DNA of 64,000 nucleotides from an uncultured Prevotellaceae bacterium (lineage in GTDB: Bacteria; Bacteroidota; Bacteroidia; Bacteroidales; Bacteroidaceae), in NCBI GenBank assembly GCA_902764705.1, contig CACWWZ010000007.1, forward strand, positions 1 through 64,000, given 5' to 3'. The notes below the pieces were generated by a model. It had not been told where the DNA came from. It saw only the letters and a list, made by a program, of their open reading frames with translations, and did no database searches. A program made the translations under genes and the position numbers. Numbering within the stretch: position 1 is the first letter of the stretch; every line of letters begins with the position of its first letter. This document shows, piece after piece, positions 1 through 64,000 of this stretch.

Positions 1-54
1 CCGCCTGCGCCGATGGTACTGCAATGCAATGCGGGAGAGTAGGAGGCCGCCACT
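1..54 (+). rRNA. rrf: 5S rRNA, 3' end (partial)
   Basis: The first bases (CGCCGATGGTACTGC, then GCGGGAGAGTAGG and GCCGCC) match the conserved 3' half of bacterial 5S rRNA. Only the end is inside the window, so an rRNA operon lies to the left. It is followed by a strong hairpin with a T run. Confidence 0.85.
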
Positions 55-67
55 TTTTTTCAGAGAG

Positions 68-110
68 AAGCCCTTTCATCAGCAACGATGAGAGGGCTTT
101 CTTCGTTTTT
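68..110 (+). terminator. rho-independent terminator of the rRNA operon
   Basis: AAGCCCTTTCATC at 68-80 pairs with GATGAGAGGGCTT at 87-99 (13 pairs, one G-T), followed by a T-rich tract. It sits directly after the 5S rRNA end. Confidence 0.85.
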
Positions 111-144
111 TAGTGCATTATTTAAAAATCTAATAGATAAAGTG

Positions 145-174
145 TTGTTTTTCCAATAGAAATGATTATCTTTG
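145..174 (+). promoter_or_regulatory. Bacteroidota-type promoter
   Basis: TTG at 145-147 and TATCTTTG at 167-174 match the -33 and -7 elements of the Bacteroidota primary sigma factor with normal spacing. The next gene starts about 30 nt downstream. Confidence 0.75.
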
Positions 175-203
175 CACGGTAAAATCAAATAGATTCACTC
201 CTA

Positions 204-1028
204 ATGAAGACTTTTTATCTACTATTTGCATGTGTTTTGTTTACTGGTTGTGGCTTGGTTCATAACAGTGAAGACGACAATCTGCTTACTTCTAAGTTTA
301 ATGGTACTTGGAATATTCATGAAGGTATAGAACGTGACTTCGATGGCGTCATAACATATCATGCACTCCCTTGGGGTGGCCTTGTCGCTAGTGTCAAAAA
401 ACAGAATATGCCCGTTGACTGGTCGGAGTACGAATCAATTTGTTTTGAATTTGCTAAGCCGACGGAAGTAGCTACTCAAATTAATATATCCGATAAGATA
501 AGGACGACGGGTAAACCGGGTATTACTTCGTTGACGTGCTATTTTGATGGTCAGGATATGAGATCTATTGATGAAATAGCACTCCAGGCTGTTGATACCA
601 GTACACTTTATGTAAAGAGAGTTTACTTGACTCCTGGTAGTAGCGTGTGGGAGTCAACGCCTATTTGGGAAGGTAATTGTTCTTTTGGTAATTGGGAAAA
701 TGGTTTTGTGATTAAACCAGAACAGTTTACTTCTGCCCTAGAGGGAGATAAATTGGAACTTATATATAAAACGGATACGAGTGATCCAAGCATTACATAT
801 TGGCTTTTCAAGACAGTTATCAATACAACAGACACGACCCTTGAGGGAAATGAAAACGAATTGAATCCTTGGGGTTGTGTGATGATGGGTAAGGCTTCTA
901 AGGTCTATCGCATTATCCTAACCGCAAATGATATCAAGAAATTGCGTGAAAAGGGATTGTTTGTTAATGGGTATTATAATATAGTTACTCAAGTAAATCT
1001 ATTGCGTAGAGGTTATGTAGAGCAGTGA
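204..1028 (+). CDS. Putative lipoprotein with two jelly-roll (carbohydrate-binding-like) halves
   Basis: A 274-residue protein beginning with a lipoprotein signal (LLFACVLFTGC; lipobox Cys at about residue 16), so probably an outer-membrane lipoprotein. Two beta-rich halves are visible: residues about 35-145, ending in the strand TLYVKRVYLTPG, and residues about 150-270, starting WEGNCSFGNWENGF and ending NGYYNIVTQVNLL. Strands of the type 'GLFVxGYxxxVTxVxL' close jelly-roll modules in secreted polysaccharide-binding or degrading proteins of Bacteroidota; the functional link is inference. No catalytic motif is evident. It has its own promoter and terminator, so it is monocistronic. Base composition is more AT-rich than the genes downstream. 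Confidence 0.65.
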   Translation: MKTFYLLFACVLFTGCGLVHNSEDDNLLTSKFNGTWNIHEGIERDFDGVITYHALPWGGLVASVKKQNMPVDWSEYESICFEFAKPTEVATQINISDKIRTTGKPGITSLTCYFDGQDMRSIDEIALQAVDTSTLYVKRVYLTPGSSVWESTPIWEGNCSFGNWENGFVIKPEQFTSALEGDKLELIYKTDTSDPSITYWLFKTVINTTDTTLEGNENELNPWGCVMMGKASKVYRIILTANDIKKLREKGLFVNGYYNIVTQVNLLRRGYVEQ

Positions 1029-1048
1029 TTCTCTTTTAATAAAGAAAA

Positions 1049-1089
1049 ACGAGGTACGCAGGTTATTTGTTTTGCCCTACGTACCTCGT
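1049..1089. terminator. bidirectional terminator between convergent genes
   Basis: ACGAGGTACGCAGG (1049-1062) pairs with CCTACGTACCTCGT further right with one mismatch. It lies between the convergent lipoprotein and acyl-CoA ligase genes, with an A-rich tract on the left and T-rich sequence on the right. Confidence 0.75.
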
Positions 1090-1095
1090 CATATT

Positions 1096-2823
1096 TTAAA
1101 CGACCTCTATTCCCTGCTCCTCGCAAAGTTTCAGGCTCATCTCCTTCAGTTTGAACTTCTGGATTTTGCCAGAACCTGTCAGCGGGAACTGGTCGATAAA
1201 GAATACGTATTTCGGAATTTTATAGCGTGCTATCTTGCCGCGACAGAACAACTGTACGTCCTCGGCAGTCATCTTGGCGCCCTCTTCCAAAATGATGAAG
1301 GCACCAACTGCCTCACCATATTTCTTAGAAGGTACAGCAGCCACCTGCACGTCTCTGATTCCTGGCATGTGGTAGAGGAACTCCTCGATTTCGCGCGGAT
1401 AGATGTTCTCGCCACCGCGGATAATCATATCCTTGATACGACCGGTAATCTTATAGAAACCCTCCTCGTCCTTTACACCCAAGTCGCCAGAATGCAGATA
1501 GCCGTTCTTGTCGATAACCTCATCCGTAGCTTCTGGGTTCTTATAGTAGCCCTTCATCACGTTGAAGCCCTTGCAGCACATCTCACCCTGCACGCCTACG
1601 GGACACTCTTCTCCAGTTTCTGGGTCGAGCACCTTTACGTCTACAAACGGGAAGTCGCGACCTACTGTGGTGCAGCGCTGCTCGAAGGTATCGTTCAGAC
1701 AGGTCTGCGTCATACCTGGCGACGATTCTGTCAGTCCGTAAACACTGGTGATGGTCATATACATCTTTTCTGATACCTGCTTCATCAATTCGATAGGACA
1801 GAGACTACCCGCCATGATACCCGTGCGCAGACAGCTTAGATCGAACATATCGAACATCGGGTGGTTCAGTTCTGCTATAAACATCGTGGGTACACCATAG
1901 ACTGCAGTACATCTTTCTTTATGAATAGAGGCAAGCACGACCAGTGGGTCAAATTTCTCTACCATCACCTCTGTACATCCGTGTGTCAGACAGTTCATCG
2001 TGGCGAGCACCACACCGAAACAGTGGAATAGCGGTACACAGACACAAAGCTTGTCATCCTGAGTAAAGCCCATATTCTCACCAGTAAAGAATCCATCGTT
2101 GGCTATACCGTAGTGAGTCAGCATCACGCCCTTGGGGAATCCCGTGGTGCCACTGGTGTATTGCATGTTACAGACATCGTGGCAGTCGACATTCTTCTTC
2201 ATCTCGTTCAGCGTCTCGTCCTCGATGTTCTGTCCGAGGAGCAGCAACTCTGCCGTATTGTACATGCCACGATATTTCTCCATACCAATATATACGACGT
2301 TTTTCAAGTATGGGAATCGCTTGCTGTTCAAATGTCCACGTTCGCAGGTCTTCAGTTCGGGCAACATGGTGTAGGTCATATCGACATAGTTACAATCCCA
2401 TGTACCGTCAGTGATGCAAAGAACTTCCATATCAGAGTCTTTGCACAGATATTCCAACTCGTTCTGCTTGTAGTTGGTATTTACCGTGACGAGAACGGCT
2501 CCAATCTTGGCAGTGGCATAGAGGAAGGTAAGCCAGTCGGGTACGTTGGTTGCCCAGATACCCACGTTCGAACCCTTCTTTACGCCAATCGAAATCAATC
2601 CCTTGGCCAGATTATCCACGCGCTCGTTAAACTTGCTCCACGTAAAGCGAAGGTTGCGGTCACTATATACGATATATTCCTTGTCAGGTGTCGTCTCTGC
2701 CCAATGTTCCAGCCATTGGCCGAGGGTACGCTCATGCAGCGTATATCCGGCACTTCCTGTCTCTGCAGGGTATGTTCTGTCTGGCAGCGGTCTGCCTGCC
2801 ATGTCTAATTTCACGTTACTCAT
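1096..2823 (-). CDS. AMP-dependent acyl-CoA synthetase (fatty-acid/carboxylate CoA ligase)
   Basis: 575 residues, full length for the ANL superfamily. The ATP/AMP signature [18 protein letters not shown] (about 220-240), the adenylation motif VYGLTESSP (about 362) and the hinge motif GYLHSGDLG...[16 protein letters not shown] (about 440-475) are all present, with the catalytic C-terminal Lys in [12 protein letters not shown] near the end. It should activate a carboxylic acid to acyl-AMP and then acyl-CoA in the cytoplasm. The true substrate cannot be read from sequence; medium- or long-chain fatty acid is the family default. It is transcribed after the XRE-cupin regulator gene, separated by 40 nt filled by an 8-bp repeat array; the pair recurs in Bacteroidota, so the regulator probably controls it. 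Confidence 0.9.
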
Positions 2824-2832
2824 TCTTTTATT

Positions 2833-2864
2833 CGTTATAACGATATTACGGGATAACGGTTAAT
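2833..2864 (-). repeat. 8-bp tandem repeat array between regulator and ligase genes
   Basis: Four consecutive octamers, CGTTATAA, CGATATTA, CGGGATAA and CGGTTAAT, share a CGnnnTAA-like core. They fill almost the whole gap between the two genes and reach the regulator's stop codon. Confidence 0.8.
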
Positions 2865-3448
2865 TAAAATGGGATGTAGACAACAGCCAGAATCTTGGCG
2901 CTCTTGCCGGGTGCACCATGTACGTGGTGTTTGACTATAGAATCATAAAAAATGGAGTCTCCCTCTTTCAAAGTATAGGTTTCCTTGCCGTAGACAATCT
3001 CTACCTCACCCTGCATGACGTAGATAAACTCTTCGCCTTCGTGAGCCGAAAGCTGGAACTCAGGACTCTCCTCAGGGTTAATGTCAATGACGAACGGCTC
3101 CATGTGGCGACCGGCCTTCTGCTGTGCCAACGGGTGATACTCCATGTGTTTACGTGCATCGGTAGCTCCGTTTGAGAAACTGATGCTACTATCGCGCTCA
3201 CGATCTTCTGCGCGACAAACTACAGGTCCCAAAGCATCGTTGTCGTCCATGAATGTACCCAGACGCACACCCAGAGCTCTTGCAATTTTAATCAGCGGGC
3301 CTAACGATGGCATATTTTGTCCGTTCTCAATAGATGATATCTGGTCTATTGACAGGCCACTGCTCTCTGCTACTTCCTCTATACTGAGGTTCTTGGTTTC
3401 CCTAATCCCTTTGATCTTGGATCCTACAAAAGTGTTGTTTTCTGACAT
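2864..3448 (-). CDS. XRE-family transcriptional regulator with cupin domain
   Basis: 194 residues. Residues 8-63 form a helix-turn-helix of the XRE/HTH_3 type (KGIRETKNLSIEEVAESSGL followed by the recognition helix SIDQISSIENGQNMPSL). Residues about 115-190 form a cupin_2 domain (HEGEEFIYVMQGEVEIVYG ... GDSIFYDSIVKHHVHG) likely to bind a small ligand. The longest frame begins with TTG at 3457, but the -7 box ends only 12 nt upstream of that codon, so the ATG at 3448 is the better start. It precedes the acyl-CoA ligase and probably senses a related carboxylic acid; that is inference. Confidence 0.88.
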   Translation of the reverse strand: MSENNTFVGSKIKGIRETKNLSIEEVAESSGLSIDQISSIENGQNMPSLGPLIKIARALGVRLGTFMDDNDALGPVVCRAEDRERDSSISFSNGATDARKHMEYHPLAQQKAGRHMEPFVIDINPEESPEFQLSAHEGEEFIYVMQGEVEIVYGKETYTLKEGDSIFYDSIVKHHVHGAPGKSAKILAVVYIPF

Positions 3449-3468
3449 ATTATACAATATTGAACGTG

Positions 3469-3476
3469 CAAAAGTA
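3469..3476 (-). promoter_or_regulatory. -7 promoter element for the regulator/ligase operon
   Basis: Read on the minus strand the bases are TACTTTTG followed by CA, a perfect TAnnTTTG box about 20 nt before the regulator's ATG. Confidence 0.75.
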
Positions 3477-3573
3477 CTAAAAAAAGGCCAATTATTGCAT
3501 AACCTTTAAAAATTTAACACATTTTGCGAATAGATATTCAATAAAGTTGTGTCAATTGCGTTAATATAGACGT

Positions 3574-4689
3574 ATGCAATGGACTGATAGAATCAGACAA
3601 GTGAAGATTCTGCTGGTGACGTTGGCAGTTATTATTGCTGTGGCGTCGCTGCTGATATCCCATTTTCTGGTGCGCGACCTCTCGAAGGAGGAACAGCGCC
3701 GCATGGAAGTGTGGGCACAAGCTCTGCATGCCTTGAACGAGGCTGACGAAACGACGGATGTCACCTTGATTTCCAATGTTTTGGAGGGCAATAATACCAT
3801 TCCCGTTATTGTTGTGAGTGACGAGGGCATTATCAGCGACTACCGCAATATCGAAGATACAACCCAACTTGAAAGCTATGCAAAACGCATGATACAGTCT
3901 GGCGACACCATTCGAGTGGACCGTCAGTTGGTTTGTTTCGATGAATCGATTATGTTGAAACGCCTGCAGGCTTGGCCCTATGTCCAGTTGGGCATTGTGC
4001 TTATCTTCGTAGTTGTGGCCATCTTTGCCTTATTGTCGTCAAAACGTGCCGAACAGAACAAGGTGTGGGTTGGATTGTCCAAAGAGACAGCACATCAGTT
4101 AGGAACTCCCGTCTCGAGTCTGATGGCATGGGTTGAGATGCTGAAAGAACAGTATCCTGACGACGACCTCCTGCCCGAAATGGACAAAGATGTCAAACGT
4201 CTGCAACTGATAGCAGAGCGTTTCTCAAAGATTGGTTCATTGCCTGAGCCCGTCGATGCTTCGATGAACGAGGTGCTGGCTCATGTTGTCAGCTATATGG
4301 ACCGTCGTACGTCCAGCCAGGTGCAGATGATAACCCATCTGCCTGAAAAAGAGGTTGTTGTTAAGATGAATGCTTCGCTCTTTGAGTGGGTTGTCGAGAA
4401 TCTATGTAAGAATGCCGTTGACGCGATGGAGGGTAAAGGTACCATTACGCTGACTCTACAGGAAGAACCCGGTAGTGTGGTCATCGAGGTACAGGATACT
4501 GGAAAAGGCATCCGAAAGAAGGACCTGAAGAACGTGTTCACTCCAGGATTTACCACCAAGAAGCGTGGTTGGGGATTGGGTCTGTCGCTGGCTCGCCGTA
4601 TCGTAGAGGAATACCATCGAGGACGTATCTTCGTCAAGAACTCTGAATTGGGTAAGGGTACCACGTTCCGTATAGAAATGCCCAGATAA
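3574..4689 (+). CDS. Membrane sensor histidine kinase (orphan)
   Basis: 371 residues. One transmembrane helix at about 10-31, a short extracytoplasmic region of about 100 residues, and a second helix at about 131-152 (VQLGIVLIFVVVAIFALL). The HisKA segment carries the phospho-acceptor His in SKETAHQLGTPVSSLMAWVE (about 174). The ATPase domain shows the N box (ENLCKNAVDAMEGKG), G1 box (DTGKGI) and G2 box (KRGWGLGLSLARRI). No response regulator is adjacent. The next genes form the DUF177-rpmF-fabH-era-der cluster, and a kinase at this position is common in Bacteroidota. The signal and partner are unknown. The promoter is not obvious. Confidence 0.9.
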   Translation: MQWTDRIRQVKILLVTLAVIIAVASLLISHFLVRDLSKEEQRRMEVWAQALHALNEADETTDVTLISNVLEGNNTIPVIVVSDEGIISDYRNIEDTTQLESYAKRMIQSGDTIRVDRQLVCFDESIMLKRLQAWPYVQLGIVLIFVVVAIFALLSSKRAEQNKVWVGLSKETAHQLGTPVSSLMAWVEMLKEQYPDDDLLPEMDKDVKRLQLIAERFSKIGSLPEPVDASMNEVLAHVVSYMDRRTSSQVQMITHLPEKEVVVKMNASLFEWVVENLCKNAVDAMEGKGTITLTLQEEPGSVVIEVQDTGKGIRKKDLKNVFTPGFTTKKRGWGLGLSLARRIVEEYHRGRIFVKNSELGKGTTFRIEMPR

Positions 4690-4762
4690 TTGCACATTGT
4701 ACGCCATGAATGTGCAAAGTGAAGCCTCGTTAGTGGCTGATTTTCAATAAAAAGCGAAAATT

Positions 4763-4790
4763 TTCTTAATTCTTAATTCTTAATTCTTAT
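4763..4790 (+). repeat. 7-bp tandem repeat array (TTCTTAA)
   Basis: Four heptamers of TTCTTAA type in a row, directly upstream of the -7 box of the DUF177 gene, covering the region where the -33 element should lie. Confidence 0.85.
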
Positions 4791-4798
4791 TTTTTTCG

Positions 4799-4806
4799 TA
4801 ACTTTG
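4799..4806 (+). promoter_or_regulatory. -7 promoter element, almost leaderless gene
   Basis: TAACTTTG followed by CAGCCCGT and then the ATG of the DUF177 gene. Only eight bases separate the box from the start codon, so the transcript should have nearly no 5' leader. Confidence 0.75.
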
Positions 4807-4814
4807 CAGCCCGT

Positions 4815-5336
4815 ATGTGTAGTTTGGAGACTTATAAGATTGATTTGAAGGGGTTGAAAGAGGACGAAACCGTTCTCGACTTCGACCTTCACGATGATTT
4901 CTTTCAGTCTTTGGACGGCTCTCAGTTGGAGCATGGAGCATTGCATGTGTCAGTGTCTATACGCAAGATGACTGGCTTTTTCGAACTCCTGTTCCATACC
5001 GAAGGCTCTGTCACAGTCAGCTGCGACCGTTGTCTCGACGACATGGAGCAGCCAATCTCTACGGACAACCGTATGATGGTAAAGCTGGGCGACACATATT
5101 CTGACGAGGATGATACTGTGACAATCGACGAGAACGAAGGAATACTCGACCTGTCGTGGTTCATCTACGAGTTTATTATGCTGGCCATACCCATCAAGCA
5201 CGTTCATGCACCTGGAAAATGCAATAGTGCGATGACACAGAAGCTCGAAGAGTTGAGTGGCGCTGTCCGAAGCGGCGAAGAGGAGGCAGAAGCAATAGAC
5301 CCTCGTTGGGAAGCATTATTAAAATTAAAAAAGTAA
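4815..5336 (+). CDS. DUF177 (YceD-like) protein
   Basis: 173 residues. The arrangement fits DUF177: an N-terminal part with YKIDLKGLKEDE, a central SCDRCLDDMEQPI motif with two Cys (about residues 74-77), then an acidic segment and the conserved YEFIMLAIPIKHVHAPGKC with a further Cys. DUF177 genes precede rpmF in most bacteria and the family is linked to large-ribosomal-subunit/23S rRNA synthesis; the molecular activity is not settled. Here rpmF follows after 30 nt, then fabH. The gene is probably translated from a nearly leaderless mRNA. Confidence 0.88.
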   Translation: MCSLETYKIDLKGLKEDETVLDFDLHDDFFQSLDGSQLEHGALHVSVSIRKMTGFFELLFHTEGSVTVSCDRCLDDMEQPISTDNRMMVKLGDTYSDEDDTVTIDENEGILDLSWFIYEFIMLAIPIKHVHAPGKCNSAMTQKLEELSGAVRSGEEEAEAIDPRWEALLKLKK

Positions 5337-5366
5337 AAAGGTAAAACATTTAAAAGTTATACAATT

Positions 5367-5555
5367 ATGGCACATCCTAAAAGAAGACAATCGAACACTC
5401 GTACCGCTAAGCGTCGTACACATGACAAGGCAGTAGCTCCCACACTGGCTGTATGCCCCAACTGTGGTGCTTATCACATCTACCACACCGTATGCCCCAC
5501 CTGTGGCTACTATCGTGGCAAGATTGCCATTGTTATGGACGAAGCTGCTGAATAA
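5367..5555 (+). CDS. rpmF: Large ribosomal subunit protein bL32
   Basis: 62 residues. The start [20 protein letters not shown] is typical of bL32, and the zinc-ribbon pairs CPNCG (about 31-35) and CPTCG (about 44-48) are intact, the zinc-binding form. It is a structural protein of the 50S subunit. The last base of its stop codon is the first base of the fabH start, so the two are translationally coupled. Confidence 0.97.
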
Positions 5556-6562
5556 TGAGTAAAATCAATGCGATAATCACCGGTATTGGTGGCTACGTGC
5601 CTGACTATGTTCTGAACAATGCAGAACTGTCACGCATGGTAGACACCAATGACGAGTGGATTATGACGCGCGTTGGTATCAAGGAGCGTCGTATCCTCAC
5701 CGAGGAAGGTCTTGGCACCAGCTATATGGCCCGTAAGGCTGCCAAACAGCTGATGCAGAAGACTGGCGTTGATCCGGATACCATTGATGCTGTCATTGTC
5801 ACCACCTCGACGGCAGATTATAAGTTCCCCTCCACAGCCAGCATTGTGCTGGGCAAACTCGGACTGAAGAATGCTTTTGCGTTCGACCTCTGGGGCGCCT
5901 GCTGTGGATTCCTCTATACGCTCGACGTTGCCGGCTCGATGATCCAGAGTGGCCGCTACAAAAAGATCATTGTCATTGGTGCCGACAAGATGTCGTCAGT
6001 GGTCGACTATAAGGACCGTGCGACCTGTCCGCTCTTTGGCGATGGTGCAGCAGCAGTGTTGCTTGAAGGCACGCAGGAGGAGAACATCGGTGTGATGGAC
6101 TCATACTTTCGTGCTGACGGCAAGGGCCTGCCTTTCCTGCACATCAAGGCTGGAGGTTCTGTCAGTCCTCCCAGTCACTTCACCGTCGACCACCGCTTGC
6201 ATTACCTCTATCAGGAGGGTCGCACCGTGTTCCGCTATGCAGTGACGAACATGAGCGACGATTGTGCTCTCATTGCTGAACGCAATGGTCTGAATAAGGA
6301 TAACATCCAGTGGGTCATTCCTCACCAGGCCAATATGCGTATCATTGAGGCCGTTGCCAAGCGCCTGGAGCTTCCTATGGAGCAGGTGATGATCAATATC
6401 GAGCATTTCGGAAACACTTCAGCGGCAACCATTCCCCTGGCACTTTGGGAGTATGAACATCTGCTGAAGAAGGGTGACAACCTCATCATGACCGCCTTCG
6501 GAGCAGGTTTCGTACATGGAGCAAGCTACTATCGCTGGGCGTATGATGGAGGAGCCAAATGA
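5555..6562 (+). CDS. fabH: 3-oxoacyl-[acyl-carrier-protein] synthase III (KAS III)
   Basis: 335 residues, normal length. The catalytic triad is present: Cys116 in WGACCGFLY, His in [11 protein letters not shown] (about 255) and Asn in [12 protein letters not shown] (about 285). It condenses acetyl- or another acyl-CoA with malonyl-ACP to start fatty-acid synthesis; Bacteroidota enzymes often take branched primers, but specificity cannot be read here. A second Cys directly follows the catalytic one, where many homologues have Ala. The start overlaps the rpmF stop. Confidence 0.96.
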
Positions 6563-6588
6563 GAAATGAATAATGAGTAGTGAGAAAT
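6561..6588 (+). repeat. 7-bp tandem repeat array covering the era start
   Basis: GAGAAAT, GAATAAT, GAGTAGT and GAGAAAT in succession bridge the fabH stop and the era ATG (6587), whose first bases are the end of the last heptamer. Confidence 0.8.
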
Positions 6589-7510
6589 GACTCACAAAGC
6601 AGGATTCGTGAATATTGTTGGTAATCCCAACGTAGGTAAAAGTACGCTCATGAACCAGTTGGTTGGTGAGCGTATTTCGATTGCGACGTTTAAGGCTCAG
6701 ACGACGCGCCATCGCATCATGGGCATCGTCAACACCCCAGACATGCAGATTGTGTTCTCAGACACGCCTGGTGTGCTGAAGCCTAACTACAAGCTGCAGG
6801 AGTCGATGCTGGCCTTCTCGGAGTCAGCTCTTCAGGATGCCGACGTGTTGCTCTACGTGACTGACGTGGTGGAGAACCCTGAGAAAAATATGGACTTCTT
6901 GGAGAAGGTGCAGAAAATGACCATCCCCGTCATCCTGCTCATTAATAAGATTGACGAGTTAACTAGTGATGCAAGTATGACTAGTAAGTCTAGTAATACT
7001 AGTCAGACTAGGCTGACCGCTATCGTCGACAAGTGGCACACTCTGCTCCCCAATGCGGAGATTCTGCCCATCTCAGCTAAGAACAAGTTCGGCACCGATA
7101 TGCTTCTGAAGCGCATTCAGGAACTGTTGCCTGAGAGTCCGGCGTATTTCGACAAAGACCAGCTGACAGACAAGCCTGCCCGTTTCTTCGTGTCTGAGAT
7201 TATCCGCGAAAAGATTCTGCTCTATTACGACAAGGAGATTCCCTACAGCGTCGAAGTGCGTGTGGAGAGTTTCAAGGAGACGGAGAAAAACATCCATATC
7301 AATGCCATCATCTATGTGGAGCGCGATTCGCAGAAGGGCATCATCATCGGCCATCAGGGCATCGCGCTGAAAAAAGTCTCCACCGAAGCCCGTAAAGCTT
7401 TGGAGAAGTTCTTCCAGAAGCCCATTTATCTCGAGACCTTCGTAAAGGTCGATAAGGACTGGCGCTCGTCGCAGCGTGAACTCGATGCCTTCGGCTATAA
7501 TCCCGAATAA
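6587..7510 (+). CDS. era: Ribosome-assembly GTPase Era
   Basis: 307 residues. G1 GNPNVGKST (about 11-19), G3 DTPG (about 58), G4 NKID (about 122) and the KH domain with GHQGIALKKVSTEARKAL (about 253-272) are present. Era binds the 3' end of 16S rRNA and aids 30S maturation at the membrane. Unusually, directly after NKID there is a Ser/Thr-rich stretch of about 17 residues (SDASMTSKSSNTSQTR) encoded by a 9-bp tandem array with CTAG cores; other Era proteins go straight into the following helix. The insert lies on a surface loop between G4 and G5, so activity is probably kept. Confidence 0.96.
   Translation: MTHKAGFVNIVGNPNVGKSTLMNQLVGERISIATFKAQTTRHRIMGIVNTPDMQIVFSDTPGVLKPNYKLQESMLAFSESALQDADVLLYVTDVVENPEKNMDFLEKVQKMTIPVILLINKIDELTSDASMTSKSSNTSQTRLTAIVDKWHTLLPNAEILPISAKNKFGTDMLLKRIQELLPESPAYFDKDQLTDKPARFFVSEIIREKILLYYDKEIPYSVEVRVESFKETEKNIHINAIIYVERDSQKGIIIGHQGIALKKVSTEARKALEKFFQKPIYLETFVKVDKDWRSSQRELDAFGYNPE
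6962..7015 (+). repeat. 9-bp tandem array with CTAG core inside era
   Basis: Six nonamers (ACTAGTGAT, GCAAGTATG, ACTAGTAAG, TCTAGTAAT, ACTAGTCAG, ACTAGGCTG) in phase with the codons. CTAG occurs at 6963, 6981, 6990, 6999 and 7008. Confidence 0.9.
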
Positions 7511-7546
7511 CTAGGGAGTACTAGATATACTAGAAATACTAGAAAG
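7510..7546 (+). repeat. 9-bp tandem array with CTAG core between era and der
   Basis: ACTAG occurs at 7510, 7520, 7529 and 7538, spaced 10, 9 and 9 bp, filling the short gap between the two GTPase genes. It is the same family as the array inside era. Confidence 0.88.
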
Positions 7547-7552
7547 AATAAT

Positions 7553-8866
7553 ATGGCAAACTTAGTAGCTATCGTAGGACGCCCGAATGTTGGCAAGTCC
7601 ACATTATTTAATAGGTTAACCAACTCTCGTCGAGCCATTGTGAGCGACGAGGCTGGTACGACGCGCGACCGCCAGTATGGCAAGTGCGAGTGGAACGGAC
7701 GCGAGTTCTCTGTAGTCGATACGGGGGGCTGGGTGGTCAACAGCGACGACATCTTCGAGGAGGAGATTCGCAAGCAGGTCATTGTTGCTACTGAGGAAGC
7801 CGACCTGGTGCTGTTTCTGGTGGATATCAAGAACGGCCTGACGGACCTTGACGAGGACGTAGCCCTCATTCTGCGTCGCTCTAAGCTGCCTGTCGTACTG
7901 GTGGCCAACAAGGCTGATGACGGAAAGGACCTCTACGGCCAATACGAGTTCTACAAGTTGGGACTCGGCGACCCGTTCTGTGTCAGTGCTGCTACGGGCT
8001 CTGGTACTGGCGACCTGCTTGATTTCGTGCTTTCCAAGCTGAAGGCTGACGAGGTGGACGACTTGGAGGACGGCACCCCTCGCTTTGCTGTGGTGGGACG
8101 CCCCAATGCAGGCAAGTCGAGCATCATCAACGCTTTTATCGGCGAGGACCGCAACATCGTTACCGATATTGCAGGAACCACTCGCGACTCTATCTATACC
8201 AAGTACGATAAGTTCGGCTTCGACTTCTATTTGGTCGATACGGCTGGCATTCGTCGTAAGAACAAGGTGACGGAGGACCTCGAGTTCTACTCGGTGATGC
8301 GCTCCATCCGTGCCATTGAGAACTCAGATGTCTGCATCTTGATGATCGACGCCACACGAGGCATCGAGGCTCAGGATATGAACATCTTCCAGCTCATCCA
8401 GAAGAACAACAAGTCGCTCGTCGTTGTCGTCAATAAATGGGACCTCGTCGAGGATAAGTCGCAGGCTGCTATTACGACCTTCGAGAATGCCATCCGTCAG
8501 CGTATGGCTCCGTTTGTCGATTTCCCCATCATCTTTGCTTCTGCTGTCACCAAGCAGCGCATCTTCAAGGTGCTCGAAACGGCCAAGCAGGTCTATCTGA
8601 ACCGTAAGATCAAGATCGGTACCTCGAAACTGAACGAGGTTATGCTGCCCATCGTCGAGCAGACTCCGCCTCCTTCCATCAAGGGAAAGTACATCAAAAT
8701 CAAGTACGTTTCGCAGGTGCCCGACACGCAGATTCCTACCTTTGTGTTCTATGCCAATCTGCCTCAGTATGTCAAGGAGCCCTATCGTCGTTTCCTCGAG
8801 AACAAGCTTCGCGACAACTGGACGCTGACAGGCACGCCGATTAACGTGTTTATTCGACAGAAGTAA
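7553..8866 (+). CDS. der: Ribosome-assembly GTPase Der (EngA)
   Basis: 437 residues with two consecutive GTPase domains. Domain 1: GRPNVGKST (about 8-16), DTGG (about 56), NKAD (about 119). Domain 2: GRPNAGKSS (about 182-190), DTAG (about 229), NKWD (about 295). A C-terminal KH-like domain spans about 350-437. Der acts in 50S subunit assembly. It follows era after 42 nt of repeats in the usual cluster and is very likely co-transcribed. Confidence 0.97.
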
Positions 8867-8874
8867 TTATTTAA

Positions 8875-8901
8875 CCACAGATTACACGGATTTCACGGAT
8901 T
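8875..8901 (+). repeat. 9-bp tandem array (nCACGGATT)
   Basis: CCACAGATT, ACACGGATT and TCACGGATT are three nonamers ending one base before the ATG of the following lipoprotein gene. Confidence 0.85.
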
Positions 8902-8902
8902 T

Positions 8903-9307
8903 ATGCGGAAGCAAATTCTTCATTCTTCATTCTTAATTCTTAATTTAATAGCGCTCTGTGCCTGTTCTTCTTCGACACCTGAGGAGCAGGCTGCCCGTGC
9001 GGCTCGCGGCTATTATCAGTGCCTGATTGACGACCGCCCAGAGGAGTTCCTTCGGGGCAAGGCCAATGCTGATAGCTTGCCTGACAGCTATCGTGCACAG
9101 CTGCTGAAGGTCATCAATCAGTATCGTGCAGATATGCTCGACAAACATAATGGCCTGAACGAGGTGCAGGTGTCCGACAATGTAGCCCGTCGCGATACTT
9201 CGCTAAATCTGACCTACGCCTTCTTGATTCTGTGCTATGGTGATTCTACACAGGAGGAAATCACCGTTCCTATGGTCGAGCGCAATGGCCAGTGGCTGAT
9301 GAAATAA
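8903..9307 (+). CDS. Small lipoprotein, DUF4878-like
   Basis: 134 residues with a lipoprotein signal ending LIALCAC (Cys about residue 20). The remainder resembles the small NTF2-like/DUF4878 lipoproteins of Bacteroidota: a helix with RAARGYYQCLIDDRPEEFL, then strands ending TVPMVERNGQWLMK. Function is unknown. The hydrophobic core of the signal peptide is encoded by four heptamers (ATTCTTC/ATTCTTA, 8915-8942). The last 44 bp of the gene recur at 11450-11493. Confidence 0.7.
   Translation: MRKQILHSSFLILNLIALCACSSSTPEEQAARAARGYYQCLIDDRPEEFLRGKANADSLPDSYRAQLLKVINQYRADMLDKHNGLNEVQVSDNVARRDTSLNLTYAFLILCYGDSTQEEITVPMVERNGQWLMK
8915..8942 (+). repeat. 7-bp tandem array inside a signal-peptide coding region
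   Basis: ATTCTTC twice and ATTCTTA twice encode HSSFLILNL in the lipoprotein signal. Confidence 0.85.
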
Positions 9308-9342
9308 ATGCGTAATCATTAAAACAAAAAGAAATAGCGACT

Positions 9343-9741
9343 ATGAAGAAAGTATTGTTAACTATGTTTTTCGCTCTGACAGCCCTCGCAGGCTGGTCGC
9401 AGGACATTATGGGCAAGTGGGTCACAGAGGCTGGCGACGCCCAGGTTGAAATCTATCAGCAGGGCGACAAGGTGAACGGCAAGATCGTCTGGTTGAAACA
9501 GGGTCCTGAGACTAAGGACAAGCACAACCCCGATGCCAAGCTTCAAGGGCGTAAGCTTATGGGCGTTCACATCCTAAGCGGCCTCTCGAAAAAGAAGGAC
9601 AAGTGGGAAGGAGGCAAAATCTACAACCCCAAGAACGGCAAGACCTACAAGTGTGCCATCTGGCTCGATGGCCAGAACCTGAAAGTCCGCGGCTACCTCG
9701 GCCCGTTCTACGAGACGCAAGTCTGGAAACGCGCAAAGTAA
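9343..9741 (+). CDS. DUF2147 family secreted protein
   Basis: 132 residues with a cleavable signal peptide (MKKVLLTMFFALTALAGWSQ). The mature part matches DUF2147: DIMGKWVTEAGDAQVEIYQ, a GKIVWLK strand, GRKLMGVHIL, GGKIYNPKNGKTYKC and the end VRGYLGPFYETQVWKRAK. The family forms a small periplasmic beta-barrel of unknown role. It is 35 nt after the lipoprotein gene. A short hairpin (CGGCAG/CTGCCG, 9748-9762) follows. Confidence 0.85.
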   Translation: MKKVLLTMFFALTALAGWSQDIMGKWVTEAGDAQVEIYQQGDKVNGKIVWLKQGPETKDKHNPDAKLQGRKLMGVHILSGLSKKKDKWEGGKIYNPKNGKTYKCAIWLDGQNLKVRGYLGPFYETQVWKRAK

Positions 9742-9827
9742 ATAGGTCGGCAGCGCCTGCCGTCATAACGGGCCTAGCCTAACTTATACGAATGCAATCC
9801 GCGTAGAAATAACGGAACATGCAAACA

Positions 9828-9853
9828 GTGACGGGTGGAATTTGTCCCGTCAC
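9828..9853. repeat. inverted repeat at the edge of the RAYT repeat array
   Basis: GTGACGGG (9828-9835) and CCCGTCAC (9846-9853) are perfect complements with a 10-nt loop; the right arm is the start of the first 35-bp unit. Confidence 0.8.
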
Positions 9854-9979
9854 TTAACAGCAAATTTCATTTATCATTGTCCCGTCACTTAACAGCAAAT
9901 TTCATTTATCATTGCCCCGTCACTTAACAGCAAATTTCATTTATCATTGTCCCGTCACTTAACAGCAAATTTCATTTGC
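9846..9979 (+). repeat. 35-bp tandem repeat, 3.8 copies, upstream of RAYT
   Basis: Units begin CCCGTCACTTAACAGCAAAT at 9846, 9881, 9916 and 9951 and are almost identical. The last is cut short and ends in the perfect hairpin GCAAAT-TTC-ATTTGC (9965-9979), two bases before the transposase ATG. Confidence 0.92.
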
Positions 9980-9981
9980 GA

Positions 9982-11016
9982 ATGACTAACGAGAACAAAA
10001 GCACGCCCAAGAACGAAACCTTCACATGGTTGCAGCCAGGGGCTTGGCGCAAGCCCTGCATCGTGCATGTCACGATGGTGGCCAACTCGCGGCAGGCGTT
10101 GTTTGGCAAACTCACGCATAATGGTTCTGAGGCGGTGATTGAAAAGACACCCATTGGCTGGGCGCTCATCAATCAGCAGCGCAGGTTGTTGGAACTGTGT
10201 CCTGAAATCAAAATCCTTGCAGACAAAGTGATGCCTGACCATCATCACATCGTGTTTCAGGTGCAGCGAACGATGCCTCGTAGTATCAGGGAAGTGGTGC
10301 GTGGCTATATGCAAGGCTGCAAAGAGGAGGCACGCAAACATGGATTCACAGAAAATATTTACGATGGCCCGCCATTTTATCGTGTGCTGACACACAAAGG
10401 GCAACTTCACGCCATGATAGAATATGTGAAAGCCAATACTGAGCGTGCATGGCAGCGCCGACAGAATCCCGATCTTTTCCGTATGCACCGCAAGACAGAG
10501 GCGTGTGGCTTGCTGTTTACCTCAATGGGTAACCATTTCTTGTTGGAGTGGCCTGACAGACAATTGGTGGAGATGAGCCGGAGTGCCAGCAACGAGCAAA
10601 TAGATGAGAGGTTGAAATCAGTATTGGCAGCAGCTCATAATGGCGCTGTGACTTATACTGCAGCTATTAGCACAGGTGAACGCATAATAGCCAGAACGGT
10701 GCGTGAGAAGGGGTTCCCGTTGGTGGTTCTGCTGAATGATGGATTTCCTGCCGAGGGGTCGCCCCATGAGCGTTTCTACAAACCGGGCGGAGCTTATTAA
10801 GACGCCTGTTCCAAAGGGCGGTTGTTGCTCATGGAACCAGATAAGAGCGCCTTTGTCAATCCTGCGGTGATGATGGCTACTGAGGAGGCTTTGCGACGGA
10901 AGGCTAAGGCTAAACATATTGTTTATACTGCCGTTCCCGTGGAATCGCAACGCTACAGATTCGTCGCTCTGAATGAAATGGGGCGAATGTTGGTAATGCG
11001 ACAACATGCTGTCTGA
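9982..11016 (+). pseudogene. REP-associated tyrosine transposase (RAYT/Y1) homologue with in-frame stop
   Basis: The reading frame from ATG 9982 encodes 272 residues to TAA at 10798-10800, then continues open in the same frame to 11016, giving a full-length product of about 344 residues. The first part has Y1-transposase features: the metal-binding motif KVMPDHHHIVF (about residue 86) and the candidate nucleophile Tyr in MIEYVKANTERAW (about 153). The part after the stop (DACSKGRLLLMEP ... ALNEMGRMLV) continues the domain begun before it (GFPLVVLLNDGF ... KPGGAY), so one codon changed to TAA is the simplest reading. RAYTs process REP palindromes; tandem repeats lie upstream and palindromes downstream. 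The longest ORF begins at TTG 9976, but ATG 9982 is better. Confidence 0.8.
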
Positions 11017-11082
11017 ATCCCTGCCAGGACGGGACTTTTCCCCCTTTTCCTCCCTGGTTGTAATGAAGGCGATATTGCTTCC

Positions 11083-11109
11083 GACACCAAAACAAGTTGT
11101 TTTGGTGTC
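11083..11109. repeat. 27-bp palindrome (REP-like), copy 1
   Basis: GACACCAAAACAA-G-TTGTTTTGGTGTC is a perfect palindrome with a single-base centre, located just after the RAYT homologue. Confidence 0.9.
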
Positions 11110-11150
11110 ATAGAAGGCCTTTCTTTCATCGTAAAGTGCCGTTTCTTTCC

Positions 11151-11173
11151 CACCAAAACAACTTGTTTTGGTG
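11151..11173. repeat. 23-bp palindrome (REP-like), copy 2
   Basis: CACCAAAACAA-C-TTGTTTTGGTG is the same palindrome as copy 1, 41 bp further on, with the complementary centre base. Confidence 0.9.
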
Positions 11174-11449
11174 TCGTAGATGACGTAGAAAGCCTGTGTA
11201 GAAAGGGAGGTGACATGTCCTGACTCCTAACCATTTCCTTACATTTCTTCAAGGGCAGGACTGCAGATCTGGCTCGTTTTTACTAGTTTAAGTAGGCGAT
11301 TCTTGTCCATCGGTCCAATCCACCTATATATATGTATGGATTGAACCGACAGACAAAAATCTTATCGCAGAGCGCAGATTATGAGGACTATTCCGCGTAA
11401 TACCATTCAACTGAAAAATGGATCATTCAGAACCGTCCCAATTTTCTCC

Positions 11450-11493
11450 CCGTTCCTATGGTCGAGCGCGACGGGCGGTGGCTGATGAAATAA
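11450..11493 (+). pseudogene. remnant of a second copy of the small lipoprotein gene (3' end only)
   Basis: 44 bp match the last 44 bp of the lipoprotein gene (9264-9307) at 40 positions and would encode VPMVERDGRWLMK and a stop. No matching 5' part is present. The rest of 11017-11525 holds the two palindromes and no convincing gene. Confidence 0.7.
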
Positions 11494-11525
11494 CCTTTTT
11501 GTCAGCACCTTTTTGTTTTTCAAGG

Positions 11526-11619
11526 GTAACTAAATCCTTTCGTTAGTAACTAAAAAAAGAGTTTAATAACCGTTAAAAACTAAGGCTTTTAGTTGTATAT
11601 AACGAAAAGATTTAGTTAC
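11526..11619. promoter_or_regulatory. operator/promoter region of the blaI-type operon
   Basis: The 20-mer at 11526-11545 (starting GTAACTAAATC) is inverted at 11600-11619 (ending GATTTAGTTAC) with one mismatch. Two further dyads with the same ACTAA/TTAGT half-sites lie inside: TTAGTAACTAA at 11543-11553 and AACTAA-N5-TTAGTT at 11578-11594. The right arm abuts the likely -7 box TTACTTTG (11616-11623). This layout suggests repression by the BlaI-type protein encoded next. Confidence 0.7.
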
Positions 11620-11679
11620 TTTGCGCTCAGATATTGACAATTGACGCAAGTAACGATTGAAACTAAAAGCAAAAAGGCA

Positions 11680-12054
11680 ATGAAGAAACTGACCAACAAG
11701 GAAAAGGAAATCATGGACCTCTACTGGAAGCACGGTCCCATGTTCGTTCGCGAGTTGCTGGAGCATTACGACGAGCCCCGTCCACACTTCAACACGCTGT
11801 CAACCATCGTGCGTATTCTGGAGCGTGAGGGATTCCTCGGTCATAGGCAGTTTGGCAATACCTACCAGTACTATCCGCTGATTACGGAGGATGAGTACGG
11901 ACGCAGGTCGATAGCAGGTATCATCAAGAACTATTTCAACGACTCCTACCTCTCTGCCGTCTCCTCGTTTGTCAAGGAAGAGAAGATCAGCGTAGAAGAA
12001 CTGCGCGAACTCATCGACGAGATTGAGGAATGTGGAATGAGGAATTTGGAATGA
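11680..12054 (+). CDS. BlaI/MecI/CopY-family transcriptional repressor
   Basis: 124 residues from ATG 11680; the longer frame starts at TTG 11641 next to the promoter and is less likely. The winged helix is clear: LTNKEKEIMDLYWKHGPMFV (about 3-22), RPHFNTLSTIVRILEREGFL (about 35-54) and the wing HRQFGNTYQYYPLI. The C-terminal helices are the dimerisation and cleavage region of the family. The last residues (ECGMRNLE) are encoded by a heptamer array. It precedes an M56 membrane peptidase, the typical sensor-protease partner that inactivates BlaI. The inducing signal is unknown. Confidence 0.9.
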   Translation: MKKLTNKEKEIMDLYWKHGPMFVRELLEHYDEPRPHFNTLSTIVRILEREGFLGHRQFGNTYQYYPLITEDEYGRRSIAGIIKNYFNDSYLSAVSSFVKEEKISVEELRELIDEIEECGMRNLE

Positions 12055-12061
12055 GGAATTA
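12027..12061 (+). repeat. 7-bp tandem array at the blaI 3' end
   Basis: Five heptamers of GGAATGA type cover the last codons and the stop of the repressor gene. Confidence 0.82.
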
Positions 12062-12130
12062 TTCTCGCTTCGCTGCGATGGTCGAATGTAGAATTCTCAA
12101 TTATTCATTGATCAATTGCTGCAGGCGACC

Positions 12131-12165
12131 ATTCAACATTCAACACTCAACATTCAACACTCAAC
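12131..12165 (+). repeat. 7-bp tandem array upstream of the M56 gene
   Basis: ATTCAAC, ATTCAAC, ACTCAAC, ATTCAAC, ACTCAAC: five heptamers ending 12 bp before the ATG at 12178. Confidence 0.88.
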
Positions 12166-12177
12166 ATTAAAGTAAAT

Positions 12178-13932
12178 ATGATTGACTTTCTGATATACGA
12201 CCTCAAGGTGGCGGTGTTCATCATCGTATTCTACATGTTCTACCGCTTGCTGCTCTCCCGCGAGACGTTCCATCGGGTGAACCGAGTGGTGCTGCTTCTG
12301 ACGGCAGTAGCCTCGTTTGTGCTTCCCCTGTGTGTCATTACGATGCACGAGACGGTGACCATTCAGGCCGTGCCTGAGGTAAGCATCGGCGATGTGCAGA
12401 TGACGCTGGCTGAAGAACCAGCAACACCCCTGTGGCAAATCGCCCTACCTATATTATATATAATAGGTGTGGCAGCGACGCTGGGGCACACTCTGTTGTC
12501 TGTATGGAAAGTCTTGCTCTTGATACGACAAAGCGAACAGCATCCTGAACCTGATGGCACCATCGTCTGCGTGACCGGTAACGCTGACGTGGCTCCTTTC
12601 AGTTGGATGCGCTATATTGTGATGAATCGTGGCGACTATGAGGCACGCGATGCCGCCATTCTCGCCCATGAACGGGGACACATCCGCCTGCGTCATTCGT
12701 GGGACGTGCTCCTCGTGGACCTGCTCACCGCCCTCCAGTGGTTCAACCCAGCTATGTGGATGCTGCGCCAGGATTTGCGCGCCATCCACGAATACGAGGC
12801 CGACGGTGCAGTACTCTCTCAAGGGATTAACGCGCGTCAATATCAATATCTGTTAATCTCGAAGGCCACAAGCATTGGCGGGTACTCCATTGCTAACGGC
12901 ATCAGTCACAGTACCCTCAAAAACCGTATTCACATGATGACAAATAAGAAAACCCGCAGCAGCCACCTGTTGAAGCTGCTCGCCCTCGTGCCCATCGTCG
13001 GCACAGCTCTCGCCCTCAATGCCCGTACCGTCACCGACTATGTCTACGATGAACCCCAGAAGAAAATCATCAAGAAGGGCAAGGCGAATGCCAAAATCAA
13101 TGCTGGTACCGTTGGCGAAGTCGTAGTAGTAGAGCAGGCTCCAGCCGTTCAGCAAGACGCTAAGACATACACCATTCGTGGTGTTGTGAAGGACAAAGAC
13201 AAGAAAGAACCTGTTGTTGGTGCTGTTATCAGAGTCAATGGCTCTAAGAAAGGTACCGTAACGGATAGTAACGGTGAGTTCTCGCTGGAAGCGAAGAAAG
13301 GCGATCGGATAGAAGTGATGTATGTGGGTTATGCCAGCGGATCAATAGTTGTCAATGACCCACAGGTCAAGTATGACCTTCGTTTGCAGAAGGATGATAG
13401 TGATGAGTCGAATACTAGTGGCAAGCCATTCGATGTTGTAGAACAGATGCCTCAATTCCCTGGCGGTCCTGCAGCATTGATGGAGTTCCTGTCCAAGAAC
13501 GTCAAGTATCCTCAAGAAGCGTATAAAAACGGAATCCAAGGCCGCGTCATAGTCACCTTCGTCATTAACAAAGACGGCAGCATCTCGGATGCCAAGGTGG
13601 TTAAGTCCGTCGACCCGCAATTAGATGAAGAGGCGCTACGTGTAGTCCATTCTATGCCAAATTGGATCCCTGGTAGGCAGAATGGTGAACCTGTGAATGT
13701 AAAATACACCGTTCCCATCACATTCAAGTTGCAGGGGAATGAGTCCAAAGAGGTTGTCGGGGTAACCAGTCTCAATGCCAAAGCCTTCGACTTAGAGGTG
13801 GACGGCAAATTGATGGATGCTGAAGCGCTGAATAGTATCAACCCTGACGACATTGAAAGCATTCATGTCGATAAGCCAAAGGACGGTCAGACGAAAGGCC
13901 GTGTCAGCGTCAAGTTAAAAGGAAAGAAATAA
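12178..13932 (+). CDS. BlaR1/MecR1-like M56 peptidase fused to carboxypeptidase-regulatory-like and TonB C-terminal domains
   Basis: 584 residues. Transmembrane helices at about 7-25, 35-55 and 90-110; the zinc motif HERGH is at about 160 with the third-ligand region HEYEADGAVL at about 203; a fourth helix (LLKLLALVPIVGTALAL) follows. Residues about 325-405 form a carboxypeptidase-regulatory-like module (TIRGVVKDKDKKEPVVGAVI) and about 415-520 a TonB_C domain (YPQEAYKNGIQGRVIVTFVI). In BlaR-type systems the cytoplasmic protease cleaves the BlaI partner after the outer domain senses a signal; here the sensor part is replaced by TonB-like modules, a Bacteroidota variant. Substrate and signal are unknown. 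Confidence 0.88.
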   Translation: MIDFLIYDLKVAVFIIVFYMFYRLLLSRETFHRVNRVVLLLTAVASFVLPLCVITMHETVTIQAVPEVSIGDVQMTLAEEPATPLWQIALPILYIIGVAATLGHTLLSVWKVLLLIRQSEQHPEPDGTIVCVTGNADVAPFSWMRYIVMNRGDYEARDAAILAHERGHIRLRHSWDVLLVDLLTALQWFNPAMWMLRQDLRAIHEYEADGAVLSQGINARQYQYLLISKATSIGGYSIANGISHSTLKNRIHMMTNKKTRSSHLLKLLALVPIVGTALALNARTVTDYVYDEPQKKIIKKGKANAKINAGTVGEVVVVEQAPAVQQDAKTYTIRGVVKDKDKKEPVVGAVIRVNGSKKGTVTDSNGEFSLEAKKGDRIEVMYVGYASGSIVVNDPQVKYDLRLQKDDSDESNTSGKPFDVVEQMPQFPGGPAALMEFLSKNVKYPQEAYKNGIQGRVIVTFVINKDGSISDAKVVKSVDPQLDEEALRVVHSMPNWIPGRQNGEPVNVKYTVPITFKLQGNESKEVVGVTSLNAKAFDLEVDGKLMDAEALNSINPDDIESIHVDKPKDGQTKGRVSVKLKGKK

Positions 13933-13945
13933 ACACTCTCTCGTT

Positions 13946-15106
13946 ATGCATAGGCTATTCACTATGTTCATCCTCGCCCTGCTGACGGCAGCCACCGCCA
14001 GGGGCGAGGTTTTGGATTCTCTACAGATATGCGTCCAGCAGGGCGACAGCTGCATGCAGCAGTATAACACCTTCGAAGCATTGAAGCATTACCAGCAGGC
14101 CTTTGATGTCGCATCGAAGCAAGGCATCGTCCGTTTCTCGATGAACGACGATTTCAGCCATTCACGGCCATACGTCCCTGAAGACGTAGTGCCAAAAACG
14201 GTTCGCCTGAAACTGGCCGACTGCCACTACAAACGCGCCAACTATCGCCAGTGCGCCGAGCTGTTGAAGAACATGTCGGAGGACTCGCTCACGCATGATG
14301 CTTTCCGACAGCTCGTCTATAGTTACAAGCATCAGGGCGATAACGGGGCGTATATGTATTGGGCCAGTCAGCTGCTGAAGCGTTATCCGATGGATGGTGA
14401 GATAGTGGCAGGTCTTGCCCTCGCCTATGCCCGCGATAATCAGCCCCAGAAAGGCATTGTCTGTGCGGCAATGTATACGTTGAAGGACTCAACGAATATC
14501 CTTGTCAACCGTGCTGAGGCCGAGTCTTGGCTGTTGAATGGAGACTATACAATGGCTGCCAAGCTCTACAACCGTCTTCTGCAGCAGGGCGACTCCACCT
14601 TTAGCACGCTCTATTCCGCCGGCATGTGCTACACCAAGACCGACTCGCTGGAACGGGCCTACCAATGTCTGAAGCCGGCTCTCTGGCTCAGTGGCATGAA
14701 GCACTATGGTGCTGCCTACCGGCTTGGTGTGGTGTGCGTCGACACGCAACGCTACGATGAGGGGTTGGGTTATCTTAGTCTCGCCATGCAGTTGATGCAG
14801 CCCGACACTACCGCCATGAAGGCCATCACGCTCTCGCAGGGCGAAGGCTACTATCTGACGGAGCATTACGAGGAGGCCGTTGCTGCATGGAAGGAACACC
14901 TGACCTATAACCCCGCGTCCATCGCCACCTATTATAATATTGCCAATGCCTATGCCTATCTTCTCAAGGACAAGGAGCAGGCCAAGACCTACTACCAGCA
15001 CTTCCTCAACCTCGCCCGAAAAGAGGAAGACCCCAATGTCCAGCTCACTGAGATGATAGCAAAGGCAGAAGAGAACCTGAAGTCCGCGATACATAATACG
15101 CGGTGA
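13946..15106 (+). CDS. Secreted tetratricopeptide-repeat protein
   Basis: 386 residues, signal peptide MHRLFTMFILALLTAATARG. TPR-like helical pairs are visible at about 35-55 (ALKHYQQAFDVASKQG), 190-215 (AAKLYNRLLQQGDSTF), 240-275 and 310-350 (YEEAVAAWKEHLTYNPASIATYYNIANAYAYL). It starts 13 nt after the M56 gene, so it belongs to the same operon and may assemble with it in the periplasm. No catalytic motif was found. Confidence 0.85.
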   Translation: MHRLFTMFILALLTAATARGEVLDSLQICVQQGDSCMQQYNTFEALKHYQQAFDVASKQGIVRFSMNDDFSHSRPYVPEDVVPKTVRLKLADCHYKRANYRQCAELLKNMSEDSLTHDAFRQLVYSYKHQGDNGAYMYWASQLLKRYPMDGEIVAGLALAYARDNQPQKGIVCAAMYTLKDSTNILVNRAEAESWLLNGDYTMAAKLYNRLLQQGDSTFSTLYSAGMCYTKTDSLERAYQCLKPALWLSGMKHYGAAYRLGVVCVDTQRYDEGLGYLSLAMQLMQPDTTAMKAITLSQGEGYYLTEHYEEAVAAWKEHLTYNPASIATYYNIANAYAYLLKDKEQAKTYYQHFLNLARKEEDPNVQLTEMIAKAEENLKSAIHNTR

Positions 15107-15146
15107 TATCTCCAGCAAGGCGACGATGATACCGTTTCATAACATC

Positions 15147-15230
15147 CATCATTGCCTTAGTTTTATCAATCATTGTCTTTGATTTAACAATCAACGCCTT
15201 TGATTTATCAATCATCGTCGATGATTTAAC
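15147..15230 (+). repeat. 21-bp tandem repeat, four copies
   Basis: Units at 15147, 15168, 15189 and 15210, each of the form AATCAnnGnCTTTGATTTAnC. They are noncoding and follow the TPR gene. Confidence 0.88.
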
Positions 15231-15312
15231 TTTGCAAGCAACCTTCCAACCTTTTAGGCGGCACCTTTCTATATTTTATACCCCACCTCTCGCAACCCGT
15301 TTTGCTGAGTCC

Positions 15313-15395
15313 GGAGTCTGCACGTGTTACCTCGGGGAGTCTGCACGTGTTACCCCGAGGGGGCTGCAAATGTAACCTCGAAGGCCTGCAATAAC
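15313..15395 (+). repeat. 23-bp tandem repeat, 3.5 copies
   Basis: The CTGCA core at 15318, 15341, 15364 and 15386 is followed by nGTGTTACCTCGG-like sequence. Confidence 0.8.
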
Positions 15396-15418
15396 GGCCT
15401 CGACAGTCTGTCCCCTTA

Positions 15419-15510
15419 GATATCCAGATTATGGACGGCGCGGGGATATTCATAGGACGGAGCAAAGAAATTCTTAGAACGGATCATAGAAATTCTCAGG
15501 ACGGAGCAAA
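15419..15510 (+). repeat. dispersed 92-bp repeat with 22-bp internal units, copy 1
   Basis: It starts GATATCCAGATTATGGACGG and then has units of GACGGAGCAAAGAAATTCTT type every 22 bp. The same block recurs at 19469-19560 with about nine differences. Confidence 0.88.
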
Positions 15511-15566
15511 AAACGAGTCAGCGTGTACCTTTGTCGAATACTCAAAATGATTACAGAGCCGCACGA

Positions 15567-15730
15567 TCACAACGTTGCGCGTTGCGCTGTTGCCTGCGTT
15601 GCGTAAGGTGTATAATAGTAGAAAATAAACAATTCTATTTATCATAATCTTTAAAATACTATCCATTAAGTATTTTGCCTGCACCATGGAGGGTACTTAC
15701 GCAACGTTGGCAACGCGGCAACGTTGGCAA
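15567..15730. repeat. possible MITE-like element with GTTGC-rich inverted ends
   Basis: GTTGCGTAAG at 15598-15607 is inverted as CTTACGCAAC at 15696-15705. Outside both lie strings of GTTGC (left) and GCAAC (right), giving imperfect arms of about 35 bp around an AT-rich centre of about 90 bp. No ORF lies inside. Confidence 0.5.
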
Positions 15731-15948
15731 AACTATCCCCCATTTTACGGTCATACTACGAAAAATTTACTCCCTGCCCAGCGCACAAAAATTCCCTGCT
15801 TAGGGAATAATTGCTACCATTAATACTGGTAATTCTTATTATTAATGCCTCCAAAAGTGTTGCCCCTTCAGGCAGAAACGTTGCCAAAAACCACTCAAAA
15901 TCGCTAGCAAAAGCTCAAATATACGCCGAAAACAAAGTGAATCACTCA

Positions 15949-15988
15949 GAACCGTCCCCGAGTTTATTGAACCGTCCCCGAGTTTATT
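15949..15988 (+). repeat. 20-bp exact tandem duplication
   Basis: GAACCGTCCCCGAGTTTATT occurs twice head to tail. A related GAACCGTCCC lies at 11430. Apart from the listed repeats I see nothing gene-like between 15107 and 16060. Confidence 0.85.
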
Positions 15989-16033
15989 TGTGGGAAAAAG
16001 GCCGAAAGCCTTGGCACTTACGGCTTTTTTGCT

Positions 16034-16041
16034 TACCTTTG
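16034..16041 (+). promoter_or_regulatory. -7 promoter element for the beta-propeller lipoprotein operon
   Basis: TACCTTTG followed by CA lies about 20 nt before the ATG at 16061. Confidence 0.75.
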
Positions 16042-16060
16042 CAAATCTTTTGTATTGAAT

Positions 16061-17716
16061 ATGAAAAGGATGAAGAAATTCTTATTGCTATCTGCTATTA
16101 TTCTCGTGCTCATGGCATGTACTAAGGATGAGTATAAGGAGGCGGAGGACTACGAACTTCCGGGCATTACGATGGATTCGTGTGTCGTAGCCTCCAGTAA
16201 TTCTTTTACAGCCTATATGACTGTAGACAAGGGAAAGTCGTTCTCCAATCATAGCGTGCAGCTGCTAGTCTATGACGCTAAGGATGTGAGCCGTGCGCTT
16301 TCCACTATCAACGTGGAGCTTGGGGAAGACCGTCTGCAAAAGGTCCAGAAGACCTTCACCGTGCCTGTTGTGGATGACCAATATATAGTGAGCGCTGTGC
16401 TGAAGACCGAGAAGAACTCGTTCAAGTCAAGGTCGCTCTTTGTCAGTCCGGCCAAGATGACTGCCGAGAGCTATCTCCTTATTTGGGGGCAGCCGCGCTA
16501 TCAGGAGGCAGTCCGCTATGAGGGGAGGGCATATCCCTATAAGCATGCGACAGATGACATTGCGCTGCACTTCTCGTTGTCGAGACGTCTGTATATTGTC
16601 GTGAAGGAGGCCCTGAAGGGCAAACCTGTCGAGGTTAGGGTAGGCAGTCATATCTATCCTGTAGTTTGGGATAGTTCATTGCGAGGAGACGAATCTGACA
16701 CCATGATGGAGGTAACAATGACTGATATTGAGCCTGGTGTTTACGATGTCGCCCTGTACTGGCCAGAAGCAGAAATTCCCTTGCCGAAGAAAATAAGAAT
16801 TCTGCCATTGAAAGCGGAAGAGGAGGAAACAATTCCATTCAGTGAGTTCAAGGATCAGCCCTACGATGCCAAGGCATCGTTCAGAATTGGTAATGAGATG
16901 TATTATTATACAAAGATGACACCCAAAACACTTGTGTCTTACAACCTCAACACGAAGACGTGGACCAAACACAAGGATGTGGACGATGAAATCTCGGAGA
17001 TGGTGACAATCGGTTCTAAGGCGTATGGCATCACTGAATTGTATAGAATGCATGGTGTCAGCATCGAATCGGTACAAAACAAGTTTTATGAGTACAATCC
17101 CCAGACCGACAGTTGGAAGTATCTAGGCAACCTGCCTGTGAAGGGTCAGATCCTTAATATGAAGATGTTCGTTGCCGGTGGCAATATATATATCTGCGGC
17201 GGACAGATTCCTAACGATGAAAACTATTATTCCTATACACAATGTATGGAGATGTGGAAGTACGACATATCCAACGGCCAATGGACAAGGGTTGCCGACA
17301 GACCCACTGGTGAGAACGTGATGCAGACGGGCAATGGCGAGACCAATGGTTACATCATGACACCTCACGGCTTCCTGTGGGTGTATGATTCAAACAAAGA
17401 TGTGTGGGAACGCGTGTCACAGCTGACTTCGGTATACCTCTCTAATAACTATGGGCAATGCCTCCTCGAACACGACGGCAAGCTCTTCTATGTTGGACAT
17501 CCCGGTGGGACCGATATCGATAGCGGGAACCCTTGCATCTACAGTTATGACTTCAAGAAAAGGCAATGGGAATTGCTAGGCCTTTACGACATTATGACTA
17601 TAGGTACCGCTATTCTGACTGCCACTTTCCACAACAACAAACTTGTTGTAGGTCCATTGTTGAAATACTCGTTTGATGCCACATGTATGCACTTCTTTAA
17701 CTTTGACCTCAAATGA
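16061..17716 (+). CDS. Kelch-like beta-propeller lipoprotein
   Basis: 551 residues from ATG 16061 (the longer frame uses a TTG inside the leader; ATG 16070 is also possible). Lipobox LVLMAC gives Cys at about residue 20. Residues about 30-260 are two or more Ig/FN3-like beta domains. Residues about 265-550 carry kelch-type blades: YNLNTKTWTKHKDV, YNPQTDSWKYLGNLP, WKYDISNGQWTRVADRPTG, VYDSNKDVWERVSQL and YDFKKRQWELLG. Probably a surface or periplasmic binding protein; the ligand is unknown. Its stop overlaps the next ATG (ATGA), so the two are one operon. Confidence 0.82.
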   Translation: MKRMKKFLLLSAIILVLMACTKDEYKEAEDYELPGITMDSCVVASSNSFTAYMTVDKGKSFSNHSVQLLVYDAKDVSRALSTINVELGEDRLQKVQKTFTVPVVDDQYIVSAVLKTEKNSFKSRSLFVSPAKMTAESYLLIWGQPRYQEAVRYEGRAYPYKHATDDIALHFSLSRRLYIVVKEALKGKPVEVRVGSHIYPVVWDSSLRGDESDTMMEVTMTDIEPGVYDVALYWPEAEIPLPKKIRILPLKAEEEETIPFSEFKDQPYDAKASFRIGNEMYYYTKMTPKTLVSYNLNTKTWTKHKDVDDEISEMVTIGSKAYGITELYRMHGVSIESVQNKFYEYNPQTDSWKYLGNLPVKGQILNMKMFVAGGNIYICGGQIPNDENYYSYTQCMEMWKYDISNGQWTRVADRPTGENVMQTGNGETNGYIMTPHGFLWVYDSNKDVWERVSQLTSVYLSNNYGQCLLEHDGKLFYVGHPGGTDIDSGNPCIYSYDFKKRQWELLGLYDIMTIGTAILTATFHNNKLVVGPLLKYSFDATCMHFFNFDLK

Positions 17717-19092
17717 AAACAAAATCTATTATCATCTCAGTGCTGTTTGTTATTTTGGTAATGGCGATGAACAGCTGCAGTACCAATACAATTTGGGAAG
17801 AGGTTACCTACGGTCAGGAAGAACCCTCGTACAGCTATGGCGAACTTCCTGCTATGGTGCAGGTTCATACAGATCGTGTCGACATTACGCTCTATAAGAA
17901 CCTGACACATTATATATACCTAGACGGCGTGCTCGTTAAGACACTTGACAACGAAAAGAAGATAACGCTGCGGGCCCTGACGCCCAACACCGAGTACCAT
18001 CTGTCCATCACGGCCATGGACGGTGTAAAAGTTCTTAAAAAGGAGCAAACATTCACCACCCTTAAGTCGTATGCATCCGTCATCGGTTGGCGCGAGATGG
18101 ACCTCTTCGGGAACAACGAGGAAGAAATCAGCTATGTCCTACAACTTCCCGGAGGCGACTTCCTCGACTTTACCCACAGATACTGTTATTATTCCGACGA
18201 AGACTACCGCCTGCGCCGGACCGATGCCGATGGACGGGTGAAATGGAGAAGCAACATAGCGGCCACGGAAGCTTCTGTCTCCGAGGAAGGCAACATTGCA
18301 GCCTGGTCGTTATACACGGCATGCAGAGTAAATCCAGAGACAGGAGACGTATTATATAAATATACTCCTAAATTGAAGGAAGGTTTCATCAATGCGGCCT
18401 ATGCATGCAAGGACGGAGGTATGGTCATTGTGGGACGAGGCGAGGTGCCGTACACCTATTATTTCGCACGCTTGGATGCCAACGGCCGAGTGATTCGCGA
18501 GGGAGGATCCAGTCTTGTCGATCAACTGTATATAGTCCACGAGATGGCCGACGGCAATGTCGTAGCGTTGGGCAAAAAAGGCGAGGAAACGCTGGTGGCC
18601 GTTACCTTCGACGCATCGGGCAAAGTGGTCAGGACGTCGTTAGACTCTTCAAAAGACAGGGACTTTGATTACGACTTAAACTTCGTTCAGTCCGTCAGAG
18701 ACAAGAATGGCAACACATACTTTCTTGGACATTATGAGTTGAATGCCGGAGTATATTATCCATGCTCTATGATTGTCAAGGTGGATGCCCAAGGACAGAT
18801 AGAATGGATGCACACGATGCACGACGAGGGTACGGAATACTATCCCGGCGATTTCTATTTCATCGACGACGACAAGTTGTTGGTAATCTATACTGGCGAC
18901 ACGGGATACTACTCAAGAAACAGCAAAACCCACGTGGCACTGGTGACTACTGACAATGAGTGGCTGCAAAACGTCACGTTCAACGATGATTATGCTGCAC
19001 TCTATGCCTGGCCGGTGAACGAGCAGTACACCCAGTTCATTTTCTTCGACAAGTACGGCAGGATATTACTTCTCGATACCGAAGGAAAATGA
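17713..19092 (+). CDS. Lipoprotein with FN3-like and beta-propeller regions
   Basis: 459 residues, lipobox LVMAMNSC (Cys about 22). Residues about 45-115 look FN3-like (VQVHTDRVDITLYKN ... ITLRALTPNTEYHLSITAMDG). The rest has repeated strand patterns of a propeller (RRTDADGRVKWRSNI, ARLDANGRVIREGGS, VKVDAQGQIEWMHTM), the PQQ-like or delta-60 repeat type. It is translationally coupled to the kelch lipoprotein, so the two probably work together at the cell surface. Function is unknown. Confidence 0.78.
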   Translation: MKTKSIIISVLFVILVMAMNSCSTNTIWEEVTYGQEEPSYSYGELPAMVQVHTDRVDITLYKNLTHYIYLDGVLVKTLDNEKKITLRALTPNTEYHLSITAMDGVKVLKKEQTFTTLKSYASVIGWREMDLFGNNEEEISYVLQLPGGDFLDFTHRYCYYSDEDYRLRRTDADGRVKWRSNIAATEASVSEEGNIAAWSLYTACRVNPETGDVLYKYTPKLKEGFINAAYACKDGGMVIVGRGEVPYTYYFARLDANGRVIREGGSSLVDQLYIVHEMADGNVVALGKKGEETLVAVTFDASGKVVRTSLDSSKDRDFDYDLNFVQSVRDKNGNTYFLGHYELNAGVYYPCSMIVKVDAQGQIEWMHTMHDEGTEYYPGDFYFIDDDKLLVIYTGDTGYYSRNSKTHVALVTTDNEWLQNVTFNDDYAALYAWPVNEQYTQFIFFDKYGRILLLDTEGK

Positions 19093-19312
19093 TGAAATGG
19101 TATTAGAGGGCACGCTGTGAGGTCGTTCCCATGAAGGTCAAGTACACAGCGGACCCCTCTGTGTAAAAAAGTTGCTTCGAATGTGGGGAGATATGAAGAA
19201 AACTGATGCAGTTATAATGGCCGATTAATTATAATAATAAGGTATGGAACTCTTTTTTAGAACCCTCCATCAGAGGGCCTTTCCCCATGACACCTTGCCA
19301 GGACGGGCCTTT

Positions 19313-19458
19313 CCCCTTTCTCCCCTAGTATAAAATTTCAGGGACTGGTTATTTGATATGAACTACTTTGTTTCAATCAAAACTAGCCCCTTTCTCCCCT
19401 AGAATTAAAATTCAGAGACTGTTTATTTGATTTTAATTGCTTAGTTTCAATCAAAAAC
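19313..19458 (+). repeat. 74-bp imperfect tandem duplication
   Basis: CCCCTTTCTCCCCTAG recurs 74 bp later and each is followed by AAAATTCAGnGACTG and later TTTCAATCAAAA. It lies in the gap after the lipoprotein operon. Confidence 0.75.
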
Positions 19459-19468
19459 CAGGCACCGT

Positions 19469-19560
19469 GATATCCAGATTATGGACGGCGCGGAGATATT
19501 CTTGGGACGGAGCAAAGAAATTCTTAGAACGGCGCATAGAAATTCTTCGGACGGGGCAAT
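19469..19560 (+). repeat. dispersed 92-bp repeat with 22-bp internal units, copy 2
   Basis: Same block and orientation as 15419-15510, about 90% identical. Between it and 19674 are two small hairpins (19585-19599; CCCACAA/TTGTGGG at 19607-19631) that may end transcription; no gene is seen. Confidence 0.88.
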
Positions 19561-19674
19561 AAGAGACCTCAAAGTTGCTTCGGGGTTACTAAAAGTAACA
19601 AGTATCCCCACAACTCACACAGAATTGTGGGAATATTTTTACACAACGGGGACGATTCTAATGTGTACTCTATG

Positions 19675-21882
19675 TTACTTCACTACCACCTTTTTGGTCG
19701 TTCCATCATTCATTCGGACTATATTGATTCCTTTCTGAGGCTTATCCAACAGCTTACCATCAAGCGTGTAGATCTTCGCATTGCCACATTCCCCTACCAT
19801 GATGGCATCAATACCCGTTGTGTATGTACCGTAAATCGTAATATTATGAGCAGGCATGGTTTCCGGATAGTCACCCCAAGCGAAGTCGTATCCTTCACGA
19901 CTTGGTGGTGTCGGAGGCGTAATCGTCGACCCATAATCCACCTTATCAGTCGTATACACCTCGTTGTCTATTATATAGGTGATAGTGTATTGGTTAACGA
20001 TAAAATACCCACTCACTGATACGTCTTCTGCTGGCATCTTTGTAGGTATCCAACTCCAACCACTGAAGGTGTAGCCTTCTTTCGTTGGCTCTTCATCAGG
20101 AGTGATGCTTGTCCCATACTCAATATAATAGATTTTATACACCGCATTGTCAACAAAATATGTAAGTTTATACTTTTGAATATTAAACGTTCCTGAAACC
20201 GTTACATCGTGAGCTGGCATCGTTGTTGGAATGTCGCTCCATCCACTAAAAATATACCCATCTTTTGTTGGGGAAGGTTCTGGTGAGATGGTTGCTCCGT
20301 ATTCAACATCGTATGACTTGTACACTTCCCCATCCACTAAATAAGTTAGTTTGTACTTGTTAATGGAGAAAGAGCCTATAACAGTTATATTTTCGGCTGG
20401 CATTTTTGTTGGGATCCAACTCCACCCAGAGAATGTGTAACCATCCTTATTTGGTGCGGGCTCTGGGGTGATAGTAGCTCCATACTCAATTTCATACGAC
20501 TTGTACAATTCGCCATCTACCTTATAAGTCAGCTTATACTTGTTAATTGTAAATGTACCCGTAACTGTTACATCATGATCAGGCATAGTCGCAGGTATTT
20601 CACTCCAACCACTAAATGTATACCCTTCTTTCGTAGGTGCAGGTTCTGGGGTTATTATTGCACCATACTCAATGTTATAACTTTTATATACCTCACCATC
20701 GACTTTATATGTTAGTTGATATTTGTTTGGAACAAAAGAACCTGTTATTGTTACATCGTGTGCCGGCATCGTTTCTGGAATTTCACTCCAACCAGAGAAT
20801 GTATACCCCTCCTTTGTGGGTGCAGGCTCGGGGGTAATCGTTGCACCCTCTTCTAGACTATACTGCTTGTAGATATTACCATCAACCATATAGGTCAAGG
20901 TATATTGAACAGCATTAATGTCTACAATTGCTTTAAACGTATTCCAAGGCTCCGTTTGCTGATAGCTACTTATTGAATTCGCTGGAACATGTAGCGTAAT
21001 GTATTCTTGATAAGAATCTAGGAAAGCGTCGCTTGCTGTAGTGGGTACACTTTCTGCATGACAATAAACGTCAATCAATTCTTTACAATTTGAAAAAGCT
21101 TTAGAATGTATGTATTTTATCCCATTTCCTATTATTACATTGGTTAATCCACTACAATCATATAACGCCATACCCCCAATGGAAATAACACTATTTGGAA
21201 TCGTGATAGAAGTTAATCCTTTGCAGCCCCAAAAAGTCCCATAATAAATAGTAGTTATGTTACTCGGTATAGTAATCGAAGTTAAGTTGGGACATTCACA
21301 AAAAGCAGAATTTCCAATAAAAGTTACACTATTAGGAATCGTAATATCAGTTAACTTATGACAATAACAAAAAGCCCTTCCTCCAATATAAGTTAATTGG
21401 TTTGGTAGTGAAATGGAAGCCAAATTTGCACAAGACATAAAGGCTGCTTCCCCTATCGATGTTACGCTATTTGGAATCAACACGTTAGTTAAATTTGTAC
21501 ACTCGTAAAAAGTATTTTTCGATATGGACGATACACTATTAGGAATCGTAATTGATGTTAATTGTGTACAACCCATGAAAGCCTGTTCTCCTATTGAGGT
21601 TACGCTGTTTGGAATTATTATGGATGTTAAATTTTGACATGGATAAAAAGCCGCCAATCCAATAGAAGTAACGCTATATTCGATTCCTTCATATATAATA
21701 GATTCTGGAATTGTTATGTCTCCAGTATAATAATAGGGATTATTGGGATTCCGAGTTACTTCAGCTTCTTTTGCTTTCTTTACTAAATTGTAATAGATGC
21801 CATCAATCTCCACAGTGTCTGCTATTGCTATCATTGGCAGTAACATCATAACAAGTAATAGTAGCAGTTTCTTCATAATCAT
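19675..21882 (-). CDS. BspA-like leucine-rich-repeat surface protein with six InlB-type repeats
   Basis: 735 residues. A signal peptide (LLLLLVMMLLPMIAIA) is followed by residues about 45-310 of BspA/TpLRR-type LRRs, each with a SITIPNSVTSIGxxAFxxC pattern. Residues about 325-690 hold six copies of a 61-residue InlB B-repeat (KYKLTYKVDGExYKSY ... GYTFSGWSEIPxTMPAHDVTVTG). The last 45 residues (AKIYTLDGKLLDKPQKGINIV ... VVVK) resemble the C-terminal modules of secreted Prevotella proteins. BspA-type LRRs often bind host or bacterial surfaces. The gene is clearly more AT-rich than its neighbours, which suggests acquisition. Its promoter is not evident. Confidence 0.9.
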   Translation of the reverse strand: MIMKKLLLLLVMMLLPMIAIADTVEIDGIYYNLVKKAKEAEVTRNPNNPYYYTGDITIPESIIYEGIEYSVTSIGLAAFYPCQNLTSIIIPNSVTSIGEQAFMGCTQLTSITIPNSVSSISKNTFYECTNLTNVLIPNSVTSIGEAAFMSCANLASISLPNQLTYIGGRAFCYCHKLTDITIPNSVTFIGNSAFCECPNLTSITIPSNITTIYYGTFWGCKGLTSITIPNSVISIGGMALYDCSGLTNVIIGNGIKYIHSKAFSNCKELIDVYCHAESVPTTASDAFLDSYQEYITLHVPANSISSYQQTEPWNTFKAIVDINAVQYTLTYMVDGNIYKQYSLEEGATITPEPAPTKEGYTFSGWSEIPETMPAHDVTITGSFVPNKYQLTYKVDGEVYKSYNIEYGAIITPEPAPTKEGYTFSGWSEIPATMPDHDVTVTGTFTINKYKLTYKVDGELYKSYEIEYGATITPEPAPNKDGYTFSGWSWIPTKMPAENITVIGSFSINKYKLTYLVDGEVYKSYDVEYGATISPEPSPTKDGYIFSGWSDIPTTMPAHDVTVSGTFNIQKYKLTYFVDNAVYKIYYIEYGTSITPDEEPTKEGYTFSGWSWIPTKMPAEDVSVSGYFIVNQYTITYIIDNEVYTTDKVDYGSTITPPTPPSREGYDFAWGDYPETMPAHNITIYGTYTTGIDAIMVGECGNAKIYTLDGKLLDKPQKGINIVRMNDGTTKKVVVK

Positions 21883-21951
21883 TTTGTTTTAAGATAATAT
21901 TTTTTTTAGAATATATACAAAAAGAAAACGTGGACAATTTACTTCGTCTAC

Positions 21952-22071
21952 GTATTCCGAGGTATTGGGGATAACCTGTACTGCTTAAACTAGTAAATGC
22001 CCACGCCATTGGCGTGAACTATCTACTTTAGTTCTTGCAGTATTCTTTTAATTCCCCAATTATCGGAATAC
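21952..22071. repeat. 120-bp imperfect inverted repeat (long hairpin)
   Basis: GTATTCCGA...TTGGGGA on the left (21952-21971) is inverted at 22053-22070. Matching continues inward (TACTGC, AACTA) to a perfect central palindrome CACGCCA-T-TGGCGTG (22002-22016). It occupies the gap between the LRR gene and the toxin-antitoxin pair. Confidence 0.7.
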
Positions 22072-22164
22072 AAGAATCTAAAAGCGGATATTCATCCTAT
22101 ATGTCTTTTGTTTTTATATTTATCTCAGCCCATAGGCATCTGCGGTTTTAAGGGTTATACATAT

Positions 22165-22569
22165 TTATTTCTTTTCGCTGATTAGCTGTTCTATCGCCTT
22201 GATAAAGTCTGCAGCAATGGCGATACCGTCAACAATGTCCTGTTCCGACACGTCGAAAAAGCAGTTGTAATCACTCTTTTCGCGAAGTCTCTGAAGGTTA
22301 TTGTAAAGGCGACCATAATCTATTGGCAGTATGCCAGTCTTAATGTAATGCATACTGAAAAGAGAGTGGGAAGTCTTATGGCGGCCAGCCTCTAAGCCAT
22401 CGTTAATAAATAGTGCATTGACAGCATGGAATACGGAATAGTACAGGCGGTTTGCTGCTCCGTTCCAGCGTCCACGAGCCTTTAGGATTTCTATGTCCTC
22501 GTAGGCTTCATGTGCTTTGTCTAGTTCACGCTGAACCAGAATCTGGCGTTCTTCATTTGTCAAACTCAT
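22165..22569 (-). CDS. HEPN-domain protein (putative toxin of an MNT-HEPN module)
   Basis: 134 residues, all alpha. The HEPN helix GAANRLYYSVFHAVNALF (about 36-53) is followed by HKTSHSLFSMHYIKTG and the segment REKSDYNCFFDVSEQDI, typical of the COG1895/COG2250 branch. In such modules the HEPN partner is an RNase-like toxin and the nucleotidyltransferase neutralises it; the exact RX4-6H nuclease motif is not obvious (R-EKSDY instead), so activity is uncertain. The start overlaps the stop of the MNT gene (ATGA). Confidence 0.85.
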   Translation of the reverse strand: MSLTNEERQILVQRELDKAHEAYEDIEILKARGRWNGAANRLYYSVFHAVNALFINDGLEAGRHKTSHSLFSMHYIKTGILPIDYGRLYNNLQRLREKSDYNCFFDVSEQDIVDGIAIAADFIKAIEQLISEKK

Positions 22570-22880
22570 AACAGCACTATTTTGTCGTGTTCAACATTCT
22601 TGTAGAACGGGGTGAAATGATAATCGGCCCATTCCTTCTTAGAATAGACTTGTGCATTAATCTCCTCGTTGATTTCCCAGCCCAACTCGGTAAACGGATA
22701 GCCGTAATCGTAATCCTTGAAAGTAAGACTAGGCTTGTCGAGCAATATCAGTAGGTCCCAGTCGCTATCTGGGCGATTGTCACCGCGGGCCCTTGAACCA
22801 TAAAGCAATAACGAACTATTAGCCGGCAATGTCTTACCAGCTACTTCCTTGATGTTACTTATTACAGTTGCCTTAGTCAT
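22566..22880 (-). CDS. MNT-family minimal nucleotidyltransferase (putative antitoxin)
   Basis: 104 residues from ATG 22880. The frame also extends to a TTG at 22931, but the -7 box at 22901-22908 lies between, so the shorter start is right. The nucleotidyltransferase signature GSRARGDNRPDSDWDLLI (about 27-44) has the GS and DxD metal-binding residues intact. In MNT-HEPN pairs this protein can AMPylate the HEPN toxin. It is first in the two-gene operon, as usual for an antitoxin. Confidence 0.88.
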   Translation of the reverse strand: MTKATVISNIKEVAGKTLPANSSLLLYGSRARGDNRPDSDWDLLILLDKPSLTFKDYDYGYPFTELGWEINEEINAQVYSKKEWADYHFTPFYKNVEHDKIVLL

Positions 22881-22900
22881 ATTACTTACGGTTTGTGAGG

Positions 22901-22908
22901 CAAAGATA
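22901..22908 (-). promoter_or_regulatory. -7 promoter element of the MNT-HEPN operon
   Basis: On the minus strand the bases are TATCTTTG followed by C, about 20 nt before the ATG at 22880. Confidence 0.75.
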
Positions 22909-23016
22909 GGAACTTTTTTCGAAACTTCCAAATTATTCAGGGGAAAAGTAGAAAACTTGACTATTTATTCCGTGAATCTTAAGGACTGAACTCTAAAGCT
23001 TCGCGGCTTTAACCCT

Positions 23017-23037
23017 AACCCTTTAAGGCCTAAAGGG
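23017..23037. repeat. hairpin in the gap before the phosphatase gene
   Basis: CCCTTTA pairs with TAAAGGG around a five-base loop. A smaller hairpin (AAAGC/GGCTT) lies just before it. It could be a terminator or the edge of the repeat cluster that follows. Confidence 0.5.
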
Positions 23038-23044
23038 TAAATCG

Positions 23045-23072
23045 TTAACTTAACGGGCATTGAATAAGGCTT
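23045..23072 (+). repeat. direct repeat flanking the tyrosine phosphatase gene, copy 1
   Basis: TTAACTTAACGGG, two variable bases, TTGAATAAGGCT. The same sequence occurs at 23683-23709. Confidence 0.85.
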
Positions 23073-23153
23073 CTCGCTATCAGAGAAACGGCCTCTCGCT
23101 GGTAGTGATACGGCGTGTTGCTGGGAGAGAGAGGCCGTGTCGCTGGAAAAGAG
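23068..23153 (+). repeat. 22-bp degenerate tandem repeat, about four copies
   Basis: Units start at 23068, 23090, 23112 and 23134 with GGCnTCTCGCTnnnAGnGA-like sequence. They lie upstream of the phosphatase promoter. Confidence 0.75.
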
Positions 23154-23205
23154 GCCGTTGTGTTAAAAAAATGCAGAAATGCAAGGAGGAATGTGGCTTT
23201 TTTCG

Positions 23206-23213
23206 TATCTTTG
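23206..23213 (+). promoter_or_regulatory. -7 promoter element of the phosphatase gene
   Basis: TATCTTTG followed by CA. It lies inside the longest ORF of this frame, which shows that the true start is downstream at 23242. Confidence 0.78.
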
Positions 23214-23241
23214 CAGGGCAAAAGGAAATGGAAACGATTGT

Positions 23242-23691
23242 ATGAAGAGAATATTGTTTGTATGTCACGGGAATATCTGCCGGAGTCCGATGGCGGAGTT
23301 TGTGATGAAGGATTTGGTGGCTAAGGCGGGACGCGAGGCGGAGTATTATATTGAGTCTGCAGCGACCTCGACAGAGGAAATTGGCAACCCCGTATACCCA
23401 CCAGCCCGGCGAAAGTTGGCAGAGCACGGAATCGGGTGTGCTGGTAAAACAGCACGGCAGATGACGCGTGCGGACTACGACCGTTTCGACCTGATAGTCG
23501 GTATGGACAGTTGGAACCTGCGAAACATGAATCGCATCTGTGGCGGTGACCCAGAAGGAAAGATCTGCCTGCTGATGGACTTCACGCGACGTTCTGGCGA
23601 TGTGGCCGACCCGTGGTATACTGGTGACTTTGAAGCAACTTGGCGTGATGTGCTGGAAGGTTGTCAGGGCATTTTTTGTTCTTTAACTTAA
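23242..23691 (+). CDS. Low-molecular-weight protein tyrosine phosphatase
   Basis: 149 residues from ATG 23242. The P-loop CHGNICRSP (about 8-16) is the exact LMW-PTP signature with nucleophile Cys and Arg, and the general acid Asp is in DPWYTGDF (about 125). It removes phosphate from tyrosine residues, often on capsule or exopolysaccharide kinases. No kinase or capsule gene is nearby. The stop codon falls inside the second copy of a direct repeat that also lies upstream of the gene. Confidence 0.93.
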   Translation: MKRILFVCHGNICRSPMAEFVMKDLVAKAGREAEYYIESAATSTEEIGNPVYPPARRKLAEHGIGCAGKTARQMTRADYDRFDLIVGMDSWNLRNMNRICGGDPEGKICLLMDFTRRSGDVADPWYTGDFEATWRDVLEGCQGIFCSLT

Positions 23692-23709
23692 CGGGACTTG
23701 AATAAGGCT
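23683..23709 (+). repeat. direct repeat flanking the tyrosine phosphatase gene, copy 2
   Basis: TTAACTTAACGGGACTTGAA is followed by TAAGGCT; it includes the phosphatase stop codon. Confidence 0.85.
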
Positions 23710-23749
23710 AAATAATGCAAAACGATTTGTCGGTAATGCAGAAGTTTCT

Positions 23750-23757
23750 TATTTTTG
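23750..23757 (+). promoter_or_regulatory. -7 promoter element, nearly leaderless gene
   Basis: TATTTTTG, then CAGCCG, then the ATG at 23764: only six bases between box and start codon. Confidence 0.7.
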
Positions 23758-23763
23758 CAGCCG

Positions 23764-24270
23764 ATGAATGCGACGCGGATAACATTTCTCCTGACAGCCC
23801 TTACGTATAGTCTGTTGCTCTCGGCTCAACGTCAGCTGAGGGTGGTGGATGTGGAAACGCTGTTTCCTGTGGCTGGAGCCAACGTGGTCAGCAAGGCCCG
23901 CACGGCTCAGACGGACTCGATGGGGTGTATCACCGTATCCGACACTTGCAAGACGCTCGTATTCTCGCACGTCAACTACGAAAGCCGTATGCTCAATCTG
24001 GAGGAGGTGAGGGATACGGTGTTCCTGATTTCGAAACTGCTGAATCTGAAGGAAGTGGTGGTGTTCGGACAGAAAAAGCGTGACGACAAACTGAAGGACT
24101 TGAAGAATCAACTGGGGTTGAGTCCTCTTGATGCGCAACTGATTGGGGCAAGCACCAATTCGGGTATGAACCTGTTCGGATTGATTGGCAAGCTCATTCC
24201 CAATAAATGGCGAAAAAGCAAGAAGGAATCGCGTCGCGAACGACTGAAGCGCATCATTGAGGAATATTGA
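23764..24270 (+). CDS. Secreted carboxypeptidase-regulatory-like domain protein
   Basis: 168 residues from ATG 23764. Signal peptide (ITFLLTALTYSLLLSAQ), then a single beta-sandwich of the CarboxypepD_reg-like type: RVVDVETLFPVAGANVVSKA, TDSMGCITVSDTCKTLVFSHVNYE and VFLISKLLNLKEVVVFG. The Lys/Arg-rich C-terminus (RKSKKESRRERLKRIIEEY) is unusual for a secreted protein. Such proteins are common in Bacteroidota and of unknown role. The -7 box ends six bases before the ATG. Confidence 0.78.
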   Translation: MNATRITFLLTALTYSLLLSAQRQLRVVDVETLFPVAGANVVSKARTAQTDSMGCITVSDTCKTLVFSHVNYESRMLNLEEVRDTVFLISKLLNLKEVVVFGQKKRDDKLKDLKNQLGLSPLDAQLIGASTNSGMNLFGLIGKLIPNKWRKSKKESRRERLKRIIEEY

Positions 24271-24273
24271 GTA

Positions 24274-24301
24274 ATTAAGAATTAAGAATTTAGAATTAAG
24301 A
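24274..24301 (+). repeat. 7-bp tandem array after the gene
   Basis: ATTAAGA, ATTAAGA, ATTTAGA, ATTAAGA directly after the stop codon. Confidence 0.85.
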
Positions 24302-24313
24302 GTATAAAAAAGT

Positions 24314-24347
24314 AAACGGATCGATTTCCGTTGGAATCAATCCGTTT
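24314..24347. terminator. bidirectional terminator
   Basis: AAACGGAT (24314-24321) pairs with ATCCGTTT (24340-24347), extended inward by ATT/AAT. It separates the rightward gene at 23764 from the leftward small ORF; on the minus strand it is followed by a T-rich tract. Confidence 0.8.
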
Positions 24348-24349
24348 AT

Positions 24350-24445
24350 TTAGTTTGCGGCGCGATAGTTGTATAATCTTGCCATGTTGTTACAAAACTC
24401 TGTGTAGGCTTCACTCTTGAGCCATTTGTTAATTAACTTTTTCAT
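24350..24445 (-). CDS. 31-residue small ORF behind a long structured leader
   Basis: ATG at 24445 to TAA at 24350-24352. The peptide starts MKKLINKWLKSEAYTEF and ends LYNYRAAN: basic, amphipathic, no clear signal peptide, with one Cys. Support for a real gene: a perfect -7 box (TACCTTTG) about 280 nt upstream on the same strand, a highly structured leader between, an A/G-rich stretch before the ATG, and a terminator beginning three bases after the stop. I do not recognise the peptide. It could be a leader peptide, a small toxin, a secreted signal, or a by-product of a regulatory RNA. Confidence 0.6.
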   Translation of the reverse strand: MKKLINKWLKSEAYTEFCNNMARLYNYRAAN

Positions 24446-24729
24446 AATCTTTTTACCTTTCTTTTCTTTAAATTGTTATCCTGCATTTTTGTTGCCCCTT
24501 AAAAGGGGCTCCAAATGCACTTTGTCCCTTCGCTTGGGACTTTAAAAATTCACTTTACTAACTAAACTAACTAATTACCTATTATTTATATGGTGCTTGC
24601 ACCGCTGTGCAGCTTTTGTTTCTTTTTGACGCTGACAAGGACAGTGCAAGCCGAATGCAGAGAGCTCGCTCTATGCTGAGGCGAAGCCTGTTCTCGCAGT
24701 GAGATTTTTTAAATCGCACTGCAAAGGTA
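24446..24729 (-). ncRNA. structured leader RNA upstream of the 31-codon ORF (possible sRNA or riboswitch)
   Basis: Transcription should start just below the TACCTTTG box at 24722-24729 (minus strand). The leader of about 270 nt can form several hairpins: a nested one at 24482-24519 (TGCATTT/AAATGCA enclosing GCCCCTT/AAGGGGC), GTCCC/GGGAC at 24524-24540, and small GC stems nearer the 5' end (AGGC-TTC-GCCT type, TGCAC/GTGCA). The frame at 24582-24779 is probably chance. Confidence 0.5.
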
Positions 24730-24791
24730 CGACGATTTTGTGGTAAAAACAAGGAAAAAACAAAATTGTTTGCGCACACAGTCGTTTTTTT

Positions 24792-24893
24792 TGACCTTAA
24801 TCAAGGTCTTTAAATTAAACATGAAACAATAAACATTAAATTCGCTACGCTCAGTAAACTGAAATATAATTTTTAATCTCTAATGTTTAATGT
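24792..24893. other. gap with hairpin and two 7-bp arrays
   Basis: GACCTT/AAGGTC hairpin at 24793-24808, then heptamers AACATGA, AACAATA, AACATTA (24818-24838) and TAATGTT-type heptamers up to the mlaF stop. It probably includes the end of the mla transcript; no gene seen. Confidence 0.55.
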
Positions 24894-24895
24894 TG

Positions 24896-25657
24896 TTAGC
24901 GGTTGGTGACCGCTTCACGCATTTCCTTCAGCAAGTCTGAGGCGAAAATGAAGTCGGTGAGCCGCTTGTTGGTGCTGCCCATGATGTCGGCCGAGACACC
25001 CTGCCATTCTTTGTGCCCTTCGTAGATGAAGATGATGTTCTCGCCAATGCCCATCACGGAATTCATGTCGTGGGTATTGATGATGGTGGTCATCTGGAAC
25101 TCCTGTGTGATGGAGTGCAGCAAGTCGTCGATAACCAGCGAGGTCTTGGGGTCAAGGCCAGAGTTGGGTTCGTCGCAGAACAGGTATTTTGGGTTCAAGG
25201 CAATGGCACGGGCAATGGCCACACGCTTCTGCATACCACCCGATATCTCGCCAGGATATTTTTCCTCGGCTCCCACCAGATTGACGCGGTCCAGACAGTC
25301 CATAGCCCGCTTCTGGCGTTCGTGCAGATTCATGGACGAGAACATATCGAGGGGAAACATCACGTTTTCGAGTACTGTCAGCGAGTCGAAGAGTGCTGCC
25401 GACTGGAATATCATGCCCATCTCGCGACGCATGTGTACCTTTTCCTGTTTCGACATCTTTACGAAGTCGCGTCCGTCGTACAGAATCTGGCCTGCTGTGG
25501 GGTCGAAGAGTCCCACGAGGTTTTTCATCAGCACCGTCTTTCCGCTTCCGCTCTGACCAATGATGAGGTTCGTCTTACCGTCCTCGAAAACGGTAGAAAT
25601 GTCCTTCAGTACCTCAACGCCGTCGAAACTCTTATATAGGTTCTTGACTTCAATCAT
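24896..25657 (-). CDS. mlaF: Mla-type lipid transport ABC ATPase
   Basis: 253 residues. Walker A GQSGSGKT (about 34-41), Q-loop MIFQSAALFDSLTV, ABC signature ISGGMQKRVAIARAIA (about 139-154), Walker B YLFCDEPNSGLDP and H-loop NTHDMNS. The DEPNSGLDP form is characteristic of MlaF/Ttg2A. With MlaE it drives phospholipid movement between inner and outer membranes to keep outer-membrane asymmetry. It overlaps mlaE by 4 bp. The substrate-binding MlaD is not adjacent in this window. Confidence 0.92.
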   Translation of the reverse strand: MIEVKNLYKSFDGVEVLKDISTVFEDGKTNLIIGQSGSGKTVLMKNLVGLFDPTAGQILYDGRDFVKMSKQEKVHMRREMGMIFQSAALFDSLTVLENVMFPLDMFSSMNLHERQKRAMDCLDRVNLVGAEEKYPGEISGGMQKRVAIARAIALNPKYLFCDEPNSGLDPKTSLVIDDLLHSITQEFQMTTIINTHDMNSVMGIGENIIFIYEGHKEWQGVSADIMGSTNKRLTDFIFASDLLKEMREAVTNR

Positions 25658-26406
25658 GACAGTAACTGTGTTAAGAATACGTCACTACAGAGAATCAGTA
25701 CGCTCGACGTCACTACAGCATCCGTTGAGGCTTTACCCACATTGACGGAACCGCCCTCGACGGTGTATCCGCAATAGGAGGGAACGGCAGAGATGATGAA
25801 GGCGAAGAAGAGGCTCTTGATGATAGACATCCACATGAACCACGACTTGAACTGGTGTTGCAAGCCTAGCGTCAGGTCATCAGGTACGATGATATGGCCC
25901 ACGTAAGCCGTTCCGTAGGCTCCCACAATGCCCAGCGCGCTGGAGAAGATGACCAGCAGGGGCATGATGGTGATCATTCCCATGATTTTCGGTAATATCA
26001 GATAGCAGGCTGAGTTGACACCCATGATGTCGAGTGCGTCAATCTGCTGGGTGACACGCATGGTGCCAATCTCAGAGGCTATGTTCGAGCCTACCTTACC
26101 AGCCAGAATCAGACACATGATGCTCGACGAGAACTCCAACAGCATGATTTCACGGGTGGTATAGCCGCTGACCCAACGGGGCATCCAAGGCGACTGGATG
26201 TTCAGCTTCATCTGGATGCAGATGACGGCTCCGATAAAGAACGATATCAACAGCACGATACCTATCGAGTTGATGCCCAGCTGTTCCATTTCCTTCACGT
26301 ACTGTTTCCAGAACATACGGAAACGTTCTGGAACACTAAAAGTACGTCCCATTAGGATCAGAAACTTGCCGAACGACGTCAGCCAATGGTGCAATATCTT
26401 TATCAT
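25654..26406 (-). CDS. mlaE: Mla-type lipid transport permease
   Basis: 250 residues from ATG 26406; the longer frame runs through the promoter and is excluded. It has an N-terminal interfacial helix, then about five membrane helices (IGIVLLISFFIGAVICIQ; LILPKIMGMITIMPLLVIFSSALGIVGAY; SLFFAFIISAVPSYCGY). The MlaE/DUF140 signature GSNIASEIGTMRVTQQIDALDIMGV is intact. It forms the membrane part of the lipid ABC transporter with MlaF. The -7 box lies eight bases before the ATG, so the mRNA is nearly leaderless. Confidence 0.93.
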   Translation of the reverse strand: MIKILHHWLTSFGKFLILMGRTFSVPERFRMFWKQYVKEMEQLGINSIGIVLLISFFIGAVICIQMKLNIQSPWMPRWVSGYTTREIMLLEFSSSIMCLILAGKVGSNIASEIGTMRVTQQIDALDIMGVNSACYLILPKIMGMITIMPLLVIFSSALGIVGAYGTAYVGHIIVPDDLTLGLQHQFKSWFMWMSIIKSLFFAFIISAVPSYCGYTVEGGSVNVGKASTDAVVTSSVLILCSDVFLTQLLS

Positions 26407-26438
26407 TTCGACTGCAAAAGTACGAATAAGTGAGCAAA
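26404..26438 (-). promoter_or_regulatory. mlaE promoter, shared 35-bp sequence (inverted copy at lptB)
   Basis: On the minus strand it starts TTTGCTCACTTATTCGTA, then the rest of the -7 box (TACTTTTG at 26415-26422) and the mlaE ATG. It differs from the lptB promoter (28565-28599, opposite orientation) at three positions. Confidence 0.75.
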
Positions 26439-26485
26439 ATACAAAATAAATCAAAATTATTTTTGGTTTTTCATTCGTTTTGCAC

Positions 26486-26493
26486 TAACTTTG
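26486..26493 (+). promoter_or_regulatory. -7 promoter element for the DUF3857 gene
   Basis: TAACTTTG followed by CAGG, about 35 nt before the ATG at 26528. Confidence 0.72.
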
Positions 26494-26527
26494 CAGGCAA
26501 AATATGGAAGTAACTCGATTACCAACT

Positions 26528-28555
26528 ATGAAACTAAAGACATTTTTTCTATCTGTTTTGATTGCCTGGCCGTTCATGACAGCTATGGCAGAGGGTGAAG
26601 TGAACATGAAGTTTGGAAAGCCCACCAAGGAAGAGTTACAGATGACCACCTACGAGGCCGACCCCGAGGCGGATGCTGTGGTGCTCTGTAGACTGACTGA
26701 TGTGGAGTATATCATACAGGAGAACGGTTATCTGGTGGACTATCGTGAGAAGTGTCGCATCAAGGTGCTGAAACCCGCTGGTACACAGTATGCCAAAGTC
26801 GTTGTACCCTATATGATAAATACATCGCACGGTAGCAATCTGGGTGGTCTCAGATTCTCGATGTATGCCAACCAGTTGACAGCGGGCGGAAGTTCTGAAG
26901 TCGGTTATGATGGTGGTTCGATGACCTCAGAGGCTATGGGCGACTACTCTGACGAGAGCGTAGAGGACCTGAAGGCCACTGCTTTCAATCTGAAGAACGG
27001 CAAGATGGTCAAGAGTTTGCTGAAGAAGGAAGATGTCAAGAAAATAGAGATTGACGAGCAGCATCAGCAGGTGGTCTTCACTGTTCCCGATGTTGAGGTG
27101 GGTACTGTCATAGAATATGAATATACTATTCATAGTGAGTTGTTCTGGCTGTTGCACGACTGGTTTGCCCAGCGCGAGATTCCTGTGGTCTATGCCAAAC
27201 TGGACATGAACATTCCCAGCTACCTGCAGTTCAATGTGGAAGAGCACGGCATACAGCGCCTGAAGTGTACCTGCACAAACGGTGTGGTCAGATATAAGCT
27301 GATTAATGATCCGATGGCTAATCCTGTCAGTGCTGTGTCGAACCATTACATTTGCGTCGGACAAGACCTGATTGCTATGCCTAAGGACGATTATGTGTAT
27401 TGTGTTCAGGATTACTGTGCAGGAGTGACTGCCGAACTGAAGAAGTACAAACTGCGTGGTACCATGCTGATGGACTATGCCAAGACTTGGGAGCAGATTG
27501 ACAAAATGATTCTCGACGACGAGAACCTGGGTAAGCAGCTGGGTGAACAAAGTCCGCTTAAAGACTTGTTACAGGAAAAGAAGATTGCCGAGATTGCCGA
27601 CAAGAACGAGCGTGCTGTAGCGGTCTATCAGTTAGTGATGAGCAAGGTAAAATGGGACGGCACCTACAAGTTGGAGCCAGCCAAGACCAGCGAGACCCTC
27701 ACTAAGGGAACCGGCTCGAATGCAGATATCAACATGCTGCTCATCCAGTCGCTGAACGATGTCGGACTCGTTGCCGCTCCCGTCGTGCTCAGAACGCGCG
27801 ATGAAGGACAACTGCCCGTAAACTTCCCCTCGATGCAGAAGCTATCGTCGTTTGTCGTCGGCATTGTGACTGACGCAGGAAAGAATGTCTACATCGACGC
27901 TTCGTCTAAGGACGGCTATCTGAACGTGTTGCCTGAGAATCTGCTCGTTGAGCGTGCCCGATTAGTACAAAAGAACAACAAGAGCATCTGGGTGAACTTG
28001 CAGAAACTGATGAAATCGCAAAAGAACACCATCATCGACGCTGTGCTGACTCCCGATGGTGTGCTGAAAGGAAAACAGACCGTTCGTTACGAAGGATTGG
28101 CAGCCCTGAAATACAGACAGGAAAAAGGTATGGACGCCTTTGGTCCTGACGTGACCGACACTTCGGAATTCACTTTGCAGGGTCAGGTGACTGACGGTAC
28201 GATTTCCATCTGTCCCTTCCCCAATCCAATGAAGAATAATCCCTTCAAGGCTGAAAAGCGTAAGATGCCCGTTGAGTTTGCCAGCACAGGTACGAACCGC
28301 GTTGTGGTAAATATCACCCTGCCCGAGGGTTATACCTTGCAGGGAGAACCCAGAAACACCACCATCGTTTCGACGGACAAGGGAGTAGAAGGTCGTTATC
28401 AGACCTCTACAGGTAATGATAAGGTGATGCTCAGTTGTCAGTTCAGTGTCAACAAGCTGACACATTCAGAGAAGAGCTATGATGACCTGAGAGAGATCTT
28501 CAATTTGTTCTCGCAATACAACAACGAACCGCTGACGTTCAAAAAGGCTCAATAA
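26528..28555 (+). CDS. Secreted DUF3857 / transglutaminase-like protein
   Basis: 675 residues from ATG 26528, which places a signal peptide ([21 protein letters not shown]) at the start; ATG 26504 would leave almost no leader. Residues about 40-240 fit DUF3857 ([19 protein letters not shown] ... [19 protein letters not shown]). Residues about 340-450 align with the transglutaminase-like fold ([18 protein letters not shown] ... [21 protein letters not shown]), but the usual catalytic Cys position reads GSNADI, so it is probably not an enzyme. The rest is beta-rich. The role is unknown. It is bracketed by inverted promoter copies. Confidence 0.85.
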
Positions 28556-28564
28556 GTTTGGCAA

Positions 28565-28599
28565 TTTGCTCACTTATTCGTAACTTTGCAGGCGAAATG
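28565..28599 (+). promoter_or_regulatory. lptB promoter, shared 35-bp sequence
   Basis: TTTGCTCACTTATTCGTAAC continues to CTTTGCAGG and CGAA before the lptB ATG at 28597. The -7 box is TAACTTTG at 28580-28587, and a -33 TTTG lies at 28557-28560 region. Confidence 0.75.
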
Positions 28600-29442
28600 G
28601 ATGAAAACAATAATATACAGGAGCAGGAAGTGCTGCAAGAACAGCCTCAGGAGCAGGAACGTCTTGTGCTGCGCACGGAGGGACTGGTAAAGGTTTACGG
28701 TAAGCGTACGGTAGTGAACGATGTGTCGTTCGACGTGAAGCAGGGCGAAATCGTTGGATTGTTGGGCCCAAACGGTGCTGGCAAGACGACGTCGTTCTAT
28801 ATGACTACTGGACTTATCGTACCCAATAAGGGCCATATCTATCTGGGCGACGAGGATGTGACGACATATCCTGTCTATAAGCGTGCTCGTGCAGGTATCG
28901 GCTATCTGGCCCAGGAGGCTTCTGTGTTTCGTAAGATGTCCGTCGAGGATAATATCCTGAGTGTACTGCAGATGACAGGTAAGCCGCGCGAATACCAACT
29001 GGAGAAGTTGGAGAGCCTGATTAAGGAATTCCGCCTGGAGAAGGTGCGCAAGAACACGGGTGACCGTCTGTCTGGTGGTGAGCGTCGTCGCACGGAGATT
29101 GCCCGCTGTCTGGCCATAGAGCCGAAGTTCATCATGCTCGACGAGCCGTTCGCTGGTGTGGACCCTATTGCTGTGGAGGACATCCAGTTTATTGTGTGGA
29201 AGCTGAAAGACCGAAATATCGGTATTCTGATTACCGACCATAATGTGGAGGATACTTTGTGTATCACCGATCGTGCTTATCTGCTGTTCGAGGGTCGCAT
29301 CCTGTTTCATGGCTCTCCAGAGGAATTAGCTGCAAATCCTATCGTGCGTAAAAACTATCTGACGGAGTCGTTCGTCCTGCGTCAGAAGGATTTCTCGGCC
29401 TTGGAGGAACATCGAAAAGCAGAAGAGGCAGAAGAAGTGTGA
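28597..29442 (+). CDS. lptB: LPS export ABC transporter ATPase
   Basis: 281 residues from ATG 28597; the longer frame includes the promoter. An N-terminal Glu/Gln-rich tail of about 20 residues is extra relative to E. coli LptB. Walker [19 protein letters not shown] (about 57), Q-loop [14 protein letters not shown], signature [16 protein letters not shown] (about 156), Walker [21 protein letters not shown] and H-loop ITDHNV match LptB closely. It powers LPS extraction to the outer membrane with LptFG, not in the window. The start is eight bases after the -7 box. Confidence 0.93.
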
Positions 29443-29537
29443 TATTTTTCGTACCTTTTACCATTGGCGAAGGCAAGCTGCATCTCGGAAAAAACTAAAA
29501 AAATGCGAATTTTTTTGGTTTTTCGCTCGATTTGCAC

Positions 29538-29545
29538 TATCTTTG
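29538..29545 (+). promoter_or_regulatory. -7 promoter element of tig
   Basis: TATCTTTG followed by CA, with TTTG further upstream, gives a leader of about 40 nt before the tig ATG. The 95 bp between lptB and this box contain no gene. Confidence 0.75.
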
Positions 29546-29591
29546 CACGCTCAAACGACGACTATATTATTAAATAAGGTATAAGAAAGAG

Positions 29592-30947
29592 ATGAATATC
29601 ACATTTGAAGCTCCTGACAAGATTAATGGTTTGATGACCATCACATTGGAGTCGGCTGACTATCAGCCTGAGGTTGACAAAACCCTGAAAGACTATCGTA
29701 AGCGCGCTAACATTCCTGGATTCCGTCCTGGTCAGGCTCCTATGGGCATGATCAAGCGTCAATTCGGTACAAGTGTTAAGGTTGACGCTGTAAACAAGAT
29801 TCTGGGTGAAAAACTGTATGACTATGTTCGTGAGAACAAGATACAGATGTTGGGCGAGCCCCTTCCCAGCGAGCAGCAGGAAGCCCTCGATTTCGAGAGC
29901 GACAAACCCATGACTTTCAAGTTCGACATTGCAGTTGCTCCAGAGTTTGAAGCAAAGCTCAGTGGCAAGGACAAGATTGACTATTATAACATCACTGTTG
30001 ACGACAAGATGATTGACCAGCAGGTGGAGATGTACCAGAGCCGTGCTGGCCAGTATGAGAAGGTTGAGCAGTTCGACGCTGAGCAGCGCGACATGCTGAA
30101 AGGTGACCTTCGTGAGGTTGGTAAGGACGGTGGCATTGAGGTCAGCGATGCTGTTCTGATGCCCCAGTACATCAAGGTGGAAGACCAGAAAAAGCTGTTC
30201 GACGGCTGCAAACTGGGCGACATCATCACTTGGAATCCCCGTAAGGCTTATCCTGAGAGCGACGTGGAGGTCAGCAGTCTGCTGAAGATCCAGAAAGAGG
30301 ACGTCAAGGACCACGAGGGCGACTTCACCTTCCAGATTACGGAAATCAGCCGCTTCGTGAAGGCTGAACTGAATCAGGCTCTGTTCGACCAGACCTTCGG
30401 TGAGGGTACTGTGAAGGGTGAGAAGGAGTTCCGTGAGAAGATTGCTGCCATCATCAGCCAGCAGTTCAAGGCTGATGCCGACTATAAGTTCCTGCTTGAC
30501 GTTCGTGCCCACATGGAGAAGAAGGTTGGTAAGTTGGAGTTCCCAGAGGCCATCCTGAAGCGTGTGATGAAGAACAACAACAAAGACCGCAAGGATGTCG
30601 AGGAGTTCGTGGAGAAGAACTTCGAGGCCAGCATCAAGGAGTTGGGTTGGCACCTTATCAAGGAGCAGTTGGTTGCTGCTCAGGGTATCCAGATTGACGA
30701 CAACGACCTTAAGCAGGTGGCCAAGGAAGCTGCACGTGCACAGTTTGCCCAGTATGGCATGTCAAACGTTCCTGATGAGTATCTTGACAACTATGCTCAG
30801 GAGATGCTGAAGAAGCGTGAGAATGCCGACGGACTCGTTGACCGTGCTGTCGATGTGAAGCTTACTGCAGCCCTGAAGAATGTGGTGAAGCTCAACGAGA
30901 AGGACATCACACTCGAAGACTTCCAGAAGATGCTCCAAGAGAAATAA
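29592..30947 (+). CDS. tig: Trigger factor (ribosome-associated chaperone)
   Basis: 451 residues. The ribosome-binding signature is present as GFRPGQAPMGMIKRQFG (about 43-59; E. coli GFRxGKxP). The central PPIase domain is reduced, as usual in Bacteroidota, and the C-terminal helical arms (about 250-440) include QLVAAQGIQIDDNDLKQVAK. It binds nascent chains at the exit tunnel. It precedes clpP and clpX as in most bacteria but is separated from them by a terminator and a new promoter. Confidence 0.95.
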   Translation: MNITFEAPDKINGLMTITLESADYQPEVDKTLKDYRKRANIPGFRPGQAPMGMIKRQFGTSVKVDAVNKILGEKLYDYVRENKIQMLGEPLPSEQQEALDFESDKPMTFKFDIAVAPEFEAKLSGKDKIDYYNITVDDKMIDQQVEMYQSRAGQYEKVEQFDAEQRDMLKGDLREVGKDGGIEVSDAVLMPQYIKVEDQKKLFDGCKLGDIITWNPRKAYPESDVEVSSLLKIQKEDVKDHEGDFTFQITEISRFVKAELNQALFDQTFGEGTVKGEKEFREKIAAIISQQFKADADYKFLLDVRAHMEKKVGKLEFPEAILKRVMKNNNKDRKDVEEFVEKNFEASIKELGWHLIKEQLVAAQGIQIDDNDLKQVAKEAARAQFAQYGMSNVPDEYLDNYAQEMLKKRENADGLVDRAVDVKLTAALKNVVKLNEKDITLEDFQKMLQEK

Positions 30948-30981
30948 ACGTTAATAGAAATAGCAATTATATTTCTTTAAC

Positions 30982-31022
30982 CAAAAAAAAGGCCGAGATG
31001 TTTTGCATCTCGACTTTTTTTT
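30982..31022 (+). terminator. terminator after tig
   Basis: CGAGATG (30994-31000) pairs with CATCTCG (31006-31012) around a TTTT-G loop, followed by a run of T and preceded by a run of A. Confidence 0.88.
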
Positions 31023-31023
31023 G

Positions 31024-31031
31024 TAATTTTG
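31024..31031 (+). promoter_or_regulatory. -7 promoter element of clpP
   Basis: TAATTTTG directly after the tig terminator; the clpP ATG is about 70 nt downstream. Confidence 0.65.
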
Positions 31032-31104
31032 TATCTACTTTACGCAAAAAAAGGCAGACAACGTCCTGCTTTTGTCATAAATAACGAAAATAGGAGAAGA
31101 CTAT

Positions 31105-31770
31105 ATGAACAACGATTTTAGGAAATATGCTACCAAGCATCTTGGCATCAATGGTTTGGTGCTTGACGAAGTGATGAGTGCTCAGGCACAGTATTTGAAC
31201 CCTTACATTCTGGAGGAGCGTCAGTTGAACGTCACCCAGATGGATGTCTTCTCACGACTGATGATGGACCGTATCATCTTCCTTGGTACGCAGATTGACG
31301 ACTATACAGCCAATACGTTGCAGGCACAGCTGCTGTATCTGGACTCTGTGGATTCCGGCAAGGACATCTCTATATACCTCAACTCCCCAGGTGGCAGTGT
31401 GACGGCAGGTTTGGGCATCTACGACACCATGCAGTTCATTTCCAGCGATGTTGCTACCATCTGTACGGGTATGGCAGCCTCGATGGCAGCAGTGTTGCTC
31501 GTGGCTGGTACCGAGGGTAAGCGTTCGGCCCTTCCCCATAGTCGTGTGATGATTCATCAGCCTTTAGGCGGTGTACAGGGTCAGGCCAGCGATATTGAGA
31601 TTGAGGCCAAGGAGATTATGAAGTTCAAGAAAGAGCTTTATACCATTATCTCTGAGCACTCCCATACTCCCTACGACAAGGTTTGGAATGATTCGGACCG
31701 CAACTATTGGATGACCGCAGAGGAAGCCAAGGAGTATGGTATGATTGATCAGGTGCTTAAAAAGAAATAA
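31105..31770 (+). CDS. clpP: ATP-dependent Clp protease proteolytic subunit
   Basis: 221 residues. The catalytic Ser is in TGMAASMAAVLLVAG (about 115), His in ALPHSRVMIHQPLGG (about 150) and Asp about 50 residues later. ClpP forms the double-heptamer protease chamber and degrades proteins unfolded by ClpX. The N-terminal extension is a little longer than in E. coli. clpX follows after 9 nt. Confidence 0.97.
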   Translation: MNNDFRKYATKHLGINGLVLDEVMSAQAQYLNPYILEERQLNVTQMDVFSRLMMDRIIFLGTQIDDYTANTLQAQLLYLDSVDSGKDISIYLNSPGGSVTAGLGIYDTMQFISSDVATICTGMAASMAAVLLVAGTEGKRSALPHSRVMIHQPLGGVQGQASDIEIEAKEIMKFKKELYTIISEHSHTPYDKVWNDSDRNYWMTAEEAKEYGMIDQVLKKK

Positions 31771-31779
31771 GAGGCAGAA

Positions 31780-32994
31780 ATGGCTAACAGATGTAATTTC
31801 TGTGGACGTACAGAGCGCGAGGTGAAACTCCTGATAACGGGTGTTAATGGTGCTATCTGTGAGGATTGCGCTGTACAGGCCTACCAGGTAGCTACAGCTA
31901 ACGGCTATGGTCCTGACGCAAAGAAAAAGCCTGGTTCGGGTAAGAAGTTGAACGTCCCCAAACCTAGGGAGATCAAGGCCTATCTGGATCAATACGTTAT
32001 TGGACAGGACGAGGCTAAGCGATACCTCTCTGTGGCTGTCTACAATCACTATAAGCGTCTGCAGCAGCCCGACAGCGACCAGGGTGTGGAGATTGAGAAG
32101 TCGAACATCATTATGGTTGGCTCAACGGGTACCGGTAAGACTTTATTGGCACGTACTATTGCCAAATTACTTGACGTGCCGTTCACTATCGTCGATGCTA
32201 CCGTCTTTACGGAAGCTGGCTATGTGGGTGAGGATGTGGAGAGCATCCTGACCCGTCTGTTACAGGTAGCTGACTATGATGTGGCATCCACTCAGCGCGG
32301 CATTGTCTTTATCGATGAAATTGACAAGATTGCCCGTAAGTCGGACAATCCCTCCATCACTCGCGACGTCAGTGGTGAAGGTGTGCAACAGGGCCTGTTG
32401 AAGTTGCTCGAAGGAACCGTTGTCAACGTTCCCCCCAAGGGAGGCCGTAAGCACCCTGACCAAGAATATATTGGTGTCGACACACGCAATATCCTGTTTA
32501 TTTGCGGAGGAGCCTTCGACGGCATCGAGCGTAAGATAGCACAGCGCATGAATACCCATACGGTAGGTTATAATTCAGTACAGAATGTGCGCAAAATTGA
32601 CAAGGAGAATCTGATGCAGTATATTGCTCCGCAGGATTTGAAGTCGTTCGGACTTATTCCTGAGATTATTGGTCGTCTGCCTGTACTGACCTTTCTGAAT
32701 CCGTTGGATCAGGAGGCGCTGACAAAGATTCTGACAGAGCCTAAGAACTCCATTATCAAGCAGTATGAGAAATTGTTTGAAATGGATGGCATCAAGCTTA
32801 CCTTTACCCCTGAGGCCTTGAAACTCATTGTCGACAAGGCCGTTGAATATAAGTTGGGTGCTCGCGGATTGCGTTCCATCGTGGAGAATATCATGATGGA
32901 GCCGATGTTCGAGATACCTTCCAAACGCGTAAAATCCTTTGAAGTGACAAAGGAGTTTGCCCAGCAGCAACTCGACAAGTCGCATCTACAATAA
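31780..32994 (+). CDS. clpX: Clp protease ATP-binding subunit ClpX
   Basis: 404 residues. The N-terminal zinc domain has CNFC (about 5-8) and CEDC (about 27-30). Walker A GSTGTGKT (about 111), Walker [14 protein letters not shown] (about 175), sensor 2 region [15 protein letters not shown] (about 355). It unfolds tagged substrates and feeds ClpP. It is in an operon with clpP; recQ follows after 14 nt. Confidence 0.97.
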
Positions 32995-33008
32995 CATTCT
33001 TAAAGTCT

Positions 33009-35192
33009 ATGGCAAAAAAGAAACAAAATCTGACAGAAGCGCTCAAGAAATATTTTGGCTTCGACAAGTTCAAAGGCGATCAGGAAGCTATCGTGCAGAA
33101 TGTGTTGGATGGCAAGGATACCTTTGTGCTGATGCCTACGGGTGGTGGCAAATCGCTTTGCTATCAGCTTCCCTCATTGTTAATGGATGGCACTGCTATT
33201 GTTATTTCACCTTTGATAGCCTTGATGAAGAATCAGGTTGATGTCATCAGTTCGATGAGTGATGAGGGAACAGCCCACTATCTGAATTCCTCGCTCAACA
33301 AATCGGCCATCGACCAAGTGAAGGCCGATATATTGGATGGTAAGACGAAGTTGCTCTATGTGGCTCCTGAGTCGCTGACCAAGGAAGAGAATGTGGAATT
33401 CCTGAAACAGGCAAAGATTTCTTTCTATGCCATTGATGAGGCGCATTGTATTTCGGAGTGGGGTCACGATTTCCGTCCGGAGTATCGCCGTATCCGTCCG
33501 ATTATCAACGAGATAGGTCCTGCACCTATCATTGCGCTGACAGCAACGGCCACAGATAAGGTTCGTACGGATATCAAGAAGAACCTAGGCATAACAGATG
33601 CTACAGAATTCAAGAGCTCATTCAATCGCCCTAATCTCTATTACGAGGTTCGTCCCAAGACACAGGACGTTGACAAGGATATTATCAAGTTCATTAAACA
33701 GCACCCAGGCAAGAGTGGCATTATCTATTGTCTGTCGCGTAAGAAGGTGGAAGAACTGGCTGAGATTCTGAAAGCGAATGACATTAAGGCGGCACCCTAT
33801 CATGCTGGACTTGAGTCGGCTCTGCGTTCACAGACTCAGGACGACTTCCTGATGGAGGAGATTGACGTCATCGTGGCCACCATTGCCTTTGGAATGGGTA
33901 TCGATAAGCCCGATGTACGCTTTGTCATCCACTATGATATTCCCAAATCGCTGGAAGGCTACTATCAGGAAACGGGTCGTGCCGGACGTGACGGAGGGGA
34001 GGGCATGTGCATTACTTTCTACGCCCAAAAAGACTTGCAGAAGCTGGATAAGTTTATGGAGGGCAAACCCGTTGCTGAGCAGGACATTGGTCGCCAGTTG
34101 TTGGCCGAGACGGCTGCCTATGCAGAGACCAGCGTCTGTCGCAGAAAAATGCTGCTGCACTATTTTGGTGAGGAGTATACTCAGGATAATTGCCACAATT
34201 GCGACAACTGTCTGCATCCCAAGACGAAGCAGGAGGCAAAGGACCTGCTGGTCATCGTGCTGAAAACAATTCAGGCACTGAAAGAGAATTTCCGTTCAGA
34301 CTATATTGTCGACTTCGTCATTGGTAAGGAAACGGAGGAGATACTGGCTCACAAGCACCACAACCACGAGTTGTTTGGCGCAGGTGAGGATTTGGAACAC
34401 AAGCTGGTGAATCCTGTCATTCGACAGGCACTCATCGCAGGCTATCTGAAAAAGGATGTCGAGAACTACGGACTGCTGAAACTGACTTCGGCAGGTAAGA
34501 AGTTCCTGAAGAATCCGGTCTCGTTTATGATTGTAGAGGACAACGAGTTCAACGAGGACTATGATTCGTCGTCAGAGCACGACGCAGGTATCAGTGCCCT
34601 CGACGAGACGCTGAGTGCCATGTTGAAGGACCTTCGTAAGAAGGTTAGCCGTAAGCTGGAACGTCCGCCATATGTTATTTTCCAGGATGTGTCTATTGAG
34701 CAGATGGCCACCGACTATCCTGTCACCTTGGAAGAACTGAAGAACATTCAGGGTGTTGGTGAGGGAAAGGTCCGCCAACCCTATGCCAAAGAGTTTGTCG
34801 ACTTGATCAAGCGCTACTGTGAAGAGAACGAGATAGAGCGTCAGGCTGATATGCGTGTGCGTACGGTGGCGAAGAAGTCGATTCTGAAGGTGAAGATCAT
34901 TCAGGCCATCGACCGTCAGATAGCTCTCGACGACATTGCCACAGCTCAGGGCTTGGAATTTGAGGAGCTGCTCGACGAAGTTGAGGCCATTGTATATAGT
35001 GGCACCAAACTCAATATCGACTATTTCCTGGAGGAGGTGATGGACGAGGATCATGTCGACGACATCTACGACTACTTTGCCGACAGCGAGAGTGACTCGC
35101 TCGAGGATGCTATCAACGAGTTGGGTGCTGAATGTACGGAAGACGAAATCCGACTGGTGCGCATCAAGTTCATCAGCGATATGGCGAACTAG
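33009..35192 (+). CDS. recQ: ATP-dependent DNA helicase RecQ
   Basis: 727 residues. Motif 0/I MPTGGGKSLCYQLPSL (about 38), motif II IDEAHCISEWGHDFRPEYRR (about 145), motif VI QETGRAGRDGG (about 320), zinc site CRRK...CHNCDNC (about 378-402), winged helix, and HRDC (about 545-620, with LKNIQGVGEGKVRQPYAKEF). An extra C-terminal part of about 100 residues is rich in acidic residues. It unwinds DNA 3' to 5' in recombination repair. Confidence 0.95.
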   Translation: MAKKKQNLTEALKKYFGFDKFKGDQEAIVQNVLDGKDTFVLMPTGGGKSLCYQLPSLLMDGTAIVISPLIALMKNQVDVISSMSDEGTAHYLNSSLNKSAIDQVKADILDGKTKLLYVAPESLTKEENVEFLKQAKISFYAIDEAHCISEWGHDFRPEYRRIRPIINEIGPAPIIALTATATDKVRTDIKKNLGITDATEFKSSFNRPNLYYEVRPKTQDVDKDIIKFIKQHPGKSGIIYCLSRKKVEELAEILKANDIKAAPYHAGLESALRSQTQDDFLMEEIDVIVATIAFGMGIDKPDVRFVIHYDIPKSLEGYYQETGRAGRDGGEGMCITFYAQKDLQKLDKFMEGKPVAEQDIGRQLLAETAAYAETSVCRRKMLLHYFGEEYTQDNCHNCDNCLHPKTKQEAKDLLVIVLKTIQALKENFRSDYIVDFVIGKETEEILAHKHHNHELFGAGEDLEHKLVNPVIRQALIAGYLKKDVENYGLLKLTSAGKKFLKNPVSFMIVEDNEFNEDYDSSSEHDAGISALDETLSAMLKDLRKKVSRKLERPPYVIFQDVSIEQMATDYPVTLEELKNIQGVGEGKVRQPYAKEFVDLIKRYCEENEIERQADMRVRTVAKKSILKVKIIQAIDRQIALDDIATAQGLEFEELLDEVEAIVYSGTKLNIDYFLEEVMDEDHVDDIYDYFADSESDSLEDAINELGAECTEDEIRLVRIKFISDMAN

Positions 35193-36714
<1,522 letters not shown>

Positions 36715-36735
36715 TATTAAATAGAGAAAAGTAAA

Positions 36736-38169
36736 ATGAAAAAACTCATCATTGCTGCTTTTAGTGCAGTTGTTCCGTTTACTGCTATTTTTGCTCAGAG
36801 CAGTGATCCTATAGTGATGACTGTGGCAGGTGTGGATGTACCGCGTTCGGAGTTTGAGTATTCGTACAACAAGAACAATACCGACGGTGTCATAGACAAG
36901 AAGACTGTCGAGGAGTATGTCGAATTGTTTGTTAATTACAAGTTGAAGGTACAGGCTGCTTTGGATGCGCGTTTGGATACCACAACGGCTTTCCGTAAGG
37001 AGTTTGCACAATATCGTGACCAGCAGATCCGTCCGACATTCGTTACGGACGAGGATATGTTGGCTGAGGCACATAAGGTGTACGACGAGACTGTGGAGCA
37101 AATCGGCCCCGATGGTCTGGTCAGTGCTGCCCATATATTGATTCTGACTCCCCAGAAGGCGACAGAAGAACAACAGCGTGAGGCCAAGCGTCGTATCGAC
37201 TCGGTGTATACTGCCCTGCAGGCTGGTGCCGATTTCGAGGCGTTAGCCAAGCAGGTCTCTCAGGACCCAGGCTCAGGCCGTCGTGGTGGCATGTTGGGAT
37301 GGTTCGCCAGAAAACAGATGGTCAAGGAGTTTGAGGACGAAGCCTTCGCCTTGCAGCCTGGAGAGATGAGCAAACCTTTCTTGTCGCCTTATGGCTGGCA
37401 TATCATCCTGATGAAGGAGCGCAAGCAGTTTGAACCGTTTGAGTTCCATAAGGAAAACATCCTGCGTTATTTGGAGCAGCGTAATGCCCGTGATGCCATT
37501 ACAGAACAGAAACTGAATGCGATAGTTCAGGCCTCGAATAATACGGTGACAAAGGAGAGTCTTCTCGACCAACGTGCAGATTCCCTGTCGGCTGCTGATC
37601 CTGAGATGCGTTATTTGATTAAGGAATACCACGATGGTTTGTTGCTTTTTGAAATCAGTAACAGCACCATCTGGGAGAAGGCTGCACAGGACGAGCAGGC
37701 CATTGAGAACTACTTCAAGAAACATAAAAAGCAGTATAAGTGGGACGAGCCCCGCTTCAAGGGTATGGTGTACCACGTGAAGAATCAGGCTGACGTCAAG
37801 GCTGTGGCGAAATGCGTGAAGAAACTGAAGTTCGACGACTGGAACGAGGCGTTGCGCACTACGTTCAACAAGGACTCCGTCATTCGTATTCGTGCAGAGA
37901 AGGGTATTTTCAAGAAGGGCGACAACAAACTTGTCGATCGCGAAATATTCAAGGTGGCTGATGTTCAGGTGGACAGTGTCAAGGGATATCCTATTGATGC
38001 CGTTTATGGCAAGCTGTTGAAGAAACCTCAGGACTATACTGATGTGCGTGCTCTTGTTTTGACTGATTTGCAGGACGAAATGGAGCGTCAGTGGGTAGCC
38101 GACCTTCGCAAGAAGTATGCCGTCATAGTGAATGATGAAGTATTAAAGACCATTAATAAGCATGAGTAA
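36736..38169 (+). CDS. Periplasmic parvulin-type peptidyl-prolyl isomerase (SurA-like)
   Basis: 477 residues, signal peptide MKKLIIAAFSAVVPFTAIFAQ. A SurA-type N-terminal helical domain precedes one rotamase domain (about 130-235: VSAAHILILTPQKATEEQQ ... LGWFARKQMVKEFEDEAFAL ... SPYGWHIILMKE). The rest (about 240-477) is a degenerate second half. It likely chaperones outer-membrane proteins. It ends inside the next gene (8-bp overlap), so the two PPIases are coupled. Confidence 0.9.
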   Translation: MKKLIIAAFSAVVPFTAIFAQSSDPIVMTVAGVDVPRSEFEYSYNKNNTDGVIDKKTVEEYVELFVNYKLKVQAALDARLDTTTAFRKEFAQYRDQQIRPTFVTDEDMLAEAHKVYDETVEQIGPDGLVSAAHILILTPQKATEEQQREAKRRIDSVYTALQAGADFEALAKQVSQDPGSGRRGGMLGWFARKQMVKEFEDEAFALQPGEMSKPFLSPYGWHIILMKERKQFEPFEFHKENILRYLEQRNARDAITEQKLNAIVQASNNTVTKESLLDQRADSLSAADPEMRYLIKEYHDGLLLFEISNSTIWEKAAQDEQAIENYFKKHKKQYKWDEPRFKGMVYHVKNQADVKAVAKCVKKLKFDDWNEALRTTFNKDSVIRIRAEKGIFKKGDNKLVDREIFKVADVQVDSVKGYPIDAVYGKLLKKPQDYTDVRALVLTDLQDEMERQWVADLRKKYAVIVNDEVLKTINKHE

Positions 38170-39565
38170 AAGAATTCTAGTTATACTAGTATTTCTAGTA
38201 TCCCTAGTTTCACTAGTTAATGCCCAGACTGATTCCTTGGGAACGATTGTCGACGAGGTAATATGGGTGGTAGGCGATGAGGCTATCCTCAAGTCTGATG
38301 TGGAGGCTATGCGCATCCAGGGGCAGCAGGAAGGCTTGCGTTGGAAGGGAGACCCCGATTGTTCCATTCCAGAACAGATTGCCGTCCAGAAACTCTATCT
38401 TAACCAGGCGATTATCGATAGTGTGGAGGTCACTGAGTCTGAAATTACCCAAGGTGTAGAGCAGTATATCGAAAATATGATATCAGTCATTGGCTCTCGC
38501 GAGAAGCTGGAGGAGTATCAGGGAAAGACACTGAGCCAGATTCGTTCTGAGTTGCGCGACTCGTATCGTGAGCGTCAGATGGTACAGGGCATGCAGAGAA
38601 AACTGGTGGAAGATATCGCAGTGACACCTGCTGAGGTGCGTCGTTATTTCAAGGATATGCCACTCGACAGCATTCCCTTTGTTCCTACGGAGGTCGAGGT
38701 GCAGATTATCACTCAGCAACCACGTGTAGAACAAGAGGAAATTAACCGCGTGAAGGAACGTCTGCGCGAATTTACGGACCGTATCAATAAGGGAGAGACT
38801 TCGTTCCAGACATTAGCTCGCCTGTATAGCCAGGACGGCTCTGCCCGTAATGGCGGTGAGTTAGGATACACAGGCCGTGCAGGATGGGTTCCTGAGTTTG
38901 CCAATGTGGCTTTCAACCTGACTGATCCTAAGCGTGTATCGAAAATTGTTGAGACTGAATTTGGCTTCCATATTATCCAGCTGATAGACAAGCGTGGCGA
39001 CAAGGTGAATGTGCGCCACATTCTGCTGAAACCTGAGATTAGTGACGACGCCATCCAAAAGGCGCTCAACCGTTTGGACTCTGTGGCAAATGACGTGAGG
39101 GCAGGAACGGTTCCTGTGGCCTTGAAGCCTTATTTCAAGGGAGAAACATTCACCTTCGAGGATGCGGTGTCAGTATATTCTGACGACAAAGACACACGCA
39201 ACAACAATGGTCTGATGGTTAATGTCACACAAGAAAGCCGTACGTCACGCTTCAAGTTGGCCGACCTGCCTCAAGAAGTGGCCAAGGTAATTGACGGACT
39301 ACAGGTTGGCGAGGTGTCGAGTCCCTTCGAAATGATTAACGAACGTGGTAAAACGGTGTGCGCTATCGTCAAGCTGAAGAGCCGTACAGAGGGCCATAAG
39401 GCCACGATTACTGAAGACTTCCAGATCCTGAAGAATATGGTACTCGAGAAGCGCCGTCAGGAGAAACTCCATCAGTGGGTGGTCAACCGCATCAAGTCAA
39501 CCTATGTGCGTATCAACGAGCGCTATCGTGACTGCCAGTTTGAATATGAAGGCTGGGTACGGTAA
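38162..39565 (+). CDS. surA: Periplasmic peptidyl-prolyl isomerase SurA
   Basis: 467 residues. N-terminal SurA domain (about 25-160: VDEVIWVVGDEAILKSDVEAMR), first parvulin domain (about 175-280: LYSQDGSARNGGELGYTGRAGWVPEFANVAFNL), second, divergent one (about 285-400). The signal peptide is odd: its hydrophobic core VILVFLVSLVSLVNAQ is encoded by five 9-bp units with CTAG at exact 9-bp spacing (38177-38216). It assists outer-membrane protein folding; neighbours encode envelope functions. Confidence 0.9.
   Translation: MSKRILVILVFLVSLVSLVNAQTDSLGTIVDEVIWVVGDEAILKSDVEAMRIQGQQEGLRWKGDPDCSIPEQIAVQKLYLNQAIIDSVEVTESEITQGVEQYIENMISVIGSREKLEEYQGKTLSQIRSELRDSYRERQMVQGMQRKLVEDIAVTPAEVRRYFKDMPLDSIPFVPTEVEVQIITQQPRVEQEEINRVKERLREFTDRINKGETSFQTLARLYSQDGSARNGGELGYTGRAGWVPEFANVAFNLTDPKRVSKIVETEFGFHIIQLIDKRGDKVNVRHILLKPEISDDAIQKALNRLDSVANDVRAGTVPVALKPYFKGETFTFEDAVSVYSDDKDTRNNNGLMVNVTQESRTSRFKLADLPQEVAKVIDGLQVGEVSSPFEMINERGKTVCAIVKLKSRTEGHKATITEDFQILKNMVLEKRRQEKLHQWVVNRIKSTYVRINERYRDCQFEYEGWVR
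38176..38220 (+). repeat. 9-bp tandem array with CTAG core in the surA signal peptide
   Basis: CTAG at 38177, 38186, 38195, 38204 and 38213, exactly 9 bp apart. On the minus strand the units read ACTAGnnnn or close variants, matching the era array. Confidence 0.92.
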
Positions 39566-39566
39566 G

Positions 39567-39594
39567 AGTTGAAAGTTAATAGTTAAGCGTTGAA
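39567..39594 (+). repeat. 7-bp tandem array overlapping the ostA start
   Basis: AGTTGAA, AGTTAAT, AGTTAAG, CGTTGAA; the TTG start codon of the next gene is inside the last unit. Confidence 0.8.
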
Positions 39595-41212
39595 GAGATA
39601 CCTGTTTGTCATCCTCGGATTGTTGGTACTGGCTATGGTGTTTGCCATGCAGCCAGCCCGTAAACGTGCTCCACGCAAGAAAAAGGTGGAGGACAAACGA
39701 GTCTATCTGGTTCATGCCGACAATTTGCACTATAACCAGTTCCAGAATGGTGATGCCCAGGTGCTGCATGGTCACGTTCATTTTCGCCATATGGGTGCCA
39801 ATCTTTATTGTGATAGTGCTCACTTCTATGAACAGACCAATTCCTTCGAGGCTTTCGGACATGTTAAGATGTTACAGGGCGACACGCTGAAATTGTTCAG
39901 CGACTACGCCTACTATGATGGTAACGACCAGTTGGCACAAGCCCGTTACAATGTGATACTTAAGCACCGTAAGTCGACGCTCTATACCGACTCTCTTGAC
40001 TATGACCGTATGTATAATTTCGGAAATTTCTTCGAGGGCGGCAAGTTGGTTGATGGTAAGTCGACGCTGACCAGCGACTGGGGAGAATACCATACAGACA
40101 CGAAGATGGCTATGTTCTACTACGACGTACGTCTGAAAGACCAGAAGATGTTTCTGACCACCGACTCGCTATATTATGATACGCGTACGTCGACAGCCCA
40201 TATCGTCGGACCTTCCAATATCACGTCGAGCACCAGCCACATCTATAGCGAGGACGGCTACTACAACACCAAGACGGGCTATTCCGAACTCTTCGGACGC
40301 TCGGTGGTGAAGGACCAAGGCAAGACGCTCGTTGGCGACAGCGTCTACCATAATGCCAAGGACGGTACGAACTATGCCTATCGCAATGTGATTCTCACGG
40401 ACTCCGTCAACAAGAACATGATTACGGGCGACTATTGTGAGTACAACGACTCTACAGGCTATGCAATGGCCACGAAACGTGCTGTTGTAATAGACTTCTC
40501 GCAGAAGGATTCGCTGTATATGCATGCCGACACCTTCAAGATTTTTACCTTCAACAACAAGACAGACTCCGTCTATCGCAAGATTCATGCTTATAATAAG
40601 GTTCGCGCGTACCGTGTTGACGTGCAGGCGGTGTGCGACTCCATGGTCTATAGTTCGCTCGATTCCTGTATGACGATGTACCACGACCCCATTGTCTGGA
40701 ACGAAGGGCAGCAGCTCTTTGGCGAAGAGATTAAAGTTTACATGAACGACTCCACCATCGATTGGGCACACGTCATCGGGCAGGCTTTCTCTGCTGAACA
40801 GATGTCTGACTCCGTGCATTTCAACCAGGTGTCCTCAAAGGAGATGAAGGCGTTCTTCGATCATGGTCAGATTCGTGAGTCGCAGGCCATCGACAATGTT
40901 CTCATTGTGTATTATCCAATAGACGATGCCGACAGCACACTCATCGGACTGAACTACACAGAGACTCCTCTGCTGAAGATGTTTCTGGAGAACCGTAAGA
41001 TGAAGCGCATCTGGATGCAAAAGCCTTCGGGTACGCTCTATCCGATGACGCAGATACCGGCTGGCAAGCAGTTCCTTCCGCAATATGCCTGGTTCGACTA
41101 TATCCGTCCTGTCGACAAGGACGACATCTTCAATTGGCGTCCCAAGAAGGAAGGTACGGAACTGAAAGAAGAGAAACGTCGCGAGGCACCTAAGAATAGT
41201 GTAAAGAAATGA
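39590..41212 (+). CDS. OstA/LptA-like periplasmic protein (TTG start)
   Basis: 540 residues. No ATG or GTG precedes the signal anchor, and TTG at 39590 gives an ideal start (MKRYLFVILGLLVLAMVFAM); the next in-frame ATG is after residue 14. Residues about 38-240 are OstA/LptA-type beta-jellyroll repeats (VYLVHADNLHYNQFQNGDAQVLHGHVHFRH; SFEAFGHVKMLQGDTLKLFSD). Proteins of this fold carry LPS across the periplasm. The position between surA and mutL is typical of Bacteroidota. It overlaps mutL by 4 bp. Confidence 0.85.
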   Translation: MKRYLFVILGLLVLAMVFAMQPARKRAPRKKKVEDKRVYLVHADNLHYNQFQNGDAQVLHGHVHFRHMGANLYCDSAHFYEQTNSFEAFGHVKMLQGDTLKLFSDYAYYDGNDQLAQARYNVILKHRKSTLYTDSLDYDRMYNFGNFFEGGKLVDGKSTLTSDWGEYHTDTKMAMFYYDVRLKDQKMFLTTDSLYYDTRTSTAHIVGPSNITSSTSHIYSEDGYYNTKTGYSELFGRSVVKDQGKTLVGDSVYHNAKDGTNYAYRNVILTDSVNKNMITGDYCEYNDSTGYAMATKRAVVIDFSQKDSLYMHADTFKIFTFNNKTDSVYRKIHAYNKVRAYRVDVQAVCDSMVYSSLDSCMTMYHDPIVWNEGQQLFGEEIKVYMNDSTIDWAHVIGQAFSAEQMSDSVHFNQVSSKEMKAFFDHGQIRESQAIDNVLIVYYPIDDADSTLIGLNYTETPLLKMFLENRKMKRIWMQKPSGTLYPMTQIPAGKQFLPQYAWFDYIRPVDKDDIFNWRPKKEGTELKEEKRREAPKNSVKK

Positions 41213-43083
41213 CAGATGTAATCCAACTGCTCCCTGATAGTGTGGCTAATCAGATAGCTGCCGGCGAGGTGATACAACGCCCCGCCTCAGTCATCAAGGA
41301 GCTGGTGGAGAATGCCGTCGACGCAGGAGCACATACCGTGAATGTGCTGGTGGTCGATGCGGGGCGTACGTCTATTCAGGTCATCGACGACGGTTGTGGT
41401 ATGTCGGAAACCGATGCCCGTCTGGCGTTTGAGCGTCATGCAACTAGTAAGATTCGCAAGGCCGATGACCTCTTCGACCTTCATACGATGGGTTTCCGAG
41501 GCGAGGCACTGCCGTCTATTGTTGCTGTCTCACAAGTGGAGTTGCGCACCCGTCGGGAGTGCGACGAGGTGGGAACCTGTCTAGTGATGGCTGGTTCGCG
41601 CGTTGAGAGTCAGGAACCTTGTTCCTGTCCTGTAGGCAGCAGTTTTCTGGTCAGCAATCTTTTCTTCAATGTCCCCGCACGTCGTAAGTTCCTCAAGACC
41701 AATGCTACAGAGCTGAATAACATCCTGACGGCTTTCGAACGCATTGTGCTGGTCTATCCTGACATCAGCTTCACACTCCACAGCAACGGACAGGAACTGA
41801 TGAACCTTCGGGCAGGCACACTGCGCCAGCGCATTTCCGATATCTATGGACGACGTTACGGACAGGATCTCTTGCCTGTCAGTGTCGATACGGCGATGTG
41901 TAAGATTACTGGCTTTGTCGCTAAACCTGAAACGGCTCGAAAGAAGGGCGTGGCAGAGTGCTTCTTTGTCAATGGACGCTTCATGAAACACCCGTATTTC
42001 CACAAGGCTGTCCAACAGGCTTACGACCGTCTGATACCAGCAGGCATGCATGTACCTTATCTGATTTACTTCGACGTCAGTCCTGCCGATATCGATGTCA
42101 ATATCCATCCTACGAAGACAGAGATTAAGTTCGAGAACGAACAGGCCATCTGGCAGATTCTGACAGCGGCTGTCAAGGATGCCATCGGACAGTTTTGCGA
42201 GATTCCGCAAATTGACTTCGACACCGAGGGGCGCCCAGACATTCCTGCCTATACTCAGAATACTCCGAATACTCAGAGTACTCCGAGTTTTCCCAAGACT
42301 CCTGGCAACCCCTCTTACAATCCCTTCTCGCCTGCTCAGAAAAAGGCGTCAAACGGTTGGGAACAACTCTACGAGGGCCTTCAGCCAGTAAATAAGCCTT
42401 CAGCCTCATCGCCGTCGTTTTTTGACGATGGTTTTTTGCCAGACCCTGTCGTTGCTCCTGCTGAACGTGATTCCCTGACGGGCGAGGTGATAACGCCACA
42501 CGCTGACCAGTGGTCAGACAAGTCGCCCGCCCATTATCAATATAAGGGTTGCTACATCATGACTGCCGTGAAATCGGGACTGATGGTCATCGACCAGTAT
42601 CGTGCCGATGTCCGTATCCGTTACGAACAGTGTCTGGCACATTTGCAGGCCCGTTCTGCAGAAACCCAGCAGGTGCTCTTCCCTGAGGTGGTACAGTTCG
42701 CTCCTTCTGAGCAGCCATTGTTGGAACATATCCTGCCGCAACTGTCGGCCATAGGTTTCGAACTCACTGATCTGGGGCAGGGCAGTTTTGCCGTTAATGG
42801 CATTCCAACGGGACTCGACGGTTTGAACTATGTGCAGCTGCTGCATGATATGGTGGCCGATGCAGTAAGCAGTGCAGGCGATTCCATGGACGAACTCAAT
42901 AAGGCGCTGGCACTGAGCATGGCACGTCACGTGGCAATTCCTCAGGGACAGGTTCTGAGCAACAGCGAGATGGAAAATCTGGTCAACGAACTCTTTGCCT
43001 GCTCTAATGTCAATTATACTCCTGACGGCAAGGCCATTCTCGGCATCCTGCCTCAGCGCGATATCGAGAAATTGCTTGGATAA
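41209..43083 (+). CDS. mutL: DNA mismatch repair protein MutL
   Basis: 624 residues. GHKL ATPase motifs ELVENAVDAGA (about 31-41), DDGCGM (about 64), GFRGEALPSI (about 93-102); the second MutL block (NGRFMKHPYFHKAV) is at about 255. The C-terminal dimerisation domain spans about 440-624, with AMARHVAIPQGQ. The linker (about 335-400) is Pro/Asn/Thr-rich, and part is encoded by four 9-bp units (TQNTPNTQSTPS). MutL couples MutS recognition to repair. Confidence 0.96.
   Translation: MTDVIQLLPDSVANQIAAGEVIQRPASVIKELVENAVDAGAHTVNVLVVDAGRTSIQVIDDGCGMSETDARLAFERHATSKIRKADDLFDLHTMGFRGEALPSIVAVSQVELRTRRECDEVGTCLVMAGSRVESQEPCSCPVGSSFLVSNLFFNVPARRKFLKTNATELNNILTAFERIVLVYPDISFTLHSNGQELMNLRAGTLRQRISDIYGRRYGQDLLPVSVDTAMCKITGFVAKPETARKKGVAECFFVNGRFMKHPYFHKAVQQAYDRLIPAGMHVPYLIYFDVSPADIDVNIHPTKTEIKFENEQAIWQILTAAVKDAIGQFCEIPQIDFDTEGRPDIPAYTQNTPNTQSTPSFPKTPGNPSYNPFSPAQKKASNGWEQLYEGLQPVNKPSASSPSFFDDGFLPDPVVAPAERDSLTGEVITPHADQWSDKSPAHYQYKGCYIMTAVKSGLMVIDQYRADVRIRYEQCLAHLQARSAETQQVLFPEVVQFAPSEQPLLEHILPQLSAIGFELTDLGQGSFAVNGIPTGLDGLNYVQLLHDMVADAVSSAGDSMDELNKALALSMARHVAIPQGQVLSNSEMENLVNELFACSNVNYTPDGKAILGILPQRDIEKLLG
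42253..42288 (+). repeat. 9-bp tandem array in the mutL linker
   Basis: ACTCAGAAT, ACTCCGAAT, ACTCAGAGT, ACTCCGAGT, in frame (three codons per unit). Confidence 0.9.
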
Positions 43084-43090
43084 ACATAAA

Positions 43091-43124
43091 ACTTTGAACT
43101 TTGAACATTGAACTTTGAACTTTA
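43091..43124 (+). repeat. 7-bp tandem array (TTTGAAC) after mutL
   Basis: About four heptamers of TTTGAAC/ATTGAAC type fill the gap up to the ompA leader. Confidence 0.82.
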
Positions 43125-43138
43125 AAGATATTAAGTAT

Positions 43139-44299
43139 ATGAAAAAGATTCTTTTGCTAATTCTGGTGTGCAGCCTTTCATCGACTGCATTGGCTCAGGG
43201 TGAAGTGACGGGTGCAAAACATAGTGTGGCTACAAATTCGTTCTGGGCCAATTGGTTTGTTCAGGCCAATGTGGTTGGCTCGTCGTTTTGGAGCAGTCAG
43301 GAACATCAGTCTGTCAAGTTAGACGAACTGTTTAAGGACTATCGTACCAATCTGGGCTTTTCGCTGGCTGTGGGTAAGTGGTTTACGCCAGGCCTTGCTC
43401 TTCGCACCAAATTCAATGGTCTTTGGGGACGTACCGTCGTTTTTGAGAGCAAGGAACTTAATGCCAGCAAGTATTGGACGCTTCAGGAACAGATGCTTTT
43501 TAACCTCAGCAACATGCTGATGGGTTATAACGAACACCGCACGTGGAACGTCATTCCCTATTTTGGTGGTGGAGTGGGACACGGTGTGTCGTACCATACC
43601 TATGTCTTGGGGTATTCTATAGGTGTGTTGAACACGTTCCGTATCACTCCCAAACTGGCGTTCAACATCGATATCAACTACGGCTCCTACGACGCTTCGT
43701 TCGACGGCTTTAGCGGAGGTACTGATACTAAACTCAGTCTGAAAGGACGCGACCGCATTATCAATGCCGAGGTGGGCATCACCTATCGCCTGGGTAAATC
43801 TTCTTGGAAGTCGTCAGCCGATCTTGACGCAGCACAGGCTTTGGCACAGAGCGAGATTGACGCCCTTAATGCACAGCTGGAAGACCTCATGGCTGAAAAC
43901 GACCGTCTGAATCAGGAACTCGAGAACGCCCAACAACCCGCTCCTGCTCCTCAGGAGCCTGTTACAATCACCCAGCTGGCTGCTGCTCCTGTGTCAGTGT
44001 TCTTCGACCTCAACAAGGCTGTAATCGCCTCTCAGCGCGACCTGCAGAACGTGGCCGATTTGGTTGCTATGGCCAAACAACAGGGGGCTAAGATCCTTGT
44101 CACAGGCTATGCCGACAGCGAGACAGGTAGTGCCGATCGCAACCGCCAGCTCTCCCAGCAGCGTGCCGAGGCAGTGGCTGACGAAATCGTGAAGATGGGC
44201 TTCCCGCGCGAACAAATAGAAGCGGTCGCAGCAGGTGGTGTCGACACCCTGTCGCCCACTGCTTACAACCGTCGTGCAACGGTCGAAATCAAAAAATAA
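43139..44299 (+). CDS. OmpA-family outer-membrane protein
   Basis: 386 residues from ATG 43139; the longest frame starts at TTG 43115 within repeats. Signal peptide ILLLILVCSLSSTALAQ. An N-terminal beta-barrel-like region (about 30-225) is followed by a coiled coil (about 230-275: EIDALNAQLEDLMAENDRLNQELE), a Pro-rich link and an OmpA peptidoglycan-binding domain (about 290-386) with TGYADSETGSADRNRQLSQQRAEAV. It anchors the outer membrane to the cell wall. Confidence 0.92.
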   Translation: MKKILLLILVCSLSSTALAQGEVTGAKHSVATNSFWANWFVQANVVGSSFWSSQEHQSVKLDELFKDYRTNLGFSLAVGKWFTPGLALRTKFNGLWGRTVVFESKELNASKYWTLQEQMLFNLSNMLMGYNEHRTWNVIPYFGGGVGHGVSYHTYVLGYSIGVLNTFRITPKLAFNIDINYGSYDASFDGFSGGTDTKLSLKGRDRIINAEVGITYRLGKSSWKSSADLDAAQALAQSEIDALNAQLEDLMAENDRLNQELENAQQPAPAPQEPVTITQLAAAPVSVFFDLNKAVIASQRDLQNVADLVAMAKQQGAKILVTGYADSETGSADRNRQLSQQRAEAVADEIVKMGFPREQIEAVAAGGVDTLSPTAYNRRATVEIKK

Positions 44300-44343
44300 C
44301 TAAAAAAGTGGTGCAAAAGTTTGGTGGTTTCAAAAAAACTCCG

Positions 44344-44351
44344 TACCTTTG
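44344..44351 (+). promoter_or_regulatory. -7 promoter element of the tRNA-Val gene
   Basis: TACCTTTG followed by CA, 20 bases before the tRNA. Confidence 0.78.
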
Positions 44352-44370
44352 CACCGCTTTTCGAAAGAAA

Positions 44371-44445
44371 GGGCGTTTAGCTCAGCTGGTTTAGAGCATC
44401 TGCCTTACAAGCAGAGGGTCGGCGGTTCGAATCCGTCAACGCCCA
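44371..44445 (+). tRNA. tRNA-Val (anticodon TAC)
   Basis: GGGCGTT pairs with AACGCCC (acceptor stem, discriminator A). The anticodon arm is TCTGC-CTTACAA-GCAGA with anticodon TAC. The T arm GGCGGTTCGAATCCGTC is regular. The 3' CCA is not encoded. Confidence 0.96.
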
Positions 44446-44452
44446 CAATAAC

Positions 44453-44490
44453 AATCCCACACTGCACTTAGGCAATGTGGGATTTCTTTG
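44453..44490. terminator. terminator between tRNA-Val and the esterase gene
   Basis: AATCCCACA (44453-44461) pairs with TGTGGGATT (44476-44484), followed by TTCTTTGTT. It serves the tRNA; the esterase stop codon on the other strand follows directly. Confidence 0.8.
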
Positions 44491-45747
44491 TTATTTCAGG
44501 CTGTTCATCCACGCTGCAATGTCTTGCAGCACCTCGGGCGAGATGGTTTCTTCAATCTGGCCGTATTCGTTAGGAAGTCCTGTGGTGCAGTGTTGGAACA
44601 GGTGGTTCAATCCTGGGTATTCCTTGATGCAGTTTTGTGTGGATTCGGACAGAAGCTGTTTGATGGCCGTGAGGTTTTGTTTGGAGATGACCTGGCAGTC
44701 GCGGTCGCCATTGAGGGCGAAGACGGGGCAGCGTGTCTGGCGGATATGGTCAGACGGGTCGTAGTCGAGGTACCACTGAATCCAGGGCATCTGCCGGACG
44801 GCATCCTGCTGGCGGTATTTCTGGATGGTCATATTGGGTAGTTGGCCTGAGAGCAGGCCGATGAGGTTGACCTGAGAGACGAGCAAGGTGTCACCCTTGA
44901 CACCAGGGCCTGCTAGCGACACGATGAAATCGACCTTTTTCTGTGCGCCGAGCATGAAAGCGATGAGTCCTCCCTCGCTATGTCCTATGAGACCTACCTT
45001 ACTGAAAGCCTTTTTATTGAGGAGGAATTCGATACCTGCAAGGGCATCGCGGGCAAAGTCCTCTGAGGTGGCATTCTTCACGTCACCACCCACCGACTTT
45101 CCTGTCGCGCGGTCATCGTAGCGTAGTGTTGCTATACCTTGACGTGCCAGATAGTCGGCAATGACAAAGAACGGCTTGTGCTCAAAGAGTTCCTCGTCGC
45201 GGTTCTGCTGTCCGCTACCCGATACGAATATTGCTACCATTGGTTTCTTTTTCGACTTCGGATTGTACCCTACAGGCCACGTCAACGTTCCTGCTAGTGT
45301 GGCACTGTCTTTCTCGTTTCTGAACGTCACCTCCTCCGTCTCGTAGGGAAATGGCCCCTGTGGCATTTGTGGACGCTTCACCTCGGGGACACCCTTTTCC
45401 ATCACCAGAGGAAGCGTGAATCCGCGTTGTGTGAACTTTCCGTCCAGTTTGCCGTCCTTCAGTCGGGCGCGGTAGGTGAAATCGAGCGACTCGACCTTGA
45501 GGGCCAGCGAGTCGTCTGACAGGTATTCCTTGAAGGCGGAAATATCCTTGCCACCCTGATCGGGGCTGTCGAACGATGCTTTGACGTAGCCGTCGGCCTG
45601 CTCCAGATGGAGCACTATCGTCAGCGACACGGCGCCGACCTTGAGTTTTCCTGACCATGAACCTAGCAGGGCTGTTGTTGTATTTACCTGCGCTGAACCT
45701 GTCAGTACGACAAGGGCGAGTAGGGTAGTAATGATGGTTTTCTTCAT
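44491..45747 (-). CDS. Secreted alpha/beta hydrolase (S9-like esterase)
   Basis: 418 residues from ATG 45747. The longer frame begins with the TTG of the -7 box and is excluded. Signal peptide IITTLLALVVLTGSAQ, then a beta domain (about 25-125, substrate-like DUF3887 fold), then the hydrolase domain: oxyanion loop VAIFVSGSGQQNRDEE, nucleophile GHSEGG (about 253), Asp in NGDRDCQVI and His in GLNHLFQH. Family members act on acyl esters or short substrates; the real substrate is not known. Confidence 0.88.
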   Translation of the reverse strand: MKKTIITTLLALVVLTGSAQVNTTTALLGSWSGKLKVGAVSLTIVLHLEQADGYVKASFDSPDQGGKDISAFKEYLSDDSLALKVESLDFTYRARLKDGKLDGKFTQRGFTLPLVMEKGVPEVKRPQMPQGPFPYETEEVTFRNEKDSATLAGTLTWPVGYNPKSKKKPMVAIFVSGSGQQNRDEELFEHKPFFVIADYLARQGIATLRYDDRATGKSVGGDVKNATSEDFARDALAGIEFLLNKKAFSKVGLIGHSEGGLIAFMLGAQKKVDFIVSLAGPGVKGDTLLVSQVNLIGLLSGQLPNMTIQKYRQQDAVRQMPWIQWYLDYDPSDHIRQTRCPVFALNGDRDCQVISKQNLTAIKQLLSESTQNCIKEYPGLNHLFQHCTTGLPNEYGQIEETISPEVLQDIAAWMNSLK

Positions 45748-45768
45748 TGTTGATGTAATTAATGTTTG

Positions 45769-45776
45769 CAAAGGTA
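45769..45776 (-). promoter_or_regulatory. -7 promoter element of the esterase gene
   Basis: The minus strand reads TACCTTTG followed by CA, about 20 nt before the ATG at 45747. Confidence 0.75.
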
Positions 45777-45818
45777 CGAATTATTTTTGTTTTATGGTGT
45801 TTTTCTTCAAATAATTCG

Positions 45819-45826
45819 TATCTTTG
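45819..45826 (+). promoter_or_regulatory. -7 promoter element of the radical SAM gene
   Basis: TATCTTTG; the ATG at 45844 follows after 17 bases. It is divergent from the esterase promoter 45 bp away. Confidence 0.75.
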
Positions 45827-45843
45827 TCAGCGAATATATAATT

Positions 45844-47136
45844 ATGCTGACGGAGAAGACGATGGAGAAGCTGCGGATCCTCGCAGAGTCGGCGAAGTAC
45901 GATGTGTCGTGCTCGTCGAGCGGCACCGTGCGCAAGGGCAAGCAGGGCATGGTGGGTTCCACCGTTGGCGGTGTGGGCATCTGCCACTCGTTTGCCGACG
46001 ATGGGCGTTGCATCTCGTTGCTGAAGGTGATGCTGACGAACTACTGCATGTACGACTGCGCCTATTGCATCAATCGCCGTACCAACGATATCAAGCGGGC
46101 TACGCTCAGCGTCTCTGAGCTTGAGGAGATTACGATGGAGTTCTACCGCCGCAACTACATAGAGGGCTTGTTTCTGTCGAGTGGGGTAGTGCGCAATCCT
46201 GACTACACCATGGAACGGCTGACGGCCATCGTGCGCGACCTGCGCACCGTGCATCGTTTCAATGGCTACATCCACCTGAAGACCATTCCTGGTGCCTCGC
46301 AGGAACTGTTGCAGGAAGCTGGGCGCTATGCCGACCGTATGAGTATCAACATCGAGATTCCCAAAGAGGAGTCGCTGAAGGCCTTGGCGCCCGAGAAGGA
46401 CCATAAGAGCATCTTCTTGCCAATGTCGCAGATTCAGCAAGGCGTATTGGAAAACAAAGAGGACAGGCGGAAGTTCCGCCATGCACCGCGCTTCGTGCCC
46501 GCAGGACAGTCCACACAGATGATTGTAGGTGCCACCAAGGAGAGCGACCTCGATATCCTGCGCATGTCGAACGCCATGTACCTGCAGCCCACCATGCGTC
46601 GCGTCTATTACTCCGGCTACGTCAGCGTCAATACCTACGACCCGCGTCTGCCTATACTCAAGCAACCACCTCTGGTGCGCGAGAATCGTCTCTATCAGGC
46701 TGACTGGCTCATGCGCTTCTATCAGTTCAGTGTCGACGAGATTGTGGACGATAAGCACACCCACCTCGACCTCGACGTCGACCCCAAGCTCGGCTGGGCC
46801 CTGCGCCATCCAGAATTCTTCCCTGTCGATATCAACAAGGCATCTTACGAAGAGATTCTCCGCGTACCAGGCATCGGCGTGAAAAGTGCCGTACTTATCG
46901 TCAACTCCCGTCGTTTCAACCGCATCACCTCCTATCACTTGAAAAAGATGGGTGTGGTCATGAAGAAGGCGAAGTACTTCATCACCTGCGGCGAGCTCAC
47001 CTCCGCCTTCTCGCAACCCATCATCGGCATCAATGAACTCCGTCCTGAACGCCTGCGCCCTCTGCTGCTCTCGAAAGCCCAGCAGAAACGCGCTGCCGCC
47101 GAACAGCAATTATCGTTTGATTTTAAAGATGAGTAA
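45844..47136 (+). CDS. Putative DNA modification/repair radical SAM protein (TIGR03916-type)
   Basis: 430 residues from ATG 45844; the longer frame runs through the promoter. The radical SAM cluster motif is CMYDCAYC (about 62-69), preceded by the family-specific GGVGICHSFADDGRCISLLKV. A helix-hairpin-helix DNA-binding motif lies at about 340-365 (EILRVPGIGVKSAVLIVNSR). The family (COG4277) is believed to act with a partner (TIGR03915, DUF4130) encoded just downstream; here that partner is at 51360, four genes away. The reaction is unknown. Confidence 0.9.
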   Translation: MLTEKTMEKLRILAESAKYDVSCSSSGTVRKGKQGMVGSTVGGVGICHSFADDGRCISLLKVMLTNYCMYDCAYCINRRTNDIKRATLSVSELEEITMEFYRRNYIEGLFLSSGVVRNPDYTMERLTAIVRDLRTVHRFNGYIHLKTIPGASQELLQEAGRYADRMSINIEIPKEESLKALAPEKDHKSIFLPMSQIQQGVLENKEDRRKFRHAPRFVPAGQSTQMIVGATKESDLDILRMSNAMYLQPTMRRVYYSGYVSVNTYDPRLPILKQPPLVRENRLYQADWLMRFYQFSVDEIVDDKHTHLDLDVDPKLGWALRHPEFFPVDINKASYEEILRVPGIGVKSAVLIVNSRRFNRITSYHLKKMGVVMKKAKYFITCGELTSAFSQPIIGINELRPERLRPLLLSKAQQKRAAAEQQLSFDFKDE

Positions 47137-47218
47137 AATCAAACCTTGGAAAAGGAGATAAAATAAAAAATGCATTTTCTTGTTTAATTTGTGAGGAGTT
47201 GTTCGTTATATAAGTGTA

Positions 47219-47716
47219 ATGACACAAAAAGAGTTCACATATATGGCAAGTGAGATGCGGGCAAAAGCCGTGTTAATAGCTGAGCAGTTCGGTTACGCCC
47301 AGGACGATGCGGAGGACATTGCGCAAGACGTGATGTTGAAGCTTTGGAACCTGCACGAACAACTGAACGATGCGGCTCACCTGAAGGCTTCGGCTGTCAT
47401 CACTACGAAACGGGTGTGCATCGACCGGTGGCGCACGACCCATAAGCATGCCGAGATTGCCGTCACAATGCCGCTGATAGATGAAGACTCGCTGCACGAC
47501 CGACTGGAATATACGGAACTGGAACATTGGATAGCCGAACAGATAGACAGTCTGCCTTCCACAGCGGGTATGGTGCTGAGGATGCGTCAGTTGGAGCACC
47601 GCGAGTTAGGCGAGATTGCCGACATCCTGGGCATACGGCAGACATCAGTATCCACCCTGCTCTCACGAGCCCGAAACGAATTACTAACGAAATTAAAGAG
47701 GAGGAACCAACAATGA
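47219..47716 (+). CDS. RNA polymerase ECF-type sigma factor
   Basis: 165 residues. Region 2 AEDIAQDVMLKLWNLHEQL (about 31-49) with ITTKRVCIDRWRT, and region 4 RLEYTELEHWIAEQIDSLPSTAG ... LGEIADILGIRQTSVSTLLSRARNELL. It directs RNA polymerase to a dedicated promoter set. Its stop overlaps the next ATG (ATGA), and that gene encodes a single-pass membrane protein likely to be the anti-sigma factor. Confidence 0.9.
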   Translation: MTQKEFTYMASEMRAKAVLIAEQFGYAQDDAEDIAQDVMLKLWNLHEQLNDAAHLKASAVITTKRVCIDRWRTTHKHAEIAVTMPLIDEDSLHDRLEYTELEHWIAEQIDSLPSTAGMVLRMRQLEHRELGEIADILGIRQTSVSTLLSRARNELLTKLKRRNQQ

Positions 47717-48453
47717 AACAACAGTACGACAAGCAGGAAATAGCCCAGTTGCTCAGCAAGTTTATGGCTGGCGAAACCAGTGTTACCGAGGAAGAGGTGC
47801 TGGCACAGTACTTCCGCACCCATGAGGTCGACAAAGATTGGGCAGAATATAAAGAGATGTTCGCGCTGTTTGACAACGGTGAGGTGGACATTGATTTGGA
47901 AAACGAAACGAACAGCCAACGGCCAATATCCAATAGCCAAAAGCCAAAATCGGTTCCACAGGCTGTCAAGGAGAAACCAAAGATAGTCACCCTCAGATGG
48001 CTGATGGCTGGTATTGCTGCAAGCATCGCCCTGCTTTTGGTATTCTATCTCGGAAGAAGCACCGCTGAGCAGCCTACATTGGTGGCAGTGGAAAACGTAG
48101 TCACCAAGGACAGCGTACAGCCAAAGCACGAAGCCATCACTCCCATAGGGAGGATAGAGGATGCTGTCGTGGCTCAGGCTGCTCCTGCAAAGCCCCAAAC
48201 GGCCAAACACCCAGCCCCCAAAACGGCCAATTCCGAATCTGCTTCTGCAGCTGAAAGTCTGGCTGACTGCATTGCCCGATTGGAAGCAGAAATGAACGAC
48301 CTTGACGATAGCGTCAATTCGGCACAGGTTGAAAGGCTTATCGCTGCCGATTTCCGACTGCAACAAATGGTCAATCGCATAGTCGGCAAACAGACGGAGC
48401 TGGCAATGAACAAAATATTAAACGACAGTACCGCTAATTATGTTAGTTTTTAA
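47713..48453 (+). CDS. Putative anti-sigma factor, single membrane span
   Basis: 246 residues from ATG 47713. Cytosolic helical N-terminus (YDKQEIAQLLSKFMAGETSV, about 3-22), one transmembrane helix at about 98-115 (WLMAGIAASIALLLVFYLG), Ala/Pro-rich outer part and a C-terminal helical segment. The position after an ECF sigma gene with overlapping codons supports the anti-sigma role; no zinc motif is seen. The linker before the membrane helix (NSQRPISNSQKPKS) is encoded by five heptamers of CAGCCAA type. Confidence 0.7.
   Translation: MKQQYDKQEIAQLLSKFMAGETSVTEEEVLAQYFRTHEVDKDWAEYKEMFALFDNGEVDIDLENETNSQRPISNSQKPKSVPQAVKEKPKIVTLRWLMAGIAASIALLLVFYLGRSTAEQPTLVAVENVVTKDSVQPKHEAITPIGRIEDAVVAQAAPAKPQTAKHPAPKTANSESASAAESLADCIARLEAEMNDLDDSVNSAQVERLIAADFRLQQMVNRIVGKQTELAMNKILNDSTANYVSF
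47913..47947 (+). repeat. 7-bp tandem array inside the anti-sigma gene
   Basis: CAGCCAA, CGGCCAA, TATCCAA, TAGCCAA, AAGCCAA: five heptamers with core CCAA. Confidence 0.88.
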
Positions 48454-48454
48454 A

Positions 48455-48481
48455 CCACGAATTAAACGAATTCCACGAATA
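48455..48481 (+). repeat. 9-bp tandem array (nnACGAATT) before a secreted-protein gene
   Basis: CCACGAATT, AAACGAATT, CCACGAATA end four bases before the ATG at 48485. Confidence 0.85.
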
Positions 48482-48484
48482 ATT

Positions 48485-50218
48485 ATGAAACAGATTATTA
48501 TTACCATAGCAATCATGCTGATGCCCATCAGCGCAACTAGTCTCCATGCTCAGGAGAATAAACACGCCCAGGCCCTGCATACGGCCTTCATCGAAACGCT
48601 TCACAGCAAGTTCCCAAAGGACATCACAGCCAAATGGACACCAGGGAAAGAAGACAGCACCAGCGTGTTCTGGACAGCCCTCGACGGTGCAGGACTTGTC
48701 CCCAAGAACAAGATCAACGTGGTGCAGCTCGCGAAGAACAGGGCAGTCATTGGCCCTTATTATCTTGACGGCTGGAGGTTCGAGTTCCGCAATGTGCCTG
48801 ATGACCCTAACCTGCCCTTGCGTCAGATTCTCGATGCCTACGACAAACAGTCACCTTACGCCTCCAGCTACTACAGCTATGTGGCAGGCGACGAGCAGGC
48901 CGTCTTCCCTGGTGTCAGCATCGCCTTTGGCGAAGACGGACAGGCCTTTCCGCTGCAGCTTCACCCTACTCTGAACGTACGTATTATTGGCTTCAAGGAT
49001 GACGACGCTTTCCGCTCCACCTATCTGCTTACATGGTATAGCAATGAGGAGGACGACCCCATCGACACGAAGCACAAGTACTACATGACAACCGGCATCA
49101 TGTACGAGTTCCATTGTCCGAAACTGAAGTCCACACCGCAGATAAAGTCCTTCGATGACGAGGAATACCTCGACCGCAGCAACACGGCCCTCAGCGTAGC
49201 GCAGAACCTGCTGTTTGAAATACGCAAAAAGGAACCCGAACGTGCCAAAGCCCTCGACACTGACACGCTGGCCGAGGTCTTCCAGTACAATTTCATCAAG
49301 ATGGCACAGCAGCTCTACGACGAGCCCAGGACATACAACCTCAAGACTAGCTACGAGGCCCTGAAGGCCAAACTCGAACTCATGATGGGTATGGGCAGCA
49401 CCGCCACCATCACCGAGCAGAAAGCCATCTGCTATACGCTCAACAAAGAGGTGGAGAGCTATCCCTACATGCTCTCAGGTCAGCAGGTACAGGAACTGAA
49501 ACGTATGACCGATGGTATTATCAAAGACATGCCAGAGGAATTGGTTAAGCAAGCCGCCAACACCCAGCTTTATATCTTTCGCATGCGCAACCAGACCGCC
49601 GACATCGACAGCTTGAGCGACAACGACCAGGACTACCTGAACCGTAACCACTGGACCGTCATTCACCAGCCCATGGAATATCATCACGAGGACATGTTTA
49701 CGGCTCGTGGCGAACACTATACCGCTGACCAGCAGACGGGTTACCTCCATGTGAAACGCGAGAACTATGGCAGCGGTCTTCGCATTGAGAACACCCTCAA
49801 GAACCTGCGTCCTGGGCGCTATCGTGTATCGGCTGTGGTTCGTGCCAAAAAGACCAATAGCGGACACTCTGGACTGCTCGTCTTTGCTCAGGTAGGCGAT
49901 AAGAATATCAATAAGGAGATTCCTGCCGATGGTGATACGGGTGGCAACGTGTGGTTCTCTGGCCTCAGCCGCTTCTCACGTAAGGCCAATGCCCACGAAG
50001 GCGTCCTAGCCCTCGATATCAACAAGGCATCGGCGCATGGTGGACAAGGCTACGGCTGGAACCGCATCTATCTCGACGACATCACCATTACCGATGACAC
50101 CCCCAACCATGCGCTTACCTATGGTGTCTCCTTCGATCGTGACGTTGCAATGAAAAACGGTGAAAGCAGCAACTGGTTCTCCGCTTGCGACTTCATCGTT
50201 GAGAGGGTCGACGACTAG
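48485..50218 (+). CDS. Secreted protein of unknown function, possible galactose-binding-like C-terminus
   Basis: 577 residues from ATG 48485, where a signal peptide begins (IIITIAIMLMPISATSLHAQ). No family recognised. Residues about 30-400 are mixed alpha/beta without catalytic motifs I can name. Residues about 420-560 are beta-rich (VKRENYGSGLRIENTLKNL, GRYRVSAVVRAKKTNSGHSG, GWNRIYLDDITITDD), like galactose-binding or carbohydrate-binding jelly rolls. It is downstream of the sigma/anti-sigma pair and may be their target; that is inference. Confidence 0.7.
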   Translation: MKQIIITIAIMLMPISATSLHAQENKHAQALHTAFIETLHSKFPKDITAKWTPGKEDSTSVFWTALDGAGLVPKNKINVVQLAKNRAVIGPYYLDGWRFEFRNVPDDPNLPLRQILDAYDKQSPYASSYYSYVAGDEQAVFPGVSIAFGEDGQAFPLQLHPTLNVRIIGFKDDDAFRSTYLLTWYSNEEDDPIDTKHKYYMTTGIMYEFHCPKLKSTPQIKSFDDEEYLDRSNTALSVAQNLLFEIRKKEPERAKALDTDTLAEVFQYNFIKMAQQLYDEPRTYNLKTSYEALKAKLELMMGMGSTATITEQKAICYTLNKEVESYPYMLSGQQVQELKRMTDGIIKDMPEELVKQAANTQLYIFRMRNQTADIDSLSDNDQDYLNRNHWTVIHQPMEYHHEDMFTARGEHYTADQQTGYLHVKRENYGSGLRIENTLKNLRPGRYRVSAVVRAKKTNSGHSGLLVFAQVGDKNINKEIPADGDTGGNVWFSGLSRFSRKANAHEGVLALDINKASAHGGQGYGWNRIYLDDITITDDTPNHALTYGVSFDRDVAMKNGESSNWFSACDFIVERVDD

Positions 50219-50255
50219 GAATCTAGGATTAGATATTTATTATTAAGCGAACAGA

Positions 50256-50284
50256 GATGTGGAAACCATGACGGTTTCCACATC
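50256..50284 (+). terminator. terminator after the secreted-protein gene
   Basis: GATGTGGAAACC and GGTTTCCACATC are perfect complements with a five-base loop; the following sequence is AT-rich without a strict T run. Confidence 0.75.
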
Positions 50285-50343
50285 ATTATAATATAGTAGT
50301 TTAAAATTGGGAATAAATATTTGGTCGTGTTCGGAATATATTG

Positions 50344-50351
50344 TATCTTTG
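50344..50351 (+). promoter_or_regulatory. -7 promoter element of a long-leader gene
   Basis: TATCTTTG followed by CAACG. The next plausible start is 50620, giving a leader of about 260 nt. Confidence 0.72.
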
Positions 50352-50448
50352 CAACGTAGAAACGACGAAAAAAGCAAAGGACAAGTTCGAGACTTAGGTA
50401 AGACGTAGCCGTAAGGTTCCTTCGGTGCAGCGAGGGATTACTCTCAAC

Positions 50449-50572
50449 TTTTGTTCGTTTGTTGTTCGTTTGATGTCCGATTGTTGTCTGATTGTTGTCC
50501 GTTCATATAACGAGCAACAGACGGGGAAGAAATGGACGAGAAATGGAGAAGAATTGGAGCTACATTGAAGTA
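50449..50572 (+). repeat. two 11-bp tandem blocks in a long leader
   Basis: First block: TGTTGTTCGTT, TGATGTCCGAT, TGTTGTCTGAT, TGTTGTCCGTT (about 50459-50504). Second block: GAAGAAATGGA, CGAGAAATGGA, GAAGAATTGGA (about 50526-50560). Both have 11-bp period. Confidence 0.75.
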
Positions 50573-50619
50573 ACGACGAAGCAATGTCGAACATACAAAA
50601 GAGATAGGAGACCCAAACA

Positions 50620-51354
50620 ATGAAGAAAAAGGACACGACAAGCAAAGGATTGATGCTGGTTGGCAGTCTGCGCACATCTGGTGTGACTGTCTACATGAAG
50701 CAAGGGAAACTGGTTACGCGGTCGTCGAATTCAAACGAAAAGCGCAGCAATACGCTGCCTCAATTCATACAGCGACAGAAGATGCGGCACTCCGTACAAC
50801 TATGGAAGATGCTTAAATTTTGTGAGACAATGTTTACACAGCGCCCGACGGCCTACAACAACTTCATGTCACTGGCCAACAGAATGCCGGTGGTGTTTGT
50901 GGAAAAACTCATAGATCAGGCATCGTTCCTGATGCCTGGCATCCCAGTAAGCGACGGTACGCTTCCTGCGGTACAGCAGCAATTAGGTGAAGTGGATGGT
51001 ACTCCTGCCCTGATAACCGATCTCCAATACGGCAAGTATTTTTATAATGAGAAGCTGTGGCTTTATACGGCAGAACAGAATATGGAAGGTGTGCCTCGTG
51101 TACGGTTCAGCAAGCGTGATGTGTCGACGCATGAGATGACTGTGGTTGACGGACATCTGGTACTGGTCGGTGAAGAATTTGCCGACGAGATGAAGGGCTG
51201 GGCACTGGTTCGGGTTGTAGACAACCGCTGTTCGCCACAGACTATTGTCACCCGCTGCACGCTGTACCAGCAGTATACCACTGAGGAAGCCCTTCAAACT
51301 GCTGCTAAGAGTTACAAGGGTCTTACCGACCATGGATTTCTTTCACCAAGGTAA
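50620..51354 (+). CDS. Conserved-looking hypothetical protein
   Basis: 244 residues; family not recognised. Basic N-terminal third (MKKKDTTSKGLMLVGSLRTSG ... FIQRQKMRHSVQLWKML), then a globular mixed region with PAVQQQLGEVDGTPALITDL and a C-terminal part with VDGHLVLVGEEFADEMKGWALVRV. No signal peptide or membrane helix, so cytosolic. It has its own promoter and a long repeat-bearing leader, and ends 5 bp before the DNA-repair partner gene. Confidence 0.7.
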   Translation: MKKKDTTSKGLMLVGSLRTSGVTVYMKQGKLVTRSSNSNEKRSNTLPQFIQRQKMRHSVQLWKMLKFCETMFTQRPTAYNNFMSLANRMPVVFVEKLIDQASFLMPGIPVSDGTLPAVQQQLGEVDGTPALITDLQYGKYFYNEKLWLYTAEQNMEGVPRVRFSKRDVSTHEMTVVDGHLVLVGEEFADEMKGWALVRVVDNRCSPQTIVTRCTLYQQYTTEEALQTAAKSYKGLTDHGFLSPR

Positions 51355-51359
51355 ATCAA

Positions 51360-52226
51360 ATGCAAACGTACGTGTTCGATAATACGCTCGATGGGCTGTT
51401 GACGGCGGTGTTCGACAGTTTCTTTCTTCGCCAGCAGGATGTGACGCTGTTGGCGGAGGGAGAGCAGTTGCCGCTGTTTGCTGGCGAGCCGCATCGGGTG
51501 GTCACGGACAGTGAGAAAGCTGAACGCGTGTGGAAAGGCTTGGAAAAGCATCTGTCGCGCGAAGGGCTGCACATGATTACTCTCAGCTGGCTGTCAGAGG
51601 AGCGTGCGCTGAACCAACCGCTGTTTAATATGATTTGTAAGGTGTTCAAGCCTCACCCCCTAGCCCCCTCTCCAAGGGGCGAGGGGGGAGCCTTCGGCAT
51701 GAAGGAGAGAATGGACATCACACAGAATGCCTCCGATGCTGACGTGCTGGCGGTGAGGAACACCTGTCGCCGCGTGCTCCACGAACAGCTGCGGATGAAA
51801 CAGTTCATCCGGTTCCAGAAGGCGAAGGATGGTACCTATCTGGCTGTGGTGTCACCCGACCATAACGTACTTCCATTGATTACCGACCATTTCAGCGATC
51901 GATTTAATGACCAGCCCTGGCTCATCTATGATGCGAAGCGGCATTATGGGTATTATTATAGCCTCACCCCCAACCCCTCTCCAAAGGGCGAGGGGAGTAA
52001 TTACAAGGTTATCCGCGTAACCTTCGAGGATGAGGCCTCCGTGCCGTTCGATTTATCGAACGGAAAAATGGATGCCGACATCCTCAGCGAGAACGACCAG
52101 CTTTTCCAGGACTTGTGGCGCACCTATTTTAAGGCTATCTGCATCAAGGAACGCATGAATCCCAAGAAGCAGCTCAGCGACATGCCGCGCCGCTATTGGA
52201 AATATATGACAGAAAAGAATGGATAA
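51360..52226 (+). CDS. TIGR03915-type putative DNA repair protein with two translated REP-like insertions
   Basis: 288 residues. The family features are FDNTLDGLLTAVFDSFF (about 5-21) and the C-terminal signature KKQLSDMPRRYWKYMTEK with HYGYYYS upstream. It is the usual partner of the radical SAM protein encoded at 45844. Two stretches do not belong to the family: PHPLAPSPRGEGGAF (about 98) and LTPNPSPKGEGSN (about 202). Both are the in-frame translation of GC-rich palindromic repeats (51651-51692 and 51962-51997). Confidence 0.85.
   Translation: MQTYVFDNTLDGLLTAVFDSFFLRQQDVTLLAEGEQLPLFAGEPHRVVTDSEKAERVWKGLEKHLSREGLHMITLSWLSEERALNQPLFNMICKVFKPHPLAPSPRGEGGAFGMKERMDITQNASDADVLAVRNTCRRVLHEQLRMKQFIRFQKAKDGTYLAVVSPDHNVLPLITDHFSDRFNDQPWLIYDAKRHYGYYYSLTPNPSPKGEGSNYKVIRVTFEDEASVPFDLSNGKMDADILSENDQLFQDLWRTYFKAICIKERMNPKKQLSDMPRRYWKYMTEKNG
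51651..51692. repeat. REP-like palindrome translated in frame, copy 1
   Basis: CCTCACCCCCTAGCCCCCTC, then TCCAAGGGGC and GAGGGGGG. CCCCCTC/GAGGGGG form the stem. Confidence 0.88.
51962..51997. repeat. REP-like palindrome translated in frame, copy 2
   Basis: CCTCACCCCCAACCCCTCTC, then CAAAGGGC and GAGGGGAG; same element and orientation as copy 1, 311 bp further on. Confidence 0.88.
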
Positions 52227-52238
52227 AAAAAGTATAGA

Positions 52239-53636
52239 ATGATGAGAATAATGACATGGATTGTTGCAACCCTGATGGCCATGCCCATGGGGGCGCAGAG
52301 GACGCGGCAGGACAGTACGCTGAAGCCGCGACTGGTGGTATGTACGGACATTGCGCCAGCCGATGTGGAACCCGACGATATGGAGTCGATGGTGCACCTG
52401 ATGGCGTATGCCGACATGTTTGAAATCGAGGCGCTGATCACGTCGGTGGGATGGAACTGCGACCCGTATCCGATAGCGTGGTCGCTGTATATGTATCGCG
52501 TGATGGGTGCCTACGCAACGGACGTGAAGAACCTGATGAAGCGTTCAGGACAGAAGGAGTTTCTGACGATGGAGCAGGAAAACGCATGTCAGCGGATAGG
52601 CTACTGGCCCAGTGCGGAGTATATTACGAGTCGTGTCGTGATGGGTAGTACGAATGGCGGCATCCGCTCCATCGGCGAGCAGAACGACTCGCCAGGCAGC
52701 GAGCTGCTTATCCGACTGGCTGACGAGGACGACCCACGACCCATCTATGTGGCAGCATGGGGTGGGGCGAACACGCTGGCACAGGCCATCTGGCGCGTAA
52801 AGCAGACGCGGACTTCAGACGAAGTCAAAAACTTCGTCCGCAAGTTCCGCCTCTATACCATCACTGACCAGGACATGGACTACGCCCACCGCATGGACCG
52901 TGCCCGCAGCTCGCACATGTGGCTGCGCAAGGAGTTCAAGGACGACCTGCAGTTCATCTGGGACGAGGGTACGTGGCAGGAGCAGTGTGAGTTGGGCAAG
53001 CAGAACTGGACGCAGCACCAGCAGTACATCCAGCCGAAGGGTGCGCTGGGCAAGGAATATCCCAATTACAAGTGGGGCGTGGAGGGCGACACGCCGAGTT
53101 TCCTCTACGTGCTGCCTAATGGGTTGAACGACCCTGAAGACCCGCTTCAGGCAGGCTGGGCAGGCTATCATGAGCGGGGCATGTGTCCTGACTCGCTGAC
53201 TACCGCCTGGACCTCGTGGCAGGAACCCGTGCGCAGCATCAGCGTGGGTTATAAGCAGCGCTTCTATCCCGATGAAATGGCCGATTTTAAGGCTCGTATG
53301 CAGTGGGCCGATAGGGGCGAGGGCAACCGCAATCCCGTAGTGGTGGTGAACGGTCACCGTGGTCCGTCGCCCTTGGTACTCCGTGTAAAAGCTGGCGACG
53401 ACGTCCGTCTGGATGCCTCGAAGTCGTACGACCCAGATGGCGACTCCATCACCAAGAATTGGTGGCAGCAGCCGGAGATTGGTACGGCGACGCTCGACAT
53501 ACAGGGGTCGGACGCGGCTGAGGTGCGCATTCCCCAGGATGCAGCCGGCCAGACGCTGCACGTCGTGTGTGAAGTGAGCGACCAAGGTCCCTATTTGCTG
53601 AAGGGATATCAAAGAATCATTTTTGAAGTAGAATAG
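52239..53636 (+). CDS. Secreted DUF1593 protein (Sde182-like, nucleoside-hydrolase fold)
   Basis: 465 residues, signal peptide MTWIVATLMAMPMGAQ. Residues about 30-300 match DUF1593: VVCTDIAPADVEPDDMESMV (acidic metal-binding segment like nucleoside hydrolases), GSELLIRLADEDDPRPIYVAAWGGANTLAQAI and YTITDQDM. Residues about 350-465 match the Sde182-type C-terminal beta domain (VKAGDDVRLDASKSYDPDGD). Homologues occur with plant-polysaccharide genes and have been called cellulose-binding; the reaction is not established. Confidence 0.85.
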   Translation: MMRIMTWIVATLMAMPMGAQRTRQDSTLKPRLVVCTDIAPADVEPDDMESMVHLMAYADMFEIEALITSVGWNCDPYPIAWSLYMYRVMGAYATDVKNLMKRSGQKEFLTMEQENACQRIGYWPSAEYITSRVVMGSTNGGIRSIGEQNDSPGSELLIRLADEDDPRPIYVAAWGGANTLAQAIWRVKQTRTSDEVKNFVRKFRLYTITDQDMDYAHRMDRARSSHMWLRKEFKDDLQFIWDEGTWQEQCELGKQNWTQHQQYIQPKGALGKEYPNYKWGVEGDTPSFLYVLPNGLNDPEDPLQAGWAGYHERGMCPDSLTTAWTSWQEPVRSISVGYKQRFYPDEMADFKARMQWADRGEGNRNPVVVVNGHRGPSPLVLRVKAGDDVRLDASKSYDPDGDSITKNWWQQPEIGTATLDIQGSDAAEVRIPQDAAGQTLHVVCEVSDQGPYLLKGYQRIIFEVE

Positions 53637-53642
53637 TTAACA

Positions 53643-54590
53643 ATGAAGATAGGAACGATAGAATTGGGCGAGCGCCCAGTATTTCTGGCTCCGATGGAGG
53701 ACGTGACGGACATAGGATTCCGCATGTTGTGCAAGCGCTTTGGCGCCTCGATGGTGTATACGGAATTCGTGTCGGCCGAGGCGCTGGTGCGCGACGTGAA
53801 GTCGACGGTGAAGAAACTGACCATCAGCGACGAGGAGCGCCCTGTGGGTATTCAGATCTATGGACGCGACGTGGACGCAATGGTGGAGGCGGCGAAGATT
53901 GTCGAGCAGGCAGGCCCGGACCTGATTGATTTGAATTTCGGCTGTCCTGTGAAGAAGGTGGCAGGCAAGGGTGCGGGTGCCGGTATGCTGCAAAACATTC
54001 CCAAGATGCTGGAGATTACGCAGAAGGTGGTGGATGCCGTGCAGCTGCCTGTGACGGCGAAGACCCGTCTGGGCTGGAACTGCGAACAGCTCATCATCAC
54101 CACGCTGGCCGAGCAGTTGCAGGACTGTGGCATAAAGGCGTTGACCATTCATGGTCGTACGCGGAGTCAGATGTATACGGGTGAGGCCGACTGGACGCTG
54201 ATTGGCGAGGTGAAGCGCAACCCACGCATCCATATCCCCATTATCGGCAATGGCGACATCAAGTCGTTGGACGATGCCGACAGGGCCTTCGACACGTATG
54301 GCGTCGATGCCGTCATGATTGGTCGCGCCACATTTGGATGCCCCTGGATATTCAGTCGCCAGCAGCTGACGCTGGACGAGAAGATTGACGTGCTGGAAGA
54401 GCAGTTACGCATCAACGTAGAGCGTATCGACGAATATCGCGGCATTCTGCACACACGTCGCCATCTGGCCGCATCGCCCGTGTTCAAAGGCATTCCCAAC
54501 TTCCGCGAGACGCGCATCGCCATGCTGAGGGCAGAAAAAAAGGATGACCTGTTGGCCATCCTTGAGCGTTGTCGCGAACAGTTGCGATAG
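53643..54590 (+). CDS. dusB: tRNA-dihydrouridine synthase (DusB-like)
   Basis: 315 residues. FMN-binding TIM barrel: FLAPMEDVTDIGFRMLCKRF (about 14-33), catalytic Cys in DLNFGCPVKKVAGKGAGAGM (about 97-116), KTRLGW (about 140), IHGRTRSQMYTGEADW, GNGDIKS and VDAVMIGRATFGCPWIF (about 222-238). It reduces uridines in tRNA. It is probably co-transcribed with the gene just upstream (6-bp gap), although functions differ. Confidence 0.94.
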   Translation: MKIGTIELGERPVFLAPMEDVTDIGFRMLCKRFGASMVYTEFVSAEALVRDVKSTVKKLTISDEERPVGIQIYGRDVDAMVEAAKIVEQAGPDLIDLNFGCPVKKVAGKGAGAGMLQNIPKMLEITQKVVDAVQLPVTAKTRLGWNCEQLIITTLAEQLQDCGIKALTIHGRTRSQMYTGEADWTLIGEVKRNPRIHIPIIGNGDIKSLDDADRAFDTYGVDAVMIGRATFGCPWIFSRQQLTLDEKIDVLEEQLRINVERIDEYRGILHTRRHLAASPVFKGIPNFRETRIAMLRAEKKDDLLAILERCREQLR

Positions 54591-54615
54591 GTCTCTTCCT
54601 TCTGCAACAGTAGCT

Positions 54616-55746
54616 TTAGAACCAGTTCATCAGTTTGCGGAGGTAGGCGGTCAGTTCGCCAGCCATCTTTTCGTCCTGATAGATGTTGGGATGCCAGTCG
54701 TTGCCGTAAAACTCATTGCCGTTGATGGGTGCCATGTCGAAACGATAGACCTCTTTGTCGCCGGCCTTCTGGGCTTCGGCAGTCACCGCGTCCAACAGTT
54801 GTTTGGCAAGCTGCAGCTCTTGATGATAGAGCATAGAACCCGTGAGGAACACAATCTTTGCCTTGGGATTATGCTGGCGCACCATTTTCAGCAGCTTCTG
54901 ATAGCCCTGCTTCAACAGCGAGAGGTCATAGTTGGGCGTTGACAGGTCGTTGGTGCCGAGGTTGATGCAGACCACATCGGGTTGATAGCGGTTGAAGTCC
55001 CACTTCTCCTGAAGGAACGTGGGCTCCTTGCGGAGTTCAGGCTTCCAGGCATAGCCAGTATACTCGTATTGCACAGGCATGTTCGAGTCAGGATTACCCG
55101 TCTTCGGACCATCGTAGTTGCGATAGGCTCCGATGCCGCTACGTGCCACCACCCAGTGCTGGGCCTGTAGGTTGCGGGCGGTTATCGAGGCGTAGGAGTA
55201 GTAGTGATTCTCTGTTGCATAGTCGAAACCTTCCTCCTTTTTCAGACCCTCGTTGCCATAGCCGCAAGTGATGGAGTTGCCGATGAATTCGATCTTTCTG
55301 GACGGAAGGAGAGGGGCTTTAACCAGCTGCCGGCCCTCGTCGAGCACAAAGCCCCAGAACTCAGGGAAGAACTCGTAGCCCTCGATGACATACATCAGAC
55401 GTACCAGATGACGGCCTTCGGGCAAGGCTGTTGCCAGCGTCACCACCGAGTCGCGTTCTCCACGGAAAGCGACCTTGAAAGGCTCTGCCTGGTCGATCTG
55501 TGCCATAAAATAGCCACTGCGGGGTTTGGCAATCATACGTAGCGACGTGCCCTCGAAAGCAGCCATAATCTGTACGCCAGGATAGTTCCATGCCGGACGA
55601 TCGGGATTGGTGAAACTGATGCGACCCGTATACACAATGTCTGGGTTGGAGGGTTTGATGACAGTCCCTTTCAGGGGAACGGTAGTGATGGCGCTGACTC
55701 CCAGTGTAGTCAGGAACACAAAAAAAGCAAAGAAAATACGTTTCAT
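54616..55746 (-). CDS. Carbohydrate esterase family 2-like SGNH hydrolase (acetyl esterase)
   Basis: 376 residues from ATG 55746, giving the signal peptide IFFAFFVFLTTLGVSA; the longer frame is leader. An N-terminal jelly roll (about 20-140: GRISFTNPDRPAWNYPG) is followed by the SGNH domain: nucleophile Ser in IEFIGNSITCGYG (about 154), block III GTNDLS and catalytic DWHPN near the end. This two-domain order is typical of CE2 deacetylases acting on xylan or glucomannan. A GH67 alpha-glucuronidase is 6 kb away, fitting hemicellulose use. Confidence 0.88.
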   Translation of the reverse strand: MKRIFFAFFVFLTTLGVSAITTVPLKGTVIKPSNPDIVYTGRISFTNPDRPAWNYPGVQIMAAFEGTSLRMIAKPRSGYFMAQIDQAEPFKVAFRGERDSVVTLATALPEGRHLVRLMYVIEGYEFFPEFWGFVLDEGRQLVKAPLLPSRKIEFIGNSITCGYGNEGLKKEEGFDYATENHYYSYASITARNLQAQHWVVARSGIGAYRNYDGPKTGNPDSNMPVQYEYTGYAWKPELRKEPTFLQEKWDFNRYQPDVVCINLGTNDLSTPNYDLSLLKQGYQKLLKMVRQHNPKAKIVFLTGSMLYHQELQLAKQLLDAVTAEAQKAGDKEVYRFDMAPINGNEFYGNDWHPNIYQDEKMAGELTAYLRKLMNWF

Positions 55747-55784
55747 AAGTAGATTTTTGTTATTTGGGCGCAAAATTACAAAAT

Positions 55785-55819
55785 AATTATCAATTATCAA
55801 TTGTCAATTATCAATTATT
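55785..55819. repeat. 7-bp tandem array (AATTATC) between divergent genes
   Basis: Five heptamers, AATTATC, AATTATC, AATTGTC, AATTATC, AATTATT, ending four bases before the ruvB -7 box (TACCTTTG, 55823-55830), so it covers the -33 region. Confidence 0.88.
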
Positions 55820-55822
55820 TAT

Positions 55823-55830
55823 TACCTTTG
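55823..55830 (+). promoter_or_regulatory. -7 promoter element of ruvB
   Basis: TACCTTTG followed by CA, about 22 bases before the ATG at 55852. Confidence 0.78.
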
Positions 55831-55851
55831 CACACAAAAGCAAGAAAAATC

Positions 55852-56889
55852 ATGATGGACGAAGATTTTGACATCCGCCGCGAGCAGATCAACTCCGCTG
55901 AGAAGGACTTTGAAAACGCCCTTCGCCCGCTGTCGTTCAACGATTTCAGCGGTCAGGAGCAGGTGGTGGAGAATCTGGAGGTGTTCGTGGAGGCCGCCAA
56001 GTATCGTGGCGAGCCCCTCGACCATGTGTTGCTGCATGGTCCCCCAGGACTGGGAAAGACCACGCTGTCGAATATCATTGCCAACGAGTTGGGTGTGGGT
56101 TTCAAGATTACTTCAGGTCCTGTGCTCGACAAGCCAGGCGACCTGGCTGGTATTCTGACGTCGTTGGAGAAGAACGACGTGTTGTTTATCGACGAGATTC
56201 ACCGATTGTCCCCTGTGGTTGAGGAGTACTTGTATTCTGCTATGGAGGACTACCGTATCGACATCATGATCGACAAAGGTCCCTCGGCTCGCAGCATTCA
56301 GATTGACCTGAATCCGTTTACGCTGGTGGGTGCCACCACGCGAAGTGGCTTGCTGACAGCCCCGTTGCGTGCCCGTTTCGGCATCAACATGCACCTGCAG
56401 TACTACGATCCTAAGACTCTGCAGCGCATTATTGAGCGTTCTGCCTCGATATTACGCGTACCTATCACTACCGATGCATCTGACGAGATCGCCCGTCGCT
56501 CGCGTGGTACGCCCCGTATTGCAAATGCCCTGCTTCGAAGGGTACGCGACTTCGCTCAGGTGAAGGGTACGGGCAAGATTGACTCTGAGATTACCAAGAT
56601 TGCGTTGAAAGCGCTGAATATTGACCAGTACGGACTGGACGAGATAGACAACCGCATCCTGTTGACCATCATCGACAAGTTCCGTGGGGGACCTGTGGGC
56701 ATCACCACCATCGCCACCGCTGTGGGTGAGGATGCAGGTACGTTGGAGGAGGTCTACGAACCATTCCTCATCATGGAGGGCTTCATCAAGCGCACCCCAC
56801 GTGGTCGTATGGTGACAGAACTGGCGTACAAGCACTTCGGACGCAATCCGTATAGTGGAAATATTATGGAACCGAACCTCTTTGAATGA
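55852..56889 (+). CDS. ruvB: Holliday junction branch-migration ATPase RuvB
   Basis: 345 residues from ATG 55852 (ATG 55855 also possible); the longer frame passes through the promoter. Walker [13 protein letters not shown] (about 62), Walker [13 protein letters not shown] (about 112), sensor 1 [10 protein letters not shown] (about 160), arginine finger region and the C-terminal winged helix ([19 protein letters not shown]). It forms the hexameric motor of the RuvABC resolvasome. ruvA and ruvC are not in the window. Confidence 0.97.
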
Positions 56890-56914
56890 AGAGTGAAGAA
56901 TGAAGAATGAAGAA
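56887..56914 (+). repeat. 7-bp tandem array (TGAAGAA) at the ruvB end
   Basis: TGAAGAG and three TGAAGAA, beginning in the ruvB stop codon. The rest of the gap to coaD (56915-56998) has no gene. Confidence 0.85.
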
Positions 56915-56998
56915 TGCTGCGCTTAAGCGAGAGAGAGCGATGCTCGAATCAGCTATCCCGAGCGTGAGCAGTATCGATGAAGTCAATTTGCTACCGCT

Positions 56999-57457
56999 AT
57001 GACGACAAAGACAGGAATATTTGTTGGGAGTTTCAATCCGTTTACGGTGGGGCATGACTCGATTGTGAGACGTGCTTTGCCGCTGTTCGACCGCTTGGTG
57101 ATTGGTGTGGTGGGCGATCAGGTGCGTAAGCCCGATATGCCCTCTGCCGAGGAGCGCATCAAGGCTATTGCCGACCTCTATCAGGACGTGCCTGCCATTG
57201 AGGTGAAACCTTATTATGGGCTGGCTGTCGACTTTGCCCGTGCAGAAAATGCCCATTTCATCGTGAAAGGTGTCCGTTCCGTCAAGGACTTTGAATACGA
57301 ACGCGAGCAGGCAGACATCAATCGCAGCCTAAGTGGCGTTGAGACCATCCTGCTTTATGCCGAGCCGCAATTTTCGTCCATTTCATCGAGCATGGTGCGC
57401 GAATTGCAGCACTTTGGGGTAGACGTCAGTGCGTTTCTGCCGAAACGTTCGAAATAA
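56999..57457 (+). CDS. coaD: Phosphopantetheine adenylyltransferase
   Basis: 152 residues. GSFNPFTVGH (about 10-19) is the HxGH-type nucleotide site, and YAEPQFSSISSSMVREL (about 118-134) is the C-terminal ISSS(L/M)VRE signature. It makes dephospho-CoA from phosphopantetheine and ATP, the penultimate step of coenzyme A synthesis. Confidence 0.96.
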   Translation: MTTKTGIFVGSFNPFTVGHDSIVRRALPLFDRLVIGVVGDQVRKPDMPSAEERIKAIADLYQDVPAIEVKPYYGLAVDFARAENAHFIVKGVRSVKDFEYEREQADINRSLSGVETILLYAEPQFSSISSSMVRELQHFGVDVSAFLPKRSK

Positions 57458-57488
57458 CGGTATAACGTAATATCGTAATAACGAGAAT
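57458..57488 (+). repeat. 8-bp tandem array between coaD and ybeY
   Basis: AACGGTAT, AACGTAAT, ATCGTAAT, AACGAGAA: four octamers reaching the ybeY ATG. Confidence 0.82.
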
Positions 57489-57899
57489 ATGATTACTTAC
57501 AACACTGAAAACGTCAAGTTCCCCAACATCAAGCGTCGCGAGACGACGGCTTGGATTCGTCGCGTCGCTGCCACTTATGGTAGGAAGGTCGGCGAGGTGG
57601 GCTATCTGTTTTGCGACGATGAACATATCCTTGCCGTCAATCGTGAGTATCTGGGGCACGACTACTACACCGATATCATTACTTTCGACTATGACGAAGG
57701 CAATGTGGTGAATGGCGATTTGGTCATTTCGCTGGATACCGTCCGTACGAATGCAGAACTGTTTAAGAAGGAATACGATGAAGAGCTGCACCGTGTCATC
57801 ATTCACGGCATTCTGCACCTTTGTGGCTTGAACGACAAAGGCCCTGGAGAGCGTGAGCAGATGGAAGCCGCAGAGAATGCAGCGTTAGCCCTGCGCTAA
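57489..57899 (+). CDS. ybeY: Endoribonuclease YbeY (rRNA maturation factor)
   Basis: 136 residues. The metal-binding region reads IHGILHLCGLNDKGPGE (about 102-118): the first two His of the H-x3-H-x5-H motif are present and the third position is Asp. The upstream signature YYTDIITFDYDEG is typical. YbeY processes the 3' end of 16S rRNA and supports ribosome quality control. The gene overlaps the convergent LOG gene by 15 bp. Confidence 0.92.
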   Translation: MITYNTENVKFPNIKRRETTAWIRRVAATYGRKVGEVGYLFCDDEHILAVNREYLGHDYYTDIITFDYDEGNVVNGDLVISLDTVRTNAELFKKEYDEELHRVIIHGILHLCGLNDKGPGEREQMEAAENAALALR

Positions 57900-58421
57900 A
57901 AAATCCTTGATTTCATCGAGATTATTGGCAACCTCAATGTATGTGCGCCAAGGCTTACGGGTCAGACCTTTGGCCTGTAATTCGTCGAGCATGGCGATAA
58001 GTTTGTCCCAGAAACCCTTCATGTTATAGAGAATGACGCGCTTTTGGTGATAGCCAATAGTGGCCGAAGCGGCAATGGTAAATACCTCGTCCAGTGTTCC
58101 AAGTCCGCCAGGCAGGGCAATAAACACATCGCTCTGGTCTTCCATCAGTTGTTTGCGGTCGCTCAGGTTGTCACACGGAATATCTATATCGACATACTGC
58201 GACATGCGTCCTCCCTGCTCTATGATTCTGGGAATGACGCCAATGGTTCGTCCGCCAGCCTCGTGGGCAGCCTTCGACACACACTCCATCAGTCCACAGT
58301 TGACACCACCATAGACGATGGTGTGACCTTGCTGTGCAGCCCATTTTCCTAGCTCTTCCGTCAGCAGGAAGAAGTCTGGATCAATCTGGTCGTTAGCAGA
58401 ACAAAAGATACAAATCTTCAT
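57885..58421 (-). CDS. LOG-family protein (TIGR00730, lysine-decarboxylase-like fold)
   Basis: 178 residues. The signature PGGLGTLDEVF (about 104-114), the phosphate loop TIVYGGVNCGLMECVSKAA (about 34-52) and CDNLSDRKQLM (about 82) define the family of nucleoside-5'-monophosphate phosphoribohydrolases. The real substrate in bacteria is uncertain. It follows the U32 gene with a 6-bp gap, so they are probably one operon. Confidence 0.92.
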   Translation of the reverse strand: MKICIFCSANDQIDPDFFLLTEELGKWAAQQGHTIVYGGVNCGLMECVSKAAHEAGGRTIGVIPRIIEQGGRMSQYVDIDIPCDNLSDRKQLMEDQSDVFIALPGGLGTLDEVFTIAASATIGYHQKRVILYNMKGFWDKLIAMLDELQAKGLTRKPWRTYIEVANNLDEIKDFLAQG

Positions 58422-58427
58422 CGTATG

Positions 58428-59687
58428 TCAGTTTTGAGGGTTCTCGGCAGGAATGATTTTGAAGAGTTTGTCGCTGGGACGCACCTTTTCAGGAACCTTG
58501 ATGCTGACGCGTGTGCCTTGCTGGGCAGTCTCCACGGCCTGCACGTCGTCGTGAATCTCGTCGACGGTGACATAGAGCGCCCCTGTCGTCGGCCCCGTAA
58601 TGAGCATCTTGTCGCCAACGCTGAAGGTGTCGGCTTCAACGGTGAATTCTGCCACGCCCAGACGTGAGAAGTATTTGACGCCCTTGCCGATGTATTGCTT
58701 GCGTTCGGTGGCGTTGGAACCGTAGTTTTTGTTCCATTCGCCCAGCTGTTGCCCTTGGTAGTAGCCGTCCCAGAAGCCTCGGTTGAATACGGTGGCCAGA
58801 CGCTCGTCCCACTGGTCCTTCTTCTCATCAGTAAACGTACCGTCGAGCACGCTCTGGATGGCTTCCTTGTAACATTGCACTACGGTAAGCACATATTCGG
58901 GTCCGCGGGCGCGTCCTTCAATCTTGAATACTCGGACCCCAGCACGCATCATTTTGTCGATGAAACGGATGGTTTTTAGGTCTTTGGGCGACATGATGTA
59001 TTTGTTGTCTATCTCCAGTTCCGTACCCGTCTCGCGATCCGTGACGATATAGGAGCGACGGCATATCTGCATGCAGGCTCCACGATTGGCTGAGCGCCCT
59101 GTGTTGTCGAGACTCATGTAGCACTTGCCGCTGATGGCCATACAGAGTGCTCCGTGGCAGAACATCTCGATACGCACCAGCTGGCCTGAGGGACCACAGA
59201 TATGCTGTTCCTCAATCTGTCGGTAGATGTCGGCCACCTGGTCGAGGTTCAGTTCGCGAGCCAGCACGACGACATCGGCAAACTGAGCATAGAACCGTAG
59301 CGCTTCGATGTTCGATATGTTCAGCTGGGTAGAGAGATGCACCTCCACACCCACCTGACGACAATACTGCATGACGGCAATGTCGCAGGCAATGATGGCC
59401 GTAATCTCCGCCTCATGGGCAGCATCCACAATTTGGTGCATCAACGGGATGTCCTCGCCATAGATGATGGTGTTTACCGTCAGGTATGACTTCACCCCAT
59501 GTTCCTTGCAGGTGGCAGCAATTTCGCGCAGGTCGTCGATGGTGAAGTGGTTGGCAGAATGCGAACGCATGTTCAGCTGTTCCACGCCGAAATAGACACT
59601 ACCTGCTCCTGCCTTCAGTGCTGCAGCCAGTGAATCGCGACTGCCCACAGGGGCCATAATCTCAAAATCTGTTATCTTTTCTTTCAT
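58428..59687 (-). CDS. trhP: Peptidase U32-family protein, TrhP-like tRNA hydroxylation factor
   Basis: 419 residues from ATG 59687; the longest frame starts at a TTG inside the -7 box. The U32 signature EMFCHGALCMAISGKCYMS (about 168-186) is followed by Cys residues of the Fe-S site (NRGACMQICRRSY). In E. coli and B. subtilis, proteins of this type (TrhP/YegQ, YrrN-O) are needed for 5-hydroxyuridine at tRNA position 34, with prephenate as a possible donor. The -7 box is nine bases from the start. Confidence 0.88.
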   Translation of the reverse strand: MKEKITDFEIMAPVGSRDSLAAALKAGAGSVYFGVEQLNMRSHSANHFTIDDLREIAATCKEHGVKSYLTVNTIIYGEDIPLMHQIVDAAHEAEITAIIACDIAVMQYCRQVGVEVHLSTQLNISNIEALRFYAQFADVVVLARELNLDQVADIYRQIEEQHICGPSGQLVRIEMFCHGALCMAISGKCYMSLDNTGRSANRGACMQICRRSYIVTDRETGTELEIDNKYIMSPKDLKTIRFIDKMMRAGVRVFKIEGRARGPEYVLTVVQCYKEAIQSVLDGTFTDEKKDQWDERLATVFNRGFWDGYYQGQQLGEWNKNYGSNATERKQYIGKGVKYFSRLGVAEFTVEADTFSVGDKMLITGPTTGALYVTVDEIHDDVQAVETAQQGTRVSIKVPEKVRPSDKLFKIIPAENPQN

Positions 59688-59696
59688 TTCTGCCTG

Positions 59697-59704
59697 CAAA
59701 GGTA
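59697..59704 (-). promoter_or_regulatory. -7 promoter element of the U32/LOG operon
   Basis: The minus strand reads TACCTTTG, then CAGGCAGAA, then the ATG: nearly leaderless. Confidence 0.75.
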
Positions 59705-59710
59705 AGAAAA

Positions 59711-59745
59711 AGTTTAGAGTTTAGAGTTGAAAGTTGAGAGTTTTT
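59711..59745. repeat. 7-bp tandem array (AGTTTAG) in a divergent promoter region
   Basis: AGTTTAG, AGTTTAG, AGTTGAA, AGTTGAG, AGTTTTT lie between the divergent U32 and protease promoters. Confidence 0.85.
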
Positions 59746-59747
59746 TG

Positions 59748-59755
59748 TATCTTTG
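59748..59755 (+). promoter_or_regulatory. -7 promoter element of the C1 protease gene
   Basis: TATCTTTG followed by CA, about 27 bases before the ATG at 59782. Confidence 0.77.
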
Positions 59756-59781
59756 CACGAAGAAATCAAACGAATCATTCA

Positions 59782-60597
59782 ATGAAGTTACGAATTGGTA
59801 TCCTGCTGATGGCCGTTTTGTTACTGTTGGGTGCTTGTAAGCGCAAAGAACAGCATCAGTTCACGCACGATTTCCTGCTACCTATGACACCTGTCAAGGA
59901 TCAGGGGAAGTCGGAGCTTTGCTGGGCCTACGCCATGCTGGCCACCATCGAGACGGAACATATTCTGCGGGGCGACTCCGTCAACCTCTCTGCCGTCTAT
60001 ATCGGACGGCGGCTGAAGCACTACCAGTCGTCTGTGCCGAATGCTCCTACGTCCCAGCGTGCGATGGGTATGACGCTGCTTAATATGATTCAGAACGAGG
60101 GCGTCGTGGGTTACGACGTGCTGCCAGACGATGCCACAGAAGACCTTCCTACTCCTCAGTGGGTCTTTATGCTGGGTGCCAGGTATACACCTCAGGAATT
60201 TGCCCATTCAGTATGTGCTCCTGACGAATACTTGGCGCTGACCTGTTGGCCTGATTCCCCCTATTATAAAAAGGTAGAGATTGACGTTCCTGACAACTGG
60301 GAGCACAACCGCCTGTTGAATCTTCCGCTCGACACGCTTAGGAAGCACGTCGACCATGCACTCCGCAACCGCCATCCCGTCTGCTGGGAGAGTCGCGGCC
60401 ATGCGATGGCCATTGTCGGAGTGGCTCGCGACGAACAAGGCAAACCTTACTATGTGATGAAGAATTCGTGGGGGACGGACCGCCCCTATGGCGGACTGGT
60501 CTATATGTCCGTCCGCAAGATGTGGAAGGACATGATAGCCGTTTATATGACCCGCGAAGCTTTTGCCCCCCTCTCCGTCTCCCCCGAGGGGGAGTGA
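59782..60597 (+). CDS. Papain-like (C1) cysteine protease lipoprotein
   Basis: 271 residues from ATG 59782. Lipobox LLLLGAC (Cys about 20). The papain residues are intact: oxyanion Gln and nucleophile Cys in VKDQGKSELCWAYAM (about 42-56), His in SRGHAMAIVG (about 210) and Asn in VMKNSWGTD (about 227). It probably sits in the outer membrane or periplasm and degrades peptides. The last ten residues (APLSVSPEGE) come from a GC-rich palindrome at the 3' end, so the tail is likely an accretion. Confidence 0.9.
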   Translation: MKLRIGILLMAVLLLLGACKRKEQHQFTHDFLLPMTPVKDQGKSELCWAYAMLATIETEHILRGDSVNLSAVYIGRRLKHYQSSVPNAPTSQRAMGMTLLNMIQNEGVVGYDVLPDDATEDLPTPQWVFMLGARYTPQEFAHSVCAPDEYLALTCWPDSPYYKKVEIDVPDNWEHNRLLNLPLDTLRKHVDHALRNRHPVCWESRGHAMAIVGVARDEQGKPYYVMKNSWGTDRPYGGLVYMSVRKMWKDMIAVYMTREAFAPLSVSPEGE

Positions 60598-60620
60598 CCT
60601 GAAGCCTCCCCTCGGGGAGG
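60579..60620. repeat. double GC-rich palindrome between convergent genes
   Basis: CTCCCC-CGAG-GGGGAG (60579-60594) and CCTCCCC-TC-GGGGAGG (60605-60620). The first lies inside the end of the protease gene; the second is just before the MscS stop. It may serve as a bidirectional terminator. Confidence 0.82.
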
Positions 60621-60633
60621 TTTGGTGGGGGTA

Positions 60634-61746
60634 TTATCCCTGCTCTGGGAACTGCTGATAGATGGTCAGGCCGTATTCGGTGCTGGCGGCAAAGATATAT
60701 TCCATGATGTCGGCAGTGTCGTGTTCGAAGTCGGCCCACGCCTGGGCATACAGCCAGAAAGTAAACTCCAGACAGCATCCGCCCTGCGTGGCATCAGCCT
60801 GACGGACCAACGGATTCTTCTCGGCAATAACCTTCGGATTCTCGCGCAACCATTGTTCTATATGCTGGCGGAACTTGGTGATGTTGGCCACGCCGTCGTC
60901 GTCGAGATGAATGGAGCGGAAGTCGAAATAGATTTGTCGTGTCTGCTTACGACCCTCGTTCTGCTCCATGCCCAACCAGTTTTGGAATGAGCCGTCAACG
61001 AGTGTCTGAGGGGAAACGGTGACAATGGTATTGTCGAAATTGCGTACCTTCACCGTTGTCAGCGAGATGTCTTCCACCCTGCCGTTGACACCTGCGGAAG
61101 CAACCGTTATCCAGTCGCCGACATGCACCATGTCGTTATTCGTCAGGCGGATACCAGCCACCAAGCCTTTGATGGTATCCTGAAAGGCCAGCATCAGAAT
61201 GGCCGAAGCCGCTCCCAGACCAGCGAAGAGCGTCGAGGGGTCTTTGTCGACGACAATGGCAATGACCACAATGATGGCAATGAAGATGAAGATAATCTTC
61301 AGCACGCTGCATAAGGAGTAAAGATACTGCCTGCGAGCTGAACGCGGTCCGTTTTCCAGCAATTTAAATGAATCGATGAAGACGATAACAGTGCGCGTCG
61401 ACATCACCGTGATGTAAATGGCTGTCAGACGAGCCAACAGCTCGCGAACGGATGGAAAGTCGTAGAACGTCCAAGGTAGCACCAGCCAAATGACGATGGC
61501 TGGCACGATGCTACAAGCTGACTTCAGCACGCGCTCGTTGAACAGTGCGTCGTCCCATTTCGCCTCCGTCTTGGCGGTTAGTTTCAGCACCACAGGTACA
61601 AAGACCTTCCTGCATATCCATCCTGAAAGCCCTGCCAATAGAATGGCAAGAATGACCAAAATGATATGTGTGACGATACTGACAGCGTCACCCGTAATGC
61701 CGCAATCCCTTACGAACTGTTCTACCCAAAGCTTTATCTCTTCCAT
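60634..61746 (-). CDS. MscS-family mechanosensitive ion channel
   Basis: 370 residues. N-terminal helices at about 24-44, 78-96 and 105-125, another pair at about 145-165, and the pore helix GLGAASAILMLAFQDTIKGLVAGIRL (about 172-197) with the Gly/Ala packing pattern. The beta domain follows (VHVGDWITVASAGVNGRVEDISLTTVKVRNFDNTIVTVSP). Layout is nearest to the YbdG/mini-conductance subgroup. It releases osmolytes on hypo-osmotic shock. Confidence 0.92.
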   Translation of the reverse strand: MEEIKLWVEQFVRDCGITGDAVSIVTHIILVILAILLAGLSGWICRKVFVPVVLKLTAKTEAKWDDALFNERVLKSACSIVPAIVIWLVLPWTFYDFPSVRELLARLTAIYITVMSTRTVIVFIDSFKLLENGPRSARRQYLYSLCSVLKIIFIFIAIIVVIAIVVDKDPSTLFAGLGAASAILMLAFQDTIKGLVAGIRLTNNDMVHVGDWITVASAGVNGRVEDISLTTVKVRNFDNTIVTVSPQTLVDGSFQNWLGMEQNEGRKQTRQIYFDFRSIHLDDDGVANITKFRQHIEQWLRENPKVIAEKNPLVRQADATQGGCCLEFTFWLYAQAWADFEHDTADIMEYIFAASTEYGLTIYQQFPEQG

Positions 61747-61780
61747 AAAAGGATCCTTCTTCTATTTTACCTTTTTACCT

Positions 61781-63784
61781 TTATTTGGTATATCCTTGCG
61801 CAGGGTTCTCGTACATGCCAATGGGGATGTTGAACTTCATCATCTCGTCCAGGTTGTGTACGGGATGCTCCATATCCTGAGGAATGGGACGATGCGAGAA
61901 GGTCTGGAAATACAGCAGACAAGCGTCGCGCCACCATTCTGCATCACGAGCCTGGATGCGCAACTTACGCTGCACTTCCTCGAAGCGCTGACTGTCTACA
62001 TAGGGCTGCATGGCATCCCAAACAGTCAGGAAATGGCGTGCTTGGTGGACTCCGTCGTCGTACTTGTGGCATAGCTCGTCCCAGAAGGTGCGACCGCTCT
62101 TCATCTTGTGGTCCCAAGGCACATGATGGAACCATGCCAGCAGGTTTTCAGGACAGGTATTGATATCGTTATACAAACGGCAGAGCTCTTCTGGATACTG
62201 CTTGACGTTGGCAGAGCCATTCAGCGTGCGGTCGAATCCCAGTCCGATGCTGTCGGCTTTGTGATAGTAGGGCGGGGTCCAGTCGGCTCTTACTCCGCGC
62301 GGAGCATACCAAGGCTCTGGTCCATAGTGATGGGTACCGGCAAAGATATGGTGGATGCCCAGTGGCATCATATAGTTGACGCAAGCCTCGCGGCTGTCCA
62401 GCATGACGTTCAAAAGTGAAGAATGAAGAGTGAAGAGTGAAGAATTTGCTTCCGCCTTAAGATCAAATGTCTGACGCAGCCATTCCTCAGCAATCTGTTC
62501 TGATGTCAGGTCGGGGTTCCATGCCAGTCGTCCGAAGGCATACCAGTTAGACTGTGCGAAGTGGTGTCCGCACCAGTTCGTATCGTCACCGATATTGGCG
62601 ACACCAGCCATTGCCTTCAGGCTGGCAGGCTTCACAAACGAGAAGAACTCCTTCCACATCGGTGCGAGGAATACCAGATGGTTGGCAGCGCCCAGATACT
62701 CCTGTGTAATCTGGAACTCCACCATCATCGGTGTCTTCTGCATGGAGGTGAACAGCGGGCTGTATGGCTCGCGAGGCTGGAAGTCGACAGGACCGTTCTT
62801 GATCTGGATAATCACGTTGTCGGCAAACTGACCGTCCAATGGCATAAACTCCAGACAGGCCTGGTTGGCACGATCGGGGCTCTGGGGTGCATAGACGAAT
62901 GCACGCCACATGACAATGCCCTTATGTGGCTTCAGCACCTTGCCCAGCATGTTGGCACCGTCGGCATGCGTCCGTCCGAAGTCCTGCGGGCCTGGCTCGC
63001 CCTCAGAGTTGGCTTTCACGAGGAAACCACCGAAGTCAGGAATCATCTTGTATATCTCCTTCACCTTGTCCTTCCACCAACGAATGACGTCGCTATTCAG
63101 CGGATCGGCAGTCGTCAGTCCACCGACCTTAATAGGTGAGGCGAAGTTGATGCTCAGATAGACACGGATGCCGTAGGGACGCAGTTGATCGGCAATCTCC
63201 TTGGCCTTCTGCAGGCTTTCGGTAGTCAGTGCCTCAGGCTTTGCGTTTACGTTGTTCAGCACCGTGCCGTTGATGCCGATAGAGGCATTGGCTCGTGCAT
63301 ATATCTTCATTAATTCTTCATTCTTCATTCTTAATTCTTCATTCCAGAAGATGCTCCGTCCTGCAAATCCTCGCTCCACGGTGCCGTTGGGATTGTCCCA
63401 GTGGTTCAGCAAGCGCAGCGAATAGGTGGGGTGCGACTCGGCGATGGCTGAGGGCTGAGGGCTGAGGGCTGATGTCTCTTGCATGCGCAACAGGGCATAG
63501 GCGCCATACAGCAGTCCCACGTCTCGACGCGCCGTGATGGTCGTGCCGTCAATGCGATAGCCGTCGTCGTCAGGCATCTTGGCATCAAGCTTCAGGGTGA
63601 CACTCTCGCCATTGTAGTAAGTCTCCAACTCCTCTTTGGCCATATTGATAGTTGGCGACGTTTTCTTGACGATTACTTTTGCTTTATTCACGGGCTGACA
63701 ACGCAGCCACAACAGGTGTCCGTCCTCCGCACTGGCCGCTAGCGCGAGTCCTGCAATAAACAAAGATAATATCAGTTTCTTCAT
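61781..63784 (-). CDS. aguA: Alpha-glucuronidase, glycoside hydrolase family 67
   Basis: 667 residues with a signal peptide (LILSLFIAGLALAASA). GH67 landmarks: GGFLVKANSEGEPGPQDFGR (catalytic-region Glu, about 260), IKNGPVDFQPREPYSPLF (Asp, about 338), FQITQEYLG (Glu, about 362) and NWCGHHFAQSNWYAFGRLAW. It removes 4-O-methyl-glucuronic acid from xylo-oligosaccharides. Three unusual stretches are encoded by 7-bp arrays: SALSPQPSA (about 105), NEELRMKNEELMK (about 150) and NSSLFTLHSSLL (about 450). They fall between conserved blocks, so probably in loops. Confidence 0.93.
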   Translation of the reverse strand: MKKLILSLFIAGLALAASAEDGHLLWLRCQPVNKAKVIVKKTSPTINMAKEELETYYNGESVTLKLDAKMPDDDGYRIDGTTITARRDVGLLYGAYALLRMQETSALSPQPSAIAESHPTYSLRLLNHWDNPNGTVERGFAGRSIFWNEELRMKNEELMKIYARANASIGINGTVLNNVNAKPEALTTESLQKAKEIADQLRPYGIRVYLSINFASPIKVGGLTTADPLNSDVIRWWKDKVKEIYKMIPDFGGFLVKANSEGEPGPQDFGRTHADGANMLGKVLKPHKGIVMWRAFVYAPQSPDRANQACLEFMPLDGQFADNVIIQIKNGPVDFQPREPYSPLFTSMQKTPMMVEFQITQEYLGAANHLVFLAPMWKEFFSFVKPASLKAMAGVANIGDDTNWCGHHFAQSNWYAFGRLAWNPDLTSEQIAEEWLRQTFDLKAEANSSLFTLHSSLLNVMLDSREACVNYMMPLGIHHIFAGTHHYGPEPWYAPRGVRADWTPPYYHKADSIGLGFDRTLNGSANVKQYPEELCRLYNDINTCPENLLAWFHHVPWDHKMKSGRTFWDELCHKYDDGVHQARHFLTVWDAMQPYVDSQRFEEVQRKLRIQARDAEWWRDACLLYFQTFSHRPIPQDMEHPVHNLDEMMKFNIPIGMYENPAQGYTK
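62417..62444 (-). repeat. 7-bp tandem array inside the GH67 gene (TGAAGAA type)
   Basis: TGAAGAA, TGAAGAG, TGAAGAG, TGAAGAA on the plus strand; encodes SSLFTLHSSL. Confidence 0.88.
63313..63340 (-). repeat. 7-bp tandem array inside the GH67 gene (ATTCTTC type)
   Basis: ATTCTTC, ATTCTTC, ATTCTTA, ATTCTTC on the plus strand; encodes NEELRMKNEEL. Confidence 0.88.
63446..63473 (-). repeat. 7-bp tandem array inside the GH67 gene (GGCTGAG type)
   Basis: Three GGCTGAG and one GGCTGAT on the plus strand; encodes SALSPQPSA. Confidence 0.88.
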
Positions 63785-63810
63785 AATACCTATAATTTCT
63801 ATCCTGCCTG

Positions 63811-63818
63811 CAAAGTTA
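63811..63818 (-). promoter_or_regulatory. -7 promoter element of the GH67 gene
   Basis: The minus strand reads TAACTTTG followed by CAGG, about 27 bases before the ATG. Confidence 0.77.
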
Positions 63819-63914
63819 CGAATAAGCGAGGAAAATGCAAAAAAATGAACTAACCTTTAGGGTTAATTTTCGTTAAGACTTCGACGGCGTTGACTAAATG
63901 TCGAATATTTTTCT

Positions 63915-63922
63915 TACTTTTG
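63915..63922 (+). promoter_or_regulatory. -7 promoter element of the right-edge gene
   Basis: TACTTTTG followed by CA; it implies a leader of about 45 nt before the ATG at 63975. Confidence 0.7.
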
Positions 63923-63974
63923 CATTATATTATGTCTCATTTTTGAAAAATTGCAAATGATTGTGTTGTAAATT

Positions 63975-64000
63975 ATGAAAAGACAATCTATGTACGTGTT
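63975..64000 (+). CDS. 5' end of a gene cut by the window edge
   Basis: ATG at 63975 followed by KRQSMYV before the window ends. It is divergent from the GH67 gene and has a perfect -7 box upstream. The basic start followed by what may become a signal peptide would suit an envelope protein (for example a SusC-like receptor), but too little is visible to name it. Confidence 0.45.

What the first reader, a model, noticed from the sequence alone, without database searches (positions are those of the whole stretch)
6962..38220. One 9-bp CTAG repeat family at three unrelated sites, two of them translated
Seen directly: nonamers with core (A/T)CTAG and four variable bases occur as six units inside era (6962-7015), four between era and der (7510-7546) and five in the surA signal peptide (38177-38216, CTAG exactly every 9 bp). 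CTAG is usually one of the rarest tetranucleotides in bacterial genomes, so such clusters are striking. They are read in different frames and roles: Ser/Thr loop, noncoding spacer, hydrophobic core. Inference: the DNA unit, not the protein, is what is selected or spread, pointing to an unknown expansion or insertion mechanism, or a binding site for a protein that reads DNA at 9-bp spacing.
Basis: partly seen in the sequence, partly recalled or inferred. Interest (0 to 1): 0.8.

Follow-up and report, generated by a model that had tools for sequence, protein, structure and literature searches.

The report
Repeat arrays tied to four-helix-bundle genes
The odd 9-letter CTAG repeats in this bacterium belong to a family of short DNA arrays that in related bacteria sit beside genes for a little-studied four-helix-bundle protein, whose relatives each go with their own repeat, so the arrays look like the dispersed partner sites of an unrecognised genetic element.

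Summary
In detail: CTAG at 9-bp spacing in the era loop, era-der gap and surA signal peptide, plus 99 further three-unit places in this genome (105 in all, reversed control 2). Only the palindromic core is conserved; spacers vary widely, so the DNA unit is what is kept or spread.

A partner gene was found. S23/TIGR02436-type four-helix-bundle genes with the TIGR04258 'suffix' domain carry such arrays at their ends: 44 of 51, against 10 of 184 control genes. Period (7-10 bp) and core follow the protein tree (7 period changes; shuffles at least 21). Tested afterwards, period-8 CTAG arrays occurred away from the gene in both genomes whose gene has period-8 arrays, and in 1 of 48 others. Plain S23 genes on cyanobacterial plasmids carry heptamer arrays, like the known STRR repeats.

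Against: this genome (85% complete) and three 99%-complete array-rich genomes show no such gene; several hosts hold only the gene's own arrays. DNA binding and mobility are inferred. Best reading: solo cognate arrays of a RAYT/REPIN-like but unrelated element.

The parts
6963..7011 (+). CTAG period-9 array, read as Thr-Ser-x in a loop of the era GTPase (after INKID)
   Evidence: relatives differ in this loop
6587..7510 (+). era (GTPase + KH_2 domains)
   Evidence: Pfam MMR_HSR1 1.6e-24, KH_2 3.7e-21
7511..7542 (.). CTAG array filling the era-der gap
   Evidence: the 140 bases after era printed for each of the other 28 genomes show no CTAG period-9 array
7553..8866 (+). der (double GTPase)
   Evidence: Pfam MMR_HSR1 x2 and KH_dom-like
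38177..38216 (+). CTAG period-9 array, read as Leu-Val-x in the surA signal peptide
   Evidence: not seen in the 11 other orthologues parsed
38162..39565 (+). surA-like PPIase
   Evidence: Pfam Rotamase 1.4e-30
42251..42293 (+). array of the TCNGANTAN period-9 family, in the linker of mutL (41209-43083)
   Evidence: scan; MutL domains; translation
2833..2858 (.). array of the CGNNATNN period-8 family, intergenic
57450..57483 (+). array of the CGNNATNN period-8 family, running over the end of a cytidylyltransferase-like gene
12130..12171 (.). example of the period-7 arrays, the commonest family in the window

Best explanation
The CTAG nonamers are solo copies of cognate arrays that belong to a family of genetic elements built around an S23/TIGR02436-type four-helix-bundle protein, here the branch with the TIGR04258 'suffix' domain. 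Shown: in related genomes most such genes carry short-period degenerate arrays within about 250 bp of one or both ends; core and period follow the protein branch; in some hosts the same arrays are dispersed, in gene gaps and in tolerant coding stretches. Inferred: the protein binds the array as a multimer, about one protomer or dimer per 7-10 bp unit, which is why only the palindromic core and the spacing are kept. Also inferred: dispersed arrays arise from or are maintained by this protein, much as REPs by RAYTs, and can outlive loss of the gene. How an array is copied to a new place or grows is not shown; some arrays hold identical neighbouring units, which points to local tandem duplication.
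For: Array beside gene: 44 of 51 suffix-type genes against 10 of 184 control genes (score 14 or more, periods 8-10; Fisher 1.8e-30). Found from arrays alone: 6 of 117 stretches fetched only by the CTAG-9 pattern hold such a gene 0-69 bp from the array. Five genomes of one other genus hold a single place with a 4-5-unit array, in all five just upstream of this gene. Protein tree against arrays: 7 period changes among 74 labelled genes (2000 shuffles: mean 26.9, least 21) and 17 core+period changes (mean 47.2, least 40); all 28 CTAG-labelled genes fall in one clade of 35. Searches made after the gene's own array was known, own arrays left out: period-8 CTAG arrays elsewhere in 2 of 2 predicted genomes (35 and 4 places) and 1 of 48 others; CGNNATNN elsewhere in 6 of 6 genomes whose zinc-ribbon-type gene is so bracketed, in 0 of 2 whose gene is not, and in 14 of 42 others; period 10 elsewhere in 3 of 4 (49, 34, 2, 0 places) and in 6 of 46 others. 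The zinc-ribbon type carries a DNA-binding Top1 zinc finger above cut-off. The relative G007 has the gene with an ACTAGTNNN array and 111 of 113 three-unit places elsewhere.
Against: No such gene is found in this genome (85% complete). Other array-rich genomes also lack it: G010, G357 and G216 (99% complete), G031 and G429 (83-84%); G035 has only a plain type with period-7 arrays. G027 and G033 have 52 and 56 CTAG-9 places but the genes parsed there carry other arrays; G371 has 22 four-unit places and its gene no array. In G005, G006, G015 and the five f80 genomes every counted CTAG-9 place is the gene's own array. For TCNGANTAN, places away from the gene occur in only 2 of 4 genomes with such a gene and in 12 of 46 others, several richly, so that test gives no support. 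G019 has 25 period-10 places without a matching gene parsed. 7 of 51 suffix-type genes have no array at the threshold. No binding, no transposition intermediate and no strain-to-strain change was observed.
Confidence: 0.65

Rival explanations
1. The arrays are host-level operators or nucleoid-protein sites: the four-helix protein (or another factor) is a regulator or architectural protein, the arrays at its gene are autoregulatory, and there is no selfish spread.
For: A single conserved array just upstream of the gene in five species of one genus, with no other counted place, looks like an operator. BldC binds variable numbers of 9-bp direct repeats cooperatively (PMC5859096, passages read). 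Strong core conservation with free spacers fits binding.
Against: Arrays sit inside era, surA and mutL and in very short gaps, odd for operators. Several plain S23 genes lie between genes of unrelated operons with arrays on both sides. Presence is patchy within genera.
Confidence: 0.22
2. The element acts at the RNA level: transcribed arrays fold (palindromic units, or inverted arrays around the gene) and the four-helix protein binds RNA, as might the S23 proteins of 23S rRNA intervening sequences.
For: For period-7 genes with arrays on both sides, 9 of 12 pairs are inverted. The Coxiella IVS encodes an S23 protein and is called a selfish element (PMC4990558, abstract read).
Against: For period 8-10 types the two arrays are mostly in the same orientation (16 direct, 2 inverted, 1 neither, of 19). 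Arrays also lie between convergent genes. The zinc ribbon of one branch points to DNA.
Confidence: 0.12
3. Ordinary slippage microsatellites with no partner protein.
For: Identical neighbouring units and higher-order repeats exist in some arrays.
Against: Spacers far more varied than the core; the same core at unrelated loci; association with one protein family, with period and core following its tree.
Confidence: 0.04
4. Selection on protein sequence (Ser/Thr linkers, Leu/Val signal peptides) makes the repeats.
For: Coding arrays sit in loops, linkers and signal peptides.
Against: Non-coding arrays have the same unit; in surA the rare codon CTA is used throughout; three different readings.
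Confidence: 0.01

Closest known systems
RAYT / REP / REPIN systems (PMC3116915 and PMC8049555, abstracts read)
   Same: A gene near its cognate palindromic repeats, with many dispersed copies; repeat type goes with protein subtype.
   Different: The protein is a four-helix bundle, not a tyrosine transposase; the repeat is an array of 7-10 bp units with fixed spacing and free spacers, not one longer palindrome; many arrays are translated.
STRR heptamers of cyanobacteria and other heptamer repeats (PMC4692102 and PMC4679880, passages read; the STRR description of Mazel 1990 is recalled)
   Same: Short, mostly intergenic tandem heptamers, patchy across taxa.
   Different: Neither paper's main text holds the terms S23 or four helix (0 occurrences each); one of them proposes RNA-binding regulators (S1, Csp, Csr types) as readers. 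Here heptamers are found at plain S23 genes, and periods 8-10 at suffix-type genes.
S23 / 23S rRNA intervening sequence element (PMC4990558, abstract read; Pfam PF05635, TIGR02436)
   Same: Same protein superfamily by weak to moderate family matches; a gene carried by an insert described as selfish.
   Different: Found between protein-coding genes, with tandem arrays at the ends and dispersed solo arrays; not in rRNA at the annotated loci examined.
BldC (MerR-like) on 9-bp direct repeats (PMC5859096, passages read)
   Same: Precedent for a small protein reading variable numbers of 9-bp repeats cooperatively.
   Different: Unrelated fold; directional repeats; regulatory sites.
Avd of diversity-generating retroelements (recalled; search listing only)
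   Same: Recalled to be a four-helix bundle of the same superfamily that binds nucleic acid.
   Different: No reverse transcriptase is annotated in the stretches around the 14 plasmid genes examined.

Membership tests
RAYT/REPIN | gene encodes a Y1/HUH tyrosine transposase | tested here: not met
   family scans of the bracketed proteins give PF05635/TIGR02436/TIGR04258, no transposase
RAYT/REPIN | gene flanked by its cognate repeats | tested here: met
   44 of 51 against 10 of 184 controls; on both sides 13 against 1
RAYT/REPIN | cognate repeats dispersed in the host genome | tested here: inconclusive
   yes for example in G007, G009, G017, G237, G268, G397, G008, G027; no places beyond the gene's own in G005, G006, G015, G115, G212, G292, G356, G415 (CTAG-9 counts)
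RAYT/REPIN | transposition of the repeats | not testable with these tools
   one genome per species; no population data
S23 / TIGR02436 four-helix bundle proteins | match over TIGR02436 cut-off | tested here: met
   5 of 5 suffix-type proteins over 24 bits; one other (L260) at 19.5 bits. Pfam PF05635 is below its gathering score in 8 of 8 proteins that match it
23S rRNA intervening sequence (IVS) | located in a 23S rRNA helix | tested here: not met
   genes lie among protein-coding genes at the 14 plasmid loci (PLSDB's gene table lists no RNA genes) and in L378
Cyanobacterial STRR heptamers | 7-bp unit | tested here: not met
   the window's CTAG arrays have period 9; period 7 or 14 is met at 13 of 14 plain S23 genes on plasmids
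BldC family | MerR-like winged helix protein | tested here: not met
   no HTH family hit for the bracketed proteins
BldC family | cooperative binding to 9-bp repeats | not testable with these tools
   needs binding assays
Diversity-generating retroelement | reverse transcriptase next to the Avd-like gene | tested here: not met
   none annotated at 14 plasmid loci or in L378; not examined at other loci

The most novel reading that the evidence does not exclude
S23-superfamily four-helix-bundle genes and short-period arrays form one hitherto unrecognised class of bacterial element across Bacteroidota and Cyanobacteria. Each protein branch reads its own core at its own spacing (7, 8, 9 or 10 bp). 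Many 'simple' intergenic repeats, including cyanobacterial STRR heptamers and perhaps the Xanthomonas and Beggiatoaceae heptamers, are its dispersed arrays, living in gene gaps and even inside core proteins such as Era.
Probability: 0.55. Interest if true: 0.95.

Novelty: categorically new. Interest (0 to 1): 0.86.

Why it matters
It would give a partner protein, and so a testable cause, to families of short bacterial repeats that have lacked one: STRR-type heptamers, and the CTAG nonamers seen here. It would suggest a role for a protein family known mainly as 'four helix bundle protein'. It also shows DNA-level elements rewriting loops, linkers and signal peptides of core proteins in frame (period 9 is three codons). 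If the protein reads core and spacing as the tree suggests, the branches form a natural series for studying how a multimer sets its step along DNA (7, 8, 9, 10 bp).

Tried and rejected
TrpR and MetJ (recalled: ACTAGT or 8-bp tandem operators) were considered as readers of CTAG; not pursued once the linked gene was found. A CTAG methylase, or restriction avoidance, explains rarity but not arrays. Neutral birth-and-death of units was rejected because spacer divergence far exceeds core change.

The first partner lead came (genus g82, one array per genome). G010's crowding of listed arrays at C3:1.52-1.70 Mb led to no gene. The plain four-helix query found nothing in the window and 69 other stretches at 1e-4. 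No relative of one CTAG-9 protein was found in viral contigs, nor of one zinc-ribbon protein in phages.

Limits of method: gene calls are an ORF heuristic, not a gene finder. The 51 genes are those parsed from a TIGR04258 search of 66 chosen genomes, not a random set; the eight zinc-ribbon genes were scored apart. The control genes come from L074-L113 (8 genomes). The tree is a quick search with long branches in the plain S23 group, and two of its labels rest on weak or neighbouring arrays (L328b, L391). The core classes are simple string counts. The 8 of 82 genes without an array were left out of the label count, and two fused proteins out of the tree.

Mended on re-check: genome-wide counts had included the genes' own arrays. 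One search took them out; the period-8 and CGNNATNN tests stand, the period-10 test is weaker (3 of 4 against 6 of 46), the TCNGANTAN test fails. The Fisher values for periods 8 and 10 were made on counts with own arrays; the period-8 table is unchanged, the period-10 value no longer applies.

Literature: 10 searches of open papers. No paper linking S23/TIGR04258 genes to tandem arrays appeared in their listings; subscription papers are not held, so prior description cannot be excluded.
Full report
What is there. The window is contig C7 of an unnamed 3.42-Mb genome in 147 contigs, 84.9% complete. Named loci with the same arrays are, among the 80 titles shown, mostly Bacteroidales MAGs, many of them from rumen and gut and many Prevotella, which suggests a Prevotella-like host. 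The three arrays are as described, with small corrections: era has five intact CTAG units and one decayed, the gap has spacings 10,9,9, surA is exactly periodic. In the genome the three-unit pattern occurs at 105 places on the + strand, 6 of them in the window, against 2 for the reversed control. The CTAG pair distance shows sharp peaks at 9, 18, 27, 36 and 45. Units broken at CTAG mostly differ by one base and keep the register.

What is conserved. In 125 units of this genome 9 are broken and 10 of 500 core bases are changed, while adjacent units agree at spacer position 6 only as often as random (0.25), at positions 7-9 in 0.40-0.55 and at position 5 in 0.79. Arrays were found by their CTAG, which favours the core, but the register allows broken units to be counted. 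The consensus in this genome is the palindrome ACTAGT plus three freer bases. The unit is read as Thr-Ser-x in linkers and loops, Leu-Val-x in signal peptides, Leu-x-x-Leu elsewhere, or not at all. By an ORF heuristic 17 of 25 arrays here are coding and 8 intergenic; of 146 arrays in the 117 stretches of named genomes 59 are coding, 71 intergenic and 16 at gene ends. Of the 7 arrays between tandem genes in this genome, the sorted distances from the stop before are 1-11 bp and one 87, and to the start after 4-11 bp and one 575, so most fill the gap.

How arrays arise at a site. The era loop was compared in 29 genomes. Nineteen have the same short loop of 60 bases. Ten are longer: G000 with CTAG nonamers, G035 and G027 with nonamers of another core (TCNGANTAN), G013 with decayed CTAG-like units, G028 and G034 with unrelated palindromic inserts, and G006, G020, G022 and G031 with others. 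So this loop is a tolerant place where different repeats settle. In surA the array makes up the signal peptide's core; the 11 other orthologues that could be parsed show no array in the stretch printed (16 more loci failed the parser).

More than one family. An array scan without any motif found periods 7 (60 arrays), 8 (16) and 9 (25) in 448.5 kb of this genome, none in one Markov resample; 17 of the 20 fetched stretches had been centred on CTAG arrays, so the period-9 count is not a fair density. The window itself has CTAG-9, one TCNGANTAN array in the mutL linker, two CGNNATNN period-8 arrays and 14 period-7 arrays.

Distribution. Three-unit CTAG-9 arrays occur in 19 of 36 genomes of the genus (0 to 213 places) and in 0 of 24 from other families of the order; the reversed control gives 0-7 places. 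Four-unit arrays occur in 16 of 393 genomes across the order, with rich and empty species in one genus; three of the 16 (G074, G122, G168) show near-identical units.

The partner gene. In five genomes of one genus (G115, G212, G292, G356, G415) the only four-unit array lies directly upstream of a gene for a 192-197 aa protein. In one of them this protein was scanned against NCBIfam: TIGR04258, 'four helix bundle suffix', E 1.5e-19, and TIGR02436 below cut-off; it and two others were scanned against Pfam, each with a weak PF05635 match. TIGR04258 was then sought in 66 chosen genomes: 33 have it, 0 of 14 control genomes. Its genes proved to carry arrays of period 8, 9 or 10 at one or both ends, sometimes translated as N- or C-terminal tails. 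At score 14 or more, 44 of 51 parsed genes have such an array within the flank windows and 13 have it on both sides; of 184 control genes of similar size 10 and 1 (Fisher p 1.8e-30). Without array at that threshold: L277, L290, L299, L300, L322, L327, L340. L290 was parsed only, after failing.

Check from the other side. The 117 stretches were fetched by DNA pattern alone; 6 hold a four-helix-suffix gene 0-69 bp from the array, two of them with arrays on both sides. One is from the isolate Prevotellamassilia timonensis Marseille-P2831T (L142). Prevotella nigrescens FDAARGOS_1486 has an annotated four-helix suffix gene with a CTAG-9 array about 40 bp after its stop and two more CTAG-9 arrays in 150 kb of the same replicon, where CTAG runs at 0.02-0.22 per kb.

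Specificity. On a tree of 80 proteins, period changes 7 times among 74 labelled genes (2000 shuffles: mean 26.9, least 21); within the suffix types alone 6 times (mean 13.4, least 9). Core plus period changes 17 times (mean 47.2, least 40), and within the suffix types 14 times (mean 34.2, least 28). All 28 CTAG-labelled genes fall in one clade of 35, which also holds three with other labels and four without array; four TCNGANTAN genes form another; the branch with a C-terminal zinc ribbon (PF01396, over cut-off in the one scanned) goes with CGNNATNN period 8 in the 6 of 8 that have arrays.

Tests made after the gene's own array was known, in 50 genomes each. Whole counts include the gene's own arrays; one search gives these. 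Period-8 CTAG: G397 53 places (18 own), G268 8 (4 own), the two genomes whose genes carry period-8 arrays; of the other 48 only G216 has 1. CGNNATNN: the 6 genomes with a so-bracketed zinc-ribbon gene (G001, G019, G268, G006, G028, G008) have 30, 19, 21, 19, 34 and 3 places (8, 2, 6, 9, 16 and 0 own), the 2 with an unbracketed one none, and 14 of the 42 others are positive, some strongly (G371 120, G237 107, G000 54, G007 48). Period 10: G008 59 (10 own), G027 34 (0 own), G029 9 (7 own), G115 1 (own), the four with period-10 genes; also G019 25, G000 9, G268 4, G142 3, G010 1, G013 1, and G001 1 (own, at a CTAG-9 gene); 39 have none. TCNGANTAN: G002 61 (17 own), G001 4 (1), G019 5 (5), G292 2 (2), while 12 of 46 others are positive, several richly: no support from this one. 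For CTAG-9 itself the genomes with such a gene range from none elsewhere (G005, G006, G015 and the five f80 genomes) to many (G009 206, G007 111, G017 81 of three units; G237 79, G268 63 of four units), and G000, G010, G027, G031, G033, G035, G216, G357 and G429 are rich without one.

Plain S23 genes. G035's only relative is a plain four-helix gene with inverted period-7 arrays on both sides, and G216 has another with period 7. Of 22 plasmid records with a plain relative, 14 were fetched (13 cyanobacterial, 1 Riemerella): at score 12 or more all 14 have an array within 250 bp of the gene, 13 of period 7 or 14 and one of period 8. In these loci 28 arrays lie in 7.8 kb of gene flanks and 10 in 33.7 kb elsewhere. 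Where both sides could be compared, period-7 arrays are inverted around the gene in 9 of 12, while period 8-10 pairs are mostly in the same orientation (16 direct, 2 inverted, 1 neither, of 19). Some of the genes sit between genes of one operon-like set: ribonucleotide reductase, CRISPR-Cas, conjugation. Heptamer repeats of Nostoc, Xanthomonas and Beggiatoaceae are described in PMC4692102 and PMC4679880 (passages read); neither main text holds 'S23' or 'four helix', and the second proposes RNA-binding regulators as readers. The natural solved relatives by sequence are 2GSC (XCC0516, by its name from Xanthomonas) and 2RLD; some designed TIM barrels also match. Whether XCC0516 carries arrays could not be tested.

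What speaks against. This genome lacks a detectable gene; it is 85% complete, but G010, G357 and G216 are 99% complete and array-rich without one. Either arrays outlast the gene, come in with it and stay, or another reader exists there. Several hosts have the gene's own arrays and no others. Binding is inferred from core conservation, symmetry, spacing and co-variation. Movement is inferred from scatter and patchiness.

Verdict. The best-supported mechanism is a protein-array pair with REPIN-like dispersal in some hosts. The link between S23-type proteins and short arrays was found in none of the listings of the ten literature searches made, which cover open papers only.

Noticed in passing
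window 42251-42293: A TCNGANTAN period-9 array is translated in the MutL linker (YTQNTPNTQSTPS), the same family that fills the era loop in G027 and G035.
   Followed up: partly
window 4763, 6557, 8915, 12021, 12130, 24262, 43082, 47911, 55785, 56884, 59711, 62412, 63310, 63443: Period-7 arrays, the commonest family in the window; in G035, G216 and cyanobacteria such arrays flank plain S23 genes.
   Followed up: partly
window 50451-50591: Two adjacent period-11 degenerate arrays inside a predicted ORF; no partner gene known.
   Followed up: no
L055 and L050 (era loop of G028 and G034): Unrelated palindromic inserts sit in the same era loop in frame, reminiscent of palindromic elements within coding genes (recalled).
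   Followed up: no
L299 and L340: A four-helix-suffix domain joined to a second domain in one 577-579 aa ORF (by eye it looks like a MeaB-type GTPase; not scanned); no array at the gene at the threshold.
   Followed up: no
G010:C3:1520000-1703000 (L036-L042): In this nearly complete genome almost all listed CTAG arrays crowd into about 180 kb, often with similar flanks, and no four-helix-suffix gene is found.
   Followed up: partly
L380, L384, L389: Plain S23 genes inserted between cas genes (cas6 and cas4; cas10 and a Cmr3-family gene) on cyanobacterial plasmids.
   Followed up: no
L074-L080 (G016), L107-L110 (G028): CTAG is almost absent (0.04-0.1 per kb) in some species of the genus, so avoidance varies greatly between relatives.
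   Followed up: no
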